This document shows positions 1-64,000 of a DNA stretch of 64,000 nt, piece after piece. Location: IMG/VR virus record IMGVR_UViG_3300021964_009390, positions 158,462 through 222,461 of that record; one strand, written 5' to 3'. Both the position numbers and the translations under genes were made by a program. How positions within the stretch are numbered: position 1 is the stretch's first letter; every line of letters begins with the position of its first letter. Under the pieces are notes generated by a model. The model worked only from the letters and a program-made list of their open reading frames with translations, did no database searches and had not been told where the DNA came from. This DNA is from a virus.

Positions 1-187
1 CTATCAAATCACCCTCGGTGAGTAACTGTTGGGTTTTAGATAAACGGTTTAGACGTGACGAATTCTTACCCCCAACAAAAGCACCACTATTAGGTACTCT
101 TTCAAAATTTAATTTAAAATAATCGGAAAGATACTTAGCAACTTCACGTTCACCTCGATTACCTTTTCCTTTACTTTTACTGGGCAT
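1..187 (-). CDS. Partial Holliday-junction-resolvase-like nuclease (N-terminal part)
   Basis: Minus-strand gene starting with ATG at 187 and running off the left edge. The visible 62 residues begin MPSKSKGKGNRGEREVAKYL and continue with a VPNSGAF segment and a GDLI segment at the edge. A GxRxERE helix followed by an RVP.SG strand and a GD(L/I) aspartate is the early part of the Hjc/PD-(D/E)xK nuclease core, so the Glu of GERE and the Asp of GDLI would be catalytic. A late promoter sits five bases upstream, which would fit a late resolvase role comparable to T4 gp49, though the fold differs. The rest of the active site lies outside the window, so the family call is provisional. Confidence 0.5.
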   Translation of the reverse strand, partial: MPSKSKGKGNRGEREVAKYLSDYFKLNFERVPNSGAFVGGKNSSRLNRLSKTQQLLTEGDLI

Positions 188-192
188 TCATT

Positions 193-200
193 TATTTACA
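193..200 (-). promoter_or_regulatory. Late promoter for the gene starting at 187
   Basis: TGTAAATA on the minus strand, ending five bases before the ATG at 187. It overlaps the stop codon region of the upstream minus-strand gene. It matches the T4 late octamer TATAAATA at seven of eight positions. Confidence 0.6.
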
Positions 201-420
201 GTACATTTTTAAGATTTCTACGCAATATGGTCAATTGCTCCCTTTTAACCTTACGTTTACTACGTTTTTTACGCTTAGTTACAGGTTTAAAACCAATAAA
301 AGTAGGTATTCTCGCATCACCATCAGCATAACCACCACCAACATCACCAAATACACCCCCTGCACCGGCTACATTATCTTCATTGATAGTTTTAACGAAA
401 TAACTTTTAAATAGATTCAT
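196..420 (-). CDS. Small late protein with basic C-terminus, unknown function
   Basis: A 74-residue protein with no recognised family. The N-terminus (MNLFKSYFVKTINEDN) is an amphipathic aromatic stretch followed by acidic residues. It is followed by a glycine-rich segment (AGAGGVFGDVGGG) and a strongly basic tail rich in Lys/Arg (KRKKRSKRKVKR). The N-terminus resembles the capsid-targeting peptides of T4 internal head proteins, and the basic tail would suit DNA binding. The gene is therefore a candidate packaged or head-core protein; that is inference. A late promoter lies 31 bases upstream, and it diverges from uvsY. Confidence 0.6.
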   Translation of the reverse strand: MNLFKSYFVKTINEDNVAGAGGVFGDVGGGYADGDARIPTFIGFKPVTKRKKRSKRKVKREQLTILRRNLKNVL

Positions 421-448
421 GGATTATGTGTGTAAAGTATACTATAAT
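420..448 (+). promoter_or_regulatory. Sigma70-like promoter for uvsY
   Basis: TATACTATAAT at 438-448 contains a perfect TATAAT at 443-448. The -35 position (420-425, TGGATT) is weak. The start codon at 457 is eight bases past the -10 box, so the leader would be about two bases. The same TATACTATAAT string recurs before queC and gp32. Confidence 0.65.
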
Positions 449-451
449 AAG

Positions 452-459
452 TATTTATG
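452..459 (-). promoter_or_regulatory. Late promoter for the gene starting at 420
   Basis: CATAAATA on the minus strand, 31 bases upstream of the ATG at 420. It overlaps the uvsY start region on the other strand, so the two divergent units share about 40 bases. The longer leader makes this less certain than other late sites. Confidence 0.45.
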
Positions 460-852
460 GATGTAATAGAGCAATATATACTAGAACTTGAAAAAGATGT
501 TAAGTTGGACCAGTTCAACATACGGGATTGCCAAATGAAACTACCGGCATACAAGCATAAATGGGTAGGTCGTCTGATGAGACACAAGCACGAAGTAGTA
601 AAACTAAACCAAAAGAAACAATCTCTTAAAAAAACAGTCGTGAACAAGATACAAAGCGCTAGTACATACAAGGTATCAAAACCAGCTGCAGAAAAAGCGG
701 CTAGTACACATGATAGTATAGTGGATATAACCAATAAGATAGATGAACTCAACGTAATCATTGAATTTTTAGAAAAATCCGAGCGGATACTGAGCAGCAT
801 GACGTTTGATATAAAAAACCTTGTAGAAATCATGAAACTAGAAACAACATGA
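457..852 (+). CDS. uvsY: UvsY-like recombination mediator
   Basis: A 131-residue protein close to the length of T4 UvsY (137). The N-terminal pattern (LELEKDVKLDQFNIRDCQMKL, then KW and a Lys-rich helix with QKK) follows T4 UvsY, and the protein is helical and basic throughout. UvsY loads the UvsX recombinase onto gp32-covered single-stranded DNA. Its stop overlaps the uvsW start (ATGA at 849-852), the same uvsY-uvsW neighbourhood as in T4. It is transcribed from a sigma70-like promoter that would leave almost no leader. No Shine-Dalgarno is seen. The call rests on motif similarity and synteny. Confidence 0.8.
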   Translation: MDVIEQYILELEKDVKLDQFNIRDCQMKLPAYKHKWVGRLMRHKHEVVKLNQKKQSLKKTVVNKIQSASTYKVSKPAAEKAASTHDSIVDITNKIDELNVIIEFLEKSERILSSMTFDIKNLVEIMKLETT

Positions 853-2309
853 ACAAGTTGGTACAGCTGAGTTGGGATAATACTAAAAATGTTGCTATTA
901 TCAAGTGTGATCCAGATCTATTTGGTCACATCAGAGAACAATTCAGTATACCGAACAAGCAATACAGATTTCAGCGTCGTTTCTCCCGATACACCCCTAA
1001 GAGGTTGTATGCTATCACACCAACTGGTCGCTTTTTACCTGGAATATTTTATGAAATAAAGAAATTTATAAATGATACATACAACAACATATCATTTGGT
1101 TATAGTAATGTGTTTTTAAACAACATAAAACCCCGATATTTTATAGATGATCTAGCCAGTTTACGATTAGATTTAAGAGACTATCAACAAAATATAGTAA
1201 AAAAATGCCTGCAAATAGGTAGAGGTGTAGTAGTACTAGCCACTGCCGGTGGTAAAACCCTCACAACAGCATGCTTGGTAGAGTCTATATATAAAAAATG
1301 TGAAAAAACTAACGATTTTAAATGTTTAGTGATAGTACCCACTCTAAATCTAGTACATCAAACACATTCAGATTTTGAAGACTACAATGTATCATTCACA
1401 ACATGTAAATGGACCGGTGATGAACCGTTAGACCCGACATCCAATGTGATTGTAGCCAATGTAGGTATCTTACAAAGCTCAAAAACAGATATTGACTGGA
1501 TAAAATACATAGATCTATTAGTCGTTGATGAAGTACACATGCTAAGAAAAGGTAATAAAATAAACAAACTTGTGTCAAGTATCATAACCCCTAACAAATA
1601 CGGTCTGACTGGTACTTTACCAGAATGTAAGTTAGATCAATGGAATATATACGGCTTGATAGGACCTAAATTATACGAGAAATCGAGCAAAGATTTGAGA
1701 GATCAAGAATTTATAGGTAATGTACAGGCACAAGTACTCAAATTATCTTACAACCAATCACCGGAGCATTGCACCAACCCTAATGATAGATACAGAAAAG
1801 AAGTAGAATTTTTAACAAAAAATACATACAGAAATAAACTAATTGCACGACTATGTAAGAATTTTAAAAACAATTGTTTAATAATGGTAGATTATATAGA
1901 ACATGGTCAGTTAATCCATGACAACATAATAGAACAAAACCCAGACAAACAAGTATATTATATAAAAGGAGATGTAGAGATTGAAGAGCGAGAGAAGATA
2001 AGACAGTTGATGGAACAACATGATGATATAGCTATTGTAGCAATATCAAAAATATTCTCCACTGGAATCAATATTAAAAATTTACACTATATTGTTTTTG
2101 CTGGTGGTGGTAAAGCTAAAATAAAAATAATACAAAGTATAGGAAGAGGTTTAAGATTGCATAATGGTAAGAAAGATCTTATAATAGTAGATATTATGGA
2201 CCAACTAACATATGGGATCAAACATGGGCAAAAAAGACTCACTTTATATGACGATGAAAAAATCAAATACAACATCAAAACCGTTGAAGAAACGAAAACG
2301 AGCGAGTAG
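849..2309 (+). CDS. uvsW: UvsW-like SF2 DNA/RNA helicase
   Basis: A 486-residue superfamily 2 helicase. Walker A is ATAGGKTL at residues 131-138 and the Walker B box is DEVH at 227-230. The TGTLP motif III and a C-terminal IQSIGRGLR motif VI are also present. T4 UvsW (587 residues) unwinds branched DNA and R-loops, drives branch migration and shuts down origin-dependent initiation late in infection. An N-terminal region of about 100 residues precedes the helicase core, as in UvsW. The start overlaps the uvsY stop by four bases. The C-terminus overlaps the gp55 gene. The protein is about 100 residues shorter than T4 UvsW. Confidence 0.93.
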   Translation: MNKLVQLSWDNTKNVAIIKCDPDLFGHIREQFSIPNKQYRFQRRFSRYTPKRLYAITPTGRFLPGIFYEIKKFINDTYNNISFGYSNVFLNNIKPRYFIDDLASLRLDLRDYQQNIVKKCLQIGRGVVVLATAGGKTLTTACLVESIYKKCEKTNDFKCLVIVPTLNLVHQTHSDFEDYNVSFTTCKWTGDEPLDPTSNVIVANVGILQSSKTDIDWIKYIDLLVVDEVHMLRKGNKINKLVSSIITPNKYGLTGTLPECKLDQWNIYGLIGPKLYEKSSKDLRDQEFIGNVQAQVLKLSYNQSPEHCTNPNDRYRKEVEFLTKNTYRNKLIARLCKNFKNNCLIMVDYIEHGQLIHDNIIEQNPDKQVYYIKGDVEIEEREKIRQLMEQHDDIAIVAISKIFSTGINIKNLHYIVFAGGGKAKIKIIQSIGRGLRLHNGKKDLIIVDIMDQLTYGIKHGQKRLTLYDDEKIKYNIKTVEETKTSE

Positions 2310-2727
2310 AAAAGACACAAACACTTACGTAAACCAGAAAGAGTTTATGGAAGCCCTCCGTGTGTATTACGATACTGATGAAATTAGCACCGAACTCGCT
2401 ACATACGTTAAGAAAATTGCTGAAGGGCTATCATATGCACCAAATTTTATAAATTATACTTATAAAGACGAGATGGTTGGTGACGCTATACTCAAAATGA
2501 TGCAGGCACTAGAGTATAAAAAATTTGACTTAGAGAACAGAGACAATCCTTTTGGTTATTTTACAACAATCGCGTTTCATGCTTTTATTAATCGAATTAA
2601 AAAAGAAAAAAAGCAACGCGAAACAATTAATGATTACCAGGAACAAGTGTATCAAGAGTTGATGAATGACGGTTCATCAGCGACAGGTGCGCATGTATAC
2701 ATAGCTGATAGTACAGACGACGAATAA
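2254..2727 (+). CDS. 55: gp55-like late sigma factor
   Basis: Related to T4 gp55, the small sigma-family protein that directs host RNA polymerase to TATAAATA late promoters. Matching features are YVNQKEFMEAL near the N-terminus, then IAEGLSYAPNF, YKDEMVGDAI, NPFGYFTTIAFHAFINRIKKEKK, which cover the sigma region 2-like core, and a short acidic tail. I chose the ATG at 2254 (157 residues), because T4 gp55 has only a short leader before YVN. ATGs at 2212, 2224 and 2248 would extend the overlap with uvsW. The 26 late octamers in this window fit the presence of this factor. No SD is visible. Confidence 0.88.
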   Translation: MKKSNTTSKPLKKRKRASRKDTNTYVNQKEFMEALRVYYDTDEISTELATYVKKIAEGLSYAPNFINYTYKDEMVGDAILKMMQALEYKKFDLENRDNPFGYFTTIAFHAFINRIKKEKKQRETINDYQEQVYQELMNDGSSATGAHVYIADSTDDE

Positions 2728-2740
2728 TCTTGATTGTATA

Positions 2741-3805
2741 TTGATGAATTTAAACAACTTTCAGTTTAAACATCATGAAGTATGTTGTATATCTGATATC
2801 CATATTGGAGTGCATCAGAATAGTCAGATGTGGTTGGATATATGTGATGAATGGGGAGATTGGTTACTAGATGAACTGAAATCTAAAAATATAAAAGATA
2901 TAATCATATGTGGTGATTTATTTCACTATAGAGATGAGATTGCTGTAAACACCATACACCACGTGACGGACTTTTTACATAAGTTTAATGAATTTAATAT
3001 AATAATGTTGGTGGGTAACCATGATGCATACTACAAGGATCGTTCAGATGTTAACAGTATGAGTATATTGTCCGGGTGGAACAATATATGTGTGGTTGAT
3101 AAGGATATATATGTACATGAGCATGGTTCTAACCGTCTGGCTTTTGCCCCATGGGGCGTTACCGCGGATCAAATTCCGAACTGTGATATATTGTTCGGTC
3201 ATTTTGAAATTGAGAACTTTAACTTGTCTCAACACTTTGTATGTAAGCATGGTATAAAATCGAAAAGTCTTCTGGATAAAACAGATCTAGTGATAACCGG
3301 ACATTTTCATACCAGAGAACAACGAGAGTATAGGAATGGGCAAATTGTATATCTAGGTAATCCGTATCAAATGGATTTTGGTGATTCTGGACAGACTAAA
3401 GGTTACTATATACTAGATATTAATAATAAAAAGTACAATTTCTGTGAAAATAAAATATCCCCTACACATGAAAAAATAACATTAAGCGGTCTAGTAGAGC
3501 ATGGAGATATTGACAATCATATTATAAATAAAATATCAAACAACATAGTACGTTTTGTTGTAGATAAGAACATATCACCTGATGAGATAGAACAGCTGTT
3601 AAGAATTTTAAGTTCATACAAGCCATTGATTCTCACTACAGATTACAACATAAATTTTGATAGATTTGGTTTATCTGACGAAGATACCGATTTAAGCGGA
3701 GTTAGCATAGAATCTGCAATAGATGAATTTGTAAATTTATTAGATATAAACAATAAAGAAAAAATAATACAATATACAACAAATTTATACAATCGTTGTA
3801 AATGA
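2741..3805 (+). CDS. 47: gp47 recombination nuclease subunit (Mre11/SbcD-like)
   Basis: A 354-residue calcineurin-type phosphoesterase, close to T4 gp47 (339). The metal-binding motifs are in order: SDIHIG near residue 20, CGDLFHYRDE near 67, VGNHDAY near 93, then GHFE and TGHFHTRE. With gp46 it forms the Mre11-Rad50-type complex that resects DNA ends for recombination-dependent replication. It lies 13 bases after the gp55 gene and 17 bases before gp46, in the usual 47-46 order. No SD is visible before the ATG. Confidence 0.93.
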   Translation: MMNLNNFQFKHHEVCCISDIHIGVHQNSQMWLDICDEWGDWLLDELKSKNIKDIIICGDLFHYRDEIAVNTIHHVTDFLHKFNEFNIIMLVGNHDAYYKDRSDVNSMSILSGWNNICVVDKDIYVHEHGSNRLAFAPWGVTADQIPNCDILFGHFEIENFNLSQHFVCKHGIKSKSLLDKTDLVITGHFHTREQREYRNGQIVYLGNPYQMDFGDSGQTKGYYILDINNKKYNFCENKISPTHEKITLSGLVEHGDIDNHIINKISNNIVRFVVDKNISPDEIEQLLRILSSYKPLILTTDYNINFDRFGLSDEDTDLSGVSIESAIDEFVNLLDINNKEKIIQYTTNLYNRCK

Positions 3806-3822
3806 ACTAGATAATATTTGAT

Positions 3823-5661
3823 ATGAAACATATACAGTTTAGAAAATTATCAATCAAAAATTTTTTATCGGTCGGAGATACACCAGTAGAAATAGACTTC
3901 CGGCCAGGTCTGCATATCATAACAGGTATAAATAAAGACAAGGTTGACCGCCGCAATGGTGTGGGTAAAAGTACTATCGCCGATGCTTTATATTTTGCAC
4001 TGTATGGTAGTACATTGAGGGAGTTAAAAAAAGAGTTTATATGTAATAATATATCCCCTGGTAGATGTGAAGTATCGTTGTCAATAGAGATACAAGACAA
4101 GCAAAAAAGTACAGAATATAGAATAACTAGACTATTAAATCCAACCAAGTGTTATATCTACAAGGATGGCGAAGACTGTACTCGAGACACAATATTACAT
4201 ACAACAGACTTTATCAACAACCTCATAAACACTTCTGAGGATGTGTTTCAAAACTGTATATTAATGACAGTAAACAACACAATACCTTTCATGGCAAAGA
4301 AACGCATAGATAAGCGAAAATTTATAGAAGGTATATTAAATTTAGAAGTTTTTAGCGGTATGATAACCATGTTGAGAAATGAATATAACGAAAAGCGCCG
4401 TGAATTAGAAACTGAATGTACCGTGTTTGATGAAGTTCAAAACTCTCTTAAAAATTATAATGAACAAAAAAACTTACATGACAATAGCAAGTATGAAAAA
4501 CTTAAAAAGTATAAGACAAGACAACAGGACAACATAGCAGAGTTACGAGATATAGAAAGTAAAATTAAAAATACAAAACTGCTAGACTCGACAGAATATA
4601 TAACTAAATCAGACATTCTAGAAAAAAGGCTAGCGGCATGCAAGAGTAAGACATCTAAAATAAACACTGAAATTATAGAGAAAAAAACAAACATCAATAT
4701 ATCATTAAAACAGCTAGAAACTCTGTCTGGTGTGAAATCAGAACCAATATGTCCTACATGCTTGAGAAAAATAGATCATGACGACATAACACATATTGAA
4801 CAAGAAAAAATAAATATAAAACAAAACATAAAAACATATAAACAAGCGGTAGATGATAGTACATGTGAGTATAATGATTTAATAAACGTAAAAACTGAAC
4901 TTGAAGACCGGATAGACAAAAATAACGATTCCATATCACAAGCTAAACTAGTCGAACAACAACTAGAGAGTTACAACACTCGTAAAGAACAACTGAACAA
5001 CTGGCAGACTGAGTTGAAACAAGACATACAAGAATTGAACAACCAATCCAATCAATTCGATACTTTAATAAAAGATACCGAGTCTAGAATAACTTCAATT
5101 AAAGATAACATTAATAATATAAAAGAAAATATAAAAGATTTAGATGTTGTGAAGTTTGTTGTATCGGAGGAAGGGGTAAAATCATACATTGTAAAAAAGA
5201 TATTGCAGTTGTTGAACAATAAACTATCATATTACTTGAAAAAAATGGATAGTAATTGTGTTTTATTTTTCAATGAGTATTTTGAAGAACAAATCGTAGA
5301 TGACAAAGGCAAAATATGTAGCTACTTCAATTTTAGTGGAGCTGAACGAAAAAATATAGATCTCGCATGCTTATTCACATTTATGGATATACGGAGACTG
5401 CAAGGAGATGTAGCATTCAACGTGAGTGTATATGACGAACTGTTTGATAGTAGCTTGGACGAGAAGGGTGTTGACCTTGTCATACAAATATTAAAAGAGA
5501 GACTAGAAAAATATAATGAATGTATGTATGTAATATCTCATCGAAAGGAAAGTGTTAATTTCACCACACAAGCCGAAATAAGAGATGGTGATATAATTTT
5601 CCTCAAAAAAGAGAACGGTATAACCACGAGGGTACCATTCACAAGAGACAAGTCTAACTAA
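3823..5661 (+). CDS. 46: gp46 recombination nuclease subunit (Rad50/SbcC-like ATPase)
   Basis: A 612-residue SMC/Rad50-type ATPase. Walker A NGVGKST is at residues 45-51. Long coiled coils flank a zinc hook EPICPTC near residue 310, with the CxxC pair intact. The signature FSGAERKNIDLA and Walker B VYDELFDS are in the C-terminal lobe. It is the partner of gp47 in end resection. T4 gp46 is 560 residues. A GATAAT sequence at 3810-3815 lies seven bases before the ATG but lacks a convincing -35 box, so the gene is probably co-transcribed with gp47. Confidence 0.94.
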   Translation: MKHIQFRKLSIKNFLSVGDTPVEIDFRPGLHIITGINKDKVDRRNGVGKSTIADALYFALYGSTLRELKKEFICNNISPGRCEVSLSIEIQDKQKSTEYRITRLLNPTKCYIYKDGEDCTRDTILHTTDFINNLINTSEDVFQNCILMTVNNTIPFMAKKRIDKRKFIEGILNLEVFSGMITMLRNEYNEKRRELETECTVFDEVQNSLKNYNEQKNLHDNSKYEKLKKYKTRQQDNIAELRDIESKIKNTKLLDSTEYITKSDILEKRLAACKSKTSKINTEIIEKKTNINISLKQLETLSGVKSEPICPTCLRKIDHDDITHIEQEKINIKQNIKTYKQAVDDSTCEYNDLINVKTELEDRIDKNNDSISQAKLVEQQLESYNTRKEQLNNWQTELKQDIQELNNQSNQFDTLIKDTESRITSIKDNINNIKENIKDLDVVKFVVSEEGVKSYIVKKILQLLNNKLSYYLKKMDSNCVLFFNEYFEEQIVDDKGKICSYFNFSGAERKNIDLACLFTFMDIRRLQGDVAFNVSVYDELFDSSLDEKGVDLVIQILKERLEKYNECMYVISHRKESVNFTTQAEIRDGDIIFLKKENGITTRVPFTRDKSN

Positions 5662-5662
5662 A

Positions 5663-6808
5663 ATGTTTGTAAATCCATTAAACCCTACCGGAAACACTTC
5701 ATTTCAGTTCAACAAACCGGCACCTACCACACCACCAACTTCAAAATTACCGGAAAATACACTGCCTAGATTTTTAAATTTCGTTGCTGATTACACCGGA
5801 TGTGGCCATTGGAGAATGTTGTGGCCGGAACAAATACTGAACAGTTACAGAATGTGTGTGATGCAAAGCTCTACCATGATGGTGACAGATCCCAAGCATT
5901 TTTCTGGTGTGAGAACTGTTAGAGTACAGAGACAAGCGAGCCCTACACAGGAAAAATACTTAAATTATTTGAAAAATAATCTCGGTATCCGATTGGTATA
6001 TGATATTGATGATGTATGTTTTGGAGAGGATATTCCACATTATAATCCGTTCCGGACTGCTTTTACAGACCCGGTCATAATTGACGGTATCAAACGTATG
6101 ATGGAACTTTGCGATGAGATGACAGTTACAACTCCAGCTCTTAAAAAATATTATCAAGACAATACAAATCAAAAAAACATAACAGTTATACCAAATTACC
6201 CACCAAGATTCTGGATAGGTAACATGTATAATACCAAGCAAAGAAGTAAAATTTATGACAAGCATGCGAAAAAACCTAGGATACTTTACGCCGGGAGTAG
6301 TTCACATTTTGATATAAAAAATAATAATCAACACATCGATGATTTGTCACATGTGAATAGTTATATAATAAAAACACTCAACAAATATCAATGGGTGTTT
6401 GTAGGAGGGATCCCATACCAATTGAAATCATACGTGAACAGTGGTAAGATTGAGTATCATAAATGGAACCATTTGTATGATTACCCATATGAAATATCTA
6501 AATTAGAAATAACTGCATCGATTGTACCTCTACAAGACAACCAATTCAATCGCGGTAAAAGTGATATAAAATTTTTAGAATGTGCAGCTTTGGGTATCCC
6601 GACTGTGTGTCAAGACATAGGAGTTTACAATAAATGTAAACATTTATTCAAGACAGTAGACTGTTTAGATGAACAGCTCAACACATTACTATCTACAAAG
6701 AAACATTACATGTCAACATGTGATAGAAATCACGCGCATGTGTGTAGTATGTGGTTAGAAAACGAAAACAATAGAAACAAATATTTAAAAATATATCAGG
6801 TTGATTAA
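5663..6808 (+). CDS. GT-B glycosyltransferase (GT4/group 1-like)
   Basis: A 381-residue protein with group 1 glycosyltransferase features. These are YDIDDVCFG near residue 116, TVTTPALKKYY, VIPNYPPRFW, ILYAGSSSHFD opening the C-terminal Rossmann lobe, and SDIKFLECAALGIPTVCQDIG near residue 305, the E-x7-type nucleotide-sugar site. The N-terminal 35 residues are Pro/Thr-rich and probably unstructured. The gene sits one base after gp46 in the recombination operon, so it is expressed early or middle. The acceptor is unknown: modified DNA bases, virion protein or host glycan are all possible. T4 glucosylates hydroxymethylcytosine, but no hydroxymethylase is visible here. Confidence 0.75.
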   Translation: MFVNPLNPTGNTSFQFNKPAPTTPPTSKLPENTLPRFLNFVADYTGCGHWRMLWPEQILNSYRMCVMQSSTMMVTDPKHFSGVRTVRVQRQASPTQEKYLNYLKNNLGIRLVYDIDDVCFGEDIPHYNPFRTAFTDPVIIDGIKRMMELCDEMTVTTPALKKYYQDNTNQKNITVIPNYPPRFWIGNMYNTKQRSKIYDKHAKKPRILYAGSSSHFDIKNNNQHIDDLSHVNSYIIKTLNKYQWVFVGGIPYQLKSYVNSGKIEYHKWNHLYDYPYEISKLEITASIVPLQDNQFNRGKSDIKFLECAALGIPTVCQDIGVYNKCKHLFKTVDCLDEQLNTLLSTKKHYMSTCDRNHAHVCSMWLENENNRNKYLKIYQVD

Positions 6809-6820
6809 CAGATGTGGTAA

Positions 6821-6828
6821 TATAAATA
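6821..6828 (+). promoter_or_regulatory. Late promoter for the gene at 6834
   Basis: A perfect TATAAATA ending five bases before the ATG at 6834, so the predicted +1 is the A of ATG. It lies just downstream of the 5663 gene within an otherwise early block. Confidence 0.8.
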
Positions 6829-6833
6829 GTAAC

Positions 6834-7052
6834 ATGCCAACAACTAAAAAAGCAAAAACTACAAAAACTTCAGCCCCAGACTACAAAATCGTACTTGAAG
6901 AAGTGTTAGATCTGAGCTCAGCTCTAGTTAGAGAGATTGACAACATTATGGAGTCACAATTACCACCGGCTCAAGTTGGTAAAGTTTTAGGTGATGTGGT
7001 TTCCGGATTTCAACAGAGACTAGAAGAATATAAAGTATCCGCGAAACTATAA
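6834..7052 (+). CDS. Small late protein, unknown function
   Basis: A 72-residue protein starting MPTTKKAKTTKTSAPDYKIV. It has a basic Lys/Thr N-terminus followed by a helical region (VLEEVLDLSSALVREIDNIM and FQQRLEEYKVSAKL). No family is recognised. I prefer the ATG at 6834 over the in-frame ATG at 6801, because a perfect late promoter ends five bases before it. Such a promoter makes this a late gene embedded between early recombination genes and the DNA polymerase gene, so a virion or head role is plausible but unproven. Confidence 0.7.
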   Translation: MPTTKKAKTTKTSAPDYKIVLEEVLDLSSALVREIDNIMESQLPPAQVGKVLGDVVSGFQQRLEEYKVSAKL

Positions 7053-7059
7053 ATTTATA

Positions 7060-7088
7060 TTGATATATTCACATATATACTCTATAAT
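7060..7088 (+). promoter_or_regulatory. Sigma70-like promoter for gp43
   Basis: TTGATA at 7060-7065, a 17-bp spacer and TATAAT at 7083-7088. The GTG start at 7095 is the seventh base after the -10 box, the expected +1. The mRNA would be leaderless with GTG as its first codon. Confidence 0.85.
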
Positions 7089-7094
7089 TAGAGT

Positions 7095-9701
7095 GTGTAT
7101 AGGAATATAATTTACGACGCTAAAAACGAAACGTGTAAACTCTTCACGTGGGACAACTCTGGAAACCGGGTGTGTTATGACACGAGTTTCAACCCGTATG
7201 TGTACTATGAAACTAATGGTAAATCTAACGGTAAGAGCATATTCAATACCGCGGTAAAAAAACGATCATTCCGGACACAATACGATCGATACAAATTTGT
7301 AAAAGACTGCGGTGTAAAAAGGGTATTTGAAAATATACCTAGTGAACAACAATTTTTAATAGATCAGTACTGGGAAAAAAACGAATCTCCGGAATTCACA
7401 GAAAATCCTTTGAAGGTATTATTTATAGACATTGAAACATACAGCCCAGATTCATTTCCAGATGTAGATAACCCCTCTCACCCAATCAATGTAGTAACCA
7501 TATACGATACATTACAAAATAAATTTTATTCTTGGGGTACCAAACAATACGATACTACAGATATTGAAACACCCGGTGGTAGCATTGTTAAAAAAGACAT
7601 ATTATACTATCATTGCAAAACAGAAGTTGAGATGCTACGTCGCTTCTTGGATTATATAAAAAATGATTACCCGGATATCATAACTGGTTGGAATAGTGAA
7701 TTATTTGACATACCATACATAATTTCACGAATGGGTCGTATCTTGGATGAGAATGAATATAAACAACTGAGCCCTGTAGGTGAAGTGTTCTGCCGTGAGA
7801 TCGCCGGTCAGTTTGGCAAGAGCCGTTTCCGGTGGTATATAAAAGGTGTTTCTAGTTTAGATTACCTAGATATATACAAGAAATTCAGCATGGGTCTCCG
7901 GGAGAATTACAAACTCGACACCATTGCACAGTTCGAACTAGGTGATAAAAAAATAGACTATGGCGGTATGAATCTAGCTCAATTAGCAGATGAAAATTGG
8001 AAAACATTCGTAGACTACAACATACAAGACGTAAACCTACTTGTCCGGATGGAAGAGAAGTTGCAGTACCTTAAACTGCTGAGAATGTTGGCGTATGTGG
8101 GACTATCACCACTAGAAAGCGCCATGGGGACATTAACTGTAATCACAGGTGCATCCGTCATACAAGCACGTAAAGACGGCTATGTAATACCAACATTTAT
8201 AAAAGAAAACACAAAAGATGGTAAATACGAAGGAGCGTATGTAGGAGAACCAGAGCGTGGTTTTCAACAAGACATTGTAAGTTTTGATGCTAACAGTCTA
8301 TATCCTAGTACCATGATAACACTGAATTTGTCACCGGAAACTAAAATAGGTTCTGTTGTAGAGAAAACCCCGGATCATATAACAGTGAAGCATGTGAACG
8401 GTAAGTTATTCAATTTATCACACGATAAATTCTTAAAATTCATCAAAAAAGAAAAAATAGCTATAACAAAAGCTAAAGCACTGTTTAGCCAAAAAACAAA
8501 AGGCATCATACCTAAAATTGTAGACAAGCTGTATGCGCAACGTGTTGAGTTCAAAAAGGAATTGGATAGAACACGCCGTGAGTTATCAAAACTTGATCCC
8601 GAAACATCAGAATATCAAAACAAAAAAAATGAATCTGAAACTTGGTGGGTAAAACAATATACAGTAAAAATATTGATCAACAGTATATACGGTTACTTCG
8701 GTAACAAATATGCACCTATGGGAGACAGTGACATCGCGCGAAGCATAACATTAACTGGCCAAGCTGTTATCAAGCAATCAAATAAAATACTGTATGATTA
8801 TATAAAACAAATGACAGGTAATGACAACTTACGTGTTGAAGATGTAGTCAAATATAATGATACGGACTCAAGCTACATTAGTATAAAATGTATAAATGAC
8901 AGCAAATCTCTTGAGCTGTGTGAATCCGGTAAAGTTGCTGATCATACATATAAAATAGTACAAGACATTGAGGATCATTTGAACGTGGAGATTACTAAAT
9001 GGGCTCAACGTAATTTAAATAGTCACGATCCCCGGTTCGTTTTCAAACGAGAGTGTATAGCAGATGTAGGTATGTTTCTAGAAAAAAAGAGATATGTTCT
9101 ACATGTGTTAGATGATGAAGGTATACCTGTTGATAAGTTCAAGTACACCGGTGTAGAGGTAGTGAGAACCACCATACCCGAACCTGTGAAGCCGTATATT
9201 AAGAAAATAATCGAAACAATGCTCACCACTCGAAACCTAGGTGAAACCAACAAGCTGTTGCATGAAACATACGATATATTCAAGAGTTTGGAAGTAGAAG
9301 ACATCGCTTTCGCGATGGGTTGTAAGGAATATGATAAATATGCCAGTAGATGTGATGAGTTTAACACGTGCAAAGGTATGCCGATCCATGTGAAAGCTAG
9401 TTATATACACAACAAAATCTTAGAAAAATTAAATATTGAGAACAAATATGAATCTATCGGTAATGGTGACAAGGTGAGATACTTGTATGTACAACAACCG
9501 AACAGATACGGGGTGAATGCCATAGGTTACAAGTACTATTATCCGGATGAATTCAAAGAAATATTCAAAGTGGATCGAGAATTAATGTTTGACAAGATTG
9601 TATATAGTATCATCGAAAGATTTTACGATTGTGTGAAATGGAAAGCAAAAAAACCTGGCATGGCAGTACAGACTGATTTATTTGAACTGTTCTCTACATG
9701 A
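7095..9701 (+). CDS. 43: gp43 family B DNA polymerase
   Basis: An 868-residue replicative polymerase (T4 gp43 is 898). The proofreading exonuclease motifs are DIE at 112-114, GWNSELFDIPYI for Exo II, and YNIQDVNLL for Exo III. The polymerase motif A is DANSLYPS near 398, motif B is KILINSIYGYFGN near 525, and motif C is DTDS at 589-592. The start is GTG at 7095, fixed by the sigma70-like promoter whose predicted +1 falls exactly on it; the sequence around it has no SD. No intein or intron interrupts the gene. It acts with clamp gp45, clamp loader gp44 and SSB gp32, all present in this window. Confidence 0.97.
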   Translation: MYRNIIYDAKNETCKLFTWDNSGNRVCYDTSFNPYVYYETNGKSNGKSIFNTAVKKRSFRTQYDRYKFVKDCGVKRVFENIPSEQQFLIDQYWEKNESPEFTENPLKVLFIDIETYSPDSFPDVDNPSHPINVVTIYDTLQNKFYSWGTKQYDTTDIETPGGSIVKKDILYYHCKTEVEMLRRFLDYIKNDYPDIITGWNSELFDIPYIISRMGRILDENEYKQLSPVGEVFCREIAGQFGKSRFRWYIKGVSSLDYLDIYKKFSMGLRENYKLDTIAQFELGDKKIDYGGMNLAQLADENWKTFVDYNIQDVNLLVRMEEKLQYLKLLRMLAYVGLSPLESAMGTLTVITGASVIQARKDGYVIPTFIKENTKDGKYEGAYVGEPERGFQQDIVSFDANSLYPSTMITLNLSPETKIGSVVEKTPDHITVKHVNGKLFNLSHDKFLKFIKKEKIAITKAKALFSQKTKGIIPKIVDKLYAQRVEFKKELDRTRRELSKLDPETSEYQNKKNESETWWVKQYTVKILINSIYGYFGNKYAPMGDSDIARSITLTGQAVIKQSNKILYDYIKQMTGNDNLRVEDVVKYNDTDSSYISIKCINDSKSLELCESGKVADHTYKIVQDIEDHLNVEITKWAQRNLNSHDPRFVFKRECIADVGMFLEKKRYVLHVLDDEGIPVDKFKYTGVEVVRTTIPEPVKPYIKKIIETMLTTRNLGETNKLLHETYDIFKSLEVEDIAFAMGCKEYDKYASRCDEFNTCKGMPIHVKASYIHNKILEKLNIENKYESIGNGDKVRYLYVQQPNRYGVNAIGYKYYYPDEFKEIFKVDRELMFDKIVYSIIERFYDCVKWKAKKPGMAVQTDLFELFST

Positions 9702-9717
9702 ACAAATTGTAAAAATA

Positions 9718-9747
9718 TTGAATATATGTGGATTTTTGTCATATAAT
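9718..9747 (+). promoter_or_regulatory. Sigma70-like promoter upstream of the 9764 gene and uvsX
   Basis: TTGAAT at 9718-9723, an 18-bp spacer and TATAAT at 9742-9747. The ATG at 9764 would have a leader of about ten bases. It probably drives the 9764 gene and the overlapping uvsX. Confidence 0.65.
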
Positions 9748-9763
9748 ATTATATCATATATAC

Positions 9764-10195
9764 ATGAGCTTAAATTTAAGAGTAATCGTTGACGCCGCCG
9801 GCAGAACCATCATTGGAGAACATGATAATGAAACAGATCAGTCTATTTCATTGAAAAATCCCGCGACTTTGTTTATACAACCTAATCAACAAACTGGACA
9901 ACTAGCAGTACAGTTGATACCTTTCTTTTTTAGAGAGTTTGTTGAAGAAGAGAAACGACCAGAAGGAGTCAGCTGGACATTCGACAAATCCTCGCTCGCA
10001 ACTTCAGAGCAGTTCGGTTTAGACAACAGATTGTTGGACCAATACGAAAAAATGATGACCAAAGAAGCCAATACAAACCCACCACCTATTGAAGATACTG
10101 AAGCTTTCGGCCCAGCTGCCGGAAAAGCAAAAGAAGTGAAATTGTTTGATGAAACTGCCGAAAAAGCAGAAACAGTTGAGCCAGTAGATGGGTAA
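9764..10195 (+). CDS. Conserved-looking small protein between gp43 and uvsX, unknown function
   Basis: A 143-residue protein starting MSLNLRVIVDAAGRTIIGEH. The first 75 residues look like a small beta-barrel (VIVDAAGRTIIGE, then LKNPATLFIQP, then LAVQLIPFFFREF), reminiscent of an Sm/Hfq-like fold. The C-terminal half is acidic, Ala/Glu-rich and probably disordered. I recall similar proteins at the gp43-uvsX junction of marine T4-like phages, but that needs a search. The ATG at 9764 is preferred over the upstream in-frame ATG at 9728, because 9728 lies inside the predicted promoter. Its end overlaps the uvsX start by eight bases, suggesting coupling. Confidence 0.72.
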   Translation: MSLNLRVIVDAAGRTIIGEHDNETDQSISLKNPATLFIQPNQQTGQLAVQLIPFFFREFVEEEKRPEGVSWTFDKSSLATSEQFGLDNRLLDQYEKMMTKEANTNPPPIEDTEAFGPAAGKAKEVKLFDETAEKAETVEPVDG

Positions 10196-11252
10196 AAAAT
10201 CAGACATTAGCGCTGATGCTCTCAAAGCATTAGATAGTATAGATAAAATGAACCCGTTAGCCGGGTTTTTAACTGAGAGTACGTTGAGTAATGTCAATGA
10301 CTGGCACGATACCGGCTGTCTTGTGCTAAACAGCATAATTAGTGGTAGTTTGTACAAAGGTGTACCAAAAGGTAGAGTTACTGGTTTCGCCGGTCCGAGT
10401 ATGGCAGGTAAGACATACATAATCAATAAGATATTAGCTGGAGCTCAACGCGAAGGTATGATTCCAGTGATTTTTGACACAGAAGCTGCAGTAGATGAAA
10501 ATAGTGTACGTGGAGTTGGTTTAGACCCGGAAAAAGTTAAATATGTCCCAGTGCAAACTGTAGAAGAGACCCGTAACCAAATTGTAAAATTTTTAGATCA
10601 TATCATTGAAAATAAACAACAAGGTAAATTTATCATAAGTATTGATAGTTTAGGTAACCTCGCTAGTCAAAAAGAGATGGAAGACATCACCAAGGACAAA
10701 ACCGCGGTAGATATGGGCACACGAGCCAAAGGGCTCAAGAGCATGATGAGGACTCTCACATTCAAAGCAGCAGAAGCTGACACTACCATATTGTTCAGTA
10801 ATCATACTTATGATGATCCGGCTGCTATGTTTCCATCTCTAGTAAAAAACCAAGCCGGTGGTAAAGGACCAGTGTATCTCGCCAGTGTGTTGGTGCAATT
10901 GGCCAAGAAAGATGAGCGTCATGACAAAAATAACGAGTCTGATCAAATGATCGCAGAGGCTAAAACATATAGTGGTACCACGTTACGTGCTCTGACTGTC
11001 AAAAACCGGTTTGTACCACCGTTTCTTGAGGCGGAAATGTATTTAAACTTTAAAACTGGGTTAGATAAATACTCCGGACTGTTAAACATTGCAGTAAATC
11101 ATGGTGCAATTGTACAAACCGGTAGTACATACCAATTACCTGATGGTACCAAGCTAGGTTATTACAAGCAGTGGAGAGATAATGACGAAATATGGGACAA
11201 GGTTCTTCCCGTCATTGAAGAAAAACTAAAAGAAGATTATCAGTACAATTAG
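10188..11252 (+). CDS. uvsX: UvsX RecA-like recombinase
   Basis: A 354-residue RecA/RAD51-type strand exchange protein (T4 UvsX is 391). Walker A GPSMAGKT is near residues 70-77. Walker B is FIISIDSLGN, followed by an L1/L2 loop region with QAGGKGPVYLASV. It forms filaments on single-stranded DNA with the UvsY mediator and drives recombination-dependent replication. Its ATG at 10188 overlaps the end of the previous gene by eight bases. At its 3' end it meets the minus-strand gene at 11249 tail to tail, with the two stop codons overlapping and no terminator hairpin between them. Confidence 0.95.
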   Translation: MGKKSDISADALKALDSIDKMNPLAGFLTESTLSNVNDWHDTGCLVLNSIISGSLYKGVPKGRVTGFAGPSMAGKTYIINKILAGAQREGMIPVIFDTEAAVDENSVRGVGLDPEKVKYVPVQTVEETRNQIVKFLDHIIENKQQGKFIISIDSLGNLASQKEMEDITKDKTAVDMGTRAKGLKSMMRTLTFKAAEADTTILFSNHTYDDPAAMFPSLVKNQAGGKGPVYLASVLVQLAKKDERHDKNNESDQMIAEAKTYSGTTLRALTVKNRFVPPFLEAEMYLNFKTGLDKYSGLLNIAVNHGAIVQTGSTYQLPDGTKLGYYKQWRDNDEIWDKVLPVIEEKLKEDYQYN

Positions 11253-12640
11253 TTGATAGGTCTGTTAGCCCATCCGGGTCTCCATAGTATATCTTCTTTG
11301 ATAGTAGGAGCACCGGCCATTTTCCATGACGGTGTAGCGTCTGGTATCCCATCCCCATTAACATCCCAGTTCATTTGAGGCTGTGCTGGTTGAGCAGGTG
11401 CTGTAGCACCGGGTTGAGCAGGTTGTGTAGCAGCATCTCCGCCACCACCAGCTCCACTCATCATTGAAGATACTTTGCTGATACCATCACCTAGAGCACC
11501 TAAACCAACACCTACAGCCCCACCGGTATGTCCTCGAGATAAAACATCCTTGTCTGTAGCCGTTTGTTTCAAAGCTTCCATTGGCTCTAGACCTTGAGCT
11601 CTAAGCTCTTTATATTTTTGAAAACCAGCTAAACCACCAGCAGCAGCAAAACCTGCCCCGTACCGGGCAATAATCATAGGTAAAGCAGCTCCCATCGCCA
11701 AGCTAGCTGCCCCTAATATACCGACAGCAGCTGTTTTAGTTAAGTTGGGATTTTCCTTAACCCATCCCATAATTTTCTTCATCATGCCTTGCTTTTCACC
11801 ACCGGCCGCGGCTGGTTGCTCTTCTTTGTTACCAAAAATTCTATCATGCCCCATCCGGTATTTTTCACTACTATCACCAGCTTGCTGCGAACCGTCTATT
11901 TTTTGGTTCTCATTATCATCATACTGTTGAAGCTCTGCATCAGTAGGATTATTCGGGTCTAATTGCCCCGCAGGCATCGGTTTGTTTGCCACATCCGGTG
12001 CTTGCGTCTGTTGTGCTTGTGCCTGTTGATCATTATAACCTTGTTTGAAACCACCTGCAGCATCTTTCGCGCCAGTGGCAATAGCTTGTCCAGCTTTTTT
12101 AGCTCCTTTACCAATTGCTGTACCAACTTTTCCGAGACCTTTGGCAATGTTACCGAGTAACCCTTCATTATGTAAATATAAAATATGCTCGCGAATCATC
12201 TCCTTGTATTCATCTACTCCCTCGTTGACTGTTTGCGGTTCCGGTGAATTAGCTATTTGATTCTCTACCTGACCAGCCCCCTCTTCATCTAGCGCTTGAT
12301 CTAACGCTTGGGGCCCTTCTTGAGCTGCTGTTGTGACTTTGACCAAAGTATCTGGATCATTTGCCTTCAACCATTCTATAGCCTTCTGTATAACTGGTTG
12401 TAACATCTTATCGTTAACTGTTTGAGCGATGTTTTGCACTCCGGTTTTAGCTGCTCCTACAGCTTTACCGGCCAGATTACCCAAGGTTCCCATGAGACCC
12501 TCTTCTATTAAAATTTGTTCCACCAGTTGTGCTGTCAATTCAGTATCATACTGGTAACCCTCAGCAAAAATGCGTCTGACACGCTGTGTCCTGGCACGTC
12601 TCTCAAAACTTTCGAAAATTAAATGATTGTCTCTGTTCAT
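11249..12640 (-). CDS. Gly/Ala-rich late virion-type protein with membrane-active segments
   Basis: A 463-residue late protein, family unrecognised. The N-terminus (MNRDNHLIFESFERR) and the following IFAEG resemble a head-targeting propeptide with a possible protease site. Two diverged copies of an amphipathic Gly/Ala/Lys module follow: EGLMGTLGNLAGKAVGAAK near 47 and EGLLGNIAKGLGKVGTAIGK near 158. A linker rich in Gln/Asp/Pro comes next. A hydrophobic stretch near 295-335 (TAAVGILGAASLAMGAALPM onward) could span a membrane. The C-terminus carries DVNGDGIPD, a calcium-loop-like sequence. A packaged protein ejected with the DNA is a reasonable guess. It is opposed to uvsX and driven by its own late promoter. 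Confidence 0.8.
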   Translation of the reverse strand: MNRDNHLIFESFERRARTQRVRRIFAEGYQYDTELTAQLVEQILIEEGLMGTLGNLAGKAVGAAKTGVQNIAQTVNDKMLQPVIQKAIEWLKANDPDTLVKVTTAAQEGPQALDQALDEEGAGQVENQIANSPEPQTVNEGVDEYKEMIREHILYLHNEGLLGNIAKGLGKVGTAIGKGAKKAGQAIATGAKDAAGGFKQGYNDQQAQAQQTQAPDVANKPMPAGQLDPNNPTDAELQQYDDNENQKIDGSQQAGDSSEKYRMGHDRIFGNKEEQPAAAGGEKQGMMKKIMGWVKENPNLTKTAAVGILGAASLAMGAALPMIIARYGAGFAAAGGLAGFQKYKELRAQGLEPMEALKQTATDKDVLSRGHTGGAVGVGLGALGDGISKVSSMMSGAGGGGDAATQPAQPGATAPAQPAQPQMNWDVNGDGIPDATPSWKMAGAPTIKEDILWRPGWANRPIN

Positions 12641-12643
12641 AGC

Positions 12644-12672
12644 TTGAATTATTTATGTTAGTATACTATAAT
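12644..12672 (+). promoter_or_regulatory. Sigma70-like promoter for queC
   Basis: TTGAAT at 12644-12649, 17 bp, TATAAT at 12667-12672 inside the recurring TATACTATAAT. The ATG at 12678 starts six bases after the -10 box, implying a leaderless transcript. It overlaps the divergent late promoter at 12650-12657. Confidence 0.85.
12650..12657 (-). promoter_or_regulatory. Late promoter for the gene starting at 12640
   Basis: CATAAATA on the minus strand, nine bases before the ATG at 12640. It lies between the -35 and -10 boxes of the divergent queC promoter, so the two cannot easily be occupied at once. Confidence 0.75.
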
Positions 12673-12677
12673 TATGT

Positions 12678-13388
12678 ATGAAAAAATGCATAATCCCGGT
12701 CAGCGGTGGTATAGACTCATCAACCATACTGTATTATACACACAAATCACGCAAGGATTTTGATGAAATACATACAGTCACTTTTGATTATGGTCAGAGG
12801 CATAGCAAAGAGATTGAACATGCCGAATTGATAACCAAAAATGTCAGCACCAGTCACAAAGTTTTAGATGTAACATTTTTAAAAAACATTATAACGTCTA
12901 GCTCATTGACCAATGATAGTATAGATGTAGCAAAAACTGCAGATGTACTAGGTGACCCACAAACCGTCAATTATGTACCTAACAGAAACATGATCTTACT
13001 ATCCATTTGTACTGGTTATGCGGAGAGTATCGGAGCCAGCGTTGTGTACCATGGCGCCGCACAAGTTGATAGTGAGGCTGGTTATTGGGATGGTACTCAA
13101 GAGTTTATTAGTTGCATGAACCTAGTGAACAGTTTGAACAGACGAGATCGGGTGACTATTGAAGCACCTCTGTTACAAATGTCAAAACAACAAATAATTA
13201 AACTAGGTGTAGATAGTGATTTGGATTTCAGTAAAACGTGGACCTGTTATGAAGGTGGTACTAAAGCATGTGGTAGATGCACCGCATGCAGTAGCAGAAT
13301 CAAAGGATTCGTAGATAATAAATTAATTGACCCAGTGGAGTATGAAATAGATATACCATGGGACAAATACAACTGCGAGAGACTGTAA
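12678..13388 (+). CDS. queC: QueC-like 7-cyano-7-deazaguanine (preQ0) synthase
   Basis: A 236-residue PP-loop ATPase. The SGGIDSS pyrophosphate loop is at residues 9-15. The C-terminal zinc site TWTCYEGGTKACGRCTAC has all four cysteines with QueC spacing (C-x7-C-x2-C-x2-C). QueC converts carboxy-deazaguanine to preQ0 using ammonia and ATP. In phages this feeds deazaguanine DNA modification that blocks host restriction. The amidotransferase gene starts one base after its stop, which points to a joint function. FolE, QueD, QueE and a DpdA-type transglycosylase were not found in this window; they may lie elsewhere, or host preQ0 precursors may be used. The gene has its own leaderless-type promoter. 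Confidence 0.93.
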   Translation: MKKCIIPVSGGIDSSTILYYTHKSRKDFDEIHTVTFDYGQRHSKEIEHAELITKNVSTSHKVLDVTFLKNIITSSSLTNDSIDVAKTADVLGDPQTVNYVPNRNMILLSICTGYAESIGASVVYHGAAQVDSEAGYWDGTQEFISCMNLVNSLNRRDRVTIEAPLLQMSKQQIIKLGVDSDLDFSKTWTCYEGGTKACGRCTACSSRIKGFVDNKLIDPVEYEIDIPWDKYNCERL

Positions 13389-13389
13389 T

Positions 13390-14061
13390 ATGTGTGGTGT
13401 ATACGGTTCTACTTGTTACAATAGATTTAAAGATCTATACAAATTAAACACAACAAGGGGCAATTTCGCAAACGGTCATGTTTTTGTGAGTGATTCTCAA
13501 GATGGTCGATCTCTACATATATCAAAATCTCCCGGGACTAAAAAATATACTGATGTAATAGATGAGAATATTAAAATACACTTAGGTCATACACAATCCC
13601 CGACCGGTAGTGTAAGAGACTATCATCCATCTACAACACACCCATTCGAGAGCAGAAATTGGATCGTTGGTCATAATGGTGTCATTAATAATTTTGAAAA
13701 ACTAAAACAACAGTATGCACCACATAGCAAATGCAATGTTGACACGAGTATAATACCCTATTTACTAGAGATGTATATAGCTACCCGACATACTGAGCAA
13801 GAAATAACAAATATCGTGAAAAGAGTGTTAGACATGATAAATGGTACGTACGGGTTGTTTATTTTTAATAAAAAATACAACCTCTTGTATGTAGCTAGAT
13901 CTGGAAGCACTCTGTTTTATGACCCTAAGGATGGTAGTTTCAGCTCTACACAGCATGGTAACATGGTGGATCTACCAGAACATACACTGTTTAAAGTCAA
14001 CGGTAACATATATGAACGAGTAGCTAGTCTATCTAATAACTCATCATTTTTAATATTATAA
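13390..14061 (+). CDS. Class II glutamine amidotransferase (Ntn hydrolase), QueC-linked
   Basis: A 223-residue stand-alone glutaminase domain. After Met removal, the nucleophile Cys2 begins MCGVYG. Further family motifs are LGHTQSPTGS, VGHNGVINNFEKLK, the DTS equivalent of the substrate loop, GTYGLFIFN, and VARSGSTLFY, all typical of the GlmS/AsnB/PurF type. No synthase partner domain is attached. Its position one base after queC recalls the Gat-QueC fusion known from Crenarchaeota and some phages, in which the amidotransferase supplies ammonia for amidation of preQ0 to archaeosine. Here the two halves are separate genes. The archaeosine role is inference; generic ammonia supply to QueC or another enzyme is an alternative. 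Confidence 0.82.
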   Translation: MCGVYGSTCYNRFKDLYKLNTTRGNFANGHVFVSDSQDGRSLHISKSPGTKKYTDVIDENIKIHLGHTQSPTGSVRDYHPSTTHPFESRNWIVGHNGVINNFEKLKQQYAPHSKCNVDTSIIPYLLEMYIATRHTEQEITNIVKRVLDMINGTYGLFIFNKKYNLLYVARSGSTLFYDPKDGSFSSTQHGNMVDLPEHTLFKVNGNIYERVASLSNNSSFLIL

Positions 14062-14765
14062 TGAAAAATAAAAAAATTGAACTTAAACCTATACTCATTG
14101 TGAGCTGTACTCAAAATGAATCATGGAAAGATACAAGATTAGGATCATGTAAAGCCAGCTTGGAAAACCAAGCTAAATTCAAGTTTGTAACAAACAATAA
14201 ACAAGGACTACCTAAATGTTATAATAAATTTTTAACAAAAAAAATAGCAGAAAAACATGATATAATTGTATTTTGTCATGATGATTTATATATAGATGAT
14301 TTAAAATTGCGAGGAAAATTATACAAATCGCTATACGCCGACAAATATGATATTGTCGGCCTCGCCGGTGCTAGTACATGCAAAATAGAACATGGTAAAC
14401 CTACCCTGTGGCATTTGATGAGCGAGCGAGATACATGGAGCGGTACTGTTTTCCACCCGCGTGGTGTTGATACAAATCAAGTGATGTCTACAACGTTCGG
14501 ACCAACTCCATCTAGATGTCTCGTGTTAGATGGTGTGTTTCTTGCAGTGAACATACACCGTGCCCGGGAGAAAAAATGGAAATTTAATGATACATTTGAC
14601 TTTCATCATTATGACATAGCTAGCTGTATTGATGCAAATACCAAGCAATTGAAACTCGGTACATGTATGATACACGCTATTCACGACTCTCCCGGCTTAC
14701 ACTCTATAGAAGACCCAGACTGGCTGTCTAGCCAGGACAAATTTTTAAAGTTGTATGGTGAGTAA
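14061..14765 (+). CDS. GT-A fold glycosyltransferase-like protein
   Basis: A 234-residue protein with features of the small glycosyltransferase family found in StrF-like proteins. It opens ILIVSCTQNE, has FCHDDLYIDD near residue 72 as a DxD-like site, and later LDGVFLAVNI and FDFHHYDIASCIDA, the typical sequence in which the acceptor-lobe Asp follows a Tyr. The start overlaps the amidotransferase stop by one base (TAATG), so it is probably cotranscribed with queC. The acceptor is unknown. Its location in the deazaguanine operon raises the possibility of a modified-base glycosyltransferase, but a virion or host glycan acceptor is equally open. Confidence 0.7.
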   Translation: MKNKKIELKPILIVSCTQNESWKDTRLGSCKASLENQAKFKFVTNNKQGLPKCYNKFLTKKIAEKHDIIVFCHDDLYIDDLKLRGKLYKSLYADKYDIVGLAGASTCKIEHGKPTLWHLMSERDTWSGTVFHPRGVDTNQVMSTTFGPTPSRCLVLDGVFLAVNIHRAREKKWKFNDTFDFHHYDIASCIDANTKQLKLGTCMIHAIHDSPGLHSIEDPDWLSSQDKFLKLYGE

Positions 14766-14779
14766 CAATACCTTATAAT
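14751..14779 (+). promoter_or_regulatory. Sigma70-like promoter for gp41
   Basis: TTGTAT at 14751-14756, 17 bp, TATAAT at 14774-14779, overlapping the end of the preceding glycosyltransferase gene. The ATG at 14786 coincides with the predicted +1. Confidence 0.75.
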
Positions 14780-14785
14780 ACTCAC

Positions 14786-16108
14786 ATGATAGGTATAGAC
14801 GAGCAGTTATTTGAGCACGTGCTCATATACAACTGTATGACAGATGAAAGGTATCTAGCTAGTGTGATAGATTATCTCAAACCGGAGCATATCAAAGACT
14901 CTAACATTAAGCAGACATACAATTTGTTAGTAGACTTTTACAATGATCACAGTGAGTTACCAAGCTCTACAGAAATTAAAACACGTTGTGATAATGACGA
15001 TTTAAAAGCCGCAGTCCGGATCACTGTGAGTTACATCAAGAATATCGATAAAAACTATAATAAAGATGAATTGTATAAAAACACAGAACAGTTCATTAAG
15101 GAACGTGCAGTGTATAGTACCTTGATGGAGGTTGTAGATCAAGGCTCTTCCGGGAGTTTAGAGCCGGCAGATCTATTAACTAAATTTGAATCTGCATGTA
15201 ACATTAATTTGAATGTTGATGTAGGTGTAAATTATTTTGAAGATATCGACCGGCATGTAGACGATATAAATAGAGAAGAGAAGTACGTGAGTACCGGTTG
15301 GCAATGGCTTGATAAAAAACTCAATGGGGGTTTTGTAGAAACTGGCCGGGCATTGTATGTTTTCGCTGGAGAGACTAATGTAGGTAAAAGTATATTGCTA
15401 GGTAATATAGCTACTAACTTATGTAAGCAGGGTAAAAATGTGTTGTTAGTTTCATTAGAAATGTCAGAGATGCTATACTCTAAGAGGTTGAGCTCAAACA
15501 TAGCACAGGTACCTATAAATGAGACTCATTTAAGTGTAGAATATTTGAAAGAATCTATTAAAAATTTTAAGAACACTCACAAAGATTGTTCTTTGATCGT
15601 CAAAGAGTTTCCTCCTAGTACCGTGACACCTCAACAACTAACAGCATATATTAATAAGTTATGCCAAACAGTGATGCGCCCAGACGCAATAGTACTAGAT
15701 TATATCAACCTGTTGAAAGGTCCACCTGGTACAAACAGTTATGAACAAATTAAAAAGGTAACTGAGAATGTAAGAGCCATGTCATATAAATTTGAATGCC
15801 CGGTCATCACCGCAACTCAGTTAAACCGTTCTGGTTACAACGAGACTGACCCGGGATTGGATACAGTCGGAGAAAGTTATGGTATGGGAGCAACAGCAGA
15901 TTGTGTGGTGAGTATATGGCAGCGAGATGAAGATGCTGAATTGAATGTAATCAATTTAGGTATGATGAAAAACCGGTTCGGTCCTAACTTCGGTACATGT
16001 GCGATGGATATAGACTATGGTACTTTGACAGTCACAGAACAAGAAAACGTGAACGAAACAGAACAGATGAATGAAACTATCGGTACCCTATCTATATTGA
16101 GCAATTAA
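14786..16108 (+). CDS. 41: gp41 replicative DNA helicase (DnaB-like)
   Basis: A 440-residue DnaB/RecA-fold helicase (T4 gp41 is 475). Walker A GETNVGKS is near residues 195-202. The Walker B strand AIVLDYINLLKG and a downstream TQLNRSG arginine-finger/H4 region are present. The N-terminal 150 residues correspond to the primase-interacting domain. It pairs with the gp61 primase at 23381. The start is supported by the sigma70-like promoter ending six bases upstream. The C-terminal 25 residues are acidic and Asn/Glu-rich. Confidence 0.93.
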   Translation: MIGIDEQLFEHVLIYNCMTDERYLASVIDYLKPEHIKDSNIKQTYNLLVDFYNDHSELPSSTEIKTRCDNDDLKAAVRITVSYIKNIDKNYNKDELYKNTEQFIKERAVYSTLMEVVDQGSSGSLEPADLLTKFESACNINLNVDVGVNYFEDIDRHVDDINREEKYVSTGWQWLDKKLNGGFVETGRALYVFAGETNVGKSILLGNIATNLCKQGKNVLLVSLEMSEMLYSKRLSSNIAQVPINETHLSVEYLKESIKNFKNTHKDCSLIVKEFPPSTVTPQQLTAYINKLCQTVMRPDAIVLDYINLLKGPPGTNSYEQIKKVTENVRAMSYKFECPVITATQLNRSGYNETDPGLDTVGESYGMGATADCVVSIWQRDEDAELNVINLGMMKNRFGPNFGTCAMDIDYGTLTVTEQENVNETEQMNETIGTLSILSN

Positions 16109-16193
16109 TTTAAAACTAACAACCATTAAACAGACATCTGAAACAAAAGCAAAAGATTTAATAAATACACTAAAGAATGATTACAAATAACAA

Positions 16194-16850
16194 ATGAACC
16201 TGTATAGATTAGCAGATTTTATTAGATATAACATGCAAGAGGGTCTAGGTTTTAAAGGTAGTATTGCAGAAGAATACTTAAAACGTAATACAAAATACAA
16301 AAATGAAGGTGATGTAAACTTTGAACTGTTGAGAAGTATTGTGAATAGTAGAAAAAAACCTCCGGAACAAGACACTGTATCAATACATGCTAGATTAGGC
16401 GATATACTAAGTCCTCGGAATGCCAATTATATCTCAATGAACAATCTACCATCGTTCCCAGACATTATATTAAAACATAATTTACATAAAAAATATAAAA
16501 ACTGTTCTATATATTATGGTAATCATAAAATAGGAACACCAGGTGTAGCAAACGTTGATAAATCAAAGACCATTTTAAATAACATTGTGACTAATCTAAG
16601 CAATATGGGTCTAGATACAAAAATTATATCAAATTCTGCTGATGAAGATTTTATATCTTTATCAACATGTCTCTGCTACATTTCCGGTATCAGAGGTTTC
16701 GGATGGTTGTCTGCTTCAATAAACCCAAACACAGTTTATTGGGATAATCACAACATACCAAATTTTTCGTGGGAAAGATACCCTGAACAACAAATAAAAA
16801 AATCTCTAATGAAGGGATATAATTACCACCTATCAATTAAAACAACATAG
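16194..16850 (+). CDS. Fucosyltransferase-like (GT11/HxRxGD-type) protein
   Basis: A 218-residue protein with VSIHARLGDIL near residue 63, the HxRxGD motif of alpha-1,2- and related fucosyltransferases. It also has a C-terminal CYISGIRGFGWLSASINPNT segment resembling their SSFSWWAA-type donor region. It is shorter than typical GT11 enzymes (about 290), so it may be a minimal or divergent member. It follows gp41 after an 85-base gap that holds no clear promoter or terminator. The TAG stop overlaps the GTG start of the next gene. The acceptor is unknown. Confidence is moderate, because the call rests mainly on one motif. Confidence 0.55.
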   Translation: MNLYRLADFIRYNMQEGLGFKGSIAEEYLKRNTKYKNEGDVNFELLRSIVNSRKKPPEQDTVSIHARLGDILSPRNANYISMNNLPSFPDIILKHNLHKKYKNCSIYYGNHKIGTPGVANVDKSKTILNNIVTNLSNMGLDTKIISNSADEDFISLSTCLCYISGIRGFGWLSASINPNTVYWDNHNIPNFSWERYPEQQIKKSLMKGYNYHLSIKTT

Positions 16851-17740
16851 TGAAGAACATTGTATTTACAGATGCAGATTTAGACGGTAGCATGAGCTAC
16901 ATGTTACTAAACTGGTGCGCGAACAATAAGCTACCGTACAAAGTAACCACTGTTACTAAATTTCATGATGATTATACTGCATGGTCTAGAAAAAATGACC
17001 CAACTACATATAACAAGATTATAATTCTGGACCTAGACGTGAGTCAGCACTCTTTGGTTTTAGTAGATCAACCAAACGTGACCATTGTAGATCATCACCT
17101 GACCCATGTTGCAAACAAAGACAAATATAAACAGGCCCGAACATACATCCAAGAGTACCCTAGCTGCGCTAAATTGATATACAAATTGTACAAGCACACT
17201 CTAGATGATAAAATGAGCAATCATATGAAAAAATTGTTGTTACTTGTTGACGACTATGACAGCTGGACACATCAATACCCGCATAGTAAAAAATTAAATT
17301 ATGTATTCTGGAATTACCAAGGAGATCGGTTAGAGAAATTCATGAAAGATTTTGGAACCGGGTTCAAGGGATTTACTCCCGCACATGGAAAGACCATAGA
17401 GTTTTACGAAAAAAAATTGCAAAAAGTGACCAGTAACCTGGTATATCACCATGCGGATGTGAGTATACAAAAACAAAAATGTAAATGTATATGCACCTTC
17501 GCTAACAGTCTTATAAGTGATATTGGTAATCATTTAATTGATGATAAAGGCGCTGACATAGGATTTGTTGTAAATCCTGATTCAAACAGAGTAAGTATAC
17601 GTAAGAATAAAAATTGCAGTGTCGATGTAGGTAAATTGGCTAAACTATTAATAGATGGAGGTGGTCATGACGCAGCAGCAGGGGGTGTATGTACAGAGAC
17701 TTTTTTACAATTCAGCAAAAAGTTTCAACCAGTAGAATAA
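16850..17740 (+). CDS. DHH/DHHA1 family phosphoesterase
   Basis: A 296-residue phosphoesterase of the RecJ/NrnA type. Motif I is DADLDGS near residues 8-14, then DLDVS near 61, VDHH at 80-83, and VDDYDSW near 145. The C-terminal substrate-binding module ends GGGHDAAAGG, the DHHA1 signature. The length fits an oligoribonuclease or c-di-NMP/pAp phosphodiesterase (NrnA about 310) rather than full RecJ (about 570). Possible roles are recycling nanoRNAs during host DNA breakdown, or degrading cyclic dinucleotide signals of host defence; neither is shown. GTG start overlaps the previous stop (TAGTG). It lies upstream of gp32. Confidence 0.85.
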   Translation: MKNIVFTDADLDGSMSYMLLNWCANNKLPYKVTTVTKFHDDYTAWSRKNDPTTYNKIIILDLDVSQHSLVLVDQPNVTIVDHHLTHVANKDKYKQARTYIQEYPSCAKLIYKLYKHTLDDKMSNHMKKLLLLVDDYDSWTHQYPHSKKLNYVFWNYQGDRLEKFMKDFGTGFKGFTPAHGKTIEFYEKKLQKVTSNLVYHHADVSIQKQKCKCICTFANSLISDIGNHLIDDKGADIGFVVNPDSNRVSIRKNKNCSVDVGKLAKLLIDGGGHDAAAGGVCTETFLQFSKKFQPVE

Positions 17741-18036
17741 TGAACATGTATAGAGACAGTACAGTCGATCCGGTGCAGTCTCTGTATGATAAGGATTTAG
17801 AACATACATTTTATAGTTTTTGCAGTTTTGTATGTATGTCAACAAACAAAAAACAAAACATAGCTAATATATTTTTATATGTATTGGAGAATCAAGAAAT
17901 TTTAAACCTATACATGGAACTAGGAGACCACTCAACAAAGTATGACGCCATCCGGAGTTTTTTAACTATTGAACCATCTTTACAAAAAAGCAAATATATA
18001 AAAAGATATATAAACAAAAACGTTGAAACAAATTAA
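17740..18036 (+). CDS. Small helical protein upstream of gp32, unknown function
   Basis: A 98-residue protein starting MNMYRDSTVDPVQSLYDKDL. It is Lys/Tyr-rich and predicted helical (FYSFCSFVCMSTNKKQNIAN and so on). I chose the ATG at 17740 because it overlaps the previous stop (TAATG); an ATG at 17689 would run deep into the DHH gene. Its size and position next to gp32 resemble the T4 gp33 late co-activator neighbourhood, but no sequence similarity to gp33 is evident by eye, so I leave it unnamed. A C-terminal clamp-binding motif was not recognised. Confidence 0.65.
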   Translation: MNMYRDSTVDPVQSLYDKDLEHTFYSFCSFVCMSTNKKQNIANIFLYVLENQEILNLYMELGDHSTKYDAIRSFLTIEPSLQKSKYIKRYINKNVETN

Positions 18037-18051
18037 ACAATATACTATAAT
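18023..18051 (+). promoter_or_regulatory. Sigma70-like promoter for gp32
   Basis: TTGAAA at 18023-18028, 17 bp, TATAAT at 18046-18051 within the recurring TATACTATAAT. The ATG at 18066 would have a leader of about eight bases. Confidence 0.85.
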
Positions 18052-18065
18052 AAGAAAATAAAATT

Positions 18066-18953
18066 ATGAGCACATTCACAACAAGCATGTTCGATTCTAT
18101 CAAAGAATCACTTTCGAAAGCACCATCATCCGGATTCAAGGATGTTTTAAGATTCAAACCAGGTACCTCGTGTGAGTTGAGGCTGTTACCTAATGTAAAA
18201 AAACCTCAAAATACATTTTACCATTACTACACATATGGCTGGGAAAGCTTCGCAACTGGTCAATATATAAATGTGGTGTCACCGCAAACTGTAGGAGAAC
18301 GATGCCCAGTATCAGAGGCACGTTATCAACTCCGGCAACGAGGCGGTGCTGAAGAGCAAGAAAAATCCAGCAAGGTTTTGAGGAGAGAGCAATGGCTAGT
18401 CAACACATATGTTATAAGTCACAATGAAGAACCAGAAAACAATGACAGTGTAAAAATCTTAAGATACGGTAAACAATTACACAAGATTATAACTGATGCA
18501 ATTGAAGGAGAAGATGCAGACCAATTTGGTGCTAAAGTATTTGATCTGTCTGATGAAGGGTGTACTTTTCGAGTAAAATGCGACAAACAAGGTGATTTTC
18601 CAACATATGTCGCTAGTAAATTTTTGATTCCTGGATCAATCGCCGGACTGGCCCCAGCAGATCATGAAAAAATATATGAACAGGTACATGAACTTGACGA
18701 TGTGTTTCCTATAAAATCGTATGATGAAATACAAGAAATTGTAGATGAACATTTGTACTGCCGGAGTACAACTTCAGTCACTGTAGCGACAGAGTCAGTG
18801 TCAAAAACAACAAGTGATACAGACACTGACCTTGATGAAGATGTCCCTATGGACTTTCCGGAAAAAGAGACACCGAAACAGTCTAAAAAGAAAGAACCGG
18901 AAGTTGATATAGACATACCAGATGATTTGTTAGAAGGTTTGGATGATCTGTAA
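18066..18953 (+). CDS. 32: gp32 single-stranded DNA-binding protein
   Basis: A 295-residue protein (T4 gp32 is 301). The OB-fold core aligns around CELRLLPNVKK, the GERCPVS segment, and the middle region ending in FPIKSYDEI. The acidic C-terminal tail ends DDLLEGLDDL, matching the T4 tail that contacts replication partners. Three of the four T4 zinc ligands (His64, Cys77, Cys90) appear replaced by Tyr, Val and Ser; only the first Cys of the CPVC motif remains, so this SSB is probably zinc-free. The promoter is a strong sigma70-like site. The last base of the stop region overlaps the next ATG (TAATGG). Confidence 0.92.
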   Translation: MSTFTTSMFDSIKESLSKAPSSGFKDVLRFKPGTSCELRLLPNVKKPQNTFYHYYTYGWESFATGQYINVVSPQTVGERCPVSEARYQLRQRGGAEEQEKSSKVLRREQWLVNTYVISHNEEPENNDSVKILRYGKQLHKIITDAIEGEDADQFGAKVFDLSDEGCTFRVKCDKQGDFPTYVASKFLIPGSIAGLAPADHEKIYEQVHELDDVFPIKSYDEIQEIVDEHLYCRSTTSVTVATESVSKTTSDTDTDLDEDVPMDFPEKETPKQSKKKEPEVDIDIPDDLLEGLDDL

Positions 18954-19612
18954 TGGCTGAAAAAACTGATAAAAAACCACCGGTAGAATCTACACCACCG
19001 GAACCTAAGCTCCATCCAGAACCACCACCAGTAGGAGCTGCAGAGCAAAACGGGTACCGGAAAGCGAGGGAAAATATATCTACTCCAGAAGATGTACAGT
19101 TAATTGAAAATTTTATCGGTACAATTTATGGAGATGCAAAACGTATTGACAAAGCTAACATAGGTAGTAATCAGTTTACACAAGGTTTAAAGTTTGATGC
19201 TAAAAAACAAATTTTAGATGTACGTAACACAGTAAGTACTTCACCAAATCAAGCAAACCCACCCACCATGCCAAGCAATTCTACACCACCACCTGTACAA
19301 CCACAGCAAGCAATGCCCTTACCACTAGTCCCGGGTCAACAAATAGATTTCCCACCACAGCAATCTGTAGCATCTCCTGGTGACTCTTTGATACTCAAAC
19401 ACGAAATCGATCAGATCAAAGAACAAGTGAAAGAGATAAAAAAATTGTACGACGAATTTTTCAAATTGAAAGTGGTCAAAGGTAAATGGGTTATAAAAAC
19501 TAAAGAAAAAGAACAAACCGCGCCCAGTGTAGCCAAAGCGTGGAACATTATAAATAAACTGTTGCGTAACAAAACAACCGATATTAATATAGTTTATACA
19601 GAAAATGAATAA
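18953..19612 (+). CDS. Pro-rich protein between gp32 and gp45, unknown function
   Basis: A 219-residue protein starting MAEKTDKKPPVESTPPEPKL. The first 35 residues and residues 95-140 are Pro/Gln-rich and likely disordered. A folded segment near 45-90 (EDVQLIENFIGTIYGDAKRI) and a coiled coil near 145-170 (HEIDQIKEQVKEIKKLYDEF) lie between and after them. The C-terminus is basic. No family recognised. It is translationally linked to both gp32 (TAATG) and gp45 (eight-base overlap), which suggests a replisome- or clamp-associated role, but this is only context. Confidence 0.75.
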   Translation: MAEKTDKKPPVESTPPEPKLHPEPPPVGAAEQNGYRKARENISTPEDVQLIENFIGTIYGDAKRIDKANIGSNQFTQGLKFDAKKQILDVRNTVSTSPNQANPPTMPSNSTPPPVQPQQAMPLPLVPGQQIDFPPQQSVASPGDSLILKHEIDQIKEQVKEIKKLYDEFFKLKVVKGKWVIKTKEKEQTAPSVAKAWNIINKLLRNKTTDINIVYTENE

Positions 19613-20336
19613 ACTATTAATTGACGATACATCGTGTTTTGTAAACACGTTTTTGTCATCTATAACTAAAGTAACTGAAGATTGTATTTTAGATATAACA
19701 GATGACAAATTCACATGCTTGAGCGCCACATCTGACGGTACGCTAGTACAACTAGTTGAGATGCATAATGACAATAAATTCATACAGACATGCAACATTC
19801 CAGATATAAAGAGATTACATAAAATATTGGGGTGTGTACCACAGGAATTACCAACTGAACTCAAAGTCACACAAAACAGTATATCGTACAGTTCATCCGC
19901 CACTAGATTTAAATTTTATCTACTAGAGGATGGAATATTATCCACCCCTGCTGTAAGTGTAGAAAAAATAAAAAAACTAGAATATGATATAGAATTTACT
20001 GTACCATATGACAAATTGACAGAGCTAGTCAAAGGTAGTACATTTTCAAACGAAACTGAAAAGATGTACATATACACTGACGAGAACAATTCTGTGTATG
20101 GGGAGTTGACCGATCGAGAAAAGCCTAATGTAGACAGCTTTGCAGTACAATTACATCAAGGAATAGACAACTCCATATCCCCATTACCATTTAATTTTGA
20201 AAACATTCGAATATTGAGCAGCTCTAGATGTAATGAATATAAATTTTCAATAAACTCTCAATTAGGTGTAGTGAAAGTGGATATATCACGTAACAAGTGC
20301 TATATATCTTATATAATTTCAACACTATTAAAGTAA
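19605..20336 (+). CDS. 45: gp45 sliding clamp
   Basis: A 243-residue DNA clamp subunit (T4 gp45 is 228). The two-domain clamp pattern is seen: the first repeat includes LDITDDKFTCLSATSDGTLV, and the second includes EYDIEFTVPYDKLTELVKGS. The C-terminal strands GVVKVDISRNKCYISYII match the gp45 family. It is the processivity factor for gp43 and, in T4, the mobile enhancer for late transcription with gp55 and gp33. The clamp loader gp44 is encoded far away at 48674. The start overlaps the previous gene. Confidence 0.88.
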   Translation: MNKLLIDDTSCFVNTFLSSITKVTEDCILDITDDKFTCLSATSDGTLVQLVEMHNDNKFIQTCNIPDIKRLHKILGCVPQELPTELKVTQNSISYSSSATRFKFYLLEDGILSTPAVSVEKIKKLEYDIEFTVPYDKLTELVKGSTFSNETEKMYIYTDENNSVYGELTDREKPNVDSFAVQLHQGIDNSISPLPFNFENIRILSSSRCNEYKFSINSQLGVVKVDISRNKCYISYIISTLLK

Positions 20337-20339
20337 GCG

Positions 20340-20699
20340 ATGAAAGTAAGAAACAATTTGTACACCCCTAGTTATTTCATGAAACGTATGAAAGACAATG
20401 GTTATGGTATATGGAAAGTGTTTGACAAATACGGTCCACACGACAGCAGATACTGGACCATGTTGATCGACCCTGGAGGGTTCTCGGTATGGGTCACATG
20501 TTATTTTAATAAAGAGGAGTTGAATGATGTGTATTTTGAACTGGACGATGGTGGTAACCGAATACCTAAAAAATTGCTGATAAAAACCGCTAGTATTGAA
20601 ACAATAATATCCAATTTAATGAAATTTGGTATAGATAATGAGACAAAGTTTGATTCTTCTATTATGGATATAAATAATCTCAATGACGCGAGAAAATAA
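20340..20699 (+). CDS. Small protein downstream of gp45, unknown function
   Basis: A 119-residue protein starting MKVRNNLYTPSYFMKRMKDN. The centre is Trp/Tyr-rich (YWTMLIDPGGFSVWVTCYFN), suggesting a compact alpha-beta fold, followed by a helical C-terminus (ETIISNLMKFGI). I do not recognise the family. The ATG lies three bases after the gp45 stop, and the 3' end overlaps the next gene by 17 bases, so it belongs to the gp32-gp45 operon. T4 has gp44 and gp62 at this place, but this protein is too short and unlike either. Confidence 0.75.
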   Translation: MKVRNNLYTPSYFMKRMKDNGYGIWKVFDKYGPHDSRYWTMLIDPGGFSVWVTCYFNKEELNDVYFELDDGGNRIPKKLLIKTASIETIISNLMKFGIDNETKFDSSIMDINNLNDARK

Positions 20700-21021
20700 C
20701 AGAGGAGATGACAAAAAAAAGAGTACCCAACCGGACAAATCTGAAGAGTTATCTAAACAGTTTGACGACGCGTTGACCAATTTTTTAAAAAACCAAGCTA
20801 AAACCAAAAACAAATCTCTAAAAAATTACAAATCATTAGAAAATTTATTAAACCAATATTTAAACAGTTTCATATTGATAGGGTACACACAAGACACTAG
20901 ACAGTTTATAAGTTTAGTGAACGCTAAAAATGAGCAACATGCTGATTCGTTAAGTACCGCATTGAATAAATTTATTGTAAAAAACGCGCAAATTAAAAAT
21001 ATACCACCCGATATATACTGA
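20683..21021 (+). CDS. Small charged helical protein, unknown function
   Basis: A 112-residue protein starting MTRENNRGDDKKKSTQPDKS. The N-terminal 25 residues are highly charged and probably disordered. The remainder is helical (FDDALTNFLKNQAKTKNKSL, then LLNQYLNSFILIGYTQDTRQ). No family recognised. It overlaps the previous gene by 17 bases and the next by one base (TGATG), so it is translated within the same operon as gp45. Confidence 0.72.
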   Translation: MTRENNRGDDKKKSTQPDKSEELSKQFDDALTNFLKNQAKTKNKSLKNYKSLENLLNQYLNSFILIGYTQDTRQFISLVNAKNEQHADSLSTALNKFIVKNAQIKNIPPDIY

Positions 21022-21995
21022 TGAAAAAAATTGCAATCTTCGGTCAAGGCTATGTAGGTACACAGCTAGAAGAATCCGCTCCACAACATGGTGCTCGAGC
21101 TTCTCATAATGATCTTGAAAATGTGTATGAAATAAAAACATATACTAAAAAAGAACACAAATACCACAAAGCTGAAAAATTTATAAAAATTTTAAACCAA
21201 TTCAAACCGGATTATGTAATCAATGCATGTGGATACACGGGTCGACCTAATGTAGATGCATGCGAAACCGACAAGCAAAATTGCTGGAACCTTAATGTGA
21301 ATTTACCGGTAACTATGTCTACTATATGCAGAACATATGATATACCCTTCATACACATAAGTAGCGGTTGTGTATATACAGGATACGATAAACATTATAC
21401 AGAAGAAGATCCCCCTAATTTTGGCATGGGCTCTACAGTAAGTAGTTGGTATAGTAAAACAAAGCATGCTGCAGAAATGCAGTTACAAGACGCTTATGTG
21501 TTTCGTATCCGCATGCCATTCTGTAACAATAACCATGAGAGGAATTTCCTCAACAAAGTATTGAAATATGACCGGTTGATTGAATATAAGAATTCCATGA
21601 CCTCTATTCCAGACTTCATGCGTTTTGTATGGAGATTTATTCACAGAATGGAGCTACAAAACACAGTAGACCTGCAACAATTACCCGGTGAAATGACTCC
21701 AGGTATTTACAACGTCTGCAACCCGGGAGCTATATCCATAAGCGATGTAGTTGAACTATTTAAACAGAACGGGATATCTAACTGCAACTGGTCATTTGTT
21801 GATATGGAATCTCTATCGTTAAAAGCGAATCGTTCCAACTGCTTATTAGATTGTTCTAAAATAGACAGACTGGGACTAGGATTACCTCCCGCGATTGATA
21901 GCTTAACGACATGTGTACAAGAGCTTTGCAAAAAATTATTATGGAAAACCGGATTGCAAGGACCTAAAACTGGTTTGGAGTGGCAAATAAGGTAA
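21021..21995 (+). CDS. Extended SDR nucleotide-sugar enzyme (dTDP-4-dehydrorhamnose reductase-like)
   Basis: A 324-residue Rossmann enzyme. The NAD(P)-binding site is IFGQGYVGTQL at residues 5-15. INACGYTGRPNVDACE near residue 70, the catalytic SSGCVYTG serine region, and the YSKTKHAAE YxxxK pair near 146-150 follow. The order and the short adenine-binding region match RmlD/RfbD-type reductases and the related rhamnose or 4-keto-sugar epimerase/reductases. It would make a nucleotide-activated deoxysugar in the cytoplasm, a natural partner to the glycosyltransferases in this genome. Exact substrate unknown. It overlaps neighbours on both sides. Confidence 0.82.
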   Translation: MKKIAIFGQGYVGTQLEESAPQHGARASHNDLENVYEIKTYTKKEHKYHKAEKFIKILNQFKPDYVINACGYTGRPNVDACETDKQNCWNLNVNLPVTMSTICRTYDIPFIHISSGCVYTGYDKHYTEEDPPNFGMGSTVSSWYSKTKHAAEMQLQDAYVFRIRMPFCNNNHERNFLNKVLKYDRLIEYKNSMTSIPDFMRFVWRFIHRMELQNTVDLQQLPGEMTPGIYNVCNPGAISISDVVELFKQNGISNCNWSFVDMESLSLKANRSNCLLDCSKIDRLGLGLPPAIDSLTTCVQELCKKLLWKTGLQGPKTGLEWQIR

Positions 21996-22240
21996 AAATT
22001 CACCCCGGTCAGCTGTATGCCGTAACCGCAGGTGACTATTTTGGTTGTAATATAGTGTGTATCAACGTACACAATAATAGTGTCATGTTTTTGGAGTTAA
22101 ACGAGATGAAAAACATGGATATAGACAAGTCAGATGTAACATCTGGAGTGGCTCACGGTGTTTTAGAGTTGCTAGATACACTACCAGACGATATAATGGA
22201 TACATGTATAAAGCAATATGAAAAAAACACTAATAATTGA
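21980..22240 (+). CDS. Small protein, unknown function
   Basis: An 86-residue protein from a GTG at 21980 (MANKVKIHPGQLYAVTAGDY). The first half looks like a small beta-barrel (YAVTAGDYFGCNIVCINVHN). The second half is acidic and helical (HGVLELLDTLPDDIMDTCIK). No family recognised. It overlaps the SDR gene by 16 bases and the exonuclease gene by 23 bases, so it is embedded in the operon. Confidence 0.65.
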   Translation: MANKVKIHPGQLYAVTAGDYFGCNIVCINVHNNSVMFLELNEMKNMDIDKSDVTSGVAHGVLELLDTLPDDIMDTCIKQYEKNTNN

Positions 22241-23129
22241 CAGTAATAATTTACTTTACAGAATATTTTACATGAACCGGGCCCGAGGTACCGATGTAAA
22301 CACCTTGCTTGTGTTTCTACGATGCTTGAAATCATATGTTGATTTAATTGATGGTGCAGACAATATCATCGCAGTGTGGGACAGCCGGTTATGTCGAGGT
22401 GAACCAAACTTTCGCCGCGTTTCCAAGCAAGCTGATTACAAAGGGAACCGAAACCATGACGGTCTAGAAGAAGCTCATGCATATGATGAGCAGATACAGC
22501 AATGTGTAGAGGCGTTGGGTGGAATCAACATGTTTCCTAGACGTATGGAAGCCGACGATGTTATAGCGTGGATAGCTCATAACAATCCGGACGAAAAAAT
22601 TACTATTGTGTCCGTAGACCAGGACATGTACCAACTCATAACAGACAATGTGTCAGTGTATACACCAATTAAAAAAGTTATTGTGAACAATAACAATTTT
22701 GAACAAATCACCGGTGTTACGAAAGATAATTTTATAAAATATAAGGCACTCATAGGAGACAAATCTGACAACATCCCTGGTGTCCCTAGAGTGGGTAAAA
22801 AAACCGCGCAAAAATTGATAACAGAAGGTATTGAAAACAAGCTATCTGAAGAGAATTTAAAGATATATCATAAAAATATAGAGTTGATGGATCTCGCGCA
22901 TGGTTACACAGTACATGATCACGAAATTGAAAGCTATCAAGAACAATTTTCACATATAAATGACAACCACCCGGATAAAACTAAATTCAAACAATTATGC
23001 ATACATAACGCGGTGTATGCGATATCTAACGACATTGACAATTGGTTTTCAACATTCTCTACACCACAAAACAATGTACCAAACGTCGTGAGCATGATCA
23101 ATAGCTTGAATCTACATAAAAATACATAA
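22218..23129 (+). CDS. rnh: RNase H-type 5'-3' exonuclease (T4 Rnh / FEN family)
   Basis: A 303-residue FEN-like nuclease, the length of T4 RNase H (305). Metal-binding carboxylates are seen in LIIDSNNLLYR, MEADDVIAW near residue 112 and SVDQDMYQL near 133. The helix-hairpin-helix KSDNIPGVPRVGKKTAQKLI is near 180-200. T4 Rnh removes RNA primers and adjacent DNA from lagging-strand fragments. It ends just before a late promoter for a small gene. A T5 D15 or Pol I-type 5' nuclease is the alternative name for the same fold. Confidence 0.9.
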   Translation: MKKTLIIDSNNLLYRIFYMNRARGTDVNTLLVFLRCLKSYVDLIDGADNIIAVWDSRLCRGEPNFRRVSKQADYKGNRNHDGLEEAHAYDEQIQQCVEALGGINMFPRRMEADDVIAWIAHNNPDEKITIVSVDQDMYQLITDNVSVYTPIKKVIVNNNNFEQITGVTKDNFIKYKALIGDKSDNIPGVPRVGKKTAQKLITEGIENKLSEENLKIYHKNIELMDLAHGYTVHDHEIESYQEQFSHINDNHPDKTKFKQLCIHNAVYAISNDIDNWFSTFSTPQNNVPNVVSMINSLNLHKNT

Positions 23130-23132
23130 ATA
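23125..23132 (+). promoter_or_regulatory. Late promoter for the gene at 23140
   Basis: CATAAATA overlapping the stop of the exonuclease gene and ending seven bases before the ATG at 23140. Confidence 0.7.
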
Positions 23133-23139
23133 ACTTTAC

Positions 23140-23337
23140 ATGAGCGACGAAATAAAATATACTGACAGGGTAGAACCTCGAATGATCGCGTCACCGTATG
23201 ATGGTAACACTGTGAAACCAAAATTGATCACTAAAGTGATGAATGGTTATCAAATTACAGAAGCCCATTGGCATTGCCCGACTACTGGTAGATTCATTCA
23301 AAAAGGCACTGTTGAGATTAAAAAAATAAAAAAATAA
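23140..23337 (+). CDS. Small late protein, unknown function
   Basis: A 65-residue protein starting MSDEIKYTDRVEPRMIASPY. The middle is polar, followed by AHWHCPTTGRFIQKG and a Lys-rich end. The single Cys and two His around AHWHC are too few to call a zinc site. No family recognised. Its own late promoter suggests a virion-related role despite lying between the exonuclease and primase genes. Confidence 0.72.
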   Translation: MSDEIKYTDRVEPRMIASPYDGNTVKPKLITKVMNGYQITEAHWHCPTTGRFIQKGTVEIKKIKK

Positions 23338-23345
23338 TTGTAGTG

Positions 23346-23374
23346 TTGCCAGGTAATATGTTGTAAGCTATAAT
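23346..23374 (+). promoter_or_regulatory. Sigma70-like promoter for gp61
   Basis: TTGCCA at 23346-23351, 17 bp, TATAAT at 23369-23374. The ATG at 23381 is exactly the predicted +1, so the primase mRNA is predicted leaderless. Confidence 0.85.
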
Positions 23375-23380
23375 TCAACT

Positions 23381-24430
23381 ATGTTGAGTTTGTCTGATCA
23401 GTATGTTGTAGAGAAGTTTTGCCAATATGGTGGCTATCCATCATTCAACAAACGATCAAACGCATGGATGGCTGGGTGCCCTATGTGTAGGGAAGGGAAG
23501 AGCTGGGGTAAGAAGCGGAGGTTGTACTACAAAATTGACAAAAACTATTTATTTTGTTTCAATTGCGGGTGGAAAGGAGGGACAATCGAGTTTATAAAAC
23601 ATGTGACTGGTATGTCATTCAATGAGATAATGAATGAAAACAACAACTATGATACGTCTGATGTTGTAGAAGTAGATTCAAAGAAACCATCTATCACCAC
23701 CCCTAGCGAGACACTACCAGCTGATTCAATAAATTTATTCGACGATTCACAAACCAGCTGGTGGCTATCACAGCGGTCTGAAGATAGTAAAGTCATCCAC
23801 GATTGTATAGATTATATAAAGACGCGAAAACTAAATGTGGCCATAAACAAACCAATGTCAATATGGGTCAGCTTGAGCGATTATACACATAAAAACAGAC
23901 TGACATTGCCGTTCTATTCAACAGATGGAAAAATTATATTCTATCAAACCAGAGCCATGTATAAAGATGAATCCAAGCCCAAGTATTTGAGTAAATCCGG
24001 AAGCGAAAAGAGTATTTTTAATATAAACAATATCGTGTCAGATGTTGACAACATATATTTATTTGAAGGACCAATAGATAGCTGTTTTGTCAAAAATGGT
24101 GTAGCAGTTGCCGGTGTTACAAATGGCCCGAGCCAAGATTTGAACAGCTTGCAGCAGCAACAATTGAACGATTATAGATTGTATGGTAAAACTTGGGTGC
24201 TAGATTCACAATGGTTGGATGACACCAGTTTGCATAAGACAAAAATGTTAGCAGATCAAGGTGAGCATGTGTTCATATGGCCTGAATCTATTGGTAGATC
24301 GTATAAGGATTTAAATGATTTGTGTACGAACAAAAATTTACCAGGTATAGGTCACAAATTTGTAGACAGACACACCTACACGGGTATGAAAGCCAAGCTG
24401 ATGCTCAAGACGATCAGCTCTAGTCGTTAG
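23381..24430 (+). CDS. 61: gp61 DNA primase
   Basis: A 349-residue DnaG-type primase (T4 gp61 is 342). The N-terminal zinc ribbon has Cys33-Cys36 in GCPMCREGK and Cys59-Cys62 in FCFNCGWKGG. The TOPRIM-like catalytic core includes YLFEGPIDSCFV and GVTNGPSQDLN, followed by WVLDSQWLDD. It makes primers with the gp41 helicase. Its end overlaps the end of the convergent minus-strand gene at 24420 by 11 bases, without a terminator. Confidence 0.92.
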   Translation: MLSLSDQYVVEKFCQYGGYPSFNKRSNAWMAGCPMCREGKSWGKKRRLYYKIDKNYLFCFNCGWKGGTIEFIKHVTGMSFNEIMNENNNYDTSDVVEVDSKKPSITTPSETLPADSINLFDDSQTSWWLSQRSEDSKVIHDCIDYIKTRKLNVAINKPMSIWVSLSDYTHKNRLTLPFYSTDGKIIFYQTRAMYKDESKPKYLSKSGSEKSIFNINNIVSDVDNIYLFEGPIDSCFVKNGVAVAGVTNGPSQDLNSLQQQQLNDYRLYGKTWVLDSQWLDDTSLHKTKMLADQGEHVFIWPESIGRSYKDLNDLCTNKNLPGIGHKFVDRHTYTGMKAKLMLKTISSSR

Positions 24431-24842
24431 AAATTAAATAGCTTTTGAGACTCTCTGATAAGCTTCTCAAATCTTGAGCGATTCTACCAATTTTCTTAGT
24501 TTCACTCCGGGCAATATCGTCAAATATGGTGTCACATGGAGCATTGTTTATTTGAGAGTTGAGAGAACTCTCACCTAATCCGTTCAAATAATCTATAAAT
24601 TCTTCAATCTTAACAACCCATCCTTCGATTTGACCAGCGTATTCAGCGTTTTGTTGTTTTTGCAACTCCTCCGCAGGGTTACCTCCAGGACTTGCCATCG
24701 GCGCGCCTTCAGGTGCCGGCTCTACATCTAACATCGATGGGTCCGTACCAGGGTCCATTTGATTTTGTGCTGCATCTGCATCAGTCAATTCTTCCTGTTC
24801 TGTAACTAATGTTGTAAAAAATCGGTCAGTAAATGTTTTCAT
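24420..24842 (-). CDS. Late head-core-like protein, unknown function
   Basis: A 140-residue protein starting MKTFTDRFFTTLVTEQEE. The N-terminal aromatic helix followed by Glu resembles the targeting peptide of T4 internal and core proteins, which are cut after Glu by the prohead protease. Residues 25-65 are Pro/Asp/Ala-rich and disordered. The C-terminal half is helical (EGWVVKIEEFIDYLNGLGES). A scaffold/core or packaged role is plausible but inferred. Start supported by a perfect late promoter nine bases upstream. Confidence 0.78.
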   Translation of the reverse strand: MKTFTDRFFTTLVTEQEELTDADAAQNQMDPGTDPSMLDVEPAPEGAPMASPGGNPAEELQKQQNAEYAGQIEGWVVKIEEFIDYLNGLGESSLNSQINNAPCDTIFDDIARSETKKIGRIAQDLRSLSESLKSYLISND

Positions 24843-24851
24843 ATTGATAAT

Positions 24852-24859
24852 TATTTATA
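24852..24859 (-). promoter_or_regulatory. Late promoter for the gene starting at 24842
   Basis: A perfect TATAAATA on the minus strand, nine bases before the ATG at 24842. It is back to back with the plus-strand late promoter at 24866-24873, six bases away. Confidence 0.85.
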
Positions 24860-24865
24860 CTCCGA

Positions 24866-24873
24866 TATAAATA
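24866..24873 (+). promoter_or_regulatory. Late promoter for the gene at 24881
   Basis: A perfect TATAAATA on the plus strand, seven bases before the ATG at 24881. It forms a compact divergent late promoter pair with 24852-24859. Confidence 0.85.
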
Positions 24874-24880
24874 TAAACAG

Positions 24881-25276
24881 ATGAAACATTCAAAAAATAA
24901 CGATCAACAAGAAAAACAAACACTTTTCGAAGATTTAGTACAACAAGCAAACCAATATCAGGCCGGTGCTCATCCGATGGGGCGAGTACCAGGTAGTAAA
25001 AAATTGACCGTTCTTGATTTGTTGAGAGTGAACGACGAAGATGATGACAAAGCACCGCAAATATTACCATTCCAAATGAACACATTTGTAGAGGCTCTTG
25101 GTGATGTGTATGTACAACTAGTGGAAGTACAGAAAATGGTGGCTAGTGCATATAAATCGAGTGTTGTTAAGGACACAAACAAAATAAAAAATACACTCGT
25201 CACAATTAATAAAAACATACAGAAACAAAAACAAATGGTCAAAGAATGTGGTAAATTAATAGATAAAATAAATTAA
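24881..25276 (+). CDS. Late protein, unknown function
   Basis: A 131-residue protein starting MKHSKNNDQQEKQTLFEDLV. The N-terminus is Gln/Lys-rich. The middle contains GRVPGSKKLTVLDLLRVNDE, and the C-terminal 60 residues are a Lys-rich helix or coiled coil (KNIQKQKQMVKECGKLIDKI). No family recognised. The late promoter and head-gene neighbourhood suggest a virion or assembly role. Confidence 0.75.
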   Translation: MKHSKNNDQQEKQTLFEDLVQQANQYQAGAHPMGRVPGSKKLTVLDLLRVNDEDDDKAPQILPFQMNTFVEALGDVYVQLVEVQKMVASAYKSSVVKDTNKIKNTLVTINKNIQKQKQMVKECGKLIDKIN

Positions 25277-25297
25277 GTTGCCACATTCGAGTATATA

Positions 25298-25305
25298 TTT
25301 AAATA
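25298..25305 (+). promoter_or_regulatory. Late promoter for the gene at 25312
   Basis: TTTAAATA ending six bases before the ATG at 25312, within a very AT-rich intergenic stretch. Confidence 0.6.
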
Positions 25306-25311
25306 TATTAT

Positions 25312-25761
25312 ATGCTTGATATATTAAAATCTTTGATGATAGTGTGTATTGTGTCATCTGCAATTGCATCTGTGTGCAATATGGTGTACGGTATATCACC
25401 GTACGGTGTGTTTGTCATAGCTACAATAATACAATTTGCTTCTAGCTGGTTCATGTCTACATACTTTACATACAAGGATAAACTGGCGAACACTCAGAGA
25501 CAAACCGCATTGATTTCTCAAATTGAGTCTGAAGCTACAGAAGCTCCTTGCGCTTACTGTGGTACAGTCAACTTAATACCCATCGCGCCAGACGGGGACA
25601 ATGATTTCAAATGCATCGGATGCGGGGAGACTAACGGTGTTTATGTAAATGTAACCGTGGCTCAAAAGTCAGTACCTCTGGATTCCCCCAGTTATTCTGT
25701 ATCCAATTTCGACTCACATTTGGAAACCGCCAAAAGATCGATACAAAACAGTGACTCATGA
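25312..25761 (+). CDS. Membrane protein with zinc ribbon, unknown function
   Basis: A 149-residue protein. Two hydrophobic segments near residues 7-26 and 29-48 (IVCIVSSAIASV and VFVIATIIQFAS) suggest a membrane hairpin. A soluble C-terminal region contains CAYCG and, about 20 residues later, CIGCG, a classic CxxC...CxxC zinc ribbon. No family recognised. It is the first of four overlapping small genes (25312-26765) and starts just after a late promoter. Roles in lysis or in the host envelope are possible, but there is no holin-specific evidence. Confidence 0.75.
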   Translation: MLDILKSLMIVCIVSSAIASVCNMVYGISPYGVFVIATIIQFASSWFMSTYFTYKDKLANTQRQTALISQIESEATEAPCAYCGTVNLIPIAPDGDNDFKCIGCGETNGVYVNVTVAQKSVPLDSPSYSVSNFDSHLETAKRSIQNSDS

Positions 25762-26150
25762 AAAATATTGAAGCTGATGGAAAATCTAGTAGCAAGTTTC
25801 CACCCGTCGGTGAGAAACATAAAGTAACTACCACCCGAGATATACAAAATATAAACAATAATTTCTGGAATGAACAAAGTGTAGATTTACATTTGTGTTA
25901 CAAAAAAGGTACAGCATATGCCAACAACAGTAACAAAAAATCATCCATCAATTTAATTACAGAGTTGCTAGAATTGTTGAAACATCAATATAAGGAATCT
26001 ACAACACAACCGGATATAATAGACATTATTTTTAATAACATAAAAAACGACATGACTATATTGGAAAAAATCACCGACGATGTTGACAAAAATTGTATAT
26101 TGGCTACAATACAAGGATACACTTTGGGGTGTTTAAAAAAATATGAATAA
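25758..26150 (+). CDS. Small protein, unknown function
   Basis: A 130-residue protein starting MKNIEADGKSSSKFPPVGEK. The N-terminus is polar. The C-terminal 80 residues are helical (NLITELLELLKHQYKE, then DMTILEKITDDVDKNCILAT). No family recognised. ATGA overlap with the zinc-ribbon membrane gene and an eight-base overlap with the next gene indicate translational coupling. Confidence 0.72.
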   Translation: MKNIEADGKSSSKFPPVGEKHKVTTTRDIQNINNNFWNEQSVDLHLCYKKGTAYANNSNKKSSINLITELLELLKHQYKESTTQPDIIDIIFNNIKNDMTILEKITDDVDKNCILATIQGYTLGCLKKYE

Positions 26151-26406
26151 AGAAAATTACGGAGACACGTTTGAATTAAAAAATGGTGAAGAAGTTGAAA
26201 TGAACCAAGATGAAGTGGCGAGATGGTGTTGTTTGATAGAGGCTATAGATGTGGTGAGCAAGAAAGGAACGCAAGTAGGGATGGACATGACTAAATCCTC
26301 ATGGATAAAGCCAATAGCTTTTCAGAAATACATAGACGAGAGAATGGATACTATGGTAGAAGAGATACAACGAGATAAAGATAATCACCAAATAAATATT
26401 TACTGA
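26143..26406 (+). CDS. Small acidic protein, unknown function
   Basis: An 87-residue protein starting MNKENYGDTFELKNGEEVEM. It is acidic and mostly helical after residue 20 (DEVARWCCLIEAIDVVSKKG). No family recognised. It overlaps the previous gene by eight bases and the next by one. A late octamer for the following gene lies inside its 3' end. Confidence 0.7.
   Translation: MNKENYGDTFELKNGEEVEMNQDEVARWCCLIEAIDVVSKKGTQVGMDMTKSSWIKPIAFQKYIDERMDTMVEEIQRDKDNHQINIY
26391..26398 (+). promoter_or_regulatory. Late promoter for the gene at 26406
   Basis: AATAAATA inside the end of the preceding gene, seven bases before the ATG at 26406. Confidence 0.65.
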
Positions 26407-26765
26407 TGTTATACATAGTAGGTACACAAGTAGACACTAGAAATACACAACAACCAACTGGTCAGCTAGTGAACCGGAATGCGCGTCGAAAGGTGACGTG
26501 GCTTCCACCAGACGATATCTGGGAACTAGCCTCAATCCGCCGGTCTAGAGAAACAAACGATGTAGAGTATAGCTTCATGTCATGGAAAACAAAAGAATTC
26601 AAAACAGTACCATTCCCGGACTGTGGAGCTGCTGATCAGGCAATTGCATCCGCACGTAACGAGCAAATTGTTGATGACGATGATAGGTCCAAGGTGGATA
26701 TGGAAGAGAAGACTAGTCACTTAAATGATATTCTCAACCCAAAACCAAAACAAAGAGGTCAATAG
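26406..26765 (+). CDS. Late protein near gp14, unknown function
   Basis: A 119-residue protein starting MLYIVGTQVDTRNTQQPTGQ. A beta-rich middle (RKVTWLPPDDIWELASIRRS, then EYSFMSWKTKEFKTVPFPD) is followed by an acidic, disordered C-terminus. No family recognised. Its end overlaps the convergent gp14 gene by seven bases. It has its own late promoter. Confidence 0.72.
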   Translation: MLYIVGTQVDTRNTQQPTGQLVNRNARRKVTWLPPDDIWELASIRRSRETNDVEYSFMSWKTKEFKTVPFPDCGAADQAIASARNEQIVDDDDRSKVDMEEKTSHLNDILNPKPKQRGQ

Positions 26766-27547
26766 TAATCACCATATACTGCATCCCCTCCCCCGTAATC
26801 ACCGTAGTCAAATATATCATTAGATGTAATTGTAGACCAAGTGTCTGTGTTTTGTAGATACGGATCATATATACTATCTTCAGTCACTTGTGTACTACCA
26901 CCCTCCGGAGTGATATTATTCTCGAAACTAAAATCGAAACGTTTGGCTTTCAATAACCATATGTAATGCCCCATCAACGGGTTAATCTTTTGAATGTCTT
27001 GATCTAACCGTTCTGTTATTTCATATACACTACCATCTCGAGGAAACACTCGATCATTACCATATTCCGACAATCGAAAAATATCTCCGGATTTAGGCTC
27101 AATAACACCTTGCTTCGCGTCACCAGTACCACCCATATTAGAATAAAACGTGTCTATGTGTATATATGCAGTTACTTCATCATCACTATTGATACCAAAC
27201 TGACTCAACGTTAGAGCATTTTCATTCAACTCTATATACATAATCATTTTAATCGGGTCACCAAATGTTTGGTCTGAATCCTCACCGTACAATGGATCGT
27301 AATTGCCTAGATCATCACTAGCGGATTGATATAAAATTTCAGTACCATACATGCAAATCTGCTCTTTAAACCATTTGCTATAATTACCACGTTCATTGGC
27401 TGTGTTATTTTTATCTAGAAACCTGGCGCAACCGTTGTTAAATTTAAACACATTGTCTAAGGGAACCACTCCGGAACCTATGTCTATACAGTCCGGTTTT
27501 TTGGTTACAAACGGTTTGGGACAAAATTCATCTGGGTAGTTGCTCAT
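26759..27547 (-). CDS. 14: gp14-like neck protein
   Basis: A 262-residue protein, close to T4 gp14 (256). The resemblance lies in the order QICMYGTEILYQ, PLYGEDSDQTFGDPIK, LSQFGINSDDEVTAYIHI, the PKSGDIFRL loop, and INPLMGHYIWLLKAKRFDFS. These parallel the T4 gp14 segments on the FG-D-V beta strands and on the PKEGDLIYF loop. gp14 with gp13 closes the filled head and joins the tail. The C-terminus is Gly/Asp/Tyr-rich. The ATG overlaps the previous stop (ATGA) in a terL-117 aa-gp14 unit. Confidence 0.7.
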   Translation of the reverse strand: MSNYPDEFCPKPFVTKKPDCIDIGSGVVPLDNVFKFNNGCARFLDKNNTANERGNYSKWFKEQICMYGTEILYQSASDDLGNYDPLYGEDSDQTFGDPIKMIMYIELNENALTLSQFGINSDDEVTAYIHIDTFYSNMGGTGDAKQGVIEPKSGDIFRLSEYGNDRVFPRDGSVYEITERLDQDIQKINPLMGHYIWLLKAKRFDFSFENNITPEGGSTQVTEDSIYDPYLQNTDTWSTITSNDIFDYGDYGGGDAVYGDYY

Positions 27548-27897
27548 GCTCGCTGCAATACAAAATTATTAATGGTATCGTCCCAGTACATACGTATACC
27601 AGTTTTACCTAACATGCGTGGAGATTTTGTAGTGATGTTTCTGATATTATACTTGTTCTGGATGTATTTTAGGTCTTGTTCACCTACCGGTATTTTTTCA
27701 AAAGAATCTGAGTTTCTGAGCCGCTCGATTTTAGGGTTCAATGTAGGATCCACGCGATCTCTATCCGGCACTAGATTTTGACTACCTTGCCGCCATGGAG
27801 TGGCACCCATCCGCGCCGACTGTTGTCGGGTGGTGGTTTTACCAACAACCTGCTTCGCAGTGTTGAAATACGTTTCGAATAATGTGTCAAACTTCAC
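27544..27897 (-). CDS. Late protein between terminase and gp14, unknown function
   Basis: A 117-residue protein from a GTG at 27897 (MKFDTLFETYFNTAKQVVGK). The N-terminus resembles the head-targeting peptides of neighbouring late proteins. A basic, polar middle is followed by KSPRMLGKTGIRMYWDDTIN. No family recognised. A late octamer is seven bases upstream, within the end of the terminase gene. Expected role: head or neck assembly, by context only. Confidence 0.7.
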   Translation of the reverse strand: MKFDTLFETYFNTAKQVVGKTTTRQQSARMGATPWRQGSQNLVPDRDRVDPTLNPKIERLRNSDSFEKIPVGEQDLKYIQNKYNIRNITTKSPRMLGKTGIRMYWDDTINNFVLQRA

Positions 27898-27904
27898 TTA
27901 CTAT

Positions 27905-27912
27905 TATTTAAT
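27905..27912 (-). promoter_or_regulatory. Late promoter for the gene starting at 27897
   Basis: ATTAAATA on the minus strand at the end of the terminase gene, seven bases before the GTG at 27897. Confidence 0.6.
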
Positions 27913-29597
27913 TACAATTGTTTCCATCCCTGAGATTCTAAATCAAATAGTTCAGAATCCATGCCAGTGGCTTGTCCAAACACCATAGGACTAGCGTCTA
28001 CATGCTCACCAGTACGTTGATTGGAGTATAGTCCGATCGGATTTACAAACTCCTTCACCCCATAGTCTAACTCTCGCAAAACTAAGGGACGTTCATTATC
28101 ATCATATTGTTCAATTTCAAAATATTTCTCAACAACTGTGTTCTCCAGAACAATCAATGCCCATAAAAAACTCATCACTCGGTCATCATAATAATTACCT
28201 TCTCGCGCTTTCCATGTACCGTTAGGATATCTCACAAAATTTTTCAATTCATGGACCAAAGCTTTGTCATACACACTGATACATTTCAACTGGGTGAGCC
28301 AGTATCTCATGTTCACAACACCCTTGTACTTGGTGTTGGTATGCGCGACAACACCTAGTCTCTCAACAGTACGTCCTTTGATTGTTGGTGCAAAACTAAC
28401 TATGTTCCTGTACCCCATCTCATTTGTTAGGTTGTCTACCACTTGAGCCCCGCAATTGTTTCTCTCTATAGCAACCAACGGGCTGCCCCAGTGTTGCAAT
28501 ATTTCATACAATTTTTTAGTGAAAAGGTAAGGACTGATTTCATTACTATGATATGTAGCCACTTGTTTGATGTTGCTCAAATGTGTGATGTCTAATATTT
28601 GTACACAGCTCGCATCTAGATTGACCCCTTCACTAACATCCACACCGACAGCATATATTTTGTCTTGTGATGGTTCTTCCCATAGAAGATACTTACCATC
28701 ATCAAAAATATACTCTGGATCATGACACGTGTTTTTCATCAACTCATGCAACTCGTCATCGATAGTGCTCTCCCCGGTCTGTAGAAATTGACATCCGAAT
28801 TCTTGGTCAAATGCCTCTTGACTACCCATGTTCCGGATTTGTTCTAGTTTCCATGCATCGTCTCTCCCCGGTACTTCCCACCAATCCACCCGTCCATGCG
28901 CCCATCCGTTAGTATTGTTGATCGCACCAGTGTAGAGTTTATGAAACAAATTTTCAGTACCGTTAGGTGTACTACTTATAAAAATTTTACTCTTCTTGAA
29001 ACTACTAATGATCGGATACACACTCTTCCAAAACTCATCAACTAGATGGTTATCAATAAAAGCTAGCTCGTCCAATATCAACACATTACAGCTCTGACCT
29101 CTTGCAGCGGTACCTGTGGTGGTACTGATACCAATAGTGGTACCATTACCCAGCGCCATGCTGGTTTTCCCATATTCTGTCACCCCTGGTTTCAACCAGT
29201 TGGGTAACTCTTCATAAGCCATCCGAACCCGCTTGAATATTTCAATAGCGGTACCTTCTTTGTTCGCAACTATGAGTATGCGTTGATCATCATTAAAACA
29301 TGCGTTCCAAAGTGCATACACTGTCATGAGTGTAGTTTTACCAACTTGTCGACTAGCTAACAATATAAAAAACCTATCGTCTCTCATTTTCCGGAGTATA
29401 CCTCGCTGATATTTGTGCAAAGTTATTGGATGCCGGCCTTTCTCGCTTATTATGTAGAAAAAATTCTCTGCAAAGTGCAATATATTCTTCTTACATTTCT
29501 TCATATGATACATCATCTCTGATGTCCATTCAAACTCCGCATCCGGTGTGGGTAAATTTTGGTTACCCAAGTAGTACTGTCCTTTTTTGCTGTTCAC
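27912..29597 (-). CDS. 17: gp17 large terminase subunit
   Basis: A 561-residue packaging motor (T4 gp17 is 610). The ATPase Walker A is SRQVGKTT at residues 82-89 and Walker B is ILDE, with Asp176-Glu177. The coupling motif FISSTPNGTENLFHKLY follows. The nuclease domain shows VGVDVSEGVNLDASCV, VAIERNNCGAQVVDNL and a late DDRVMSFLWAL aspartate pair. It cuts concatemeric DNA and pumps it into proheads. GTG start at 29597 is supported by a perfect late promoter seven bases upstream. The small subunit is encoded separately at 47263-47766. Confidence 0.96.
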   Translation of the reverse strand: MNSKKGQYYLGNQNLPTPDAEFEWTSEMMYHMKKCKKNILHFAENFFYIISEKGRHPITLHKYQRGILRKMRDDRFFILLASRQVGKTTLMTVYALWNACFNDDQRILIVANKEGTAIEIFKRVRMAYEELPNWLKPGVTEYGKTSMALGNGTTIGISTTTGTAARGQSCNVLILDELAFIDNHLVDEFWKSVYPIISSFKKSKIFISSTPNGTENLFHKLYTGAINNTNGWAHGRVDWWEVPGRDDAWKLEQIRNMGSQEAFDQEFGCQFLQTGESTIDDELHELMKNTCHDPEYIFDDGKYLLWEEPSQDKIYAVGVDVSEGVNLDASCVQILDITHLSNIKQVATYHSNEISPYLFTKKLYEILQHWGSPLVAIERNNCGAQVVDNLTNEMGYRNIVSFAPTIKGRTVERLGVVAHTNTKYKGVVNMRYWLTQLKCISVYDKALVHELKNFVRYPNGTWKAREGNYYDDRVMSFLWALIVLENTVVEKYFEIEQYDDNERPLVLRELDYGVKEFVNPIGLYSNQRTGEHVDASPMVFGQATGMDSELFDLESQGWKQL

Positions 29598-29604
29598 TTA
29601 ATCT

Positions 29605-29612
29605 TATTTATA
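29605..29612 (-). promoter_or_regulatory. Late promoter for the large terminase
   Basis: A perfect TATAAATA on the minus strand, seven bases before the GTG at 29597. It is divergent from the late promoter at 29637-29644. Confidence 0.85.
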
Positions 29613-29636
29613 TAAGGTCAATTGTATATAAAGAGC

Positions 29637-29644
29637 CATAAATA
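29637..29644 (+). promoter_or_regulatory. Late promoter for the gene at 29664
   Basis: CATAAATA, 19 bases before the ATG at 29664. The leader contains AAAGGA at 29651-29656, a Shine-Dalgarno-like site, as in the sheath and tube units. Confidence 0.7.
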
Positions 29645-29663
29645 ATATTGAAAGGATAACAGG

Positions 29664-29834
29664 ATGAACAAACACAGATTTGAAAGTCTGTACAAAGAGC
29701 TTGAAAACTCTATGATTGGTTACGAGGTGAATGGTAACCCCATGCAAAGAACATACACACTACGCAATATAGCGTACTACTTGCTAAAAAAACATACCAC
29801 CTCGATAGAAAATCAAACTACAGAGCATAAATAA
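29664..29834 (+). CDS. Small late protein (56 residues), unknown function
   Basis: A 56-residue protein starting MNKHRFESLYKELENSMIGY, with a charged helix and a C-terminal TLRNIAYYLLKKHTT helix. It is one of only three genes here with a late promoter, a leader and an SD-like AAAGGA eight bases before ATG. This implies strong translation. The stop codon overlaps the next late promoter. No family recognised. A small abundant head protein is possible by context. Confidence 0.7.
   Translation: MNKHRFESLYKELENSMIGYEVNGNPMQRTYTLRNIAYYLLKKHTTSIENQTTEHK
29826..29833 (+). promoter_or_regulatory. Late promoter for the gene at 29839
   Basis: CATAAATA overlapping the stop of the 29664 gene, five bases before the ATG at 29839. 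Confidence 0.75.
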
Positions 29835-29838
29835 CCGT

Positions 29839-30672
29839 ATGACACGTGTAAACACTCTAAACGAAATTGCAGACATTTATTTTAACAACAAAGTTATAGA
29901 AGAGAAACATCATGACCAGACTGTTGGTAATCATAAACCCGGTCAGGAATTAGAAGATGAAAAGAAAGCTAGCAAAGCTCCCGCAAAAGACACCGGACCA
30001 GAAGCAGCAGAAAATTATGACAGCAAAGTGAACGAAGCCGGTGGAGGTGGAGAAAGAGATGAAAAAAATCATTATTCAGCCGGGAAAACTGCAAATGAGA
30101 GTATAAATAATCGGGACATGAGCAAGAAAAAAAGCATTTTTGATAAATTATACGAGGACGTTCTCGGCGGAGACGATGACGAATTAGAAATGGGCGGGTT
30201 TGACGATTTCGGAGGGGATGATGAATCAGACGACGATTTCGGAGGTGATGACGAAGTTACATTGACATTACCCAAAGACCTGGCCGAAAAATTACACGAC
30301 ATGCTGAGCGACCAGCTAGGCGGAGACGACATCGAAGACATTGAAGATACAGAAGACATGGACGAGCTTGACGAGTATTCACACGGAGGTGATGATGAAG
30401 AGGAAGACGTGATGCAAGAAGCACCAGACGCTCAAGAAATTGGCCATGCAGTAGTATCAGATCTGGATCGCGGAAACTTGAAGGGTAAAAACAACAAAGT
30501 TTCTGGAAGTGGCCCAGCGCACAAAAGAGGTGGAGGATCTGGAGGAGATGGAAAACTCAAAGGAGGTAATCCAGAACCAACCGAACTCGGTGACCACACA
30601 GCAACTCTAACAGGGAAAAGCAACAAAGTTTCCGGTAAAGTCCATGGTAAAGGACAAGAGCTGATGGATTAA
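29839..30672 (+). CDS. Acidic head/scaffold-like protein, unknown function
   Basis: A 277-residue late protein. The N-terminus (TLNEIADIYFNNKVIEEK) resembles a head-targeting helix. At residues 94-110 there is a second similar helix, MSKKKSIFDKLYEDVLG. Residues 110-200 are extremely rich in Asp/Glu/Gly (GGDDDELEMGGFDDFGGDDE and repeats). The C-terminal third contains two copies of a GKxNKVSG motif, near 214 and 258, among Gly/Lys. Such acidic, low-complexity composition fits prohead core or scaffold proteins of T4-like phages. No enzyme motif. A perfect palindromic terminator follows. Confidence 0.78.
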   Translation: MTRVNTLNEIADIYFNNKVIEEKHHDQTVGNHKPGQELEDEKKASKAPAKDTGPEAAENYDSKVNEAGGGGERDEKNHYSAGKTANESINNRDMSKKKSIFDKLYEDVLGGDDDELEMGGFDDFGGDDESDDDFGGDDEVTLTLPKDLAEKLHDMLSDQLGGDDIEDIEDTEDMDELDEYSHGGDDEEEDVMQEAPDAQEIGHAVVSDLDRGNLKGKNNKVSGSGPAHKRGGGSGGDGKLKGGNPEPTELGDHTATLTGKSNKVSGKVHGKGQELMD

Positions 30673-30696
30673 ATTTAAACCAACCAAATTACAATT

Positions 30697-30726
30697 AAAA
30701 AGCTGTACAATTGTACAGCTTTTTTT
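30697..30726 (+). terminator. Rho-independent terminator after the acidic head protein
   Basis: A perfect 28-base palindrome, with arms AAAAAGCTGTACAA (30697-30710) and its complement (30711-30724). It ends in a run of seven T. The A-tract on the left makes it potentially bidirectional. Confidence 0.9.
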
Positions 30727-30761
30727 ATGGATGTTTTGGATATATACCAATAACTATAAAT

Positions 30762-31676
30762 GTGACATTTCTACAAACACCTGATGCTAGAGATTTCTCG
30801 CTGGACCCTACATTTGTAGAATTCAGCAAAGATGATAATGTAGACGTAGCAGTTGTTGGGAACGGTGGTAGCATCACTGGGTTGAGTGAGACTGATATAA
30901 ACACAATAAACAATTGCCGTTTGTTCAGATGCAATTGGGCGTTCAAAGACCCAAGTAAAATTAAAAAGCAATACACATTATATTTCTCACAAGCATATGG
31001 TGCCGCCACTCATGGTATCAGCAGCGAATCGCACCTGGCAGAACAAGTGGACTCATGCATCAACGATGGTACGATGACCGTGTATCGTTACTGGATAGAC
31101 ATACTGTACAACGAGAACCCTTTATGTACATTTGTGAGTCCGAATGGAGTACCAGTGTGGCCCACCACCGGTATACAGATGTTAATGTTCGCAGCGTTTC
31201 AAGTAAACGCACCCGCGGTTCATATTGCTGGTATTGATTTATACTCACATGCTCGACCTGCGCATCAGATGTCCAAACAAGAAACAATGGAATATTTGAA
31301 AAAACATGGCAAACCGTTCAGTGACAGCCGTGATGGTAGCTGTGGTATAACATTACAACGAGTTAATTTAACCTACACAACACCAAGTGACTGGCTATCC
31401 CGGTTGAAACAGTCACACATGACATATCATTTTTTACATGTTGATATTATGTTAATGATGATATGCTTTTACCGTTTACACACCACAAAAACTCGTACAT
31501 ATATATATGAAAGCAAAGTCGTGGAGAAAATACAACAAATCGCCATGGACAATATCGACATGTTGCATGATTATGTGACGAGTTCTTCTAGTTTGGATCT
31601 GGACATAAACAAAAAAAATTGCTATCGTATGTGGAGACTGGTGAACCAAACAGCAAATGACATGTACAATGTATAA
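30762..31676 (+). CDS. Sialyltransferase-like glycosyltransferase (GT42-type)
   Basis: About 304 residues. VAVVGNGGSITGL, a following RLFRCNWAF strand, and a later PTTGIQMLMFAAFQV plus IAGIDLYSHA resemble the nucleotide-binding core of bacterial CST-I/CST-II sialyltransferases (VVGNGPSL, FRCN, TSGVY, CGIDFY). The acceptor and donor are unknown, and CMP-sialic acid synthesis genes are not in this window. Start is uncertain: no in-frame ATG precedes the core, so GTG at 30762 is chosen; TTG at 30711 lies in the terminator hairpin. TATAAATG at 30755-30762 overlaps this GTG, so the true start is unclear. It sits between head and tail genes. Confidence 0.68.
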   Translation: MTFLQTPDARDFSLDPTFVEFSKDDNVDVAVVGNGGSITGLSETDINTINNCRLFRCNWAFKDPSKIKKQYTLYFSQAYGAATHGISSESHLAEQVDSCINDGTMTVYRYWIDILYNENPLCTFVSPNGVPVWPTTGIQMLMFAAFQVNAPAVHIAGIDLYSHARPAHQMSKQETMEYLKKHGKPFSDSRDGSCGITLQRVNLTYTTPSDWLSRLKQSHMTYHFLHVDIMLMMICFYRLHTTKTRTYIYESKVVEKIQQIAMDNIDMLHDYVTSSSSLDLDINKKNCYRMWRLVNQTANDMYNV

Positions 31677-31679
31677 ATA
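31672..31679 (+). promoter_or_regulatory. Late promoter for the gene at 31685
   Basis: A perfect TATAAATA overlapping the previous stop, five bases before the ATG at 31685. Confidence 0.85.
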
Positions 31680-31684
31680 CTTAC

Positions 31685-32260
31685 ATGAGCGAATTGAAAA
31701 AAGAAGTGCGGCAGTCATTCTTAAACAAAGCACGTACAGACAAGTTTAGAGTAAACGTACCACTCCCCACAATATTACGTAATAAAGACACCAGAATAAC
31801 TAGATCCACAGAATTTGTAGACAAAGACTCTATAAATTTCAGCATATACGCGATCAACATACCTACAATAGCTGTGGAGTCGGTGGATGTGAAATTTGGA
31901 GGGCAAACTCCGCGAACAAGCTCATTCACCAGAACACCATTTGAACCGGTGGAAGTGAAATATGTTGTGGATAATTGGTACGCCAACTATTGGTTGTTGT
32001 ATACATGGTTGAACTTGATTCATGATGAAAAAACTGGTCTTGTGAATGTGGACCGTTTGTCTAGTCAATCGTTAGACGACTACACCAGTGACATCAGAGT
32101 TTCCGGTATTGACGAGTACAACAATAACAAGATCGAGTACGTTTTCACCAGCTGTGTACCAACAGAGCTGGGAGGTATCAATTATAATTATCAAGAAACA
32201 AACGAGGTGGAAAGCACATTCAAGTTTAGATTTCACCAAATGCAAATAAAAATAGTCTAA
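31685..32260 (+). CDS. Tail-tube-fold-like structural protein
   Basis: A 191-residue protein starting MSELKKEVRQSFLNKARTDK. Its strand pattern (KFRVNVPLPTIL, NFSIYAINIPTIAV, then PFEPVEVKYVVDNWYANYWL and a closing STFKFRFHQMQIKIV) resembles the gp19/gp54-type beta-barrel used in tubes and tube caps. It lies directly upstream of the sheath and tube genes. Possible identities are a tail terminator, neck or tube-like protein; I cannot choose by eye. Late promoter, leaderless type. Confidence 0.6.
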   Translation: MSELKKEVRQSFLNKARTDKFRVNVPLPTILRNKDTRITRSTEFVDKDSINFSIYAINIPTIAVESVDVKFGGQTPRTSSFTRTPFEPVEVKYVVDNWYANYWLLYTWLNLIHDEKTGLVNVDRLSSQSLDDYTSDIRVSGIDEYNNNKIEYVFTSCVPTELGGINYNYQETNEVESTFKFRFHQMQIKIV

Positions 32261-32286
32261 TTTGCGAAAAAATTGATCCGAAACAG

Positions 32287-32294
32287 ACTAAATA
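32287..32294 (+). promoter_or_regulatory. Late promoter for the tail sheath gene
   Basis: ACTAAATA, 20 bases before the ATG at 32315. The leader carries AGGAAGGA at 32298-32305, the strongest Shine-Dalgarno in the window. Confidence 0.75.
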
Positions 32295-32314
32295 CTTAGG
32301 AAGGAAAATTTATT

Positions 32315-35005
32315 ATGGCAAGAACAATACAATCCCCTGGTGTAGAAATCAATGAAGTAGACTTAAGCTCACGTACTGTGTTCCCGGTAGGTACCAATGT
32401 ACATATACAAGGCTTTTCAGCCAATGGTCCCACGGACGAGACGTTGAGCGTAAGTACATTTGCAGAATTCGAGCTCATTTATGGTGCTCCAACAAATGCT
32501 GCAGAAAGATATTTTTATCATACCGTCAAATCGGCATTCAACAGTCCGGCTAACATAATGGTCAGCCGCTTACCTTATGGTAACGACCGTGGAGACGGGT
32601 TCGAAGACGAGCTTTACAGCGCGTTGGTGTTCCCGGTGAGTGGTGATGACTACTTAGCAGACCCGGTCAGCGGCTCCGCTCTAGTAGACAAAGACATCGA
32701 CACTGCTACTGATGCAGATGGTTATAAACTAGCTAGTGGTGCTACAAAAGCCGATGGCTTAACTCCATACGACGCCGGCAAAAACGTGTATGACAATGGA
32801 TATACAGACACAACAGCACCTGACGGTACAGTTACACAAACCGCTATGGAAGCTGCTATTGTTGCTGGTGCTTTTGAACTGGCCGGTGACACACTAGCAA
32901 GTGTGAGCGACAGCACACACTTGAAATTCGGAGCTCCGTTGAGAATCGATTTGTTACCTGTAGAGTATCAAGCGCTGAAGAACGGTGAGATCGAATTTGT
33001 AGACAACTGTCTGGTACCATTAGACTCAGAAGGTGCGATTGACACCGGTGCTGAAATCATGGGCAAAATAGCCCCAGGTGGCTCGGCTCCAACCGACACA
33101 TACGCAAACGAAGTGTTGAAGTTCGGTCCAACATACACCGGTACAACACCTCGTTCCACAACCACCAATTTGGATGACTTCAAAAAAGCCATCAAATACG
33201 CTGGTATGGTATTGGTGAACAAGGCACAGACAAGTGTCAACACATATTTCGAAGGCTATTACATCGCTTTCGGTGACAACGCGCAGTTCGCAATCGCGGA
33301 CGGATCCGCTGGAAACGACACATTTAGTGCGATCGAAGGGGTGAAAACTTTTGGTAAAACTGGTCAATACTTTGACATACCGGAAGCACGACTCAACTTC
33401 AGCACCACAGCACATACAGTGACTGGTGCCCAAGGTAGCATGAGTGAAGTGTTTGAGAACATTCCATCATTTGACATCGCTACAAACGAGAACAAAGACA
33501 CGTTGGGTATAGGTGTTTTCAAATTGCGTAAGAGTATATACGCTACAGACACAACCATGTTGGACTACACATTGGATGAAGCACATGTGGGTAGTCTTGA
33601 TGCGTATCGTCAAATCGCTAACATCAACGGTGGTAAACCTAAGAGTTTCTATTTGGAGACTCTAGAAACATCCAGCACGTTGTTGTCAGTGTATGTTAAC
33701 AAACAAATCTCTGAAAAGACCGGTACATTCTTGACTGACACGACCAATCCAAACATTCCAAACACGAAAATAAGCTTCCATTCTGAAGCTCAAAAATATG
33801 CTTGGGGTATCGGAACATATCAAGAAGAAACACCCGGTAGCAGCAAGAAAAGTATCGGTAGCATCGTTCAAAAGATAGAGCGTAATTTTGAAAAATTGCA
33901 AAATCTTGACGAGTATGACATCGATGTGACTCTTGATGCTGGATTGAGCACCATCAACACGTACGTGCAGTACAAGCAAGAGGAGCTCAAAAACACATCC
34001 GGTAGCGGATACACTAGAACTACTGAAGATTCACAAATCGCAGTGGCTTATGATGATGAGCTTGTGTTGGACATCAGTGGTCTGCAAAGCAACACAATTG
34101 GTGCAAGCACCGGTGATGCTTCAAGCTGGACATTGAGTGACGGTACTGCTGCATGGGGAGGTCAAGAAGCGATCAATGCATGGAAGGCAGTGACAAATTC
34201 ATTTATCGTATTCGCACAAAATCGTAGAAAAGATCACATGACGATCATCGATCCGTTGAGATACATATTTGTACAAGGTAAAAACGGTATAACCATGAAG
34301 GACAGTTCCAAGAACTTCAGTCAACATGTGTTCTATCCGTTGAAACACTTGTTAGGTACAACAAACACCAACTACGCTGCATGTTATGGAAACTGGGTCA
34401 AGCAATATGACGCTATGACAGACAAAGATTTCTGGGCACCAAACAGTGGTTTGATTGGAGCTGCATTCGCGAGAAACGATCAGCAGTATCAACCATGGTT
34501 TGCACCAGCTGGTTTCACTAGAGGTTTGATCACCAACGCGTTGGACATGGCGATACGCCCAAATCAGAAGCAACGTGATCAATTCTACAAGATCAGTCTG
34601 AACCCGATAGCGTTCTTCCCTGGGGATGGATTCGTGATCTTTGGTCAGAAAACATTGCAGTCCAAGCCCAGTGCGTTCGACAGAATCAATGTACGTAGAA
34701 TGTTCTTGTATTGTGAAAAAGCGGTACGTAGAACGGTCAAGTACCTGGTGTTTGAACCAAACGATTTCACGACTCGGACAACAGTGTTATCATTGTTGAA
34801 TCCAATATTCCAACGAGTCAAATCCACTCGAGGCCTGTTCGACTACTTGATAGTATGTGACGAGCGTAACAACCCTCCAGCTGTGATAGACGGTAACGAA
34901 CTGGTGGTTGATATATACATTAAACCCACACGAGCTGCAGAATTCATCTTGGTGAACTTCTTTGCGACTCGTACAGATCAAAACTTCTCAGAGTTGATTG
35001 GATAA
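32315..35005 (+). CDS. 18: gp18 tail sheath protein
   Basis: An 896-residue sheath protein, much longer than T4 gp18 (659). The N-terminus (QSPGVEINEVDLSSRTV) and the C-terminal domain with RRMFLYCEKAVRRTVKYLVF, DGNELVVDIYIKPTRAAEFI and a final FSELIG match contractile sheath proteins. The extra length lies in the Ala/Thr/Gly-rich middle (roughly residues 105-330), likely surface-exposed insert domains. It contracts around the gp19 tube. Expression appears high: late promoter, leader and strong SD. It forms an operon-like unit with gp19. Confidence 0.93.
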   Translation: MARTIQSPGVEINEVDLSSRTVFPVGTNVHIQGFSANGPTDETLSVSTFAEFELIYGAPTNAAERYFYHTVKSAFNSPANIMVSRLPYGNDRGDGFEDELYSALVFPVSGDDYLADPVSGSALVDKDIDTATDADGYKLASGATKADGLTPYDAGKNVYDNGYTDTTAPDGTVTQTAMEAAIVAGAFELAGDTLASVSDSTHLKFGAPLRIDLLPVEYQALKNGEIEFVDNCLVPLDSEGAIDTGAEIMGKIAPGGSAPTDTYANEVLKFGPTYTGTTPRSTTTNLDDFKKAIKYAGMVLVNKAQTSVNTYFEGYYIAFGDNAQFAIADGSAGNDTFSAIEGVKTFGKTGQYFDIPEARLNFSTTAHTVTGAQGSMSEVFENIPSFDIATNENKDTLGIGVFKLRKSIYATDTTMLDYTLDEAHVGSLDAYRQIANINGGKPKSFYLETLETSSTLLSVYVNKQISEKTGTFLTDTTNPNIPNTKISFHSEAQKYAWGIGTYQEETPGSSKKSIGSIVQKIERNFEKLQNLDEYDIDVTLDAGLSTINTYVQYKQEELKNTSGSGYTRTTEDSQIAVAYDDELVLDISGLQSNTIGASTGDASSWTLSDGTAAWGGQEAINAWKAVTNSFIVFAQNRRKDHMTIIDPLRYIFVQGKNGITMKDSSKNFSQHVFYPLKHLLGTTNTNYAACYGNWVKQYDAMTDKDFWAPNSGLIGAAFARNDQQYQPWFAPAGFTRGLITNALDMAIRPNQKQRDQFYKISLNPIAFFPGDGFVIFGQKTLQSKPSAFDRINVRRMFLYCEKAVRRTVKYLVFEPNDFTTRTTVLSLLNPIFQRVKSTRGLFDYLIVCDERNNPPAVIDGNELVVDIYIKPTRAAEFILVNFFATRTDQNFSELIG

Positions 35006-35016
35006 TAGAGTATTAG

Positions 35017-35024
35017 ACTAAATA
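35017..35024 (+). promoter_or_regulatory. Late promoter for the tail tube gene
   Basis: ACTAAATA, 18 bases before the ATG at 35043. The leader has AGGAG at 35029-35033 as Shine-Dalgarno. Confidence 0.75.
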
Positions 35025-35042
35025 TTTTAGGAGAAACAAATT

Positions 35043-35714
35043 ATGGCAGATCTAGAAAATTATAACATAGAGAAATTCTACACGGCATTAATCAACCGTG
35101 AGATGGCGAGACAACATCAGTTTCGTATCACTCACATCGAGCCCGGCTTCGCCCCTGACGTGGTAGAAGGAATAGACGATATTGAAACCAAATTGTATGT
35201 ACAGAGCACCACATTACCTGGTCGTTCTATCACAAACAACGCGATCAATTATCATGGTATTGACTTCAACTTACCTGGCAACGCCAAGTACACAGGAAGT
35301 GACAGCTGGAGCGTGACATTCAGAATGGATCAGAACCTCAACATCCGCCGGATGTTTGAAGACTGGTCATTCGCGATATTCAACGACCGGAAAGCCAGTG
35401 GTAGTGTCACTCGTAGCAACGAGTCGTACATGACCATGACACAATTTGACCAACAAGGTGATTTCACCTCACAATACACATTCTGGGGCATCTACCCAGT
35501 CACAGTAGGTGAGTTGAGTTACGACATTGGAACAGATGGTGCACCAGTCACAATGGATGTAAGCTTTGCATATCATTACTGGAGCAGAGTCAACAGAACC
35601 AACCGTGAGATTACTGAGAGCCCAGCCAAAAACGCTGAAACATCATCAGATGATTCAGAAAAAGTGGTGGCTGACGGACTTGGTGGTCAAGCTGGAGGTT
35701 TTGACGCAGCGTAA
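35043..35714 (+). CDS. 19: gp19 tail tube protein
   Basis: A 223-residue tail tube subunit (T4 gp19 is 163). Typical features are NYNIEKFYTALINREMARQH at the start, the STTLPGRSITNNAINYHGID loop, WSVTFRMDQNLNIRRMFEDW, and the closing SYDIGTDGAPVTMDVSFAYH strand. The C-terminal 35 residues are an Ala/Ser/Gly-rich extension absent from T4. It has its own late promoter and SD, and is followed by a strong terminator. Confidence 0.93.
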   Translation: MADLENYNIEKFYTALINREMARQHQFRITHIEPGFAPDVVEGIDDIETKLYVQSTTLPGRSITNNAINYHGIDFNLPGNAKYTGSDSWSVTFRMDQNLNIRRMFEDWSFAIFNDRKASGSVTRSNESYMTMTQFDQQGDFTSQYTFWGIYPVTVGELSYDIGTDGAPVTMDVSFAYHYWSRVNRTNREITESPAKNAETSSDDSEKVVADGLGGQAGGFDAA

Positions 35715-35737
35715 GTTTCTCAACACACAAGTGTTAC

Positions 35738-35767
35738 AAAAAGACCGGACACCGTCCGGTCTTTTTT
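35738..35767 (+). terminator. Rho-independent terminator after the tail tube gene
   Basis: A 13-base stem AAAAAGACCGGAC (35738-35750), a three-base loop, the complementary arm (35754-35766), and a T-run. It closes the sheath-tube unit. Confidence 0.92.
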
Positions 35768-35794
35768 TGTGTTGTTGTGGAAACGGTACATATG

Positions 35795-35802
35795 AATAAA
35801 TA
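35795..35802 (+). promoter_or_regulatory. Late promoter for the gene at 35808
   Basis: AATAAATA, five bases before the GTG at 35808, placing the predicted +1 on the GTG. Confidence 0.75.
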
Positions 35803-35807
35803 TTATT

Positions 35808-36650
35808 GTGGCAGATCATATAAAATTTCCAGCTAGTCCTTCGTCAGAGGCGAGCGAAGGAGAACGTCGGTTTGATGAATTTGAAAAATACTTATTCTTC
35901 AATTGGAGCACCACATTGGCGCGTCCAAACATGTGGTATGTACTCATACAAGACATACCGTTTGGCTTAGAATTGATGAACGATCAAAACATAGTGAACA
36001 GAGAAGGCCCTAATCAATACACACAACTAGACGAAAATCAATTGAATTTGTTTAACGCTATGAAAGAGCGGGTAGGTTGCATGTTGATACATGGGGTAAC
36101 CTTACCAGAACTGAGCAATGATGCATCTAGAGAAGCCCCTAGAATGGGTGGTTATTACGGTGGTTTGTTGAGCAACTTAGTAAGTGAACAAGCACAGTTC
36201 ACATTAGAATTTAGAGAGACACAAAGCTCTGTTGTGGATTTTGTAATTCGACCATGGATTGAACTTGTGAGCCGGAGCGGGTTGATCGCCCGGAAGCGTG
36301 GTGATGAGAGAAATGTAAAATGTAAAATTACCATAGTAAAACTAGGTATCGCCGGGGCTGGTACAGATCCAATCCGGAGGAAAATATGGGAGTTTTACAA
36401 CGTGGTACCAACTAGTGTGGCTAACCATCGACTAACACACGAGGGTACATGGAGTGCAACTGACATGTACATGCCTACAAACTGGACGTATTCTCACTAC
36501 GATGTAACTGATGTAACTTTTGACAATGTGAGCGAGCTGTACAAGTCACACATACAAAGTGACGCGATGCCCCCAGGTTCAGCAGCTAAATTCGCGGATA
36601 GGGTCGGAGCACAAGGTGCCCCGGCTGCACCATGGAGCCAAAACATATAG
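35808..36650 (+). CDS. Tail-tube-like or neck/baseplate structural protein
   Basis: A 280-residue protein from a GTG at 35808. It contains FEKYLFFNWSTTLARPNMWY and QFTLEFRETQSSVVDFVIRP, a strand-rich core that resembles the tube-fold family, and a C-terminal Ala/Pro/Gly tail. The region VKCKITIVKLGI and later DVTDVTFDNVSEL support a tube-like beta-barrel. Gene order suggests a tube initiator or related hub-proximal protein. Identity with gp54 is not supported strongly enough to name. Confidence 0.6.
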   Translation: MADHIKFPASPSSEASEGERRFDEFEKYLFFNWSTTLARPNMWYVLIQDIPFGLELMNDQNIVNREGPNQYTQLDENQLNLFNAMKERVGCMLIHGVTLPELSNDASREAPRMGGYYGGLLSNLVSEQAQFTLEFRETQSSVVDFVIRPWIELVSRSGLIARKRGDERNVKCKITIVKLGIAGAGTDPIRRKIWEFYNVVPTSVANHRLTHEGTWSATDMYMPTNWTYSHYDVTDVTFDNVSELYKSHIQSDAMPPGSAAKFADRVGAQGAPAAPWSQNI

Positions 36651-36674
36651 TATTTGATTTAGACAACCCGCGCA

Positions 36675-36682
36675 TGTAAATA
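36675..36682 (+). promoter_or_regulatory. Late promoter for the gene at 36688
   Basis: TGTAAATA, five bases before the GTG at 36688. It is the same variant as at 193-200. Confidence 0.6.
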
Positions 36683-36687
36683 ATGGT

Positions 36688-37605
36688 GTGAATTGGTCTA
36701 TTCCAGTGTATGTCCCATATCTAGACAGTGTAGTAAAGTATCATCCGTATACCAACCGTAATCAGGAACATATAATAAAATACTGTGGCTCTGAAGATAA
36801 AATAGGGCTGTTACAATACTTCAAGCAGATGTTAAGAGAGTTGTGTGTAGATAAAAAACTTGAACCTGACACACTCCCGGTGATAGACCAGGTTATGATG
36901 TTGTTGCGGTTGAGATCCATGTGTTCCGGTCATGAATTAAAATTAATCATCCCAGATGAAGATAAAAAAGACACACAACAATTGCCACCAGAACCTGATA
37001 ATGACGATCCCCCACCTATAACAAGGGGAGATGATCCGGACCAACCGGAAAAACCGTTGGGTATCACTTACAATGTGTCATTATTGAAAATACAACAGTC
37101 AATACACGAGAACTACCACCCACCTGTGACTATAGGTGATCCAGCATCTGTTGAGATTGTACTACACTACCCCATTAGTTGGTCGACTGTAACGTTTGTA
37201 GATTATATACACAGTATTACTGTTAACAATAACACCATAAGCAATACAAAAACAACCAAACACGAAATAAACCAGTTGATAGATCATTTGCCTATAGATA
37301 TATTGAATGATTGTAAAAAGGTACAGCAACTCTTAGAAAAAAGTATAGGTAACATGGTGTTTGTAGAGACATTAGATGGTCAAGACAACATATACATGGA
37401 TCATGAATATTATATTGACATGCTGATGACCATCTACGGTGAAGAATACCCACATTTTGTCGAGATGATGTATGTTTTTGTAAAAATGATACACATGCCT
37501 TTGTCGGATGTGATGAGTTTGACCCCGATAGATACACAAATGTATTATAAAGCGTTTGAAAAAGAAAATGAAGAACGTGAAAGAGCACGAAAACGTAACA
37601 ATTAA
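36688..37605 (+). CDS. gp26-like baseplate hub protein, copy 1
   Basis: A 305-residue protein from a GTG at 36688. The N-terminus (WSIPVYVPYLDSVVKYHPYT followed by NQEHIIKY) fits the T4 gp26-type baseplate family, in which a beta strand pair precedes a helical region. Residues 90-130 are Asp/Pro-rich. The C-terminus has FVEMMYVFVKMIHMPLSDVM and TPIDTQMYY, then a charged helix. It is followed by a second gene of the same type. Its larger size compared with T4 gp26 (208) suggests an added or fused region. Function would be hub assembly. Confidence 0.6.
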   Translation: MNWSIPVYVPYLDSVVKYHPYTNRNQEHIIKYCGSEDKIGLLQYFKQMLRELCVDKKLEPDTLPVIDQVMMLLRLRSMCSGHELKLIIPDEDKKDTQQLPPEPDNDDPPPITRGDDPDQPEKPLGITYNVSLLKIQQSIHENYHPPVTIGDPASVEIVLHYPISWSTVTFVDYIHSITVNNNTISNTKTTKHEINQLIDHLPIDILNDCKKVQQLLEKSIGNMVFVETLDGQDNIYMDHEYYIDMLMTIYGEEYPHFVEMMYVFVKMIHMPLSDVMSLTPIDTQMYYKAFEKENEERERARKRNN

Positions 37606-37627
37606 GGTTGAAAAATATCAACACATG

Positions 37628-37635
37628 AATAAATT
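37628..37635 (+). promoter_or_regulatory. Late promoter for the gene at 37642
   Basis: AATAAATT, six bases before the ATG at 37642. The last base deviates from the usual A. Confidence 0.5.
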
Positions 37636-37641
37636 ATATAG

Positions 37642-38454
37642 ATGAGTAATAACGAGAATTTCCAACAGGTCTTAAAAGACTTGCAACAAAAAAACAACGA
37701 GCGAGTTTTAAACATCTGGATACCGAGTCTCACTAGGGGTGTAAAATTTAAACACTTGACGTTGAGTCAGCAAAAACAATTAATAAAAAGCTCTGTTAGA
37801 GAGAACTTACTCAAACTAGATTTTTCTAGAAACATATACAGCATACTCAAAGACAATTTAATTGACAACGATGTAGATATTGATAATTTAAACATCATAG
37901 ACATGATATGTATAGGCCTCGCGTACCGCGCGGCAGATATAGGTAAAGATTACGGGTTTTACTTAGAAGATAATTTGTACCCGGTAGATTTAGATGAAAT
38001 AGTCAAGAAAACACGTACTATTGACTATAAACCGGTCTTGAAAACGGAAAAAATTGTAGCTGATAACTATCATGTCACAATAAATGTACCAACTATTGTT
38101 GTGGATAAGCAAATGAATGACTATCTTTTTGAAAAGTATAAAAATATACCAGATGACACAGAGTCTATAAAGGACATGTTAGCAGATGTGTATATATGTG
38201 AGGCAGCTAAATATATTACTGAGATGGACATAGTATCTCCCGGCGACGACCCAAATTCACCACCTGTTCATGTAGATTTTAAAGAATTTTCTGCCGCGCA
38301 ACGTTTGCAGATAATAGAACAAATACCATTGACGGTACTCAATCAATTGGTGAGTGTATCAGACCGTGTACAACAAATAGAATCGGAACTATTGGATGTA
38401 CCAGTAGGTGATGAGACGGCAACTATAGAGATCAACTCAGCCTTCTTTACATAA
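37642..38454 (+). CDS. 26: gp26-like baseplate hub protein, copy 2
   Basis: A 270-residue protein. NIWIPSLTRGVKFKHLTLSQ near residues 24-43, then a QKQLIKSS helix, matches the IPS...R...F..LT..Q pattern of the T4 gp26 baseplate family. The rest is mixed alpha-beta with an acidic C-terminus. It precedes the tape measure gene as hub genes do in T4-like phages. The gene symbol is assigned here rather than to copy 1 because the motif is closer. Confidence 0.65.
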   Translation: MSNNENFQQVLKDLQQKNNERVLNIWIPSLTRGVKFKHLTLSQQKQLIKSSVRENLLKLDFSRNIYSILKDNLIDNDVDIDNLNIIDMICIGLAYRAADIGKDYGFYLEDNLYPVDLDEIVKKTRTIDYKPVLKTEKIVADNYHVTINVPTIVVDKQMNDYLFEKYKNIPDDTESIKDMLADVYICEAAKYITEMDIVSPGDDPNSPPVHVDFKEFSAAQRLQIIEQIPLTVLNQLVSVSDRVQQIESELLDVPVGDETATIEINSAFFT

Positions 38455-38464
38455 CATGTATCGG

Positions 38465-38472
38465 CATAAATA
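38465..38472 (+). promoter_or_regulatory. Late promoter for the tape measure gene
   Basis: CATAAATA, 12 bases before the ATG at 38485, giving a leader of about seven bases. Confidence 0.65.
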
Positions 38473-38484
38473 ATAGTGTAATTT

Positions 38485-41400
38485 ATGCCGGATAACACTA
38501 CAGAACCAAACACCGAAGGTCAACCGGCCCCGGATTTTAATTTATTGCGCAAGTCATTGTCACGGCTCGCGAAAAATTTTGATCTATTAAACAAAGCTTC
38601 TTTAAAAACGACTAAATCTTTATCGAAAATAGCAGAAGTTAACGTTGACAAGCTACAAGAAACCTCTCAGCAAACCGACACCAGAGTCCCGGCAGTAGCT
38701 CCTTCTGATTACCCATCGTTACAAAAAAATAATAACACATCTAGTCCAGTAGTGACTACTGTACAGTCACAAACTACATCGAGCTCTGACGCCGCAGTCA
38801 CTGACAAAGCAAAAAACGACACGGAACCAAAAAAACCCTCGGCCAAGCCACCTACATTCATAACTAAAATGACCGAACGGTTGAGAGACACGTTTGAGAA
38901 CGTGACTAGCAAAGCCACAGTTTCTAAAGACTCGTTCATGTATAAAACAATGGAAAGGGTCGGTAATACAGTGACTAGTGTCAAGGAAAAGCTCAAAGAC
39001 CAACCTAAAATAAACAAAATATTAGAGAGTTCTTCCGGAGCATTAACTACTATAAAAGAAAAACTCAAGGATCAACCGACGATCAACAAAGTATTAGAAA
39101 AATCTAGCACAGCTTTAGGGAATATAAAAGACAATTTAAAAGAACAACCAAAAAAACTTGCTGAATCTGCTGTAAAGTTCGGTAAAGAAGGTTGGCAAGA
39201 ACAAAAAGAAATGAACACACCATTAATGAAGGTCATTGCTGGTGTGAAAGAGCTAGGCAAAGGTAATATCACTGGAGCTGCCAAGCAAGTGATGAGTGCC
39301 AAGGATTCATACAATAAAATACAAAAACCAGACTCTAAAAAAGAAAAAACAAACACATCCAACCCACCACAAACAAACAACAAACAAACACCAACAAAAA
39401 CAAACACATCTACAGATAACACTACACCAAACATCACCGGTATACAGCAATTCAACGAGAAGCTAGACGAGAGTAGTAAAAAATTAGACGAATGGTCATC
39501 TAAAATTTCCGATATATTAAACAACAACACACAAGATGATGTAAAAATAAAAACATCAAACGAACCAACAGAAAAACCTGACGAACAATCCAAACCAGCT
39601 CCAAACATGACTCAATCAACTGATGAGAAGGGTTTACGACGATTGGACAAACCTAAACCAGTCAGAATCACCAATGTTGACGAAATAGCCAAAGCTATAC
39701 AGGGTATAGCAGTCAAAACAACTGGTGAATCTAGCGGTAAAGGCTCTGGAGTCATGATGTCCCCCGGTGGCGAAGAATCATCCGGTGGAATGTTAGGATC
39801 AATATTAGGAGGTGCATTGAGCTTGGGTAAAGCTGGATTGAAAAAAGCCGGAGGTCTGGTCAAGAGTGGTGCGAAAGGTGTATGGAATTTAGGAAAAAAA
39901 GCTTTCGGTGCCGGGAAATCACTACTAGGTAAAGGAGTCAACATGGCGAAAAACTTGGGTGGGAAAGCTGGAAAACTCGTCTCCGGTGGAGTGTCAAAAG
40001 TAAAAAATCTAGCCGGAGGCGCTGCTAAAAAGGTAGGTGGCTTTTTCTCTAAAATGTGGGGCGGAGCAAAAAGCTTGGGTAGCAAAGCGATAGGTAAAGT
40101 CAAGAGTGTGGGTAGTTCAGCAATGAAACTAGGTGGTAAAGCTCTAGGCAAAGCCAAAAGCCTTGGTAAGTCAGCAATTTCCGGAGTGAAAAAAGTGGCT
40201 AGCAAGCTAAACCCGGTGAAAGCATTTAAATCTGCGTTAGGGAAAATACCTGTAGGGAAATTACTAGCAAAAGTTGTAAAACTACCGATAATAGGCTCCG
40301 TCATATCCGGGGTATTAGCTGCATCTGAAGTGAAAGATATACTAGCTGATCCTAGCAAGTCTGAAAAAGACAAGCGTAAAGAAGTAGGTAAAGTTGTAGG
40401 TAAATCGATCGCTGGTATTATGGGTGGAGCTATAGCTGCTGGTGCTGTACAGATATTGAATGCGTTCCCTGGGTTGGGTGTAGCAGCAGCACCACTAGCA
40501 TATCTAGGAGGGGATTTTATAGGAAGTTCTATCGCTGGGTTCGTTATGAACAACGTCTCAGGTATCGATGAAAAAATAGGAGATATCACCGGGAAGGTGT
40601 TCAAATTAGACTTTAAAAAAGGCAGTAAAACTGATAAAAAAACACCAGAATCTGCAAAAAAAGCGAAAACTGAATCTAAAAAAATTGCTGATGGAGCCAA
40701 GTCTGACTCACCTGACAGTAAAAAACAAGACATAAAGGTGGACCCACTAAAAGCTCCGGACACTAAAAGTGATAGTAAACAATCTACAGATAAACCAATA
40801 CCTGACACCTCCGGAGGTCCCGGTTTCGCTACTCCTGAATTATCAAAAAATGAACCGGTAGACAAAGAACAGCTGTTAGAACAAAATCCTCAAATGCAAT
40901 CTGAGGAGCCAGGTGACAACAAATACGAAACTGAGGTAATTGCAGCAGAGACTCCGGTAATAACAACTCCAAGTGTTGCTGCTGAAAGTACAGGTACCGA
41001 ACCTGTGGATACGAAGTCACCGACTATTGTACCTATACCTACGAATAACACCGCAATAACACCTGAGGAAGCTTCAAAAACAAACATTCCGGTCATTCAA
41101 GGTGTACCTTTATCAAAAAATCAACCGAATAAGTTGAAACCTAACAATGTTGTCCAAAAGACCACACAAAGCTCTGACAACAATATAGTAGATAATCAGA
41201 CCGGTACTACTACTGCTGCTGACCCTGTGAAGGTTGAAGAGACATCGACCGCTCCCGGTATACAAAAAACCGCACTTATGAGTGTGGATGAGAGTGTACC
41301 CAAACAAATAGGGACCGCAGTAGCAGAAGCTATTAAACCAGCTCAATCTACTGAAACAATCGAAGATGTACCCGAACCGGATACTGATAATACAGCTAGT

Positions 41401-43023
41401 ACACTAACCTCCCCACCTGGTACAACCGCGGTGGTCCCGGCAAAGAAAAAAATGTCACTCTTGGATCGGGTCAAAGCGAAAAACTTTAAAGGCGGGTCTG
41501 ATACCACATCAACTCAACCCCCTAATGTAGCTAGTACCGGGGCTACAGCTGCTACTGGGGGTGGGATACTGGCTAAAGGGTTGAGTAAAATGAAATCGGG
41601 TGGTGGTAAACTAAAAGACAAAACATTTAGTAAAATTGACAGCATGACACCATGGTATGTACCCAAAGCTAGTACCATGGTTAAAATGTCAAAATCTAAA
41701 CTCGGCCGCAAGGGACTTGCTCTGGCTGGTGGTTATGCTCTTAAAAAGGCAAAAAACAAAATAGGTGATACTGCATCTGCTGCGGTGAGTAAAGGAAAAG
41801 ATTTACTAGGTAAGGTTGGTGATACTGGTAAAGGTTTAATAAAAAAAGCTATACCAAAGCCCAGTGGTGGTTTCTTATCCAAGATTGGAGACTTTATATC
41901 TTCTCCCGGTAAAAGTATAAAAGGAGCAATGTCTGCTCTAGCTACCAAAGCGAAGAGTTTGAACCCATTCGGTCGATCTAAATCAAAACCAACTAAAGCT
42001 ACAATCGAAACGAAACCCGGTTCTAGTTTAATGTCTAGAGGTACTGAAGAGTCAATAAAACCGGGTGATACATCTCAAGACCGGTTAAATAATACAAAAA
42101 TAGATTACAGTTCAACAGATGCATTGCTAGGTATAGATGATAAAACACAAAAAACCGCGACCCCAGAAGATAAAGTTAATAAACCCAAACCCACCAGTAA
42201 CTCTTTCTCTGACCGATTGAAAAATGTAAAAATGGACTTTGGTTCAACAGACGCGTTAATGGGTATTACAGACAAAGCAAAAACCGGTGGTAAATCGTTA
42301 CTAAGTAAAGCCAAAGGCGTGGGTAAATCGCTAGGCACCAAAGCGAAAAGCTTGTTAGGTGGTGCTGGTAAAATAGGTAGTACTATCTCTGACCGATTGA
42401 AAAATGTAAAAATGGACTTTGGTTCAACAGACGCGTTAATGGGTATTACAGACAAAGCAAAAACCGGTGGTAAATCACTAGGCACCAAAGCGAAAAGCTT
42501 GTTAGGTGGTGCTGGTAAAATAGGTAGCGGATTGATTAAAAAAATACCGGGTGGTGAATCGTTACTAGGCAAAGCGGCAAAACTTGCTTCCGGTGGTATA
42601 TCGAAAATTAAATCTGGTATGAAAGGTATACCAACTAAATTAAAATCTACAAAAGGTAAAATATTGAAGAAATCCACCCCGGTGGATTCAGTTGAAAAAT
42701 CTAGCGAAAAGAAACCTGGGTTGTTAACTAAATTTAAAAAATCATCCGCAATGCTGGCTGGTAGTGCTGTCGCCGGCGCAACAGCTGCAAAAGAAAAAGC
42801 TAAATCAATGGCTCCGGGCTTGAAAGAAAAATGGAGGGAAGGTACTACACCTCAGAAAAGTGATGAAAAGGAACAAAAACCAGGAATTATTTCTAACAGC
42901 TCATCTAGCAGTAGTACAAACACTACAGTGATCAATCGTTACGATACAGACACTATAAGCCGGTGGAGGAGCAAATACATAGATGATCAACACAAGCCCG
43001 GTCACTACTCCTTATTTAGTTGA
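38485..43023 (+). CDS. Tape measure protein (gp29 position), repeat-rich, 1512 residues
   Basis: A 1512-residue protein, against 590 in T4 gp29. The N-terminal 300 residues are polar and helical with a twofold repeat of a KLKDQP motif near 171 and 193. Residues 440-590 consist of Gly/Lys-rich amphipathic repeats (KSLGSKAIGKVKSVGSSAMK and relatives). A hydrophobic region near 590-690 (IIGSVISGVLAASEV and AAPLAYLGGDFIGSSIAGFV) follows. Residues 700-1000 are Pro/Thr/Lys-rich. Near 1240-1350 a recent internal duplication of FGSTDALMGITDKAKTGGKS occurs. Placement between gp26-like and gp48-like genes supports the tape measure role. Confidence 0.75.
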   Translation: MPDNTTEPNTEGQPAPDFNLLRKSLSRLAKNFDLLNKASLKTTKSLSKIAEVNVDKLQETSQQTDTRVPAVAPSDYPSLQKNNNTSSPVVTTVQSQTTSSSDAAVTDKAKNDTEPKKPSAKPPTFITKMTERLRDTFENVTSKATVSKDSFMYKTMERVGNTVTSVKEKLKDQPKINKILESSSGALTTIKEKLKDQPTINKVLEKSSTALGNIKDNLKEQPKKLAESAVKFGKEGWQEQKEMNTPLMKVIAGVKELGKGNITGAAKQVMSAKDSYNKIQKPDSKKEKTNTSNPPQTNNKQTPTKTNTSTDNTTPNITGIQQFNEKLDESSKKLDEWSSKISDILNNNTQDDVKIKTSNEPTEKPDEQSKPAPNMTQSTDEKGLRRLDKPKPVRITNVDEIAKAIQGIAVKTTGESSGKGSGVMMSPGGEESSGGMLGSILGGALSLGKAGLKKAGGLVKSGAKGVWNLGKKAFGAGKSLLGKGVNMAKNLGGKAGKLVSGGVSKVKNLAGGAAKKVGGFFSKMWGGAKSLGSKAIGKVKSVGSSAMKLGGKALGKAKSLGKSAISGVKKVASKLNPVKAFKSALGKIPVGKLLAKVVKLPIIGSVISGVLAASEVKDILADPSKSEKDKRKEVGKVVGKSIAGIMGGAIAAGAVQILNAFPGLGVAAAPLAYLGGDFIGSSIAGFVMNNVSGIDEKIGDITGKVFKLDFKKGSKTDKKTPESAKKAKTESKKIADGAKSDSPDSKKQDIKVDPLKAPDTKSDSKQSTDKPIPDTSGGPGFATPELSKNEPVDKEQLLEQNPQMQSEEPGDNKYETEVIAAETPVITTPSVAAESTGTEPVDTKSPTIVPIPTNNTAITPEEASKTNIPVIQGVPLSKNQPNKLKPNNVVQKTTQSSDNNIVDNQTGTTTAADPVKVEETSTAPGIQKTALMSVDESVPKQIGTAVAEAIKPAQSTETIEDVPEPDTDNTASTLTSPPGTTAVVPAKKKMSLLDRVKAKNFKGGSDTTSTQPPNVASTGATAATGGGILAKGLSKMKSGGGKLKDKTFSKIDSMTPWYVPKASTMVKMSKSKLGRKGLALAGGYALKKAKNKIGDTASAAVSKGKDLLGKVGDTGKGLIKKAIPKPSGGFLSKIGDFISSPGKSIKGAMSALATKAKSLNPFGRSKSKPTKATIETKPGSSLMSRGTEESIKPGDTSQDRLNNTKIDYSSTDALLGIDDKTQKTATPEDKVNKPKPTSNSFSDRLKNVKMDFGSTDALMGITDKAKTGGKSLLSKAKGVGKSLGTKAKSLLGGAGKIGSTISDRLKNVKMDFGSTDALMGITDKAKTGGKSLGTKAKSLLGGAGKIGSGLIKKIPGGESLLGKAAKLASGGISKIKSGMKGIPTKLKSTKGKILKKSTPVDSVEKSSEKKPGLLTKFKKSSAMLAGSAVAGATAAKEKAKSMAPGLKEKWREGTTPQKSDEKEQKPGIISNSSSSSSTNTTVINRYDTDTISRWRSKYIDDQHKPGHYSLFS
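42206..42296 (+). repeat. Exact 91-bp direct repeat, copy A, within the tape measure gene
   Basis: Begins TCTCTGACCGATTGAAAAAT and encodes SDRLKNVKMDFGSTDALMGI plus following residues. It is identical to 42386-42476, 180 bp downstream, and stays in frame. Confidence 0.9.
42331..42380 (+). repeat. 50-bp direct repeat, copy A, within the tape measure gene
   Basis: Begins CTAGGCACCAAAGCGAAAAG, encoding part of LGTKAKSLLGGAGKIG. It matches 42478-42527 at 147 bp distance. The differing distances imply a 33-bp in-frame deletion or insertion in one copy after duplication. Confidence 0.85.
42386..42476 (+). repeat. Exact 91-bp direct repeat, copy B, within the tape measure gene
   Basis: Second copy of 42206-42296. 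It lacks the extra 11 codons that follow copy A. Confidence 0.9.
42478..42527 (+). repeat. 50-bp direct repeat, copy B, within the tape measure gene
   Basis: Second copy of 42331-42380, following repeat B directly. Confidence 0.85.
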
Positions 43024-43042
43024 TTGTAAACTAGAACACTAG

Positions 43043-43050
43043 ATTAAATA
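43043..43050 (+). promoter_or_regulatory. Late promoter for the gene at 43058
   Basis: ATTAAATA, seven bases before the ATG at 43058. Confidence 0.65.
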
Positions 43051-43057
43051 TAGATAT

Positions 43058-44134
43058 ATGGCCAAACCACCCTATACATACATATGGTACTTTGATGAAC
43101 GTAGCGGTTTCAGTGACGGGCAATCCGCTCCTAAGCTTGTTGGTGTAAATGGAACTGGTAGTAACGATGGTATAGGTGGGGCAGTCAAACCAGATATAGA
43201 AGGTTACACATACATAAATGTGAGTAAGCATTTTAGCTGGACGTTACAAGATGAACGTAACGAGGTACCTAGAGTAATATTGAAAGAGCTAGTACAGGAT
43301 CAAACTGCTTTGCTGACCCGCGCCAAATATTTTTTAGGACAATCTTCAGACATCGGTACTGCATTGGGTATAGCGTTCACAGACGTACTAGATTCGTACA
43401 CCGGGTTATACGCAACAAGTGACACCGGATTCTATTATGACTTACCCAGCTTGGATGGCGACTATTTAAAAACCGGTGGTAACAGCTTTTCTGCCGGTGC
43501 AGATGGTAAGGGTATGATCAAAGGTGCCGGTGATGTCGCCGCCGGTTTGATGGGTGGTGCAGACAGTAAATTTGGTAAAGCCGCTAGAGGAATCGCATCT
43601 GCATTAGCGGAAGGCCCGGACATGATAGGTAAATTTAGAGAGGCTTTCACCGCTGGTGGTGGTGGTTACTATACGGAACAGCCGCAATTTTACCAGCATG
43701 GACAAAACGCTAGACAGCACACGGTCAAATTCCCATTATACAATACAGGCGATTACGATGATATGATCCGTAATTTCCAACTAGCTTACATGTTAGTGTA
43801 TCAAAATTTACCTAACAGAAACAGTAAACAGATTATCATGCCACCTTGTATATATGAATTGACTATACCTGGTGTGACATATTGCCCGTATGTGTATATG
43901 AGTAGTGTGGATGTTACATTTATGGGTTCTCGTCATGAAATGACATTGAAATTACCATTTGAAAGTATGGACGATTACAAAGGTGTACGTGTCACAGTAC
44001 CAGAAGCATACGAAATAACTCTAAATATACAAGAATTGGTAGGCCATACTAAAAACTTTATGTATTTCAATGTTGACCGGCTAGTATCAACTGGGGTTGA
44101 GTCTATAGATTTAGGAGTGGAGGGTAACGAGTAA
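43058..44134 (+). CDS. 48: gp48-like baseplate tail tube cap
   Basis: A 358-residue protein (T4 gp48 is 364). The middle carries an Ala/Gly linker (GAGDVAAGLMGGADSKFGKA), then HTVKFPLYNTGDYDDMIRNF, which parallels the T4 gp48 strand and helix before its NFF region. The C-terminal pattern PEAYEITLNIQELVGHTKNF resembles the PSTFTLEITMREI end of gp48. It directly follows the tape measure gene, as 48 follows 29 in T4. It would cap the hub and start tube growth. Match is by pattern only. Confidence 0.62.
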   Translation: MAKPPYTYIWYFDERSGFSDGQSAPKLVGVNGTGSNDGIGGAVKPDIEGYTYINVSKHFSWTLQDERNEVPRVILKELVQDQTALLTRAKYFLGQSSDIGTALGIAFTDVLDSYTGLYATSDTGFYYDLPSLDGDYLKTGGNSFSAGADGKGMIKGAGDVAAGLMGGADSKFGKAARGIASALAEGPDMIGKFREAFTAGGGGYYTEQPQFYQHGQNARQHTVKFPLYNTGDYDDMIRNFQLAYMLVYQNLPNRNSKQIIMPPCIYELTIPGVTYCPYVYMSSVDVTFMGSRHEMTLKLPFESMDDYKGVRVTVPEAYEITLNIQELVGHTKNFMYFNVDRLVSTGVESIDLGVEGNE

Positions 44135-44135
44135 C

Positions 44136-44519
44136 ATGGACGCGACTGGTGCATTCCACAACCAAATTGAAGAGTTAGAAGCTATAGCGGATAGTCGATA
44201 TGAAAATATTTTCCGCATGTTCAGTAGAGACGAAAAATATTTCTACAATATACTGAGAAGAGTCAATATTGATATAGACAATGCGGATCCTCAAACATTC
44301 AATATAAGAAAAATAAAATACGACATGCCATGGACAGTCATAAGTTACAGAGCGTACGGTACAACCGATCTGTGGTGGATGGTGTACTTTGCAAATCAAG
44401 ACAAATTTAAATCTCCTCTAGAACTGGTACCTGGTGGTACTGAGTTGAACATAATAAAACCGGTACATCTCCGCGATATTGTAGATGAGATCAACCAAGA
44501 ACTTACACCTAAAGTATAA
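44136..44519 (+). CDS. 53: gp53 baseplate wedge protein
   Basis: A 127-residue protein, shorter than T4 gp53 (196). It has FYNILRRVNIDI, then IRKIKYDMPWTVISYRAYGT, and TDLWWMVYFANQDKFKSPLE, the hallmark gp53 region with the TDLWW...NQ segment, and ends in a LysM-like GGTELNIIKP. gp53 completes the wedge by joining gp6 to neighbouring wedges. No gap to neighbours: one base after the gp48-like gene, and its stop abuts the next ATG. Confidence 0.8.
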   Translation: MDATGAFHNQIEELEAIADSRYENIFRMFSRDEKYFYNILRRVNIDIDNADPQTFNIRKIKYDMPWTVISYRAYGTTDLWWMVYFANQDKFKSPLELVPGGTELNIIKPVHLRDIVDEINQELTPKV

Positions 44520-46193
44520 ATGATAAATTTACCATCATTCGGTAATGCCAAACAATTGGACGAATTTGTAAACAATTATGCAAAACGTAACACCGTGTCT
44601 ATTGATAATCGTGACCTGTTTTTCGCCTGCGCATTAGATAATGGTAAACAGCGCAGCTTGTTTGTGAAGTCTGGAGTTGAGACCCTGGTGATTGAAGATG
44701 ATTTATTCAGCTGGTATACAAAAGGTTACATAACTTTTCGAGATGATGAAGATGCAATTGAACGGGCCCCGGGACCGGACAAGTTACTAGACATGCTCCG
44801 ATTGAGTACTGGTTATAAGATAAGAGGTGATGGTAGAGATATACTATCCATAAACATAACACCAAAAATAGACCATGTAAAGACTTTTATTGCCAAAATA
44901 TCCGGAATGGAAGCCCAACCAGACGATGATATATACAAATTAGCAAACGAATATGCCGTATATGATATAAAGCAAGACTATACAGATGATGGTCGCCAGT
45001 TAAAAACACTATATTTTTGGGACTTACGCTACCAATTGTTACTAGAAAGAAATGTACATTATTCAACCGCGCTAGTCAAGGGAAAAAAAGACCCGGCGTT
45101 TGGGAAAAAAATACGACAAGTTAACAACACAGATCGAGGTGTAAGCAGTGGTGAAGCCATACAGGAATATATCAAGCAATCGCTAGAAGACCAAAACCCG
45201 GAATTTGATGACGATTGGGACAAAGGTGGTACTGAAGTTTTTTATTCATCCCCATCACAGTATAAAGGTATAAACGATTTAGATTGGTTGATGGACTCCC
45301 ATGTAAGTGACAGTTCAGCTGACAATGACTTTGGTATACTGAAATATGACCATTTCACTAAAAAATGGACCTTACAAGGAGTAAGTAAATACTTCGAACA
45401 GGCGACCAAAGGAGATGAAGCTGGAGACTATCAGCTTGATAAATTTCAAATATCATACCACGCCGGAAGCTTACCTAGCTGGTTAAGTTTTTTCGGTGCT
45501 AAAAATAAAGCACCAAAATTTAAATTAAGTGATTTGAACAGTAAGAAAAAAAGCCTCAAGGTACCATTACCGAAGCTAGGTCAACTGTCTAGAAAAAACA
45601 TTATACTAGGTGAAGTCGCTGAAATCGAAAAAGATAAATGGAAGTTTAGCGACCTAGCGGGGGTTGATAATCAAACACTATTGACAACATACGCGGTACA
45701 TAGCTACAACATATCATCACATGAGTTCAATATAGACGTATATAACAATGAGATACAAACAGTCACAGAAAAATTTCAAAAACAATACATTGAGAAAAAC
45801 TTTTTAGGGGACGATAAACCATCTACAAGTTTCAACATAACACCTGGTAAGAAAAACCGTAAAGTTATAAACAATATGTATACACTGAGTAATGATGAAA
45901 AGGTCCGCGCAGTCAAGGGTAGAAATCAGCTCTATAAAAATTTAATTTTTTTAAATAATGCATGTAGTTTAGATTTAAAGGGTGAAACACACAGAAGATC
46001 CGGTAGGTTTTTCAGTTTAGATAGACAAGGGTTTTACTTCGATAATGAATTTGATGAAAAGGTATTAGGGCAGTATTTTATTGTCAATGTAAAACATATA
46101 TTTGATGGAGAAACATATAAAAACGAGGTACTAGGAGTGAAACCATATAGATATGCAGAACCGGCCTTTGAACTTAAAAAGATAATAGAATAA
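44520..46193 (+). CDS. Baseplate hub protein (gp27/gpD-like)
   Basis: A 557-residue protein with the hub fold seen in gp27/VgrG-type proteins. LSINITPKIDHVKTFIAKIS, YAVYDIKQDYTDDGRQLKTL, and TYAVHSYNISSHEFNIDVYN are typical beta-domain segments. The C-terminal RSGRFFSLDRQGFYFDNEFD, then LGQYFIVNVKHIFDGETYKN, matches the conserved end of marine T4-like hub proteins that describes a nested interface. No lysozyme domain is attached. Located immediately after gp53. It forms the trimeric centre of the baseplate. Confidence 0.7.
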   Translation: MINLPSFGNAKQLDEFVNNYAKRNTVSIDNRDLFFACALDNGKQRSLFVKSGVETLVIEDDLFSWYTKGYITFRDDEDAIERAPGPDKLLDMLRLSTGYKIRGDGRDILSINITPKIDHVKTFIAKISGMEAQPDDDIYKLANEYAVYDIKQDYTDDGRQLKTLYFWDLRYQLLLERNVHYSTALVKGKKDPAFGKKIRQVNNTDRGVSSGEAIQEYIKQSLEDQNPEFDDDWDKGGTEVFYSSPSQYKGINDLDWLMDSHVSDSSADNDFGILKYDHFTKKWTLQGVSKYFEQATKGDEAGDYQLDKFQISYHAGSLPSWLSFFGAKNKAPKFKLSDLNSKKKSLKVPLPKLGQLSRKNIILGEVAEIEKDKWKFSDLAGVDNQTLLTTYAVHSYNISSHEFNIDVYNNEIQTVTEKFQKQYIEKNFLGDDKPSTSFNITPGKKNRKVINNMYTLSNDEKVRAVKGRNQLYKNLIFLNNACSLDLKGETHRRSGRFFSLDRQGFYFDNEFDEKVLGQYFIVNVKHIFDGETYKNEVLGVKPYRYAEPAFELKKIIE

Positions 46194-47266
46194 TGGCCGA
46201 GCAAACCACTAATCCAGAAATGACTGATGTAAATCTGGCAAACACAGCCGATTTCCTCAAAGCATTTAGTGATTATAACGAGCACCTAGGTAAGTTTGCC
46301 AAACAAATCGCGTTGGCATCTGTATATCAGTATACCGACGTTACTGTAGATCCAATAACAGACAAGGCTAAGCTTTTTGAGTCTTTGACTAAAGGTACGT
46401 TAAAAATATCTACAGAAACTAGAGGTGCAAAGGATACAAAAGGTAAATCACCACCAGTTGTGACGGACACAGCATTGGGTTTCAACAACGATTCCGGTAC
46501 CGGTCTAGACGATGACTTTTTAGCATATTGGATAGAAAAATATCGTTTGTTACACCCGGTCATTCAACGTGAATGTGAAAAACTACTTCCAGGAGCAGCA
46601 AATGTATATTTTAAAGATATCAGTGAGAGTATAGGTTGTTTAACAGAAGCGGACTGGATTGATGATGACAAGGTGTTACCCATGTTTGATGTGACAGTGA
46701 CACAATACGACCCACCAGTTGTATACAATAGCAAATTACATAACAAATTGAGCACCAACACACAGTTAGTGAGTTTAAAAATGAGCAAATTGCTCAATGT
46801 GAACACTAGAAAAAATTTAATAAACATTATAAACGGTCCAAATAGCCATAAATTGGAAAAAGACAGTAGTACTGATTCTCATGGTAACAATCTCATAACA
46901 GATTTTGAGCATCGAACCAGAATGAACAAAATATTAACAGAACTAGTAAACATACTACAAAAGCAATACGAGGATTTGTGGAGATTGGTGGATTGGTTTA
47001 ACACCAAAGAGAATACTAGCAGTTTAAAATTTAAAAAGGTAAAACTAGACATTGAAGAAGTAAAAGTAGATGTAGATATACTAAAAAATAAATTGTACAA
47101 AACAAAAAAAGAGATGACAAACAATTGTGTGTTGAGTGTAGATTGTGAAGATAAACAAGCACGTGTAGCAAGACTAGCCAAGGAAAAAGCAGAAGATGCA
47201 GCACTTCAGGCCAAGAGGAAAGCTAGTTTGTTAGAAAAAATTAAAGGGATGATTGGTCTAGGTTAA
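46193..47266 (+). CDS. Late structural protein, unknown function
   Basis: A 357-residue protein starting MAEQTTNPEMTDVNLANTAD. The middle is mixed alpha-beta. Residues 255-330 contain a coiled coil (RMNKILTELVNILQKQYEDL and VDVDILKNKLYKTKKEM). The C-terminus is Ala/Lys-rich. No family recognised; hub- or baseplate-associated by context. ATG overlaps the previous stop (TAATGG), and the end overlaps the convergent small terminase gene by four bases. Confidence 0.72.
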   Translation: MAEQTTNPEMTDVNLANTADFLKAFSDYNEHLGKFAKQIALASVYQYTDVTVDPITDKAKLFESLTKGTLKISTETRGAKDTKGKSPPVVTDTALGFNNDSGTGLDDDFLAYWIEKYRLLHPVIQRECEKLLPGAANVYFKDISESIGCLTEADWIDDDKVLPMFDVTVTQYDPPVVYNSKLHNKLSTNTQLVSLKMSKLLNVNTRKNLINIINGPNSHKLEKDSSTDSHGNNLITDFEHRTRMNKILTELVNILQKQYEDLWRLVDWFNTKENTSSLKFKKVKLDIEEVKVDVDILKNKLYKTKKEMTNNCVLSVDCEDKQARVARLAKEKAEDAALQAKRKASLLEKIKGMIGLG

Positions 47267-47766
47267 TCCGCGACATCGTTATCTAAGTCATCTGTCACAC
47301 AATCCACGTCGATAACATCGCTTTTTTCCAAAAGCTTTTTAAAAATTTCTTCTCTAGTACCAATCAACTTAGTTTTATTATTATCATCATTTATTTGTTT
47401 TTTGGCCTCTATATCCATTTGCTTAATTTTTACTTGAGTATCTACGCGCTGGTTACTGGTATGTAGCTTGGTTAAATTATCTATTGCTGTACTAGTAGCT
47501 TTTAACAGTTCTGCAAAACTACCTATATCTTCTGCGTTTGGAGCAGCTGCAACATATTGCTTCATTATTTGCAACACATCAACACTATCCTTTATCAAAG
47601 TTCCTTGATTATCTAGTATAAACTGCTCTAGATCATGTTTATTTAAGTTCATTTTTTCAGCAGCAGCTACAAGCTCATCAGTATCCGACACACCACCTTG
47701 TAGTTGTTCTATTAAATCCTGAACACCATCAAATGGGTCTTCTTCTTGTTGGATTTGCTCCGTCAT
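47263..47766 (-). CDS. 16: gp16-like small terminase subunit
   Basis: A 167-residue protein. After an acidic N-terminus (MTEQIQQEEDPFDGVQDLIE), the core has DSVDVLQIMKQYVAAAPNAE and FAELLKATSTAIDNLTKLHT, a helical pair like those in small terminase proteins of marine T4-like phages, then a Lys/Asp-rich helix. It would recognise DNA for packaging and regulate gp17. The start at 47766 is chosen because a late octamer ends five bases upstream; an ATG at 47808 would include the promoter. It lies 17 kb from the large subunit on the same strand. Confidence 0.6.
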   Translation of the reverse strand: MTEQIQQEEDPFDGVQDLIEQLQGGVSDTDELVAAAEKMNLNKHDLEQFILDNQGTLIKDSVDVLQIMKQYVAAAPNAEDIGSFAELLKATSTAIDNLTKLHTSNQRVDTQVKIKQMDIEAKKQINDDNNKTKLIGTREEIFKKLLEKSDVIDVDCVTDDLDNDVAD

Positions 47767-47771
47767 AATTA

Positions 47772-47779
47772 TATTTAGA
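47772..47779 (-). promoter_or_regulatory. Late promoter for the small terminase
   Basis: TCTAAATA on the minus strand, five bases before the ATG at 47766. It overlaps the upstream edge of the divergent sigma70-like promoter. Confidence 0.65.
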
Positions 47780-47786
47780 CTGACAC

Positions 47787-47815
47787 TTGAAATATACAAT
47801 ACTATCATGTATAAT
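47787..47815 (+). promoter_or_regulatory. Sigma70-like promoter for the small 47822 gene and dut
   Basis: TTGAAA at 47787-47792, 17 bp, TATAAT at 47810-47815. Predicted +1 is the ATG at 47822, which supports that small gene. Confidence 0.85.
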
Positions 47816-47821
47816 ATTGAA

Positions 47822-47971
47822 ATGATATCTATAACAGTAAACGGGGTGGATTATAAATTACCACCGGAGAAGTTTTCAGTATTGTTAAGTTGGTTACAAT
47901 CTAACGGCGCTATTAAAGTGTTAGAAGCATCAAATCCAGACCAAGACGGGAGGACATTAATAAATGAGTGA
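47822..47971 (+). CDS. Very small protein (49 residues) upstream of dut, unknown function
   Basis: A 49-residue protein starting MISITVNGVDYKLPPEKFSV, with a beta-hairpin followed by LLSWLQSNGAIKVLEASNPD. The start reminds one of ubiquitin-like sulfur carriers (VNG...), but there is no C-terminal GG, so that is not claimed. The strongest support is that the sigma70-like promoter places +1 exactly on this ATG. Its stop overlaps the dUTPase start by eight bases, suggesting coupling. Confidence 0.62.
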   Translation: MISITVNGVDYKLPPEKFSVLLSWLQSNGAIKVLEASNPDQDGRTLINE

Positions 47972-48677
47972 AGCACCTGTACGCATAAGACCATTACGCG
48001 ATCCAGTAGTGAGATTGAAAAAAACTCACCCAGATGCCGTACTACCACAAGCAAATAACAAAGAACCGGGGGTAGGTGATACAGGTTTTGATCTTGTTGC
48101 TGTAGAGACAGTTGACATTAGCCGCGCTAGCAGTGAAGTTGTACCCGTAGGTCTGACATTGGCAGATATTGATCCGGGATATTGGATCCGAATCGAACCA
48201 CGTAGCGGTTTAGGATTTAAGCATTCTATACAACCACATTTAGGGGTCATCGACAACGGTTATCGTGGAGATTTAGCTGTGAAATTATATAATTTTAATA
48301 ACCACACATCATATAGAGTCAACAAAGGGGACAAAATCGCGCAACTCGTGGTGTATCCATTGATTCAACCAATGTTTGAATTGACTGACGAGGTAACTGA
48401 GACCGCCAGAGGGAACAGCGGATTTGGGTCATCTGACTGTAAAGACAATCTAGGACTTCCTCCGTATAGTCAACGCGTCCGAGATGTGTCTAATTATCCG
48501 GACGATGTAAAAACACAACAATGGATTGAAAAAAATTCATATCAAATAGACCAAGGTTCTAGAATCATGCCATCTTTCGAATCCGCGCAAGATCTAATTG
48601 ATTATGCGAAAGAATATGACATGCCGGATGATTTGTTTCATTATTATATGAGTATCCGTGTGTGGGATAAAAAATGA
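47964..48677 (+). CDS. dut: dUTPase (trimeric type) with C-terminal extension
   Basis: A 237-residue protein. The dUTPase motifs are GDTGFDLVA (I), EPRSGLG (II), GVIDNGYRGDLAV (III), KGDKIAQLVV (IV) and RGNSGFGSS (V). It hydrolyses dUTP to dUMP, keeping uracil out of DNA and feeding dTMP synthesis. After motif V near residue 152, about 85 extra residues follow (VRDVSNYPDDVKTQQWIEKN onward) that are not part of the normal enzyme. It overlaps the clamp loader gene by four bases. Confidence 0.93.
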   Translation: MSEAPVRIRPLRDPVVRLKKTHPDAVLPQANNKEPGVGDTGFDLVAVETVDISRASSEVVPVGLTLADIDPGYWIRIEPRSGLGFKHSIQPHLGVIDNGYRGDLAVKLYNFNNHTSYRVNKGDKIAQLVVYPLIQPMFELTDEVTETARGNSGFGSSDCKDNLGLPPYSQRVRDVSNYPDDVKTQQWIEKNSYQIDQGSRIMPSFESAQDLIDYAKEYDMPDDLFHYYMSIRVWDKK

Positions 48678-49600
48678 ATATATTTGATAGTTTATGGGTC
48701 GAAAAATATCGCCCGGGAACTTTAGATGACATCATGTTATCAGACCAAAACCGGGAAATATTTCAAGAATATAAAAACACTAAACAGGTGCCTAACATAT
48801 TGTTTGTAGGTACTGCCGGTATAGGTAAAACTAGTTTGGCTAAAATTATAGCTAAAGACATTATACCCGAGTCCCAATATTTGTACATAAATGCTAGTGA
48901 CGAGAATGGTATAGACACGATAAGGTTACAAGTAACTAGTTTCGCTAAAACCCGGTCAATAACAAACGAATTGAAAATTGTTATACTTGATGAGGTGGAT
49001 GGTTTAACTATTGACGCTCAACGCGCGTTACGGAACACCATGGAAGAATACAGTAACAACACTCGATTTATATTGACTGCAAACTATAAACATAGAGTGA
49101 TACAACCGCTACAATCTAGATCTCAATCATTTGATCTAACACCCACGATTAAGCAATGCGCAGCTCGGACAATACATATACTCAAGAACGAAAATGTGAA
49201 AGTTGAGGAAAGTCAAAAAAATTTGATTCCGGGTTTTATAAAGCAATACTACCCGGACCTACGTAAAACAATTAATGAGTTACAAAAATGCTGTGTAGAT
49301 GGTGTACTAAAAATAGTTACTAGTTCGCAGCACAGTGAATTAATTGTGAATATATTCAAATTGTTAGACCAGGATAGTCTCAAAGTACGGGAATATGTAA
49401 TAAAAAATGAACAGGTATTTAACAATGATTACCCAATGCTGTTAAAACAAATGTTTGATTACATTATATCAAATAAAGAATCAACTATGGTCAATAAGAG
49501 ACAATTATTAACAATATCAGAACACCTGTACCGATCTGCTATAGTATTAGACCAGGAAATAAATTTTTATAGCTGCTGTATCGCTCTTGAACAGCAATAA
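48674..49600 (+). CDS. 44: gp44 clamp loader ATPase subunit
   Basis: A 308-residue AAA+ protein (T4 gp44 is 319). Walker A GTAGIGKT is at residues 46-53, Walker B DEVD at 106-109, and the SRC-equivalent LQSRSQSFD near 145-153. It loads the gp45 clamp. The partner gp62 was not recognised in this window, and gp45 is 29 kb away, so the T4 45-44-62 cluster is dispersed. It overlaps dut (ATGA), and its stop abuts the convergent gene at 49601. Confidence 0.92.
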   Translation: MNIFDSLWVEKYRPGTLDDIMLSDQNREIFQEYKNTKQVPNILFVGTAGIGKTSLAKIIAKDIIPESQYLYINASDENGIDTIRLQVTSFAKTRSITNELKIVILDEVDGLTIDAQRALRNTMEEYSNNTRFILTANYKHRVIQPLQSRSQSFDLTPTIKQCAARTIHILKNENVKVEESQKNLIPGFIKQYYPDLRKTINELQKCCVDGVLKIVTSSQHSELIVNIFKLLDQDSLKVREYVIKNEQVFNNDYPMLLKQMFDYIISNKESTMVNKRQLLTISEHLYRSAIVLDQEINFYSCCIALEQQ

Positions 49601-50191
49601 TTAAGACATATAATCCATAGTGTAATTACCGCCTTTTTTCCCGGGTGTATTTTTCTCCGGTAGTTTACCACCCACTTCATGTAACTTACCGGTACCATCA
49701 TCTGCTTTTCTTGTTTGATTCTCCGGGCTATCTGGTACTTCTTCTGTCGTTAAAGATACTGGTTCTGGTTTAATTGTTACACGTTCTGGTCCTCTCCAGC
49801 TATCCGGTATAGGAGCTCCAGCACGCTCTCCACCTGGTGCTAAAAATTCACACAAATTAGCTGGTAGTTCTATTTTAGAGTAAGGACATTGCATACCCGG
49901 GGCTAATTCCCTTGCGATCACCGCGCTAATATCATCATGCTCACCGGTAACACCGTCCACAAACAAGTTTAAATCTCCCTCATGCAACTCCTTTACAATA
50001 TCCTGTACAGAACTAGGTTGTTGCTTAAACCAATCGCTAGAAAGTATATTTTCAACAAATTTTACACGGTCACCCGGTGTCAAACCACCCGTTCTTTCTC
50101 GGTTATGAGGTATTCTAAATTGTGTAGATTCATCTACAATCTCAAACCGTTTCATTTCTCTAGCGAAGGATTCATTAAATTTACTGCTCAT
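49601..50191 (-). CDS. Late protein, unknown function
   Basis: A 196-residue protein starting MSSKFNESFAREMKRFEIVD. Residues 30-110 look folded (LTPGDRVKFVENILSSDWFK and later VIARELAPGMQCP). The C-terminal half is Pro/Glu/Gly-rich (SWRGPERVTIKPEPVSLTTE) and likely disordered. No family recognised. The late promoter and a KFNESFAREMKRFE-type N-terminal helix suggest a virion-associated protein. Convergent with gp44, with no spacer. Confidence 0.75.
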   Translation of the reverse strand: MSSKFNESFAREMKRFEIVDESTQFRIPHNRERTGGLTPGDRVKFVENILSSDWFKQQPSSVQDIVKELHEGDLNLFVDGVTGEHDDISAVIARELAPGMQCPYSKIELPANLCEFLAPGGERAGAPIPDSWRGPERVTIKPEPVSLTTEEVPDSPENQTRKADDGTGKLHEVGGKLPEKNTPGKKGGNYTMDYMS

Positions 50192-50195
50192 ACTA

Positions 50196-50203
50196 TATTT
50201 ATT
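50196..50203 (-). promoter_or_regulatory. Late promoter for the gene starting at 50191
   Basis: AATAAATA on the minus strand, four bases before the ATG at 50191. An overlapping ACTAAATA at 50200-50207 (eight-base gap) is the alternative. Confidence 0.65.
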
Positions 50204-50258
50204 TAGTCAATCACTAGTAATTTAAAAGCTAACAAACAATTGTTAATTGAACTCGCGT

Positions 50259-50266
50259 AATAAATA
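50259..50266 (+). promoter_or_regulatory. Late promoter for gp25
   Basis: AATAAATA, five bases before the ATG at 50272. It probably drives the gp25-gp6-gp7-like baseplate operon. Confidence 0.75.
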
Positions 50267-50271
50267 ATAGT

Positions 50272-50793
50272 ATGGCGTTGAACATATCCACATTAAAACC
50301 AAAAAAACTAGGCACAACACTAACTGATGGTAAATCAACATACAAGGACATCTCAGATGTATTTGAACTCAAATCAGATTCATCTGGATCACAACTGTAT
50401 GGTGAAAGTCTATCCAAGGACCTAGCTACGGATGTAGATTATAAAGCTATAAGCAACAGCTTACAAAATATATTCAACACGTCACCTGGTGAAAAAATTT
50501 TAAACCCAGCATTTGGGGCAGATTTGAAGAGATATTTGTTTGAACCTATAGATGAAACAACCGCGGAAGTGATAGGTAATGTTATTGTCAAAGCTATAAA
50601 ACTGTATGAACCGCGTGTGACTATAAAAAATGTACAAGTCATCGCTCGCCCGGATGAAAATGAATATATCTTAAATATATTTTTAGAAATACCGGCAATT
50701 AAAACAAGGGATAAAGAGTTTAAATTTAACGGTAAACTAACTGACAGAGGTGTAATGACACAAAGCAACGCATCCGGCCGGTCCGAAATATAA
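50272..50793 (+). CDS. 25: gp25 baseplate wedge protein
   Basis: A 173-residue protein of the gp25/lysozyme-like baseplate family (T4 gp25 is 132). ATDVDYKAISNSLQNIFNTS, then PGEKILNPAFGADLKRYLFE, and YEPRVTIKNVQV with the conserved EPR triad, are diagnostic. It joins the sheath initiator to the wedge. The N-terminal 45 residues extend beyond T4 gp25. It is followed eight bases later by gp6. Confidence 0.92.
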   Translation: MALNISTLKPKKLGTTLTDGKSTYKDISDVFELKSDSSGSQLYGESLSKDLATDVDYKAISNSLQNIFNTSPGEKILNPAFGADLKRYLFEPIDETTAEVIGNVIVKAIKLYEPRVTIKNVQVIARPDENEYILNIFLEIPAIKTRDKEFKFNGKLTDRGVMTQSNASGRSEI

Positions 50794-50800
50794 TATATAT

Positions 50801-52771
50801 ATGAGCACATTTAGAACAAACAGCGACCTAGTAGATTTTACATTACCTAAACAAGGTTATGCAGCTTTTGACGCCGCCGGGCTCAAAAGTTTAATAATTG
50901 AACGTTTAAACACAAACAATGTATTTACAGACCAAAATTTCGAAGGTAGTAATATAAATGCGTTTATAGATGTTATAAGTTATGCCTACCATGTGTTGCT
51001 ATTCTATTTGAATAACACTAGTAATGAGACACTATTTTCTGAAGCTCAGATATACGAGAATATAAACAGAATAGTCAAGAGTATAGATTACAAACCTGTA
51101 GGAACACAATCCCCGGCGTTGACTATTGATGCACTTGCTTCTAGCGCACTTACCCCCGGGACATACACTGTTCCTCGATATTCAAATATAATTACTAGAG
51201 GTGTCAAATACTGCTTCAAAAATGATGTAACTTTTGTCAAAACTAACACTGTAGATGAAGAAATATCTAGTATATCCGGAAAAGAATTATTGTACCAGGG
51301 TACATATCACCAATATCCGGAATATACATCATCCGGGGAACCTAACGAAATATTGACATTAGTCCCGGAAGAAGGAGCTAGCATTGACCATTTTAGCATA
51401 GATGTATATGTGTTAGAAGGTGGTACCGGTGGGCAATACCATCAGTATAATGTATCGACATCACTATTTTTCGAAAGACCTAACAACCGCGCATGTGAAA
51501 TCCGGTTAAATGAAAACAAAAGGTATGAAATCCGGTTCGGTAACGATATAAATGGTAGGCAACTACAAGCTGGTGACGTGGTGTATGTATACTATTTAGT
51601 AACCGATGGAGAAGCCGGGGAGATAGAAGCAAATGCCGCGGTATCAAGATCTGTAACACTGTACTCGTCAAACCAATTGAGCACGTTGTTGGCAAGCGAC
51701 AATATCAAGGGTGAAGGTATAGTGTACATGTCGCAATCTGAAGCAGATAATTTATTAATAAGCAACACCGAACCTAGTTCAAAATACTACACTGGTGAAA
51801 CCGTTGAAGATATACGTACAAACGCTCCGAAAACATTTACAGCTCAATACCGACTAGTGAGTATAAGTGATTATGAATCTTACGTGATATCTAACTATAG
51901 CAATTTTGTAGCAGACGTCAAAGGTATCGACAATGATACATATTTAGACACACATATAAAATATTACTATGATTTAGGATTGAAATCACCAAACTTAGAA
52001 AGTCGTATACTGTATAACCAAGTACAATTTAGTACTAGCTGTAATTTTAACAATTTATATTTGTATTGCGTACCTCGCTTAGAAAAAACCTCTAGTATAA
52101 CTAAAAGAGCTAATTATTTAACATCTGCTCAAAAAGAATTGATAATAAATCAAATGTCTAGGACAAAAACTATTGCATGTGACCCTATAGTAATGGATCC
52201 CGTATATGTGTCAGTGGATATAGGGGTCAGAGGTACTAACGAAACGCTATCATATACTCAACCGCAATCAACTCGGTTAATGATAGTACAGGACGACAAT
52301 AGCCGAGTCAATAGTAACGACATCATACAAAAAGTAGTTAATATATTTAAAACATATTTTAACCCAGTGACTGCAAAAATAGGTATGACAATAGATTTAA
52401 CATCTATAAGTAACGATATATTATCTATACAAGGTGTTAACACATTTTACGTGTACCGTCCGGATCTAGGCGGTACATATGTTGAAGGTTTATCGTTATA
52501 TGTTTGGAATTCAGTATATACTAGTGACACGATCCAAACTACGCAAAACATTACTCTACCCGTGTTCAAATTTCCATTTTTTGAAAATGTAGACACCCTA
52601 GGTGATAAAATAGTAGTAAACCGACAGAGTGACGCGATAAGTGTGTTGAACGCAGCAGGTACAAGCCAGACTGGGGTTATAGATGTAGTAACTACACCTG
52701 TAACAGATTCTACATCTGCAGATTCTACATCTGCTTCTAGCTCAATTTCTCCAGGATCATCTCAATATTAA
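50801..52771 (+). CDS. 6: gp6 baseplate wedge protein
   Basis: A 656-residue protein, the same length as T4 gp6 (660). The N-terminus (FEGSNINAFIDVISYAYHVL) and NTSNETLFSEAQIYENINRI match the conserved start of the gp6/J family. A central QYRLVSISDYESYVISNYSN and a late region VVNIFKTYFNPVTAKIGMTI are further matches. gp6 dimers form the inner baseplate ring. The C-terminal 25 residues are Ser/Thr-rich (TDSTSADSTSASSSIS), an early sign of the Thr/Ser tracts seen downstream. One base separates it from the next gene. Confidence 0.92.
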   Translation: MSTFRTNSDLVDFTLPKQGYAAFDAAGLKSLIIERLNTNNVFTDQNFEGSNINAFIDVISYAYHVLLFYLNNTSNETLFSEAQIYENINRIVKSIDYKPVGTQSPALTIDALASSALTPGTYTVPRYSNIITRGVKYCFKNDVTFVKTNTVDEEISSISGKELLYQGTYHQYPEYTSSGEPNEILTLVPEEGASIDHFSIDVYVLEGGTGGQYHQYNVSTSLFFERPNNRACEIRLNENKRYEIRFGNDINGRQLQAGDVVYVYYLVTDGEAGEIEANAAVSRSVTLYSSNQLSTLLASDNIKGEGIVYMSQSEADNLLISNTEPSSKYYTGETVEDIRTNAPKTFTAQYRLVSISDYESYVISNYSNFVADVKGIDNDTYLDTHIKYYYDLGLKSPNLESRILYNQVQFSTSCNFNNLYLYCVPRLEKTSSITKRANYLTSAQKELIINQMSRTKTIACDPIVMDPVYVSVDIGVRGTNETLSYTQPQSTRLMIVQDDNSRVNSNDIIQKVVNIFKTYFNPVTAKIGMTIDLTSISNDILSIQGVNTFYVYRPDLGGTYVEGLSLYVWNSVYTSDTIQTTQNITLPVFKFPFFENVDTLGDKIVVNRQSDAISVLNAAGTSQTGVIDVVTTPVTDSTSADSTSASSSISPGSSQY

Positions 52772-52772
52772 A

Positions 52773-55700
52773 ATGAGTTTACAAGCTGATATACAATACA
52801 CAGTATTGAAAGCTGACCAAGTGTATACATCAGCCCTCACCCCGGTATCCGCTGTACCATGGAACCAACGAGGAGATCCACGCACATTTCCAATAATCCC
52901 GGTTGATTATGACCGGAGCAGTGTTGTATGGGACTTTGGTGACGGTACAACATACACTGGTGTGTCTGCCCAACATATATACACTTGGCCTGGTACATAT
53001 GAAATCTCAATGTATATTATAAACTCAAGCGGTGAACCAGTCAAATCTACTGTGACTGACACTGTTACAGTTTTAGATTTTGTATCAACACAATTCGAAT
53101 ATACAACTGTCAAGGATATAATCGATATACCATCCGGTTCTGTAGTCAATCCGATACAATTAAATTTTGTGTTAAGTTGGCAAAATTACACGATACCCGC
53201 TAGACAAGCACCGTTGTGTGATAGTGGTAAGCAGCATTGGATGAACGGTGGTACATCTCCCGGTTACTGGATGTGCGGTGACACTCATACCGGTGCAGAG
53301 AACCCACCGGTATACACATTTAGCTTGTACGCTAGTGGATCCAATGCACAACCTGTGGACACACGAGCATATCAAAAAGACAAATATGCGCACTTGACCC
53401 CGTCGTGGTATTTCACCAGCGCACAACCAACATTGACATCTACTCCAATTACGTCCCTAGACGTAACAATGCTAGACACACTTACTGGCACTACTGGTGA
53501 TTATAATACATACGAACCCTTGTATTACAGTTATATAGACAACGAGTTTCAACAAGTAACGGCAGATACACCTGGGTCTGTATTCGTAGGTGTGTCCGGT
53601 AATGCCACATTTTATTACGTAGATGATAAACCTAAAGCTAAAACTAGTAATGATACATCTGTCATAATAAATACCCAGTTAGATAGTATCAAGTTACACG
53701 ATAGTCAAACCATTAGAGGGGAAAACCTACCTCTAGTAAAACATAACAATGTAAAAAATAACACACTAGCCAACATCAAGCCTAGGATAAACCTCCCGGC
53801 AAAACTAGGTGTAACCTGCAATGGATTAAATGACTTTCAAATAGGCAAAAACAAATGGGTGAACGGGGAGACCCTTTTCACCATCACAGTACAAGATTCC
53901 ACCGGATTCAACATACTAGACAGCACAGTGATTAACGATACGAACATGAGCCTGTCATTGAAAGACCAATTTGGTAATGACGTGGCTTCAGATCTATATG
54001 ATATAACACATATACAAGATGCAGCCATGGGTTACTACCAAGGATCTATAAACATTAACACACCTATGGATGATGTGAGTGTACATGGTACATTGACATA
54101 CACACCCGCCAGCGGATACACAAGTGATGCTATAGTGGCTTGGTACAACAGCTACAGTGCAACTGATACATACGGGGAAACACATCGAGTATACTATGCT
54201 GAAAATTATGAATATGACAACAGCAAGCTAACAAACAATATAACAACCAGTTTCACTAAAAGTTCTACTAACATTAAAACATCCGGTATTGTGTCTGACA
54301 TAACGTTAACTGACGGAGGATCTAGTATGTTGGCGAGACCCAACGCGGAAATGACCGGGCCCGGAGAAGGTGCAGTACTAGAATGTGTGTATGATGACAC
54401 AGTTAAAAATATAACTGCTGTTAACGTGTTGTCTGGTGGTGTAGGATATGACTCAACATCAACAGTGGATTTCGAAGTGTTTCCTGTTGCTGCTACCAAA
54501 CCGACGGTCAACACTATAACATTGGAAAATAACTACCAAACCACTTTGGCAGCTGTAGCATTAGAAGACCCAAACGTATCTCAACATGCATGGTTACTAG
54601 AAACAGGTCTGAGCCCTAGATTGGTACGAGCTGACACTAGGAATATTGTGAACACCACTGACATAACCGATTATGATGCTAGTTCCACCGGTGCAAATTC
54701 AATCATGCTGGATAGTACCAAGAATGTTTGGATTTTAACAGATAATCGATTGTTAAACATCAACCATGCAGATGCTTCACTGTTAAACAGTTACAACATT
54801 ACTGGTACATGTTTAGAAATAGATACAGAAAATGTATATGTAGGTCACACCACGTCTATAACAAAAAGTCTCATATCCACACCAGACGTACCAGCAGATA
54901 CATACAATGCTTCTAGTAATATTGTATCTATACTATACACGAACACACAGACACTGTATGTATTGAAAAGCAACAACGAAATTGACATAGTGGATGCAAC
55001 CACCATGAGTAGAGTCAGTACTGTAACGCTCCCCTCAGGTTCATACACACAATTGACCACTACTATAGACAATAATGTATATACAAGTTCCAGTACCGGT
55101 ATATTATACAGAATCACCCCCGGTTCATCCATGGAAATTTTGTACGATAACAGTGTAAGTGCACCAAATATAGCAAGTATCTGTGGTGATTCACGCGGAT
55201 ATTTGTGGATGTCCGATACCGCTAACAAGAGAATATGGATAATTGATGGGGAGAACACAACTTCTAGTGATTTGCAAGTGAACAATGATATAACCACTCT
55301 CAAGAAATCTAATATTAACTATACAAATTATCCGAGCGGATTTTCCGGTGACCATCAACTTGTATCAGTTGGAGATCACACCGGTTTCCATTGGTTACAA
55401 AAATATGGTTATCAAAAACAGATCCCAGTCACATTGACTGGTGCTAGCGCTACTTTTAATGTGCATTCCGCATCCGGGAAATATCAAATACGTAAACAAA
55501 ATGAGGAACATGATCATAAAAACATGTTAAAATCTTATGCATTACAACCATGGTTACAAGACAATTACAATTTGTGGGAAAATACAGTATCATACGCTCT
55601 GGGGGATTCTGATTCACTTCCTACCCAAATAGGTAAATTGTATCACGAAAAAATCGCGAATTTTGTGAATAACAACAGTGATATTGACGATTCTAATATC

Positions 55701-56339
55701 GATTCTATACATAGCGATACATTATTGTACCAAGTACCGATTCAAACATATACATTAGATTTTCCACCGTCATTCGCTCGATTGTTCAATATTATATCTA
55801 TAAAACACAAACGATTGTATGGAGAGTTTGACCAGCTCACGGACAATTTTGACCAATTCACTGATTACACCAACCCGTTGAGGGAAAATTTAGGTGAAGA
55901 AATTGATGTTGAAAATTATACATTAACTGTAGGAGAAACCATTGTAGCGTTAGAAAAATTTTCTAAGAAATATACAAAAATTGAAATACCCTTACCTACA
56001 ACAGGTACAACTGACAATTACAACAACATTGTTGGATTAACTACAGACATGAGTATATTGACCGGTAATACATATGATTTCAAACATTACAACGTGTATT
56101 GGAACTGGGGTCTTGTGGCACCGGCCACAACAACAGGCACGGATATTACTAATTACTATGGTTTTTATAAATACAACCCTACTGTTAATCTACCACAAGC
56201 TGAAGGAGTCATCAACTGGAACGATCCACAAAATACATTAGACTCTACCGACCAAACCTATGCATCATGGTCAGATGACACTGGGGTGATGGACAACATG
56301 ATAGAGCACCAGCTTCGCACCGGTTTAGGTATAATATAA
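52773..56339 (+). CDS. Large baseplate protein at the gp7 position, with PKD and propeller-like domains
   Basis: An 1188-residue protein. A PKD-type Ig domain lies near residues 45-105 (VWDFGDGTTYTGVSAQHIYT then PGTYEISM). Beta-rich segments, including VLSGGVGYDSTSTVDFEVF near 550, follow. Residues about 590-890 look like a beta-propeller (NIVSILYTNTQTLYVLKSNN, SICGDSRGYLWMSDTANKRI, DHTGFHWLQKYG). The C-terminal 280 residues (QPWLQDNYNLWENTVSYALG onward) resemble baseplate wedge proteins of marine T4-like phages. Position immediately after gp6 supports a gp7 role. Adhesion domains suggest it also contacts the cell surface. Confidence 0.68.
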   Translation: MSLQADIQYTVLKADQVYTSALTPVSAVPWNQRGDPRTFPIIPVDYDRSSVVWDFGDGTTYTGVSAQHIYTWPGTYEISMYIINSSGEPVKSTVTDTVTVLDFVSTQFEYTTVKDIIDIPSGSVVNPIQLNFVLSWQNYTIPARQAPLCDSGKQHWMNGGTSPGYWMCGDTHTGAENPPVYTFSLYASGSNAQPVDTRAYQKDKYAHLTPSWYFTSAQPTLTSTPITSLDVTMLDTLTGTTGDYNTYEPLYYSYIDNEFQQVTADTPGSVFVGVSGNATFYYVDDKPKAKTSNDTSVIINTQLDSIKLHDSQTIRGENLPLVKHNNVKNNTLANIKPRINLPAKLGVTCNGLNDFQIGKNKWVNGETLFTITVQDSTGFNILDSTVINDTNMSLSLKDQFGNDVASDLYDITHIQDAAMGYYQGSININTPMDDVSVHGTLTYTPASGYTSDAIVAWYNSYSATDTYGETHRVYYAENYEYDNSKLTNNITTSFTKSSTNIKTSGIVSDITLTDGGSSMLARPNAEMTGPGEGAVLECVYDDTVKNITAVNVLSGGVGYDSTSTVDFEVFPVAATKPTVNTITLENNYQTTLAAVALEDPNVSQHAWLLETGLSPRLVRADTRNIVNTTDITDYDASSTGANSIMLDSTKNVWILTDNRLLNINHADASLLNSYNITGTCLEIDTENVYVGHTTSITKSLISTPDVPADTYNASSNIVSILYTNTQTLYVLKSNNEIDIVDATTMSRVSTVTLPSGSYTQLTTTIDNNVYTSSSTGILYRITPGSSMEILYDNSVSAPNIASICGDSRGYLWMSDTANKRIWIIDGENTTSSDLQVNNDITTLKKSNINYTNYPSGFSGDHQLVSVGDHTGFHWLQKYGYQKQIPVTLTGASATFNVHSASGKYQIRKQNEEHDHKNMLKSYALQPWLQDNYNLWENTVSYALGDSDSLPTQIGKLYHEKIANFVNNNSDIDDSNIDSIHSDTLLYQVPIQTYTLDFPPSFARLFNIISIKHKRLYGEFDQLTDNFDQFTDYTNPLRENLGEEIDVENYTLTVGETIVALEKFSKKYTKIEIPLPTTGTTDNYNNIVGLTTDMSILTGNTYDFKHYNVYWNWGLVAPATTTGTDITNYYGFYKYNPTVNLPQAEGVINWNDPQNTLDSTDQTYASWSDDTGVMDNMIEHQLRTGLGII

Positions 56340-56342
56340 ACT

Positions 56343-57119
56343 GTGAAAAATATAACAGTAGTTATACCAATATACAAATTGGACACTCACCGGTATAAAA
56401 ATTTAATGTTCATACTGAATAAACTGTACAGGAAACATAAAATTGTGATTGTGGAACAGATCACCGACTTTTCACACCTTTCATTGCCAGAGATATACAA
56501 TATTAAAAATATAAACCATGTGAAACTTTACAGCGAATGCAAAAACATTAAAAAATGTTGGTTGATAAACATGTCATGCAATTTTGTCAAAACCTCGTTC
56601 ATATGGATAATCGATTGCGATTTTTACATGAACTTTGACACTGTAAAACTCAGTGACGATATGTTAAACAAATATAATTTTATACAACCGTTTGTATACG
56701 CTAGGAATTTGAGTGAATTAGAAACAAAAACGCTACATGACACTGGTCATATTGAAATAAAATATTATGACGGGTTGGAATCCGAGCATCGCCATGTAAA
56801 TGTATACGGTGCGTTAAGTTTTATATTCAATATTAATAAATTCAAACAAATAGGTGGTATGGACGAACAGTATCAGGGATGGGGGTACGAAGATTACGAT
56901 ATATTTCTGAGAATACATGAACAACTCCCTAATGAAAACATATATATCAACAAACAACAGACTGGTATGCATCAGTGGCACCCGGTCATGGAAAACATAG
57001 AAAATCAAGCCAGTAACAACTTAGAAATTTTCCAACAAAAAGACTTCAATTTAACTAAAGTAAATAAAATACTGAAAGCAAAATATTACCAAGATTGGGA
57101 TTTTGGTGATGTGGATTGA
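56343..57119 (+). CDS. GT-A family 2 glycosyltransferase inside the baseplate operon
   Basis: A 258-residue enzyme from a GTG at 56343 (MKNITVVIPIYKLDTHRYKN). The nucleotide-sugar site is IWIIDCDFYMNFDT near 92-98 (DCD as the DxD motif), and the acceptor side has YGALSFIFNINKFKQIGGMD followed by WGYEDYDIFLR, the galactosyl/GalNAc-transferase-type C-terminal motif. It lies three bases after the gp7-like gene and 30 bases before the next fibre-like gene, so it is expressed late with baseplate and fibre proteins. A TATAAT at 56330-56335 is present but lacks a -35 box. A virion protein substrate is an attractive inference. Confidence 0.85.
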   Translation: MKNITVVIPIYKLDTHRYKNLMFILNKLYRKHKIVIVEQITDFSHLSLPEIYNIKNINHVKLYSECKNIKKCWLINMSCNFVKTSFIWIIDCDFYMNFDTVKLSDDMLNKYNFIQPFVYARNLSELETKTLHDTGHIEIKYYDGLESEHRHVNVYGALSFIFNINKFKQIGGMDEQYQGWGYEDYDIFLRIHEQLPNENIYINKQQTGMHQWHPVMENIENQASNNLEIFQQKDFNLTKVNKILKAKYYQDWDFGDVD

Positions 57120-57134
57120 AACTCTACATAGTTT

Positions 57135-57142
57135 ATTAAATA
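57135..57142 (+). promoter_or_regulatory. Late promoter for the gene at 57150
   Basis: ATTAAATA, seven bases before the ATG at 57150; an overlapping TATAAATG at 57141-57148 is also present. Confidence 0.6.
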
Positions 57143-57149
57143 TAAATGT

Positions 57150-60100
57150 ATGCCTAACCAACGAACATACTACTCTAGTAACAAAGATATAGACGAGGTA
57201 TCTACTATAAACCCCCTGTCGTATGTGGAGTGGTTAAAATATGAAAATAGTTTTGACAAAAACACAGCTTTTGAACTGTATACTGTATATTTAAACAATT
57301 GGTACACTACTAATACCAAGGTTACAGCAGAACAGCAACAACAATATGTAAGAAACCAATATATTCAATTGTTAAAGCAGATCACACTAGAATATACAAC
57401 TGCTGATGAAAAAAGATTTTTGTCAAACTTAGATTATACAGACAACAAAGATTTAGACGTAGCGTTACCGTTCTTCAGCAAAAAAATCAAACAAATAGCA
57501 ATATACTACGCTAGTCAACGTGAAGAGATAAAGTATTCAAAAATTAAAAACAATCTGAAGGGTAGTGATTTTGGTATGAGTCAAATAATATACAAGCAAT
57601 TTGCTGACACTATCGCTAATGACACACAAATTGTGGAACAACTACAAGACTTAAACTTGACTTTGAACGATGTTTTGTTAAATCTGGAAATATCTGTAGA
57701 AGAGCTGTACGATACAGAGCAAAATTATTATAATATTTCGCCCGGAAGCGACAAAAAAGAATACACAACATTCAACAACTCACCACGTTACAATTATTTT
57801 GACATGTCCATACTACCTACAAGTTCGCGGATGTTCATACAAGAGTTGTACACCCAGGCAGTTATTGATTTGATAAAAGAAGTCCCAGTGATGCTATTAT
57901 CAACCAAAGGTGATGATGCTAATTACGAAAATGAAACACTAGTGTACGCTACCGGTGAGGCAATAGCCATATCCGAAACTGTGACCGGTACCGAACTAGA
58001 TCGGTTGGATGCTAGTGCGTTTATCAACTACACAGACACTGGAGCTTTAAATATAAGTTACGAACAATTAGCATTTCAAAAATATTCCGGGACTGACTAT
58101 TTTTATCTCAGCACTGGTGACAGTTTGACAGACACTATAACCGGTCAATTGTTCACGGCCACTGCTGCGCATAAGAACATTCTCAACAGACATCACCCAA
58201 CAATAGCCAGTGTCACTGGGGAGAATTTGTATAAATTAGAATATTTAGGGGGATTTTTCTTAGGTACCGGTATAGGTCTCGCCAGCTTTGCATCATTTGA
58301 TTTTGAATACAAGTTCAAGCCAGAATTAAACACGGTAATGTATTTTCCAGATCCCCAGGTAGGATCAACCGGTTATTTTGGCGCGTATGAAAAGTTCAAA
58401 GCCCCGGTGCAATACTATGAAAACGTAAATTGGAACAAACAATCTGTAGTAACCACATACAATTATGGCTTGCAATCACAGTTGGATAACATGCCTAGGT
58501 TCACTGCTTACCAGTCATCAGAGCACATACTCAACGAACCTACCGGAGTGTTCCGGTACAATGATGTATATGATTTTTGGACACCTACAGGGCAAAATGT
58601 GTGGCTCAACGAAGATATATATGATAAGCAGCAACAGCAATCGGACATAGACGATAGACAATTACAACTTCACACTGGTCAAAAAATAGTATACAAATGG
58701 AAGACGGATATTTACGGTAACAACTATGCACTAGTGAAAAACAATATCTCTCCAGAAAAAACACCACCGGTTAATACAGCCAGTAATATAACTGAGAGTG
58801 AATATGTTACAAGCACATCTACTAACAAAAGCGCCAACATATCTAAATATGAATGGCATAATAAAACCGAAGGGACCACTCATGGACGAAAAAATTTGTC
58901 AGAACAAAAAGAATCTCCCGGGGAATTGTACATCAGAAACAACACGTTTACTGGTATACATTTAGTAACCGATACAATATTTTCAGATGTGTATCAAAAA
59001 TACGTTATATCCGGGACTGTAGAATATAAAGAACGGACAATAACAATTAGCGATATTGGTGCCGAGATTGTAAGCAATTTAATAGACATTGACATAATAC
59101 AGGACATAATTATATTAGAAACTGATTCATACATAATTTTTGAAAAATTGTCATATGATTACGACACTGGTCGGATATATAGTGACAATAAAAATTATAC
59201 GTTCATTGTAAAAAGGTATTACGGTAACAGTTACAACATGACAGGTAATTGGTGGTTTGATGAAGACAAGCAACGGATCTTAGTATGTCAGACCAATGTA
59301 CACCCGACGTATCAAAACACAAACGACAAAATGATATACATTATTTTATATAATTTTGATATTAATACTTTGAAATTGAGGCAAGCGTACCCGGACCCAG
59401 ACTACACTGCCGCTCAATTGGTATACGAAACAAGTCAGTATTCATTGAGTGCTATACCTAGTGAACACAACATCGTGAAAGTAAAGCCACCCATGTTGAC
59501 ATTCAATAAAGATTCTGAACGTTACAGTGTATCACAATTGCAATTTGATTCCACCCGGAACCCATATTATCTCAAAACAGATTTCCGAATGTACATGGAA
59601 ACAATCGAGCTGATAAGAACTAACTTTTTTAAACACAATTACTTCAGTTACTCGTTAAACAGTTACAACGAGTCTGTTGAGGATTATTTTTACGAGACAA
59701 ACACAAGTATAACTACACCAACATGGTACCATGGAACCTCTGATGATGTAGTGTATATGGGTGCAACTGAAGCCGCAGGAGCACCAGTAGCTATTCCAGG
59801 CTACAGCAACAGCGTGTGGACATACGGTATAGACTCGGACAGCTACGAGTCTGAACGTGATATAATATTATCATTCGATTATTGTATGTTTGGCAATGCC
59901 GCGCCGTTTGGGTTAAGTGTATTGTTTTACAATTCAAGAAACAGTACAAACACTGGGTATGAAACAGTCGCATCAGGCGGTCTTGGCCCGGCTTTCAATT
60001 ATTTGAACGATACAACTACCGGTTCCGGAACTCAAGCTAGTTCGACCGGTTTGCAACACGGTCATGCTTGTGTGGCATTGGATGCAACCGGTAATTACGG

Positions 60101-60587
60101 TAATTCGTCGCTCACCAGCGGAGAGACACCAATTGCTGATAGTGTAGTAGTGTCCGGTCCATATGAATCTGCTATGACACAACGTGATGTGACTGTGTTA
60201 CCAACAAAATTTAAATTGTATGACTCATCAATAGATCAAGACAGTTTAAAATTCACCAGATGCCGGGTGACTCTAACGGACCTGGGTCGACGCGTGTTTG
60301 TAGACATGATGAACCCGGAATCAGACTCCCGCTACACCAGAATAAGTGACACCCAAATAAGTGATTACTACCCGACCGGTCCAGCTGGTACCACAACCAC
60401 AACCACAACCACAACCACAACCAGTAGCGGTGGTGGTACAATCGTACCGTATTACACCATACCAACCAAATTGAATGTATCATTAGCTTTCAACAATAGC
60501 AACCCAATCGGTGGGATATGTGCCATCCGGGACATCACAATCACCGGTAGTAACGCTTCACGTGCCGGTCTCGCAGTAACTGTCTAA
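57150..60587 (+). CDS. Large baseplate or fibre protein with Thr linker, unknown T4 equivalent
   Basis: An 1145-residue protein. The N-terminal 200 residues are helical (YVEWLKYENSFDKNTAFELY and YYASQREEIKYSKIKNNLKG). A long beta-rich, Tyr/Thr-rich body follows. A C-terminal module begins NSVWTYGIDSDSYESERDII and contains FDYCMFGNAAPFGLSVLFY, a lectin/jelly-roll-like pattern. Near residue 1080 a Thr run of ten (encoded by repeated ACCACA) links to a final strand-rich piece (YTIPTKLNVSLAFN). It sits in the position of gp8 or gp10, but I could not match it. Late promoter, no SD. Confidence 0.7.
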   Translation: MPNQRTYYSSNKDIDEVSTINPLSYVEWLKYENSFDKNTAFELYTVYLNNWYTTNTKVTAEQQQQYVRNQYIQLLKQITLEYTTADEKRFLSNLDYTDNKDLDVALPFFSKKIKQIAIYYASQREEIKYSKIKNNLKGSDFGMSQIIYKQFADTIANDTQIVEQLQDLNLTLNDVLLNLEISVEELYDTEQNYYNISPGSDKKEYTTFNNSPRYNYFDMSILPTSSRMFIQELYTQAVIDLIKEVPVMLLSTKGDDANYENETLVYATGEAIAISETVTGTELDRLDASAFINYTDTGALNISYEQLAFQKYSGTDYFYLSTGDSLTDTITGQLFTATAAHKNILNRHHPTIASVTGENLYKLEYLGGFFLGTGIGLASFASFDFEYKFKPELNTVMYFPDPQVGSTGYFGAYEKFKAPVQYYENVNWNKQSVVTTYNYGLQSQLDNMPRFTAYQSSEHILNEPTGVFRYNDVYDFWTPTGQNVWLNEDIYDKQQQQSDIDDRQLQLHTGQKIVYKWKTDIYGNNYALVKNNISPEKTPPVNTASNITESEYVTSTSTNKSANISKYEWHNKTEGTTHGRKNLSEQKESPGELYIRNNTFTGIHLVTDTIFSDVYQKYVISGTVEYKERTITISDIGAEIVSNLIDIDIIQDIIILETDSYIIFEKLSYDYDTGRIYSDNKNYTFIVKRYYGNSYNMTGNWWFDEDKQRILVCQTNVHPTYQNTNDKMIYIILYNFDINTLKLRQAYPDPDYTAAQLVYETSQYSLSAIPSEHNIVKVKPPMLTFNKDSERYSVSQLQFDSTRNPYYLKTDFRMYMETIELIRTNFFKHNYFSYSLNSYNESVEDYFYETNTSITTPTWYHGTSDDVVYMGATEAAGAPVAIPGYSNSVWTYGIDSDSYESERDIILSFDYCMFGNAAPFGLSVLFYNSRNSTNTGYETVASGGLGPAFNYLNDTTTGSGTQASSTGLQHGHACVALDATGNYGNSSLTSGETPIADSVVVSGPYESAMTQRDVTVLPTKFKLYDSSIDQDSLKFTRCRVTLTDLGRRVFVDMMNPESDSRYTRISDTQISDYYPTGPAGTTTTTTTTTTTSSGGGTIVPYYTIPTKLNVSLAFNNSNPIGGICAIRDITITGSNASRAGLAVTV
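60390..60423 (+). repeat. Hexanucleotide ACCACA tandem repeat encoding poly-Thr
   Basis: About five and a half copies of ACCACA, encoding the Thr run of the 57150 protein. It is flanked by PAG and SSGGG linkers. Confidence 0.85.
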
Positions 60588-60588
60588 T

Positions 60589-63174
60589 ATGAACGATAAA
60601 AAATTAAAGTTACCAGAATATACAATCAATTTGTTACACGACAAAAATCCACCTAGTGGAACACAGGTGTATAGTGATGCGTTCGTACTCAAAGGACCAC
60701 ACGATGTAAAATTTCAACTCACAGGAGACAACAATTTTACAAAAATAATATACAATTTCGATTATGTACAGCAATGCGAAACATCCACTTTACCAGCTAG
60801 CGGTCAGCATGTCATAGAAGCTTCAAGACACAACAACACTAATTTTTTATTAGACCCGAGTCAACAGACAATCGAGACTAGATTGTACCCTGACAAATAT
60901 CAATATAAAAAGACATACTACCCAGGTCTGACTACAATAGATGAAGATTTTAACACGGTGGTGCACCAATTGAGTGTGACCATCGCCCAACCCTCGTTCC
61001 ATGAATTTGTAGACGATGTCAATTTAGCCGGTGTCCGTGCTTTCACTAACGTTGACAACGAGCGAGGAAAAGCCATTATATTGTTAGAAGATGTACGCAA
61101 CGAATGGATTGTACCAGTAACGCTGTACGGTGAAGGAGAATTCACCGGTGTGTTGGATCTGGGTAACGCCATATACGGGCAGATAAAGTTTGATATATGT
61201 TTGAGACGTGCTCCCTATGATAATATCAATCCAGAGGGTGTAGAGGTAATAGGTGGTGGTATATTGGAGCAAGATGCATTTTTAGGCAGTGTAAAATACG
61301 GTACATATCAAAACGCGATAGAAGGGTTAGATTTGAGCGGCGCGGTCAAAGACGAGTTTACATTGACCAACACCGGACAATACATATTGCACGTAACCGA
61401 CGTGACATCCCCCGGTATACCGTTCTTCATGGACACTGAGTCGTTGATAGGTCCATACTCACCACTGGACAGTGGCTGCGAAAACGAACGAACCGCGGAT
61501 GTGTACTATGTGGTACCCGAGATTGTTGATCTAATGGATGCAATCAACGGAACTGGCAAATACTCCGGTGGTTTACCCACCACGACTATAGATGATGCGG
61601 ACCAAATAACCATCACCAACACCAGCGCCAACAACCCAAATTTAAAAGTTGATCTAGTAGCATCCACCAAAATAGCGCAACTCGAGGTTGTGTCAGGATA
61701 CGGAGATTTGAATGCAACACCAGTGACATTCACACCAACGTTGATGGGTACACAGAGCACACAGCCGGTGAAACTGGTGAATAATGGTACCTGCCCGGTG
61801 AAAGTATTTGATATTGTACCATACACAACAAACGCTGCCGGTGACAAATTATCAGTAGCAACATCCCCAGAAATAGTACCGGACAGTTTCAGACTACCGT
61901 TCGTGATGTTACCAGGTGAGACTCGTACAATAGATGCTATTTTCAACCCACAGACATATGTTGATACTGTGGACGGTGGTAGTGAAGATGTTGTGTCACA
62001 TTCTGATTACAGTGGTCTCAAAGTGGATAAAAAAGTGGTATGGGAGATAGTTAGTAACGGTTTCAACGCTGTTAGACATAATGTGTTCTTGGAAGGTGAT
62101 GTGTACACCACAACAACAACTACTACAACCACAACAACAACTACTACAACAACAACCACAACTACTACAACAACAACCACAACTAACACCGGTACAACTA
62201 CCACAACCACTAGTACTACAACCACTACCACAACCACTTGCCCGGCCATCCGCGAAGAAGTGTATGTACGATGGCAGTACGAACCGGTGTATGTAGTGGA
62301 AGGTCAAAACGCCATAGTGCATGTGATCAGAGACCCTCGAAGCGATTACACTGGTGCTTTCTCCGTGGACTATGCTACATCTGATCTGACAGCAATATCT
62401 ACTGGCCCCAACAGAGACTATTTGAGCCTCACCGGGACTTTGAATTTCTCGGCAGGTGAAATGTCCAAGAGTTTAAACATACCAACATATTATATGGGTG
62501 GTAGTACATTAACCGGGATTGATGCGAAAATAACCAAACTAGAAACTGCGGAAGCTTTCAATATCACGTTGAGTAACGTGGTTGCTGCAGATTCATGCAC
62601 CAACAAGTATTTTATCGACCCGGCCAACCCAGTGGGATATGATGCAGCAAGCGTGACACCCACACACCAGGTGGTTATACTAGACCGTTTCACATATTCA
62701 GTCAGTAGCGTTGGCCTAGGAGGTGGAGGAGGAGCATCTCCATGTACATTCACTTCGGTTGTTGCAACACTAGACATGTCCGCTTTGACGCTCACAGTGG
62801 ATAGCGCATCTAGCAACACAGACAAAATTATCAAGGTGTACAACAGCGACACTGGTGTGTTACTAGGTATAATCCCGGCCCAGTCTTCCGGGGTGCTAGA
62901 CGTGTCCGGTCAGTCTGTAAGTGGCAGCAACACTTTGAACATAACATACGAGAGCTGCGGCTGTTGTGTGGTGGAGAGCTACGCATATCCATGTTCTTGG
63001 GTGAGTGTAACAGGAGACATTGAATGCTGTAACATAACCAATGTAACAGGAGCTATGTCATGTTGCAGTATATCTCATGTGTCTGGTGACATGTCATGTT
63101 GCAGCATAAGCGGTGTTGCCGGCTCCATGTCATGTTGCAGCATAAGCGGCGTTGCCGGTTCCATGTCATGTTAA
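60589..63174 (+). CDS. Fibre-like virion protein with poly-Thr linker, Calx-beta domain and Cys-Cys repeats
   Basis: An 861-residue protein. Residues 1-500 are beta-rich (including FTLTNTGQYILHVTDVTSPG and VKLVNNGTCPVKVFDIVPYT, HYDIN/ASH-like repeats). Residues about 506-550 are nearly all Thr. Residues about 555-675 look like a Calx-beta domain (VYVVEGQNAIVHVIRDPRSD, then DYLSLTGTLNFSAGEMSKSL). From about 807 to the end there are four and a half copies of a 12-residue unit, V-x-G-x-M-S-C-C-S-I-S-x. It lacks an enzyme motif. It probably forms part of the baseplate periphery or a fibre, with a host-contacting tip. Confidence 0.72.
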   Translation: MNDKKLKLPEYTINLLHDKNPPSGTQVYSDAFVLKGPHDVKFQLTGDNNFTKIIYNFDYVQQCETSTLPASGQHVIEASRHNNTNFLLDPSQQTIETRLYPDKYQYKKTYYPGLTTIDEDFNTVVHQLSVTIAQPSFHEFVDDVNLAGVRAFTNVDNERGKAIILLEDVRNEWIVPVTLYGEGEFTGVLDLGNAIYGQIKFDICLRRAPYDNINPEGVEVIGGGILEQDAFLGSVKYGTYQNAIEGLDLSGAVKDEFTLTNTGQYILHVTDVTSPGIPFFMDTESLIGPYSPLDSGCENERTADVYYVVPEIVDLMDAINGTGKYSGGLPTTTIDDADQITITNTSANNPNLKVDLVASTKIAQLEVVSGYGDLNATPVTFTPTLMGTQSTQPVKLVNNGTCPVKVFDIVPYTTNAAGDKLSVATSPEIVPDSFRLPFVMLPGETRTIDAIFNPQTYVDTVDGGSEDVVSHSDYSGLKVDKKVVWEIVSNGFNAVRHNVFLEGDVYTTTTTTTTTTTTTTTTTTTTTTTTTTNTGTTTTTTSTTTTTTTTCPAIREEVYVRWQYEPVYVVEGQNAIVHVIRDPRSDYTGAFSVDYATSDLTAISTGPNRDYLSLTGTLNFSAGEMSKSLNIPTYYMGGSTLTGIDAKITKLETAEAFNITLSNVVAADSCTNKYFIDPANPVGYDAASVTPTHQVVILDRFTYSVSSVGLGGGGGASPCTFTSVVATLDMSALTLTVDSASSNTDKIIKVYNSDTGVLLGIIPAQSSGVLDVSGQSVSGSNTLNITYESCGCCVVESYAYPCSWVSVTGDIECCNITNVTGAMSCCSISHVSGDMSCCSISGVAGSMSCCSISGVAGSMSC
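62106..62240 (+). repeat. Degenerate ACA/ACC/ACT tract encoding about 45 threonines
   Basis: Almost pure Thr codons, mixing ACA, ACC and ACT in short patterns, interrupted only by NTG and single Ser codons. The mixed codons suggest old expansion and later point change. The minus strand reads poly-Val, which is not a gene. Confidence 0.9.
63007..63171 (+). repeat. 36-bp repeats encoding the Cys-Cys domain
   Basis: Units at 63007, 63043, 63079, 63115 and a partial unit at 63151, each 12 codons. The last units are nearly identical (ATGTCATGTTGCAGCATAAG), while the first is diverged (GACATTGAATGCTGTAACAT). The stop codon follows in the truncated fifth copy. Confidence 0.9.
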
Positions 63175-63205
63175 AAGCAAACTAATCATGTTAAAAGCAA
63201 ACTAA
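63166..63205 (+). repeat. Exact 20-bp tandem duplication across the stop codon
   Basis: TCATGTTAAAAGCAAACTAA occurs at 63166-63185 and again at 63186-63205. The first copy contains the last codons and stop of the 60589 gene; the second lies in the intergenic region. Confidence 0.95.
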
Positions 63206-63229
63206 ACACGTTTAAAATGAAGAAATCGT

Positions 63230-63237
63230 AATAAATA
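63230..63237 (+). promoter_or_regulatory. Late promoter for the gene at 63264
   Basis: AATAAATA, 26 bases before the ATG at 63264. No SD is seen in the leader. Confidence 0.6.
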
Positions 63238-63263
63238 ATTGTTATAGATTCTATACCACCACT

Positions 63264-64000
63264 ATGAGCTGTACAAATTGTCAAGTTACGATAACATCTG
63301 TGACCGGAACCCCGGAAAAATACGACCTTCGCAAAGTTAATGCAGATGGAAGTACCGGTGACCCGTTTACCATTGTAGGATCCGGGTTGAACGCAGTGGA
63401 TTTTGAATTGACCGAGCTACCATGGACCATTTACGTAGGGGATTCAGGGGATGCTCATTGGGTTCGCGACTTGGGTGGTGTGAATACAGACAGTGGGTCG
63501 TGGGGACCTGGTGATGGTCTGACAGTCACTGTACGTGTACAGAACCATGATGATGCAAATTGCTACTACGATGTGGAATACACATGTGTATCAGTCACCA
63601 CTACAACAACCACGACCAGTACTACAACCAGCACCACAACTTCAACTTCGACCAGTACTTCAACTTCGACCAGTACTACAACTAGCACCACGACCAGTAC
63701 TACAACCAGCACCACGACGTCGACTACGACCAGTACTTCAACTTCGACCAGTACCACAACTTCAACTTCGACCAGTACCACAACTTCAACTTCGACAACA
63801 ACCAGTACCACAACTTCAACTTCGACCAGTACCACAACTTCAACTTCGACAACAACCAGTACTACAACTAGCACCACGACCAGTACCACAACTTCAACTT
63901 CGACAACAACTTCGACAACAACTTCGACAACAACTTCGACAACAACTTCGACAACAACTTCGACAACAACTTCGACAACAACTTCGACAACAACTTCGAC
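63264..64000 (+). CDS. Partial fibre-like protein with Thr/Ser mucin-like tract, running off the right edge
   Basis: The gene starts MSCTNCQVTITSVTGTPEKY at 63264 and is open to the end of the window (245 codons). The first about 112 residues form a small beta domain with CTNC near the start and a later NCYYDVEYTC pair. From about residue 114 the protein consists almost only of Thr and Ser, first irregular (TSTTTS, TSTSTS) and then a regular TSTT. The stop codon is not reached. It has no match to the ORF catalogue I know. A fibre, spike or surface decoration protein is likely by context. Confidence 0.72.
   Translation, partial: MSCTNCQVTITSVTGTPEKYDLRKVNADGSTGDPFTIVGSGLNAVDFELTELPWTIYVGDSGDAHWVRDLGGVNTDSGSWGPGDGLTVTVRVQNHDDANCYYDVEYTCVSVTTTTTTTSTTTSTTTSTSTSTSTSTSTTTSTTTSTTTSTTTSTTTSTSTSTSTTTSTSTSTTTSTSTTTSTTTSTSTSTTTSTSTTTSTTTSTTTSTTTSTSTTTSTTTSTTTSTTTSTTTSTTTSTTTSTTTS
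63897..64000 (+). repeat. 12-bp tandem minisatellite encoding (Thr-Ser-Thr-Thr)n
   Basis: The unit ACTTCGACAACA repeats without error, in frame, about 8.7 times to the window edge. Upstream (63600-63896) the tract uses the same codons in longer irregular units such as ACCAGTACCACAACTTCA. The copy number beyond the edge is unknown. Confidence 0.95.

Follow-up and report, generated by a model that had tools for sequence, protein, structure and literature searches.

How does translation start in a T4-like phage whose promoter boxes lie directly against the start codons? T4 is the textbook model of SD-led, leader-controlled phage translation, and it controls gp43 and gp32 through leader sites. 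The DNA analysed here (the window) covers the final 64 kb of a virus record that is 222,461 bases long; coordinates are those of the window unless the record is named. Core genes were assigned by tblastn against HTVC008M, T4, Syn9 and P-SSM2 and by profile searches. A T4-like myovirus core is present, comprising a replication set (homologues of gp43, 41, 32, 61, 44, 46, 47, uvsX and uvsW) and homologues of gp17, 18, 19, 21, 23, 25 and 6. The phage is T4-like yet distant, its gp43 sharing about 31% identity with those of the nearest annotated phages listed. Across the full record 263 genes were called by a simple ORF rule without a trained gene finder; starts were set at the first ATG, and gene starts were curated one by one for gp43 only.

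The question is raised by six promoters, before gp43, queC, gp41, gp32, gp61 and a small ORF at 47822, for which a sequence-only reading had described TATAAT and a TTG-type -35 box at a spacing of exactly 17 bp. Each promoter was re-checked and the spacing is exact in all six. As had also been stated, the start codon begins six to seven bases past the -10 box in five of them (intervening gaps of 6, 5, 6, 6 and 6), the single GTG start among the five being that of gp43 (7095). The exception, gp32, has TATAAT at -20, a 14-base gap and a predicted leader of about 8 nt. TATAAT-type features in the window, with their genes, are:

7060..7065, plus strand: -35 box TTGATA of the gp43 promoter; a TTG-type -35 is common to most of 81 gp43 upstream regions
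7083..7088, plus strand: -10 box TATAAT of the gp43 promoter at -12, 6-base gap, predicted +1 at GTG 7095
7095..9701, plus strand: gp43 DNA polymerase, GTG start, predicted leaderless; N-terminus aligns from residue 1 in relatives
12644..12672, plus strand: queC promoter TTGAAT-17-TATAAT, TATAAT at -11, 5 bp to ATG 12678
12678..13388, plus strand: QueC-like 7-deazaguanine enzyme, predicted leaderless (PHROG 1550)
14751..14779, plus strand: gp41 promoter TTGTAT-17-TATAAT, TATAAT at -12, 6 bp to ATG 14786
14786..16108, plus strand: gp41 replicative helicase, predicted leaderless (homology and profile searches)
18023..18051, plus strand: gp32 promoter TTGAAA-17-TATAAT, 14 bp to ATG, leader A/T-rich and without SD
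18066..18953, plus strand: gp32 single-strand binding protein, short leader (homology and profile searches)
23346..23374, plus strand: gp61 promoter TTGCCA-17-TATAAT, TATAAT at -12, 6 bp to ATG 23381
23381..24430, plus strand: gp61 primase, predicted leaderless (homology and profile searches)
47787..47815, plus strand: small-ORF promoter TTGAAA-17-TATAAT, TATAAT at -12, 6 bp to ATG 47822
47822..47971, plus strand: small ORF of 49 aa, predicted leaderless
443..448, plus strand: TATAAT at -14, 8 bp to ATG 457, no TTG at 17 bp
457..852, plus strand: UvsY-like recombination mediator (PHROG 231)
50789..50794, plus strand: TATAAT at -12 of the gp6-like baseplate gene at 50801

The same geometry recurs across the record. 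When the distance from -10 box to start codon was taken over all 263 genes, a check that had been proposed for the leaderless idea, the sigma70-type TATAAT had its mode at -12. It occurs at -13..-11 in 16 genes against 1.8 +/- 1.3 (maximum 5) in 300 dinucleotide shuffles, which bears out the earlier remark that chance is an unlikely source. Among 19 TATAAT-near genes the TTG spacer is 17 bp in ten, 16 bp in one and 18 bp in one. Leaderless bacterial genes have a published in-silico signature, TANNNT about 12 bp before the start (PMC3160421), and this likeness is met in the record. They differ in that they belong to cellular genomes and have sigma70-type boxes only, whereas here a phage late-sigma class dominates.

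This second class, the T4-late-type box TATAAATA found as TAAATA, was missing from the sequence-only reading. Its mode is -11 from the start codon over the 263 genes, and it lies at -12..-10 in 34 genes against 2.0 +/- 1.4 (maximum 8) in dinucleotide shuffles. Altogether about 70 of the 263 genes carry a near box, 20 with TATAAT at -15..-11 and 50 with TAAATA at -15..-10. The term replication-type promoters, used in the earlier description, fits a TATAAT class that is real, but not the larger late-type class, which includes tail and baseplate genes. T4 late boxes have their first T at -13 relative to the transcription start (PMC2988020). The modal TAAATA distance of the record, -11, therefore corresponds to the T4 register, but only on condition that the start codon is +1. 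A gp55-like late sigma factor and a gp45-like clamp are encoded in the window, and in T4 the gp45 clamp is an activator of late transcription. The features of this class are:

2212..2727, plus strand: gp55-like late sigma factor, expected to read the TAAATA class (39.7% to the late sigma of HTVC008M; PHROG 234, E=2e-31)
19605..20336, plus strand: gp45-like sliding clamp (PHROG 223, E=3e-7)
6823..6828, plus strand: TAAATA at -11 of ORF 6834
20671..20676, plus strand: TAAATA at -12 of ORF 20683
23127..23132, plus strand: TAAATA at -13 of ORF 23140
24868..24873, plus strand: TAAATA at -13 of ORF 24881
25300..25305, plus strand: TAAATA at -12 of ORF 25312
26393..26398, plus strand: TAAATA at -13 of ORF 26406
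29828..29833, plus strand: TAAATA at -11 of ORF 29839
31674..31679, plus strand: TAAATA at -11 of the tail-tube-like gene at 31685
43045..43050, plus strand: TAAATA at -13 of ORF 43058
50261..50266, plus strand: TAAATA at -11 of the gp25-like baseplate gene at 50272
57137..57142, plus strand: TAAATA at -13 of ORF 57150
193..198, minus strand: TAAATA at -11 of the gene starting at 187
12650..12655, minus strand: TAAATA at -15 of the gene starting at 12640, divergent from queC
24852..24857, minus strand: TAAATA at -15 of the gene starting at 24842
50200..50205, minus strand: TAAATA at -14 of the gene starting at 50191

Unlike T4 late promoters, which are without a -35 element, the TAAATA boxes are preceded by a weak TTG at -33/-32 in 29 of 141 late-class genes when the record and its relatives are pooled; this is unexplained and counts against the reading set out below.

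With either promoter class, RNA polymerase would start on the first base of the start codon or a few bases from it. RNA start sites usually favour a pyrimidine-purine step, and the base preceding the start codon is a pyrimidine in 32 of 35 modal-box genes compared with 92 of 178 no-box genes (Fisher p=4e-6). A zero leader need not hold throughout, since for many genes a leader of 1-4 nt remains possible. Boxes at -13..-15 imply such leaders, and at the +1 that they predict the pyrimidine-purine step is found in only 10 of 19 genes. It is possible, although we regard it as unlikely, that transcription does start from the boxes but several bases upstream, and that the mRNAs have ordinary short SD-less leaders of about 2-10 nt. 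The spread of the boxes across -15..-11, the gp32 leader and the step that stays with the box in those 10 of 19 longer-spaced late genes would agree with this. What such short leaders do not account for is that the modes sit at the zero-leader register and that C or T precedes the start in 24 of the 25 late genes with TAAATA at -11.

Ribosome binding was examined through SD-like motifs, which are at background in the record (10% against 9% at a control position; 71% in T4 by the same count) and likewise in its relatives. Over their first 40 nt, box genes show no weaker structure than other genes do (p=0.92), a point that weighs against the leaderless reading. Scarce SD motifs together with A-rich upstream regions might mean that the A/T boxes are themselves translation signals, A/U-rich ribosome-binding elements, with transcription beginning further upstream, and SD-less Bacteroidota are described as tuning initiation via bases near the start (PMC6847099). 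An A-rich enhancer, however, needs neither an exact TATAAT or TAAATA, nor a TTG at exactly 17 bp, nor a pyrimidine at -1, and the same late box lies further upstream in T4 and cyanophages; we consider this explanation improbable.

The sequence-only reading gave its listed genes no SD; over the record SD motifs are at background, but a few strong-SD genes exist. They number 18 of 263, and only one of the 18 also has a near box. Among them are the major capsid gene gp23 (record 4150) and the sheath and tube genes, for the last two of which a box shifted back would make room for a leader:

32289..32294, plus strand: TAAATA at -26 of gp18, predicted leader of about 15 nt with SD-like aggaagg
32315..35005, plus strand: gp18 tail sheath, SD-led contrast gene
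35019..35024, plus strand: TAAATA at -24 of gp19, predicted leader of about 13 nt with SD aggag
35043..35714, plus strand: gp19 tail tube, SD-led contrast gene

Since non-virion members such as the dUTPase-like gene at 47964 are also found, the strong-SD set is not cleanly virion-only. Gene order matters as well. A box is present in 11 of 113 genes that overlap an upstream stop or lie within 5 bases of it, compared with 59 of 150 others. Because the box is rarer at these stop-adjoining starts, the data suggest that leading genes are leaderless and following genes are coupled to the upstream stop, the coupling being inferred. Many of the remaining genes overlap or adjoin such a stop, most commonly as ATGA (27 no-box genes) or TAATG (14), and would probably be translated by termination-reinitiation.

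Is this arrangement peculiar to one record? A gp43 profile search matches over 400 viral contigs. Of the gp43 upstream regions 81 distinct ones were compared: 53 have their best TANNNT at -12 and 11 have it at -13, position -34 holds a T with 90% conservation, and the start codon itself drifts between GTG (49) and ATG (32). When the longer relatives (45-86% gp43 identity) were pooled, TAAATA stood at -12..-10 in 71 of 156 matches (8.6% expected, p=3e-34) and TATAAT at -13..-11 in 28 of 60 (8.6% expected, p=9e-15); these p-values assume independent matches, and related contigs are not independent. Orthologues of box genes at <=62% identity keep the exact box in 35 of 74 cases against 2 of 74 at a control position. 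The geometry is kept although the spacer DNA has diverged. The comparison also bears on start-codon miscalling, which would place the true starts at downstream ATGs behind ordinary leaders and is conceivable in so far as starts were called by first ATG. Yet in about 80 contigs the alignment of the gp43 homologue begins at residue 1 or -1 and the box keeps a fixed distance from that codon, and queC and gp61 orthologues behave likewise in several relatives, so that we give miscalling very little credence. In one branch of relatives an element close to tagatataattaggaac is conserved upstream of the gp43 -10 box:

gp43 upstream regions sharing the tagatataattaggaac-like element: L096, L112, L117, L121, L128, L132, L134-L137, L140

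By the same method no start-codon box mode was found in the stretches of T4, Syn9, P-SSM2, RM378 and phiM12 that were examined. A base-composition artefact, to be considered in an A/T-rich genome (GC 39%) with compact intergenic spaces and many TAA stop codons near starts, is rejected as next to impossible, as shuffles give about 2 against the 16 and 34 boxes observed, similar-GC phages lack the modes and the positions are sharp to one base.

Of the known systems, T4 late promoters (gp55/gp33/gp45) share the TATAAATA box and its register with our phage, and gp55 and gp45 homologues are present in the record. They differ in that the boxes lie further upstream and the mRNA leaders contain an SD; late boxes of T4 and cyanophages are mostly 18-40 bases before the start, those of T4 mostly at -34 to -18 in the stretch examined. 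Pelagibacter phage HTVC008M comes closer, with TAAATA at exactly -11 in 11 of 182 genes, but it has an SD in 53% of its genes and no TATAAT mode at -12. It also has an SD-led set with boxes near -24 to -27. In a survey of pelagimyophages, the prediction of late promoters is reported to have failed (PMC7029224). Mosig and Melnitz each show a single TAAATA(-11) gene in about 49 kb. In Thermus phage phiYS40 most middle and late transcripts are without leader, and in its host IF2 is raised and IF3 lowered (review PMC3594737). Systematic leaderless phage mRNA is hence already known in kind. Our phage resembles phiYS40 in its leaderless mRNAs, here predicted only and for about 70 of 263 genes, and differs in that it is T4-like, has TATAAATA boxes before late genes, encodes gp55 and gp45 homologues and includes an SD-led contrast set. 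No report of a leaderless T4-like phage was found in the open-access literature searched. A phage-encoded change of initiation factors was considered and dropped, no IF3 domain or gene being present in the record or 13 relatives. A bS21 homologue is found in 7 of 13 related records (G009-G012, G016-G018), five of them above the Pfam cut-off; as our record lacks bS21 yet has the box geometry, the protein is not required for it.

The exact spacings, the pyrimidine before the start, SD at background, conservation in relatives and absence of the modes from the T4 and cyanophage stretches are observed, and because of them the systematic leaderless reading, which had been proposed from the listed promoters, is upheld as the best fit to the sequence evidence, with predicted leaders of 0 to about 4 nt and no RNA data. 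Judged on DNA sequence alone, we are confident that promoters placing +1 on or near the start codon give leaderless or near-leaderless mRNAs throughout the clade. Early or middle genes would be expressed from host-type TTG-17-TATAAT promoters and late genes from the T4-type box, of which the gp55-like sigma, together with the gp45 clamp, is the presumed reader; while both homologues are observed, this reading of the boxes, like the RNA start at the boxes, is inferred. The mRNAs, with no leader or one of about 1-4 nt, would have their 5'-terminal AUG or GUG recognised directly by ribosomes, and efficient leaderless translation in the host is likewise an inference. Beside them would stand the small strong-SD set.

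Whether a large, uncultured T4-like lineage has rebuilt its expression around leaderless mRNAs from host-sigma and late-sigma promoters, keeping few SD-led genes such as those of major virion proteins and losing the T4 gp43 and gp32 leader-control sites, as an adaptation to SD-poor hosts, is a question on which we are evenly divided. If true, promoter and start codon are fused throughout a widespread T4-like clade of marine and fresh waters, and phages can rewire how they translate without giving up the replication, late-sigma and virion core. The predictions would be that ribosomes are recruited to 5'-AUG and 5'-GUG ends in infection, that gp43 is free of leader-based control, and that translation of the most abundant virion proteins is initiated in a different way. 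The fusion would also provide a practical rule for start and promoter annotation in these uncultured phages.

Regarding the host, the record encodes PSCyt2+PSD1 (DUF1549/DUF1553) and DUF1501 genes (record 49004-51052 and 58513-59781), the DUF1501 gene with a late box at -14. These families, which we take to be associated with Planctomycetota and Verrucomicrobiota, suggest a host of this kind for the record. Several Verrucomicrobiota are SD-poor (PMC10783764), in keeping with such a host. The 18 other related records have neither DUF1501 nor PSD1/PSCyt2 genes; since these are confined to this one record of 19, the host of the whole clade is open. A search for the host via MAG contigs gave only remote matches (29-31% gp43 identity). 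In a remote T4-like contig binned as Anaerolineae (L065, 30% gp43 identity), 3 of 30 genes have TATAAT at -12.

Two further features of the record deserve mention. A tmRNA gene (record 32277-32660; Rfam RF00023, 90 bits, E=1.9e-35) has an unusually long predicted tag ending in ALLAA, and no similar DNA was found among the phage records searched. Genes for QueC and a glutamine amidotransferase domain protein (window 12678-14061), a PTPS/QueD-like protein and GTP cyclohydrolase I (record 147818 on the minus strand, and 152277) suggest a 7-deazaguanine pathway. The queC, PTPS-like and cyclohydrolase genes all have TATAAT at -11/-12.

Follow-up and report, generated by a model that had tools for sequence, protein, structure and literature searches.

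Three consecutive genes of a T4-like phage encode proteins with threonine/serine tracts, and we propose, with a probability of roughly 60%, that these tracts serve virion (baseplate/tail-region) proteins as mucin-like stalks between domains and are O-glycosylated by glycosyltransferases (GTs) encoded in the phage's own late gene block. A GT27-like enzyme would start the chain by placing a sugar, probably HexNAc, on Thr/Ser of the tract before or during virion assembly; GT1, the enzyme seen in the window, would then lengthen the chain. With its sugars the stalk would be extended, stiff and resistant to proteases. That the phage itself encodes O-glycosylation of the tracts, as suggested by a first-pass annotation of this DNA, appears well supported by genomic association, mainly through the GT27-like family, whereas GT1, the enzyme named at the time, is probably not the initiator. 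Stiffening and masking of the stalks, also proposed there, may be effects of the sugars. We infer the role of the tracts as acceptors, the sugar used, the acceptor sites, the order of the enzymes, the effect on the virion and the presence of the GT27-like enzyme in this genome.

The window (the whole stretch of DNA that was analysed, 64 kb) is the final part of a 222,461-bp IMG/VR virus record; the major capsid protein, encoded at the opposite end of the record, has ~33% identity to cyanophage gp23. The following features were predicted in the window.

50272..50793, + strand: gp25-like baseplate wedge protein (context; PF04965, E=2.7e-14; phrog_261, E=2.8e-31)
50801..52771, + strand: gp6-like baseplate wedge protein with S/T-rich C-terminus (context; phrog_219, E=4.2e-42)
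52773..56339, + strand: 1188-aa baseplate-region protein with PKD domain, in the position of T4 gp7 (PF18911, E=1.9e-11)
56343..57119, + strand: GT1, GT-A glycosyltransferase, beta4GalT/chondroitin-synthase-like (PF10111/PF02709; profile; fold)
57150..60587, + strand: 1145-aa baseplate-region protein (homologs in 28/77 other gp6-relative loci)
60390..60428, + strand: 13-residue Thr/Ser tract (11 T + SS, then GGG) of the 1145-aa protein
60589..63174, + strand: 861-aa structural-type protein with conserved N-terminal region, Thr tract, Calx-beta domain and Cys-rich repeats
62107..62238, + strand: 44-residue Thr tract of the 861-aa protein
62293..62484, + strand: Calx-beta domain immediately following the 44-residue tract (PF03160, E=3.6e-6)
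62990..63171, + strand: five Cys-rich 12-residue repeats (CC-I-x-x-V-x-G-x-M/L) of the 861-aa protein
63264..64000, + strand: tract protein 3, 245+ aa, cut by the contig end
63597..63998, + strand: (TTTS)n tract of 134+ residues of tract protein 3

The assignment of the three tract proteins to the baseplate or fibres, already made in the first-pass annotation, rests on their position after gp25 and gp6; none of the three has a PHROG match, and one carries a Calx-beta domain. Homologs of the 1188-aa protein follow gp6 in most gp6 relatives.

The Thr/Ser stretches that had been noticed in the three proteins are real. The longest T/S run of the 1145-aa protein comprises 11 T and 2 S (aa 1081-1093), the tract of the 861-aa protein consists of 26 T (aa 507-532), N-T-G and 15 T/S (aa 536-550), and tract protein 3 has 134 T/S (aa 112-245) in a run that is open at the contig end. 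These runs were matched by none of 2,000 composition-preserving shuffles per protein (shuffle maxima 9, 9 and 29). Before counting, a mucin-like tract was defined as a stretch of 30 residues of which 23 or more are T/S/P and 10 or more are T; by this rule the 861-aa and the 245-aa proteins carry mucin-like tracts, and the tract of the 1145-aa protein, at 13 residues, is not long enough to count. The C-terminus of gp6 is S/T-rich, as had been remarked (...TTPVTDSTSADSTSASSSISPGSSQY), but its longest run is at most 3 residues, which is ordinary for the composition of gp6. No further T/S runs of at least 8 residues were found in the scanned pieces of the 222-kb record.

The tracts differ in conservation and age. 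The 861-aa protein has 44-47% identity to its counterparts in two relatives, in both of which the 44-residue tract keeps its position and length (26-28 T plus a T-rich segment of 14-17 residues); 14-23 of the 26 Thr codons differ between relatives, as divergent as random draws. Constant length, scrambled synonymous codons and low protein identity together indicate that this tract is old and held by selection at the protein level, and a microsatellite artefact is thereby ruled out for it. The final 106 bp of the third tract are a perfect 12-bp tandem repeat, and the relatives have a Thr run of merely 3-4 residues at this site; the repeat is a fresh, recent expansion, the tract is new, and microsatellite expansion is the likely origin of its end. 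In the region of the 13-residue tract of the 1145-aa protein, relative G005 has a CBM5/12 domain. Given this domain and the differing conservation and age, the tracts behave as exchangeable interdomain spacers.

These observations bear on another explanation, namely that the tracts are flexible linkers only, lengthened by repeat slippage and unglycosylated, and that the GTs happen to be carried in the late operon without any connection to the tracts. The young repeat of the third tract, missing from the relatives, fits this explanation, as does the frequency of such tracts elsewhere: poly-Thr of at least 16 residues is common in IMG/VR, and among 50 such phage records a GT27-like gene was found in 4 and no GT2 above cut-off in 38, so that tracts also occur without such a partner. 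The conserved length of the 44-residue tract despite scrambled codons speaks against it, and so do the gene neighbourhoods of the GT27-like family and its absence from the poly-Gly linker records (0/50), for which reasons we regard it as unlikely. Generic GT2 genes were found in 12/50 poly-Thr and 4/50 poly-Gly records, a borderline difference (p=0.054) that is not relied on.

The GT-A enzyme described in the first-pass annotation next to the tract genes, at 56343-57119, was confirmed by matches to PF10111 (E=1.6e-9) and PF02709 (E=2.5e-9; 37.1 bits against a cut-off of 23), the latter being the Glyco_transf_7C catalytic motif; the motifs DCD, GWGYEDYD and HQWH are present. Its profile matches beta4GalT1 (E=1.7e-5), and its fold matches the chondroitin polymerase K4CP (E=4e-8, from a low-confidence model of pLDDT 58). 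By these comparisons GT1 is placed on the beta-4-GalT/chondroitin-synthase side of the GT-A enzymes, with UDP-Gal as putative donor and a putative beta-1,4 linkage. Since it resembles these synthases, GT1 is likelier an extending than an initiating enzyme, and its role is probably chain extension.

Among the gp6 relatives, GT1 occurs only in the three records of its own clade, where it is inserted in a gap of 790-810 bp between the genes for the 1188-aa and 1145-aa proteins; elsewhere the same pair is mostly 3-40 bp apart, and the other relatives with this adjacent pair have neither tract nor GT1. The tract is present in both GT1-clade relatives that reach the 861-aa gene (the third, G004, stops earlier). 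Poly-Thr was found among 50 gp6-relative records in these two long-enough clade members and in one unrelated protein; the latter, a 144-aa protein of G048, was rejected as a further case. The co-occurrence of GT1 and tract is suggestive, and it counts as one event since it concerns one clade. No GT1 relatives were found in INPHARED, nor in IMG/VR with a single-sequence query; an alignment search returned the own clade and one weak match, and PF02709 was above cut-off in none of the 50 poly-Thr records (no enrichment). GT1 as the sole cause of a tract/GT association was dropped, as three diverse relatives are too few.

The record ends at the end of the window, inside the perfect 12-bp repeat of the third tract, and starts within another tandem repeat, in the head-tail adaptor gene. 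Both ends lying within repeats, and the gene order of the relatives, indicate that the assembly halted at the two repeats and that ~8 kb between them are absent. As read from relatives L126, L128 and L389, this stretch contains a small gene (or a larger homolog), a second GT gene, a gene for a 780-aa protein, the portal gene and the first part of the adaptor gene. In G005 and G003 the second GT gene comes after the tract gene; in L389, which has 76-78% DNA identity to the window's genome, it lies beside the portal gene. No match to the second GT, which is the GT27-like enzyme, was found in the window's record, which breaks where the three relatives have the gene. By synteny, the GT27-like gene is predicted in the missing ~8 kb of this genome, where it should be the third gene after that of the 861-aa tract protein.

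The second GT family was modelled with AlphaFold2 from a 28-row alignment (pLDDT 93.8, pTM 0.92). The best 50 fold matches in the PDB are all polypeptide GalNAc-transferases (ppGalNAc-Ts; family GT27), with E-values of 1.7e-13 to 2.9e-11 and TM ~0.7. The family profile aligns with the catalytic domain of ppGalNAcT10 (E=3.5e-6), pairing DxH, GGE and the late His, and likewise with the catalytic domains of ppGalNAc-T4, T7 and T12; stronger profile matches to TarP and TarS are restricted to the N-terminal nucleotide-binding part. The DxH metal motif, the (W/F)GGE(N/E) motif and the third metal His are invariant or nearly so (D96, H98 and E195 in 28/28 rows; H219 in all 24 rows that cover it). The family thus models with confidence as a GT27 polypeptide GalNAc-transferase fold, for which transfer of GalNAc to Ser/Thr of a polypeptide is predicted from the genomic adjacency to tract genes. 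A ricin-type C-terminal lectin domain is typical of animal GT27 members; no Pfam match to such a domain was obtained in the full-length proteins scanned, for which reason the family is named GT27-like and not filed as GT27. In some members, a C-terminal region gives weak matches of methyltransferase type. Pfam and NCBIfam models identify the family as no more than generic GT2, and among annotated phages (INPHARED) two members had no match and a third had one weak partial match.

Scanned with an alignment of two sequences, IMG/VR yielded 45 GT27-like loci, which fall into 31 clusters below 80% identity. A tract protein is encoded in 24 of these 31 non-redundant loci, compared with 4/77 gp6 and 3/79 poly-Gly control loci (p=6e-14 against gp6; 21/28 and p=2e-12 with the own clade excluded); of the seven tract-negative loci, two have shorter Thr tracts in the gene directly upstream and three more begin at a contig edge or close to one. 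Each of the 28 tract genes shares the strand of the GT gene, and 27 are upstream of it, 16 of them immediately upstream (2.1 expected, p=1.6e-11). With tracts masked, the tract proteins separate into 18 groups between which no homology was detected; this diversity and the constant strand are what the linker explanation leaves unaccounted for. On the GT tree the tract-neighbour state changes ~19 times, at least 13 of them on well supported branches, which shows that the pairing is not one inherited gene pair. Genes of the terminase, major head, head protease, tape-measure and tail-fibre families are among the neighbours, and hence at least part of these loci are structural regions of phages. 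The co-occurrence of Thr tracts and a GT gene in related phages, proposed earlier as a check, was thus found, mainly for the GT27-like family, while GT1 is limited to its small clade.

The GT27-like family is found also in bacterial genomes, where 20/80 loci have a tract protein (a raw count) and 8/72 have the tract gene immediately upstream (1.5 expected). Some bacteria hence have the enzyme beside tract proteins of their own and many poly-Thr phages have no GT, as would be expected if a host enzyme glycosylated the tracts and the phage GTs merely extended the chain or acted otherwise. This leaves unexplained why the phage genes are placed directly downstream of tract genes, and we consider it very improbable.

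Elsewhere in this genome, at 129-141 kb, lies a cluster of glycan genes (GDP-mannose dehydratase, epimerase, WcbI, RgpF and several GT2), which shows that the phage invests in sugar chemistry but may serve another purpose. Together with the similarity of GT1 to polysaccharide synthases, and because modification of DNA or of the host serotype is a frequent role of phage GTs (PMC12619734), the cluster raises the alternative that the enzymes act on the host envelope (LPS/capsule) or on phage DNA, not on the virion, the tract proteins being independent of them. The GTs of the cluster have no neighbouring tract genes, however, whereas GT1 and the GT27-like gene are situated within the structural block, and the fold of the GT27-like family specifically matches enzymes with polypeptide acceptors; this alternative appears quite improbable.

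A further pairing was observed in two outgroup gp6 relatives, which encode a protein with a TP-rich linker and, directly after it, a GT60-type enzyme (PF11397, E ~1e-70; 237 and 254 bits against a cut-off of 21), and which have neither Thr tract nor GT1. PF11397 was not found in the other 48 of the 50 gp6-relative records. This pairing arose independently and is a second convergence; both GT60 and GT27 are known as initiators of O-glycan chains on polypeptides. On balance it seems probable that mucin-type O-glycosylation occurs in many uncultivated phages and some bacteria through a GT27-fold enzyme whose gene directly follows that of its own Thr/Ser-tract substrate, and that other GTs (GT1 here, GT60 in relatives) join or replace it.

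If this is true, mucin-type O-glycosylation would extend beyond eukaryotes into prokaryotic viruses, some phages would encode their own virion glycocalyx, and the compact enzyme-substrate pairs would be testable in E. coli; the finding would also bear on the origin of the animal ppGalNAc-transferases. Virion glycosylation is known from mycobacteriophages (Freeman et al. 2023, as cited in PMC12619734). A literature search, which covered few subscription papers, returned no report of mucin-type glycosylation in phages, and the papers searched offered no explanation for poly-Thr linkers, which are common in environmental phage proteins. In the mycobacteriophage system, capsid and tail-tube proteins are reportedly glycosylated, with phage GTs implicated, and the glycan sites are said to be at the C-termini of the capsid and tail tube subunits; to our knowledge, neither a mucin-like tract nor a GT27-like enzyme has been reported for it.

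GT1 (~250 aa) has the motifs DxD, G[WY]GYED and WH in common with the GT7 beta-1,4-galactosyltransferases and K4CP. The GT60 family of polypeptide GlcNAc-transferases includes Skp1 Gnt1 and the Trypanosoma ppGlcNAcT; its phage members, in 2/50 gp6 relatives, lie beside a TP-rich tail-region protein and are of a family distinct from both GT1 and the GT27-like enzymes. The latter differ from the GT27 ppGalNAc-Ts of mucin-type O-glycosylation in animals and Toxoplasma by their low identity in the fold alignment (~14%), by their viral and bacterial occurrence and by the negative lectin-domain search, but the two have the GT-A fold, DxH, GGE and the late His in common, and both are associated with Thr/Ser/Pro-rich, acceptor-like tracts.

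The 222-kb record of this T4-like phage terminates at both ends in tandem repeats that lie within genes (L002:1-180 of the same record, and window 63895-64000), and because of these intragenic repeats approx. 8 kb, including the portal gene, are missing from the record. Elsewhere, at 129-141 kb of the record (L008:9272-19832 and L009:3-617), a glycan gene cluster encodes a GDP-mannose 4,6-dehydratase, an epimerase, WcbI, an RgpF-like protein and several GT2 enzymes.

The C-terminus of the 861-aa protein comprises five Cys-rich repeats of 12 residues each (CCSISGVAGSMS; window 62990-63171), which may form a beta structure held together by disulfides or bound metal; the Cys-rich arrays of the homologs in the two relatives are shorter.

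The C-terminal region of two GT27-like proteins (L398:7137-9107, L412:8001-9773) has weak, below-cut-off likeness to methyltransferases (PF13578). Upstream of the second glycosyltransferase gene, a relative encodes a 535-aa protein (L389:104-1708) with a HEILH metalloprotease-like motif, the homologs of which in the relatives G003 and G005 comprise just 185-193 aa.

A homolog of the 1145-aa protein (L126:2899-6627) carries a CBM5/12 domain (PF02839) in the part of the protein that holds the short Thr tract in the window. Among IMG/VR phage proteins, poly-Thr stretches of at least 16 residues are widespread as interdomain linkers (L137-L216), often adjoined by Pro-rich or Cys-rich segments; most of these records contain no GT2 above cut-off. 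In relatives, a tail-region cassette (L027:18442-21814, L035:17513-20428, L441, L442) contains the gene for a TP-rich linker protein, after it that for a GT60-type (PF11397) enzyme, and further genes that are uncharacterised.
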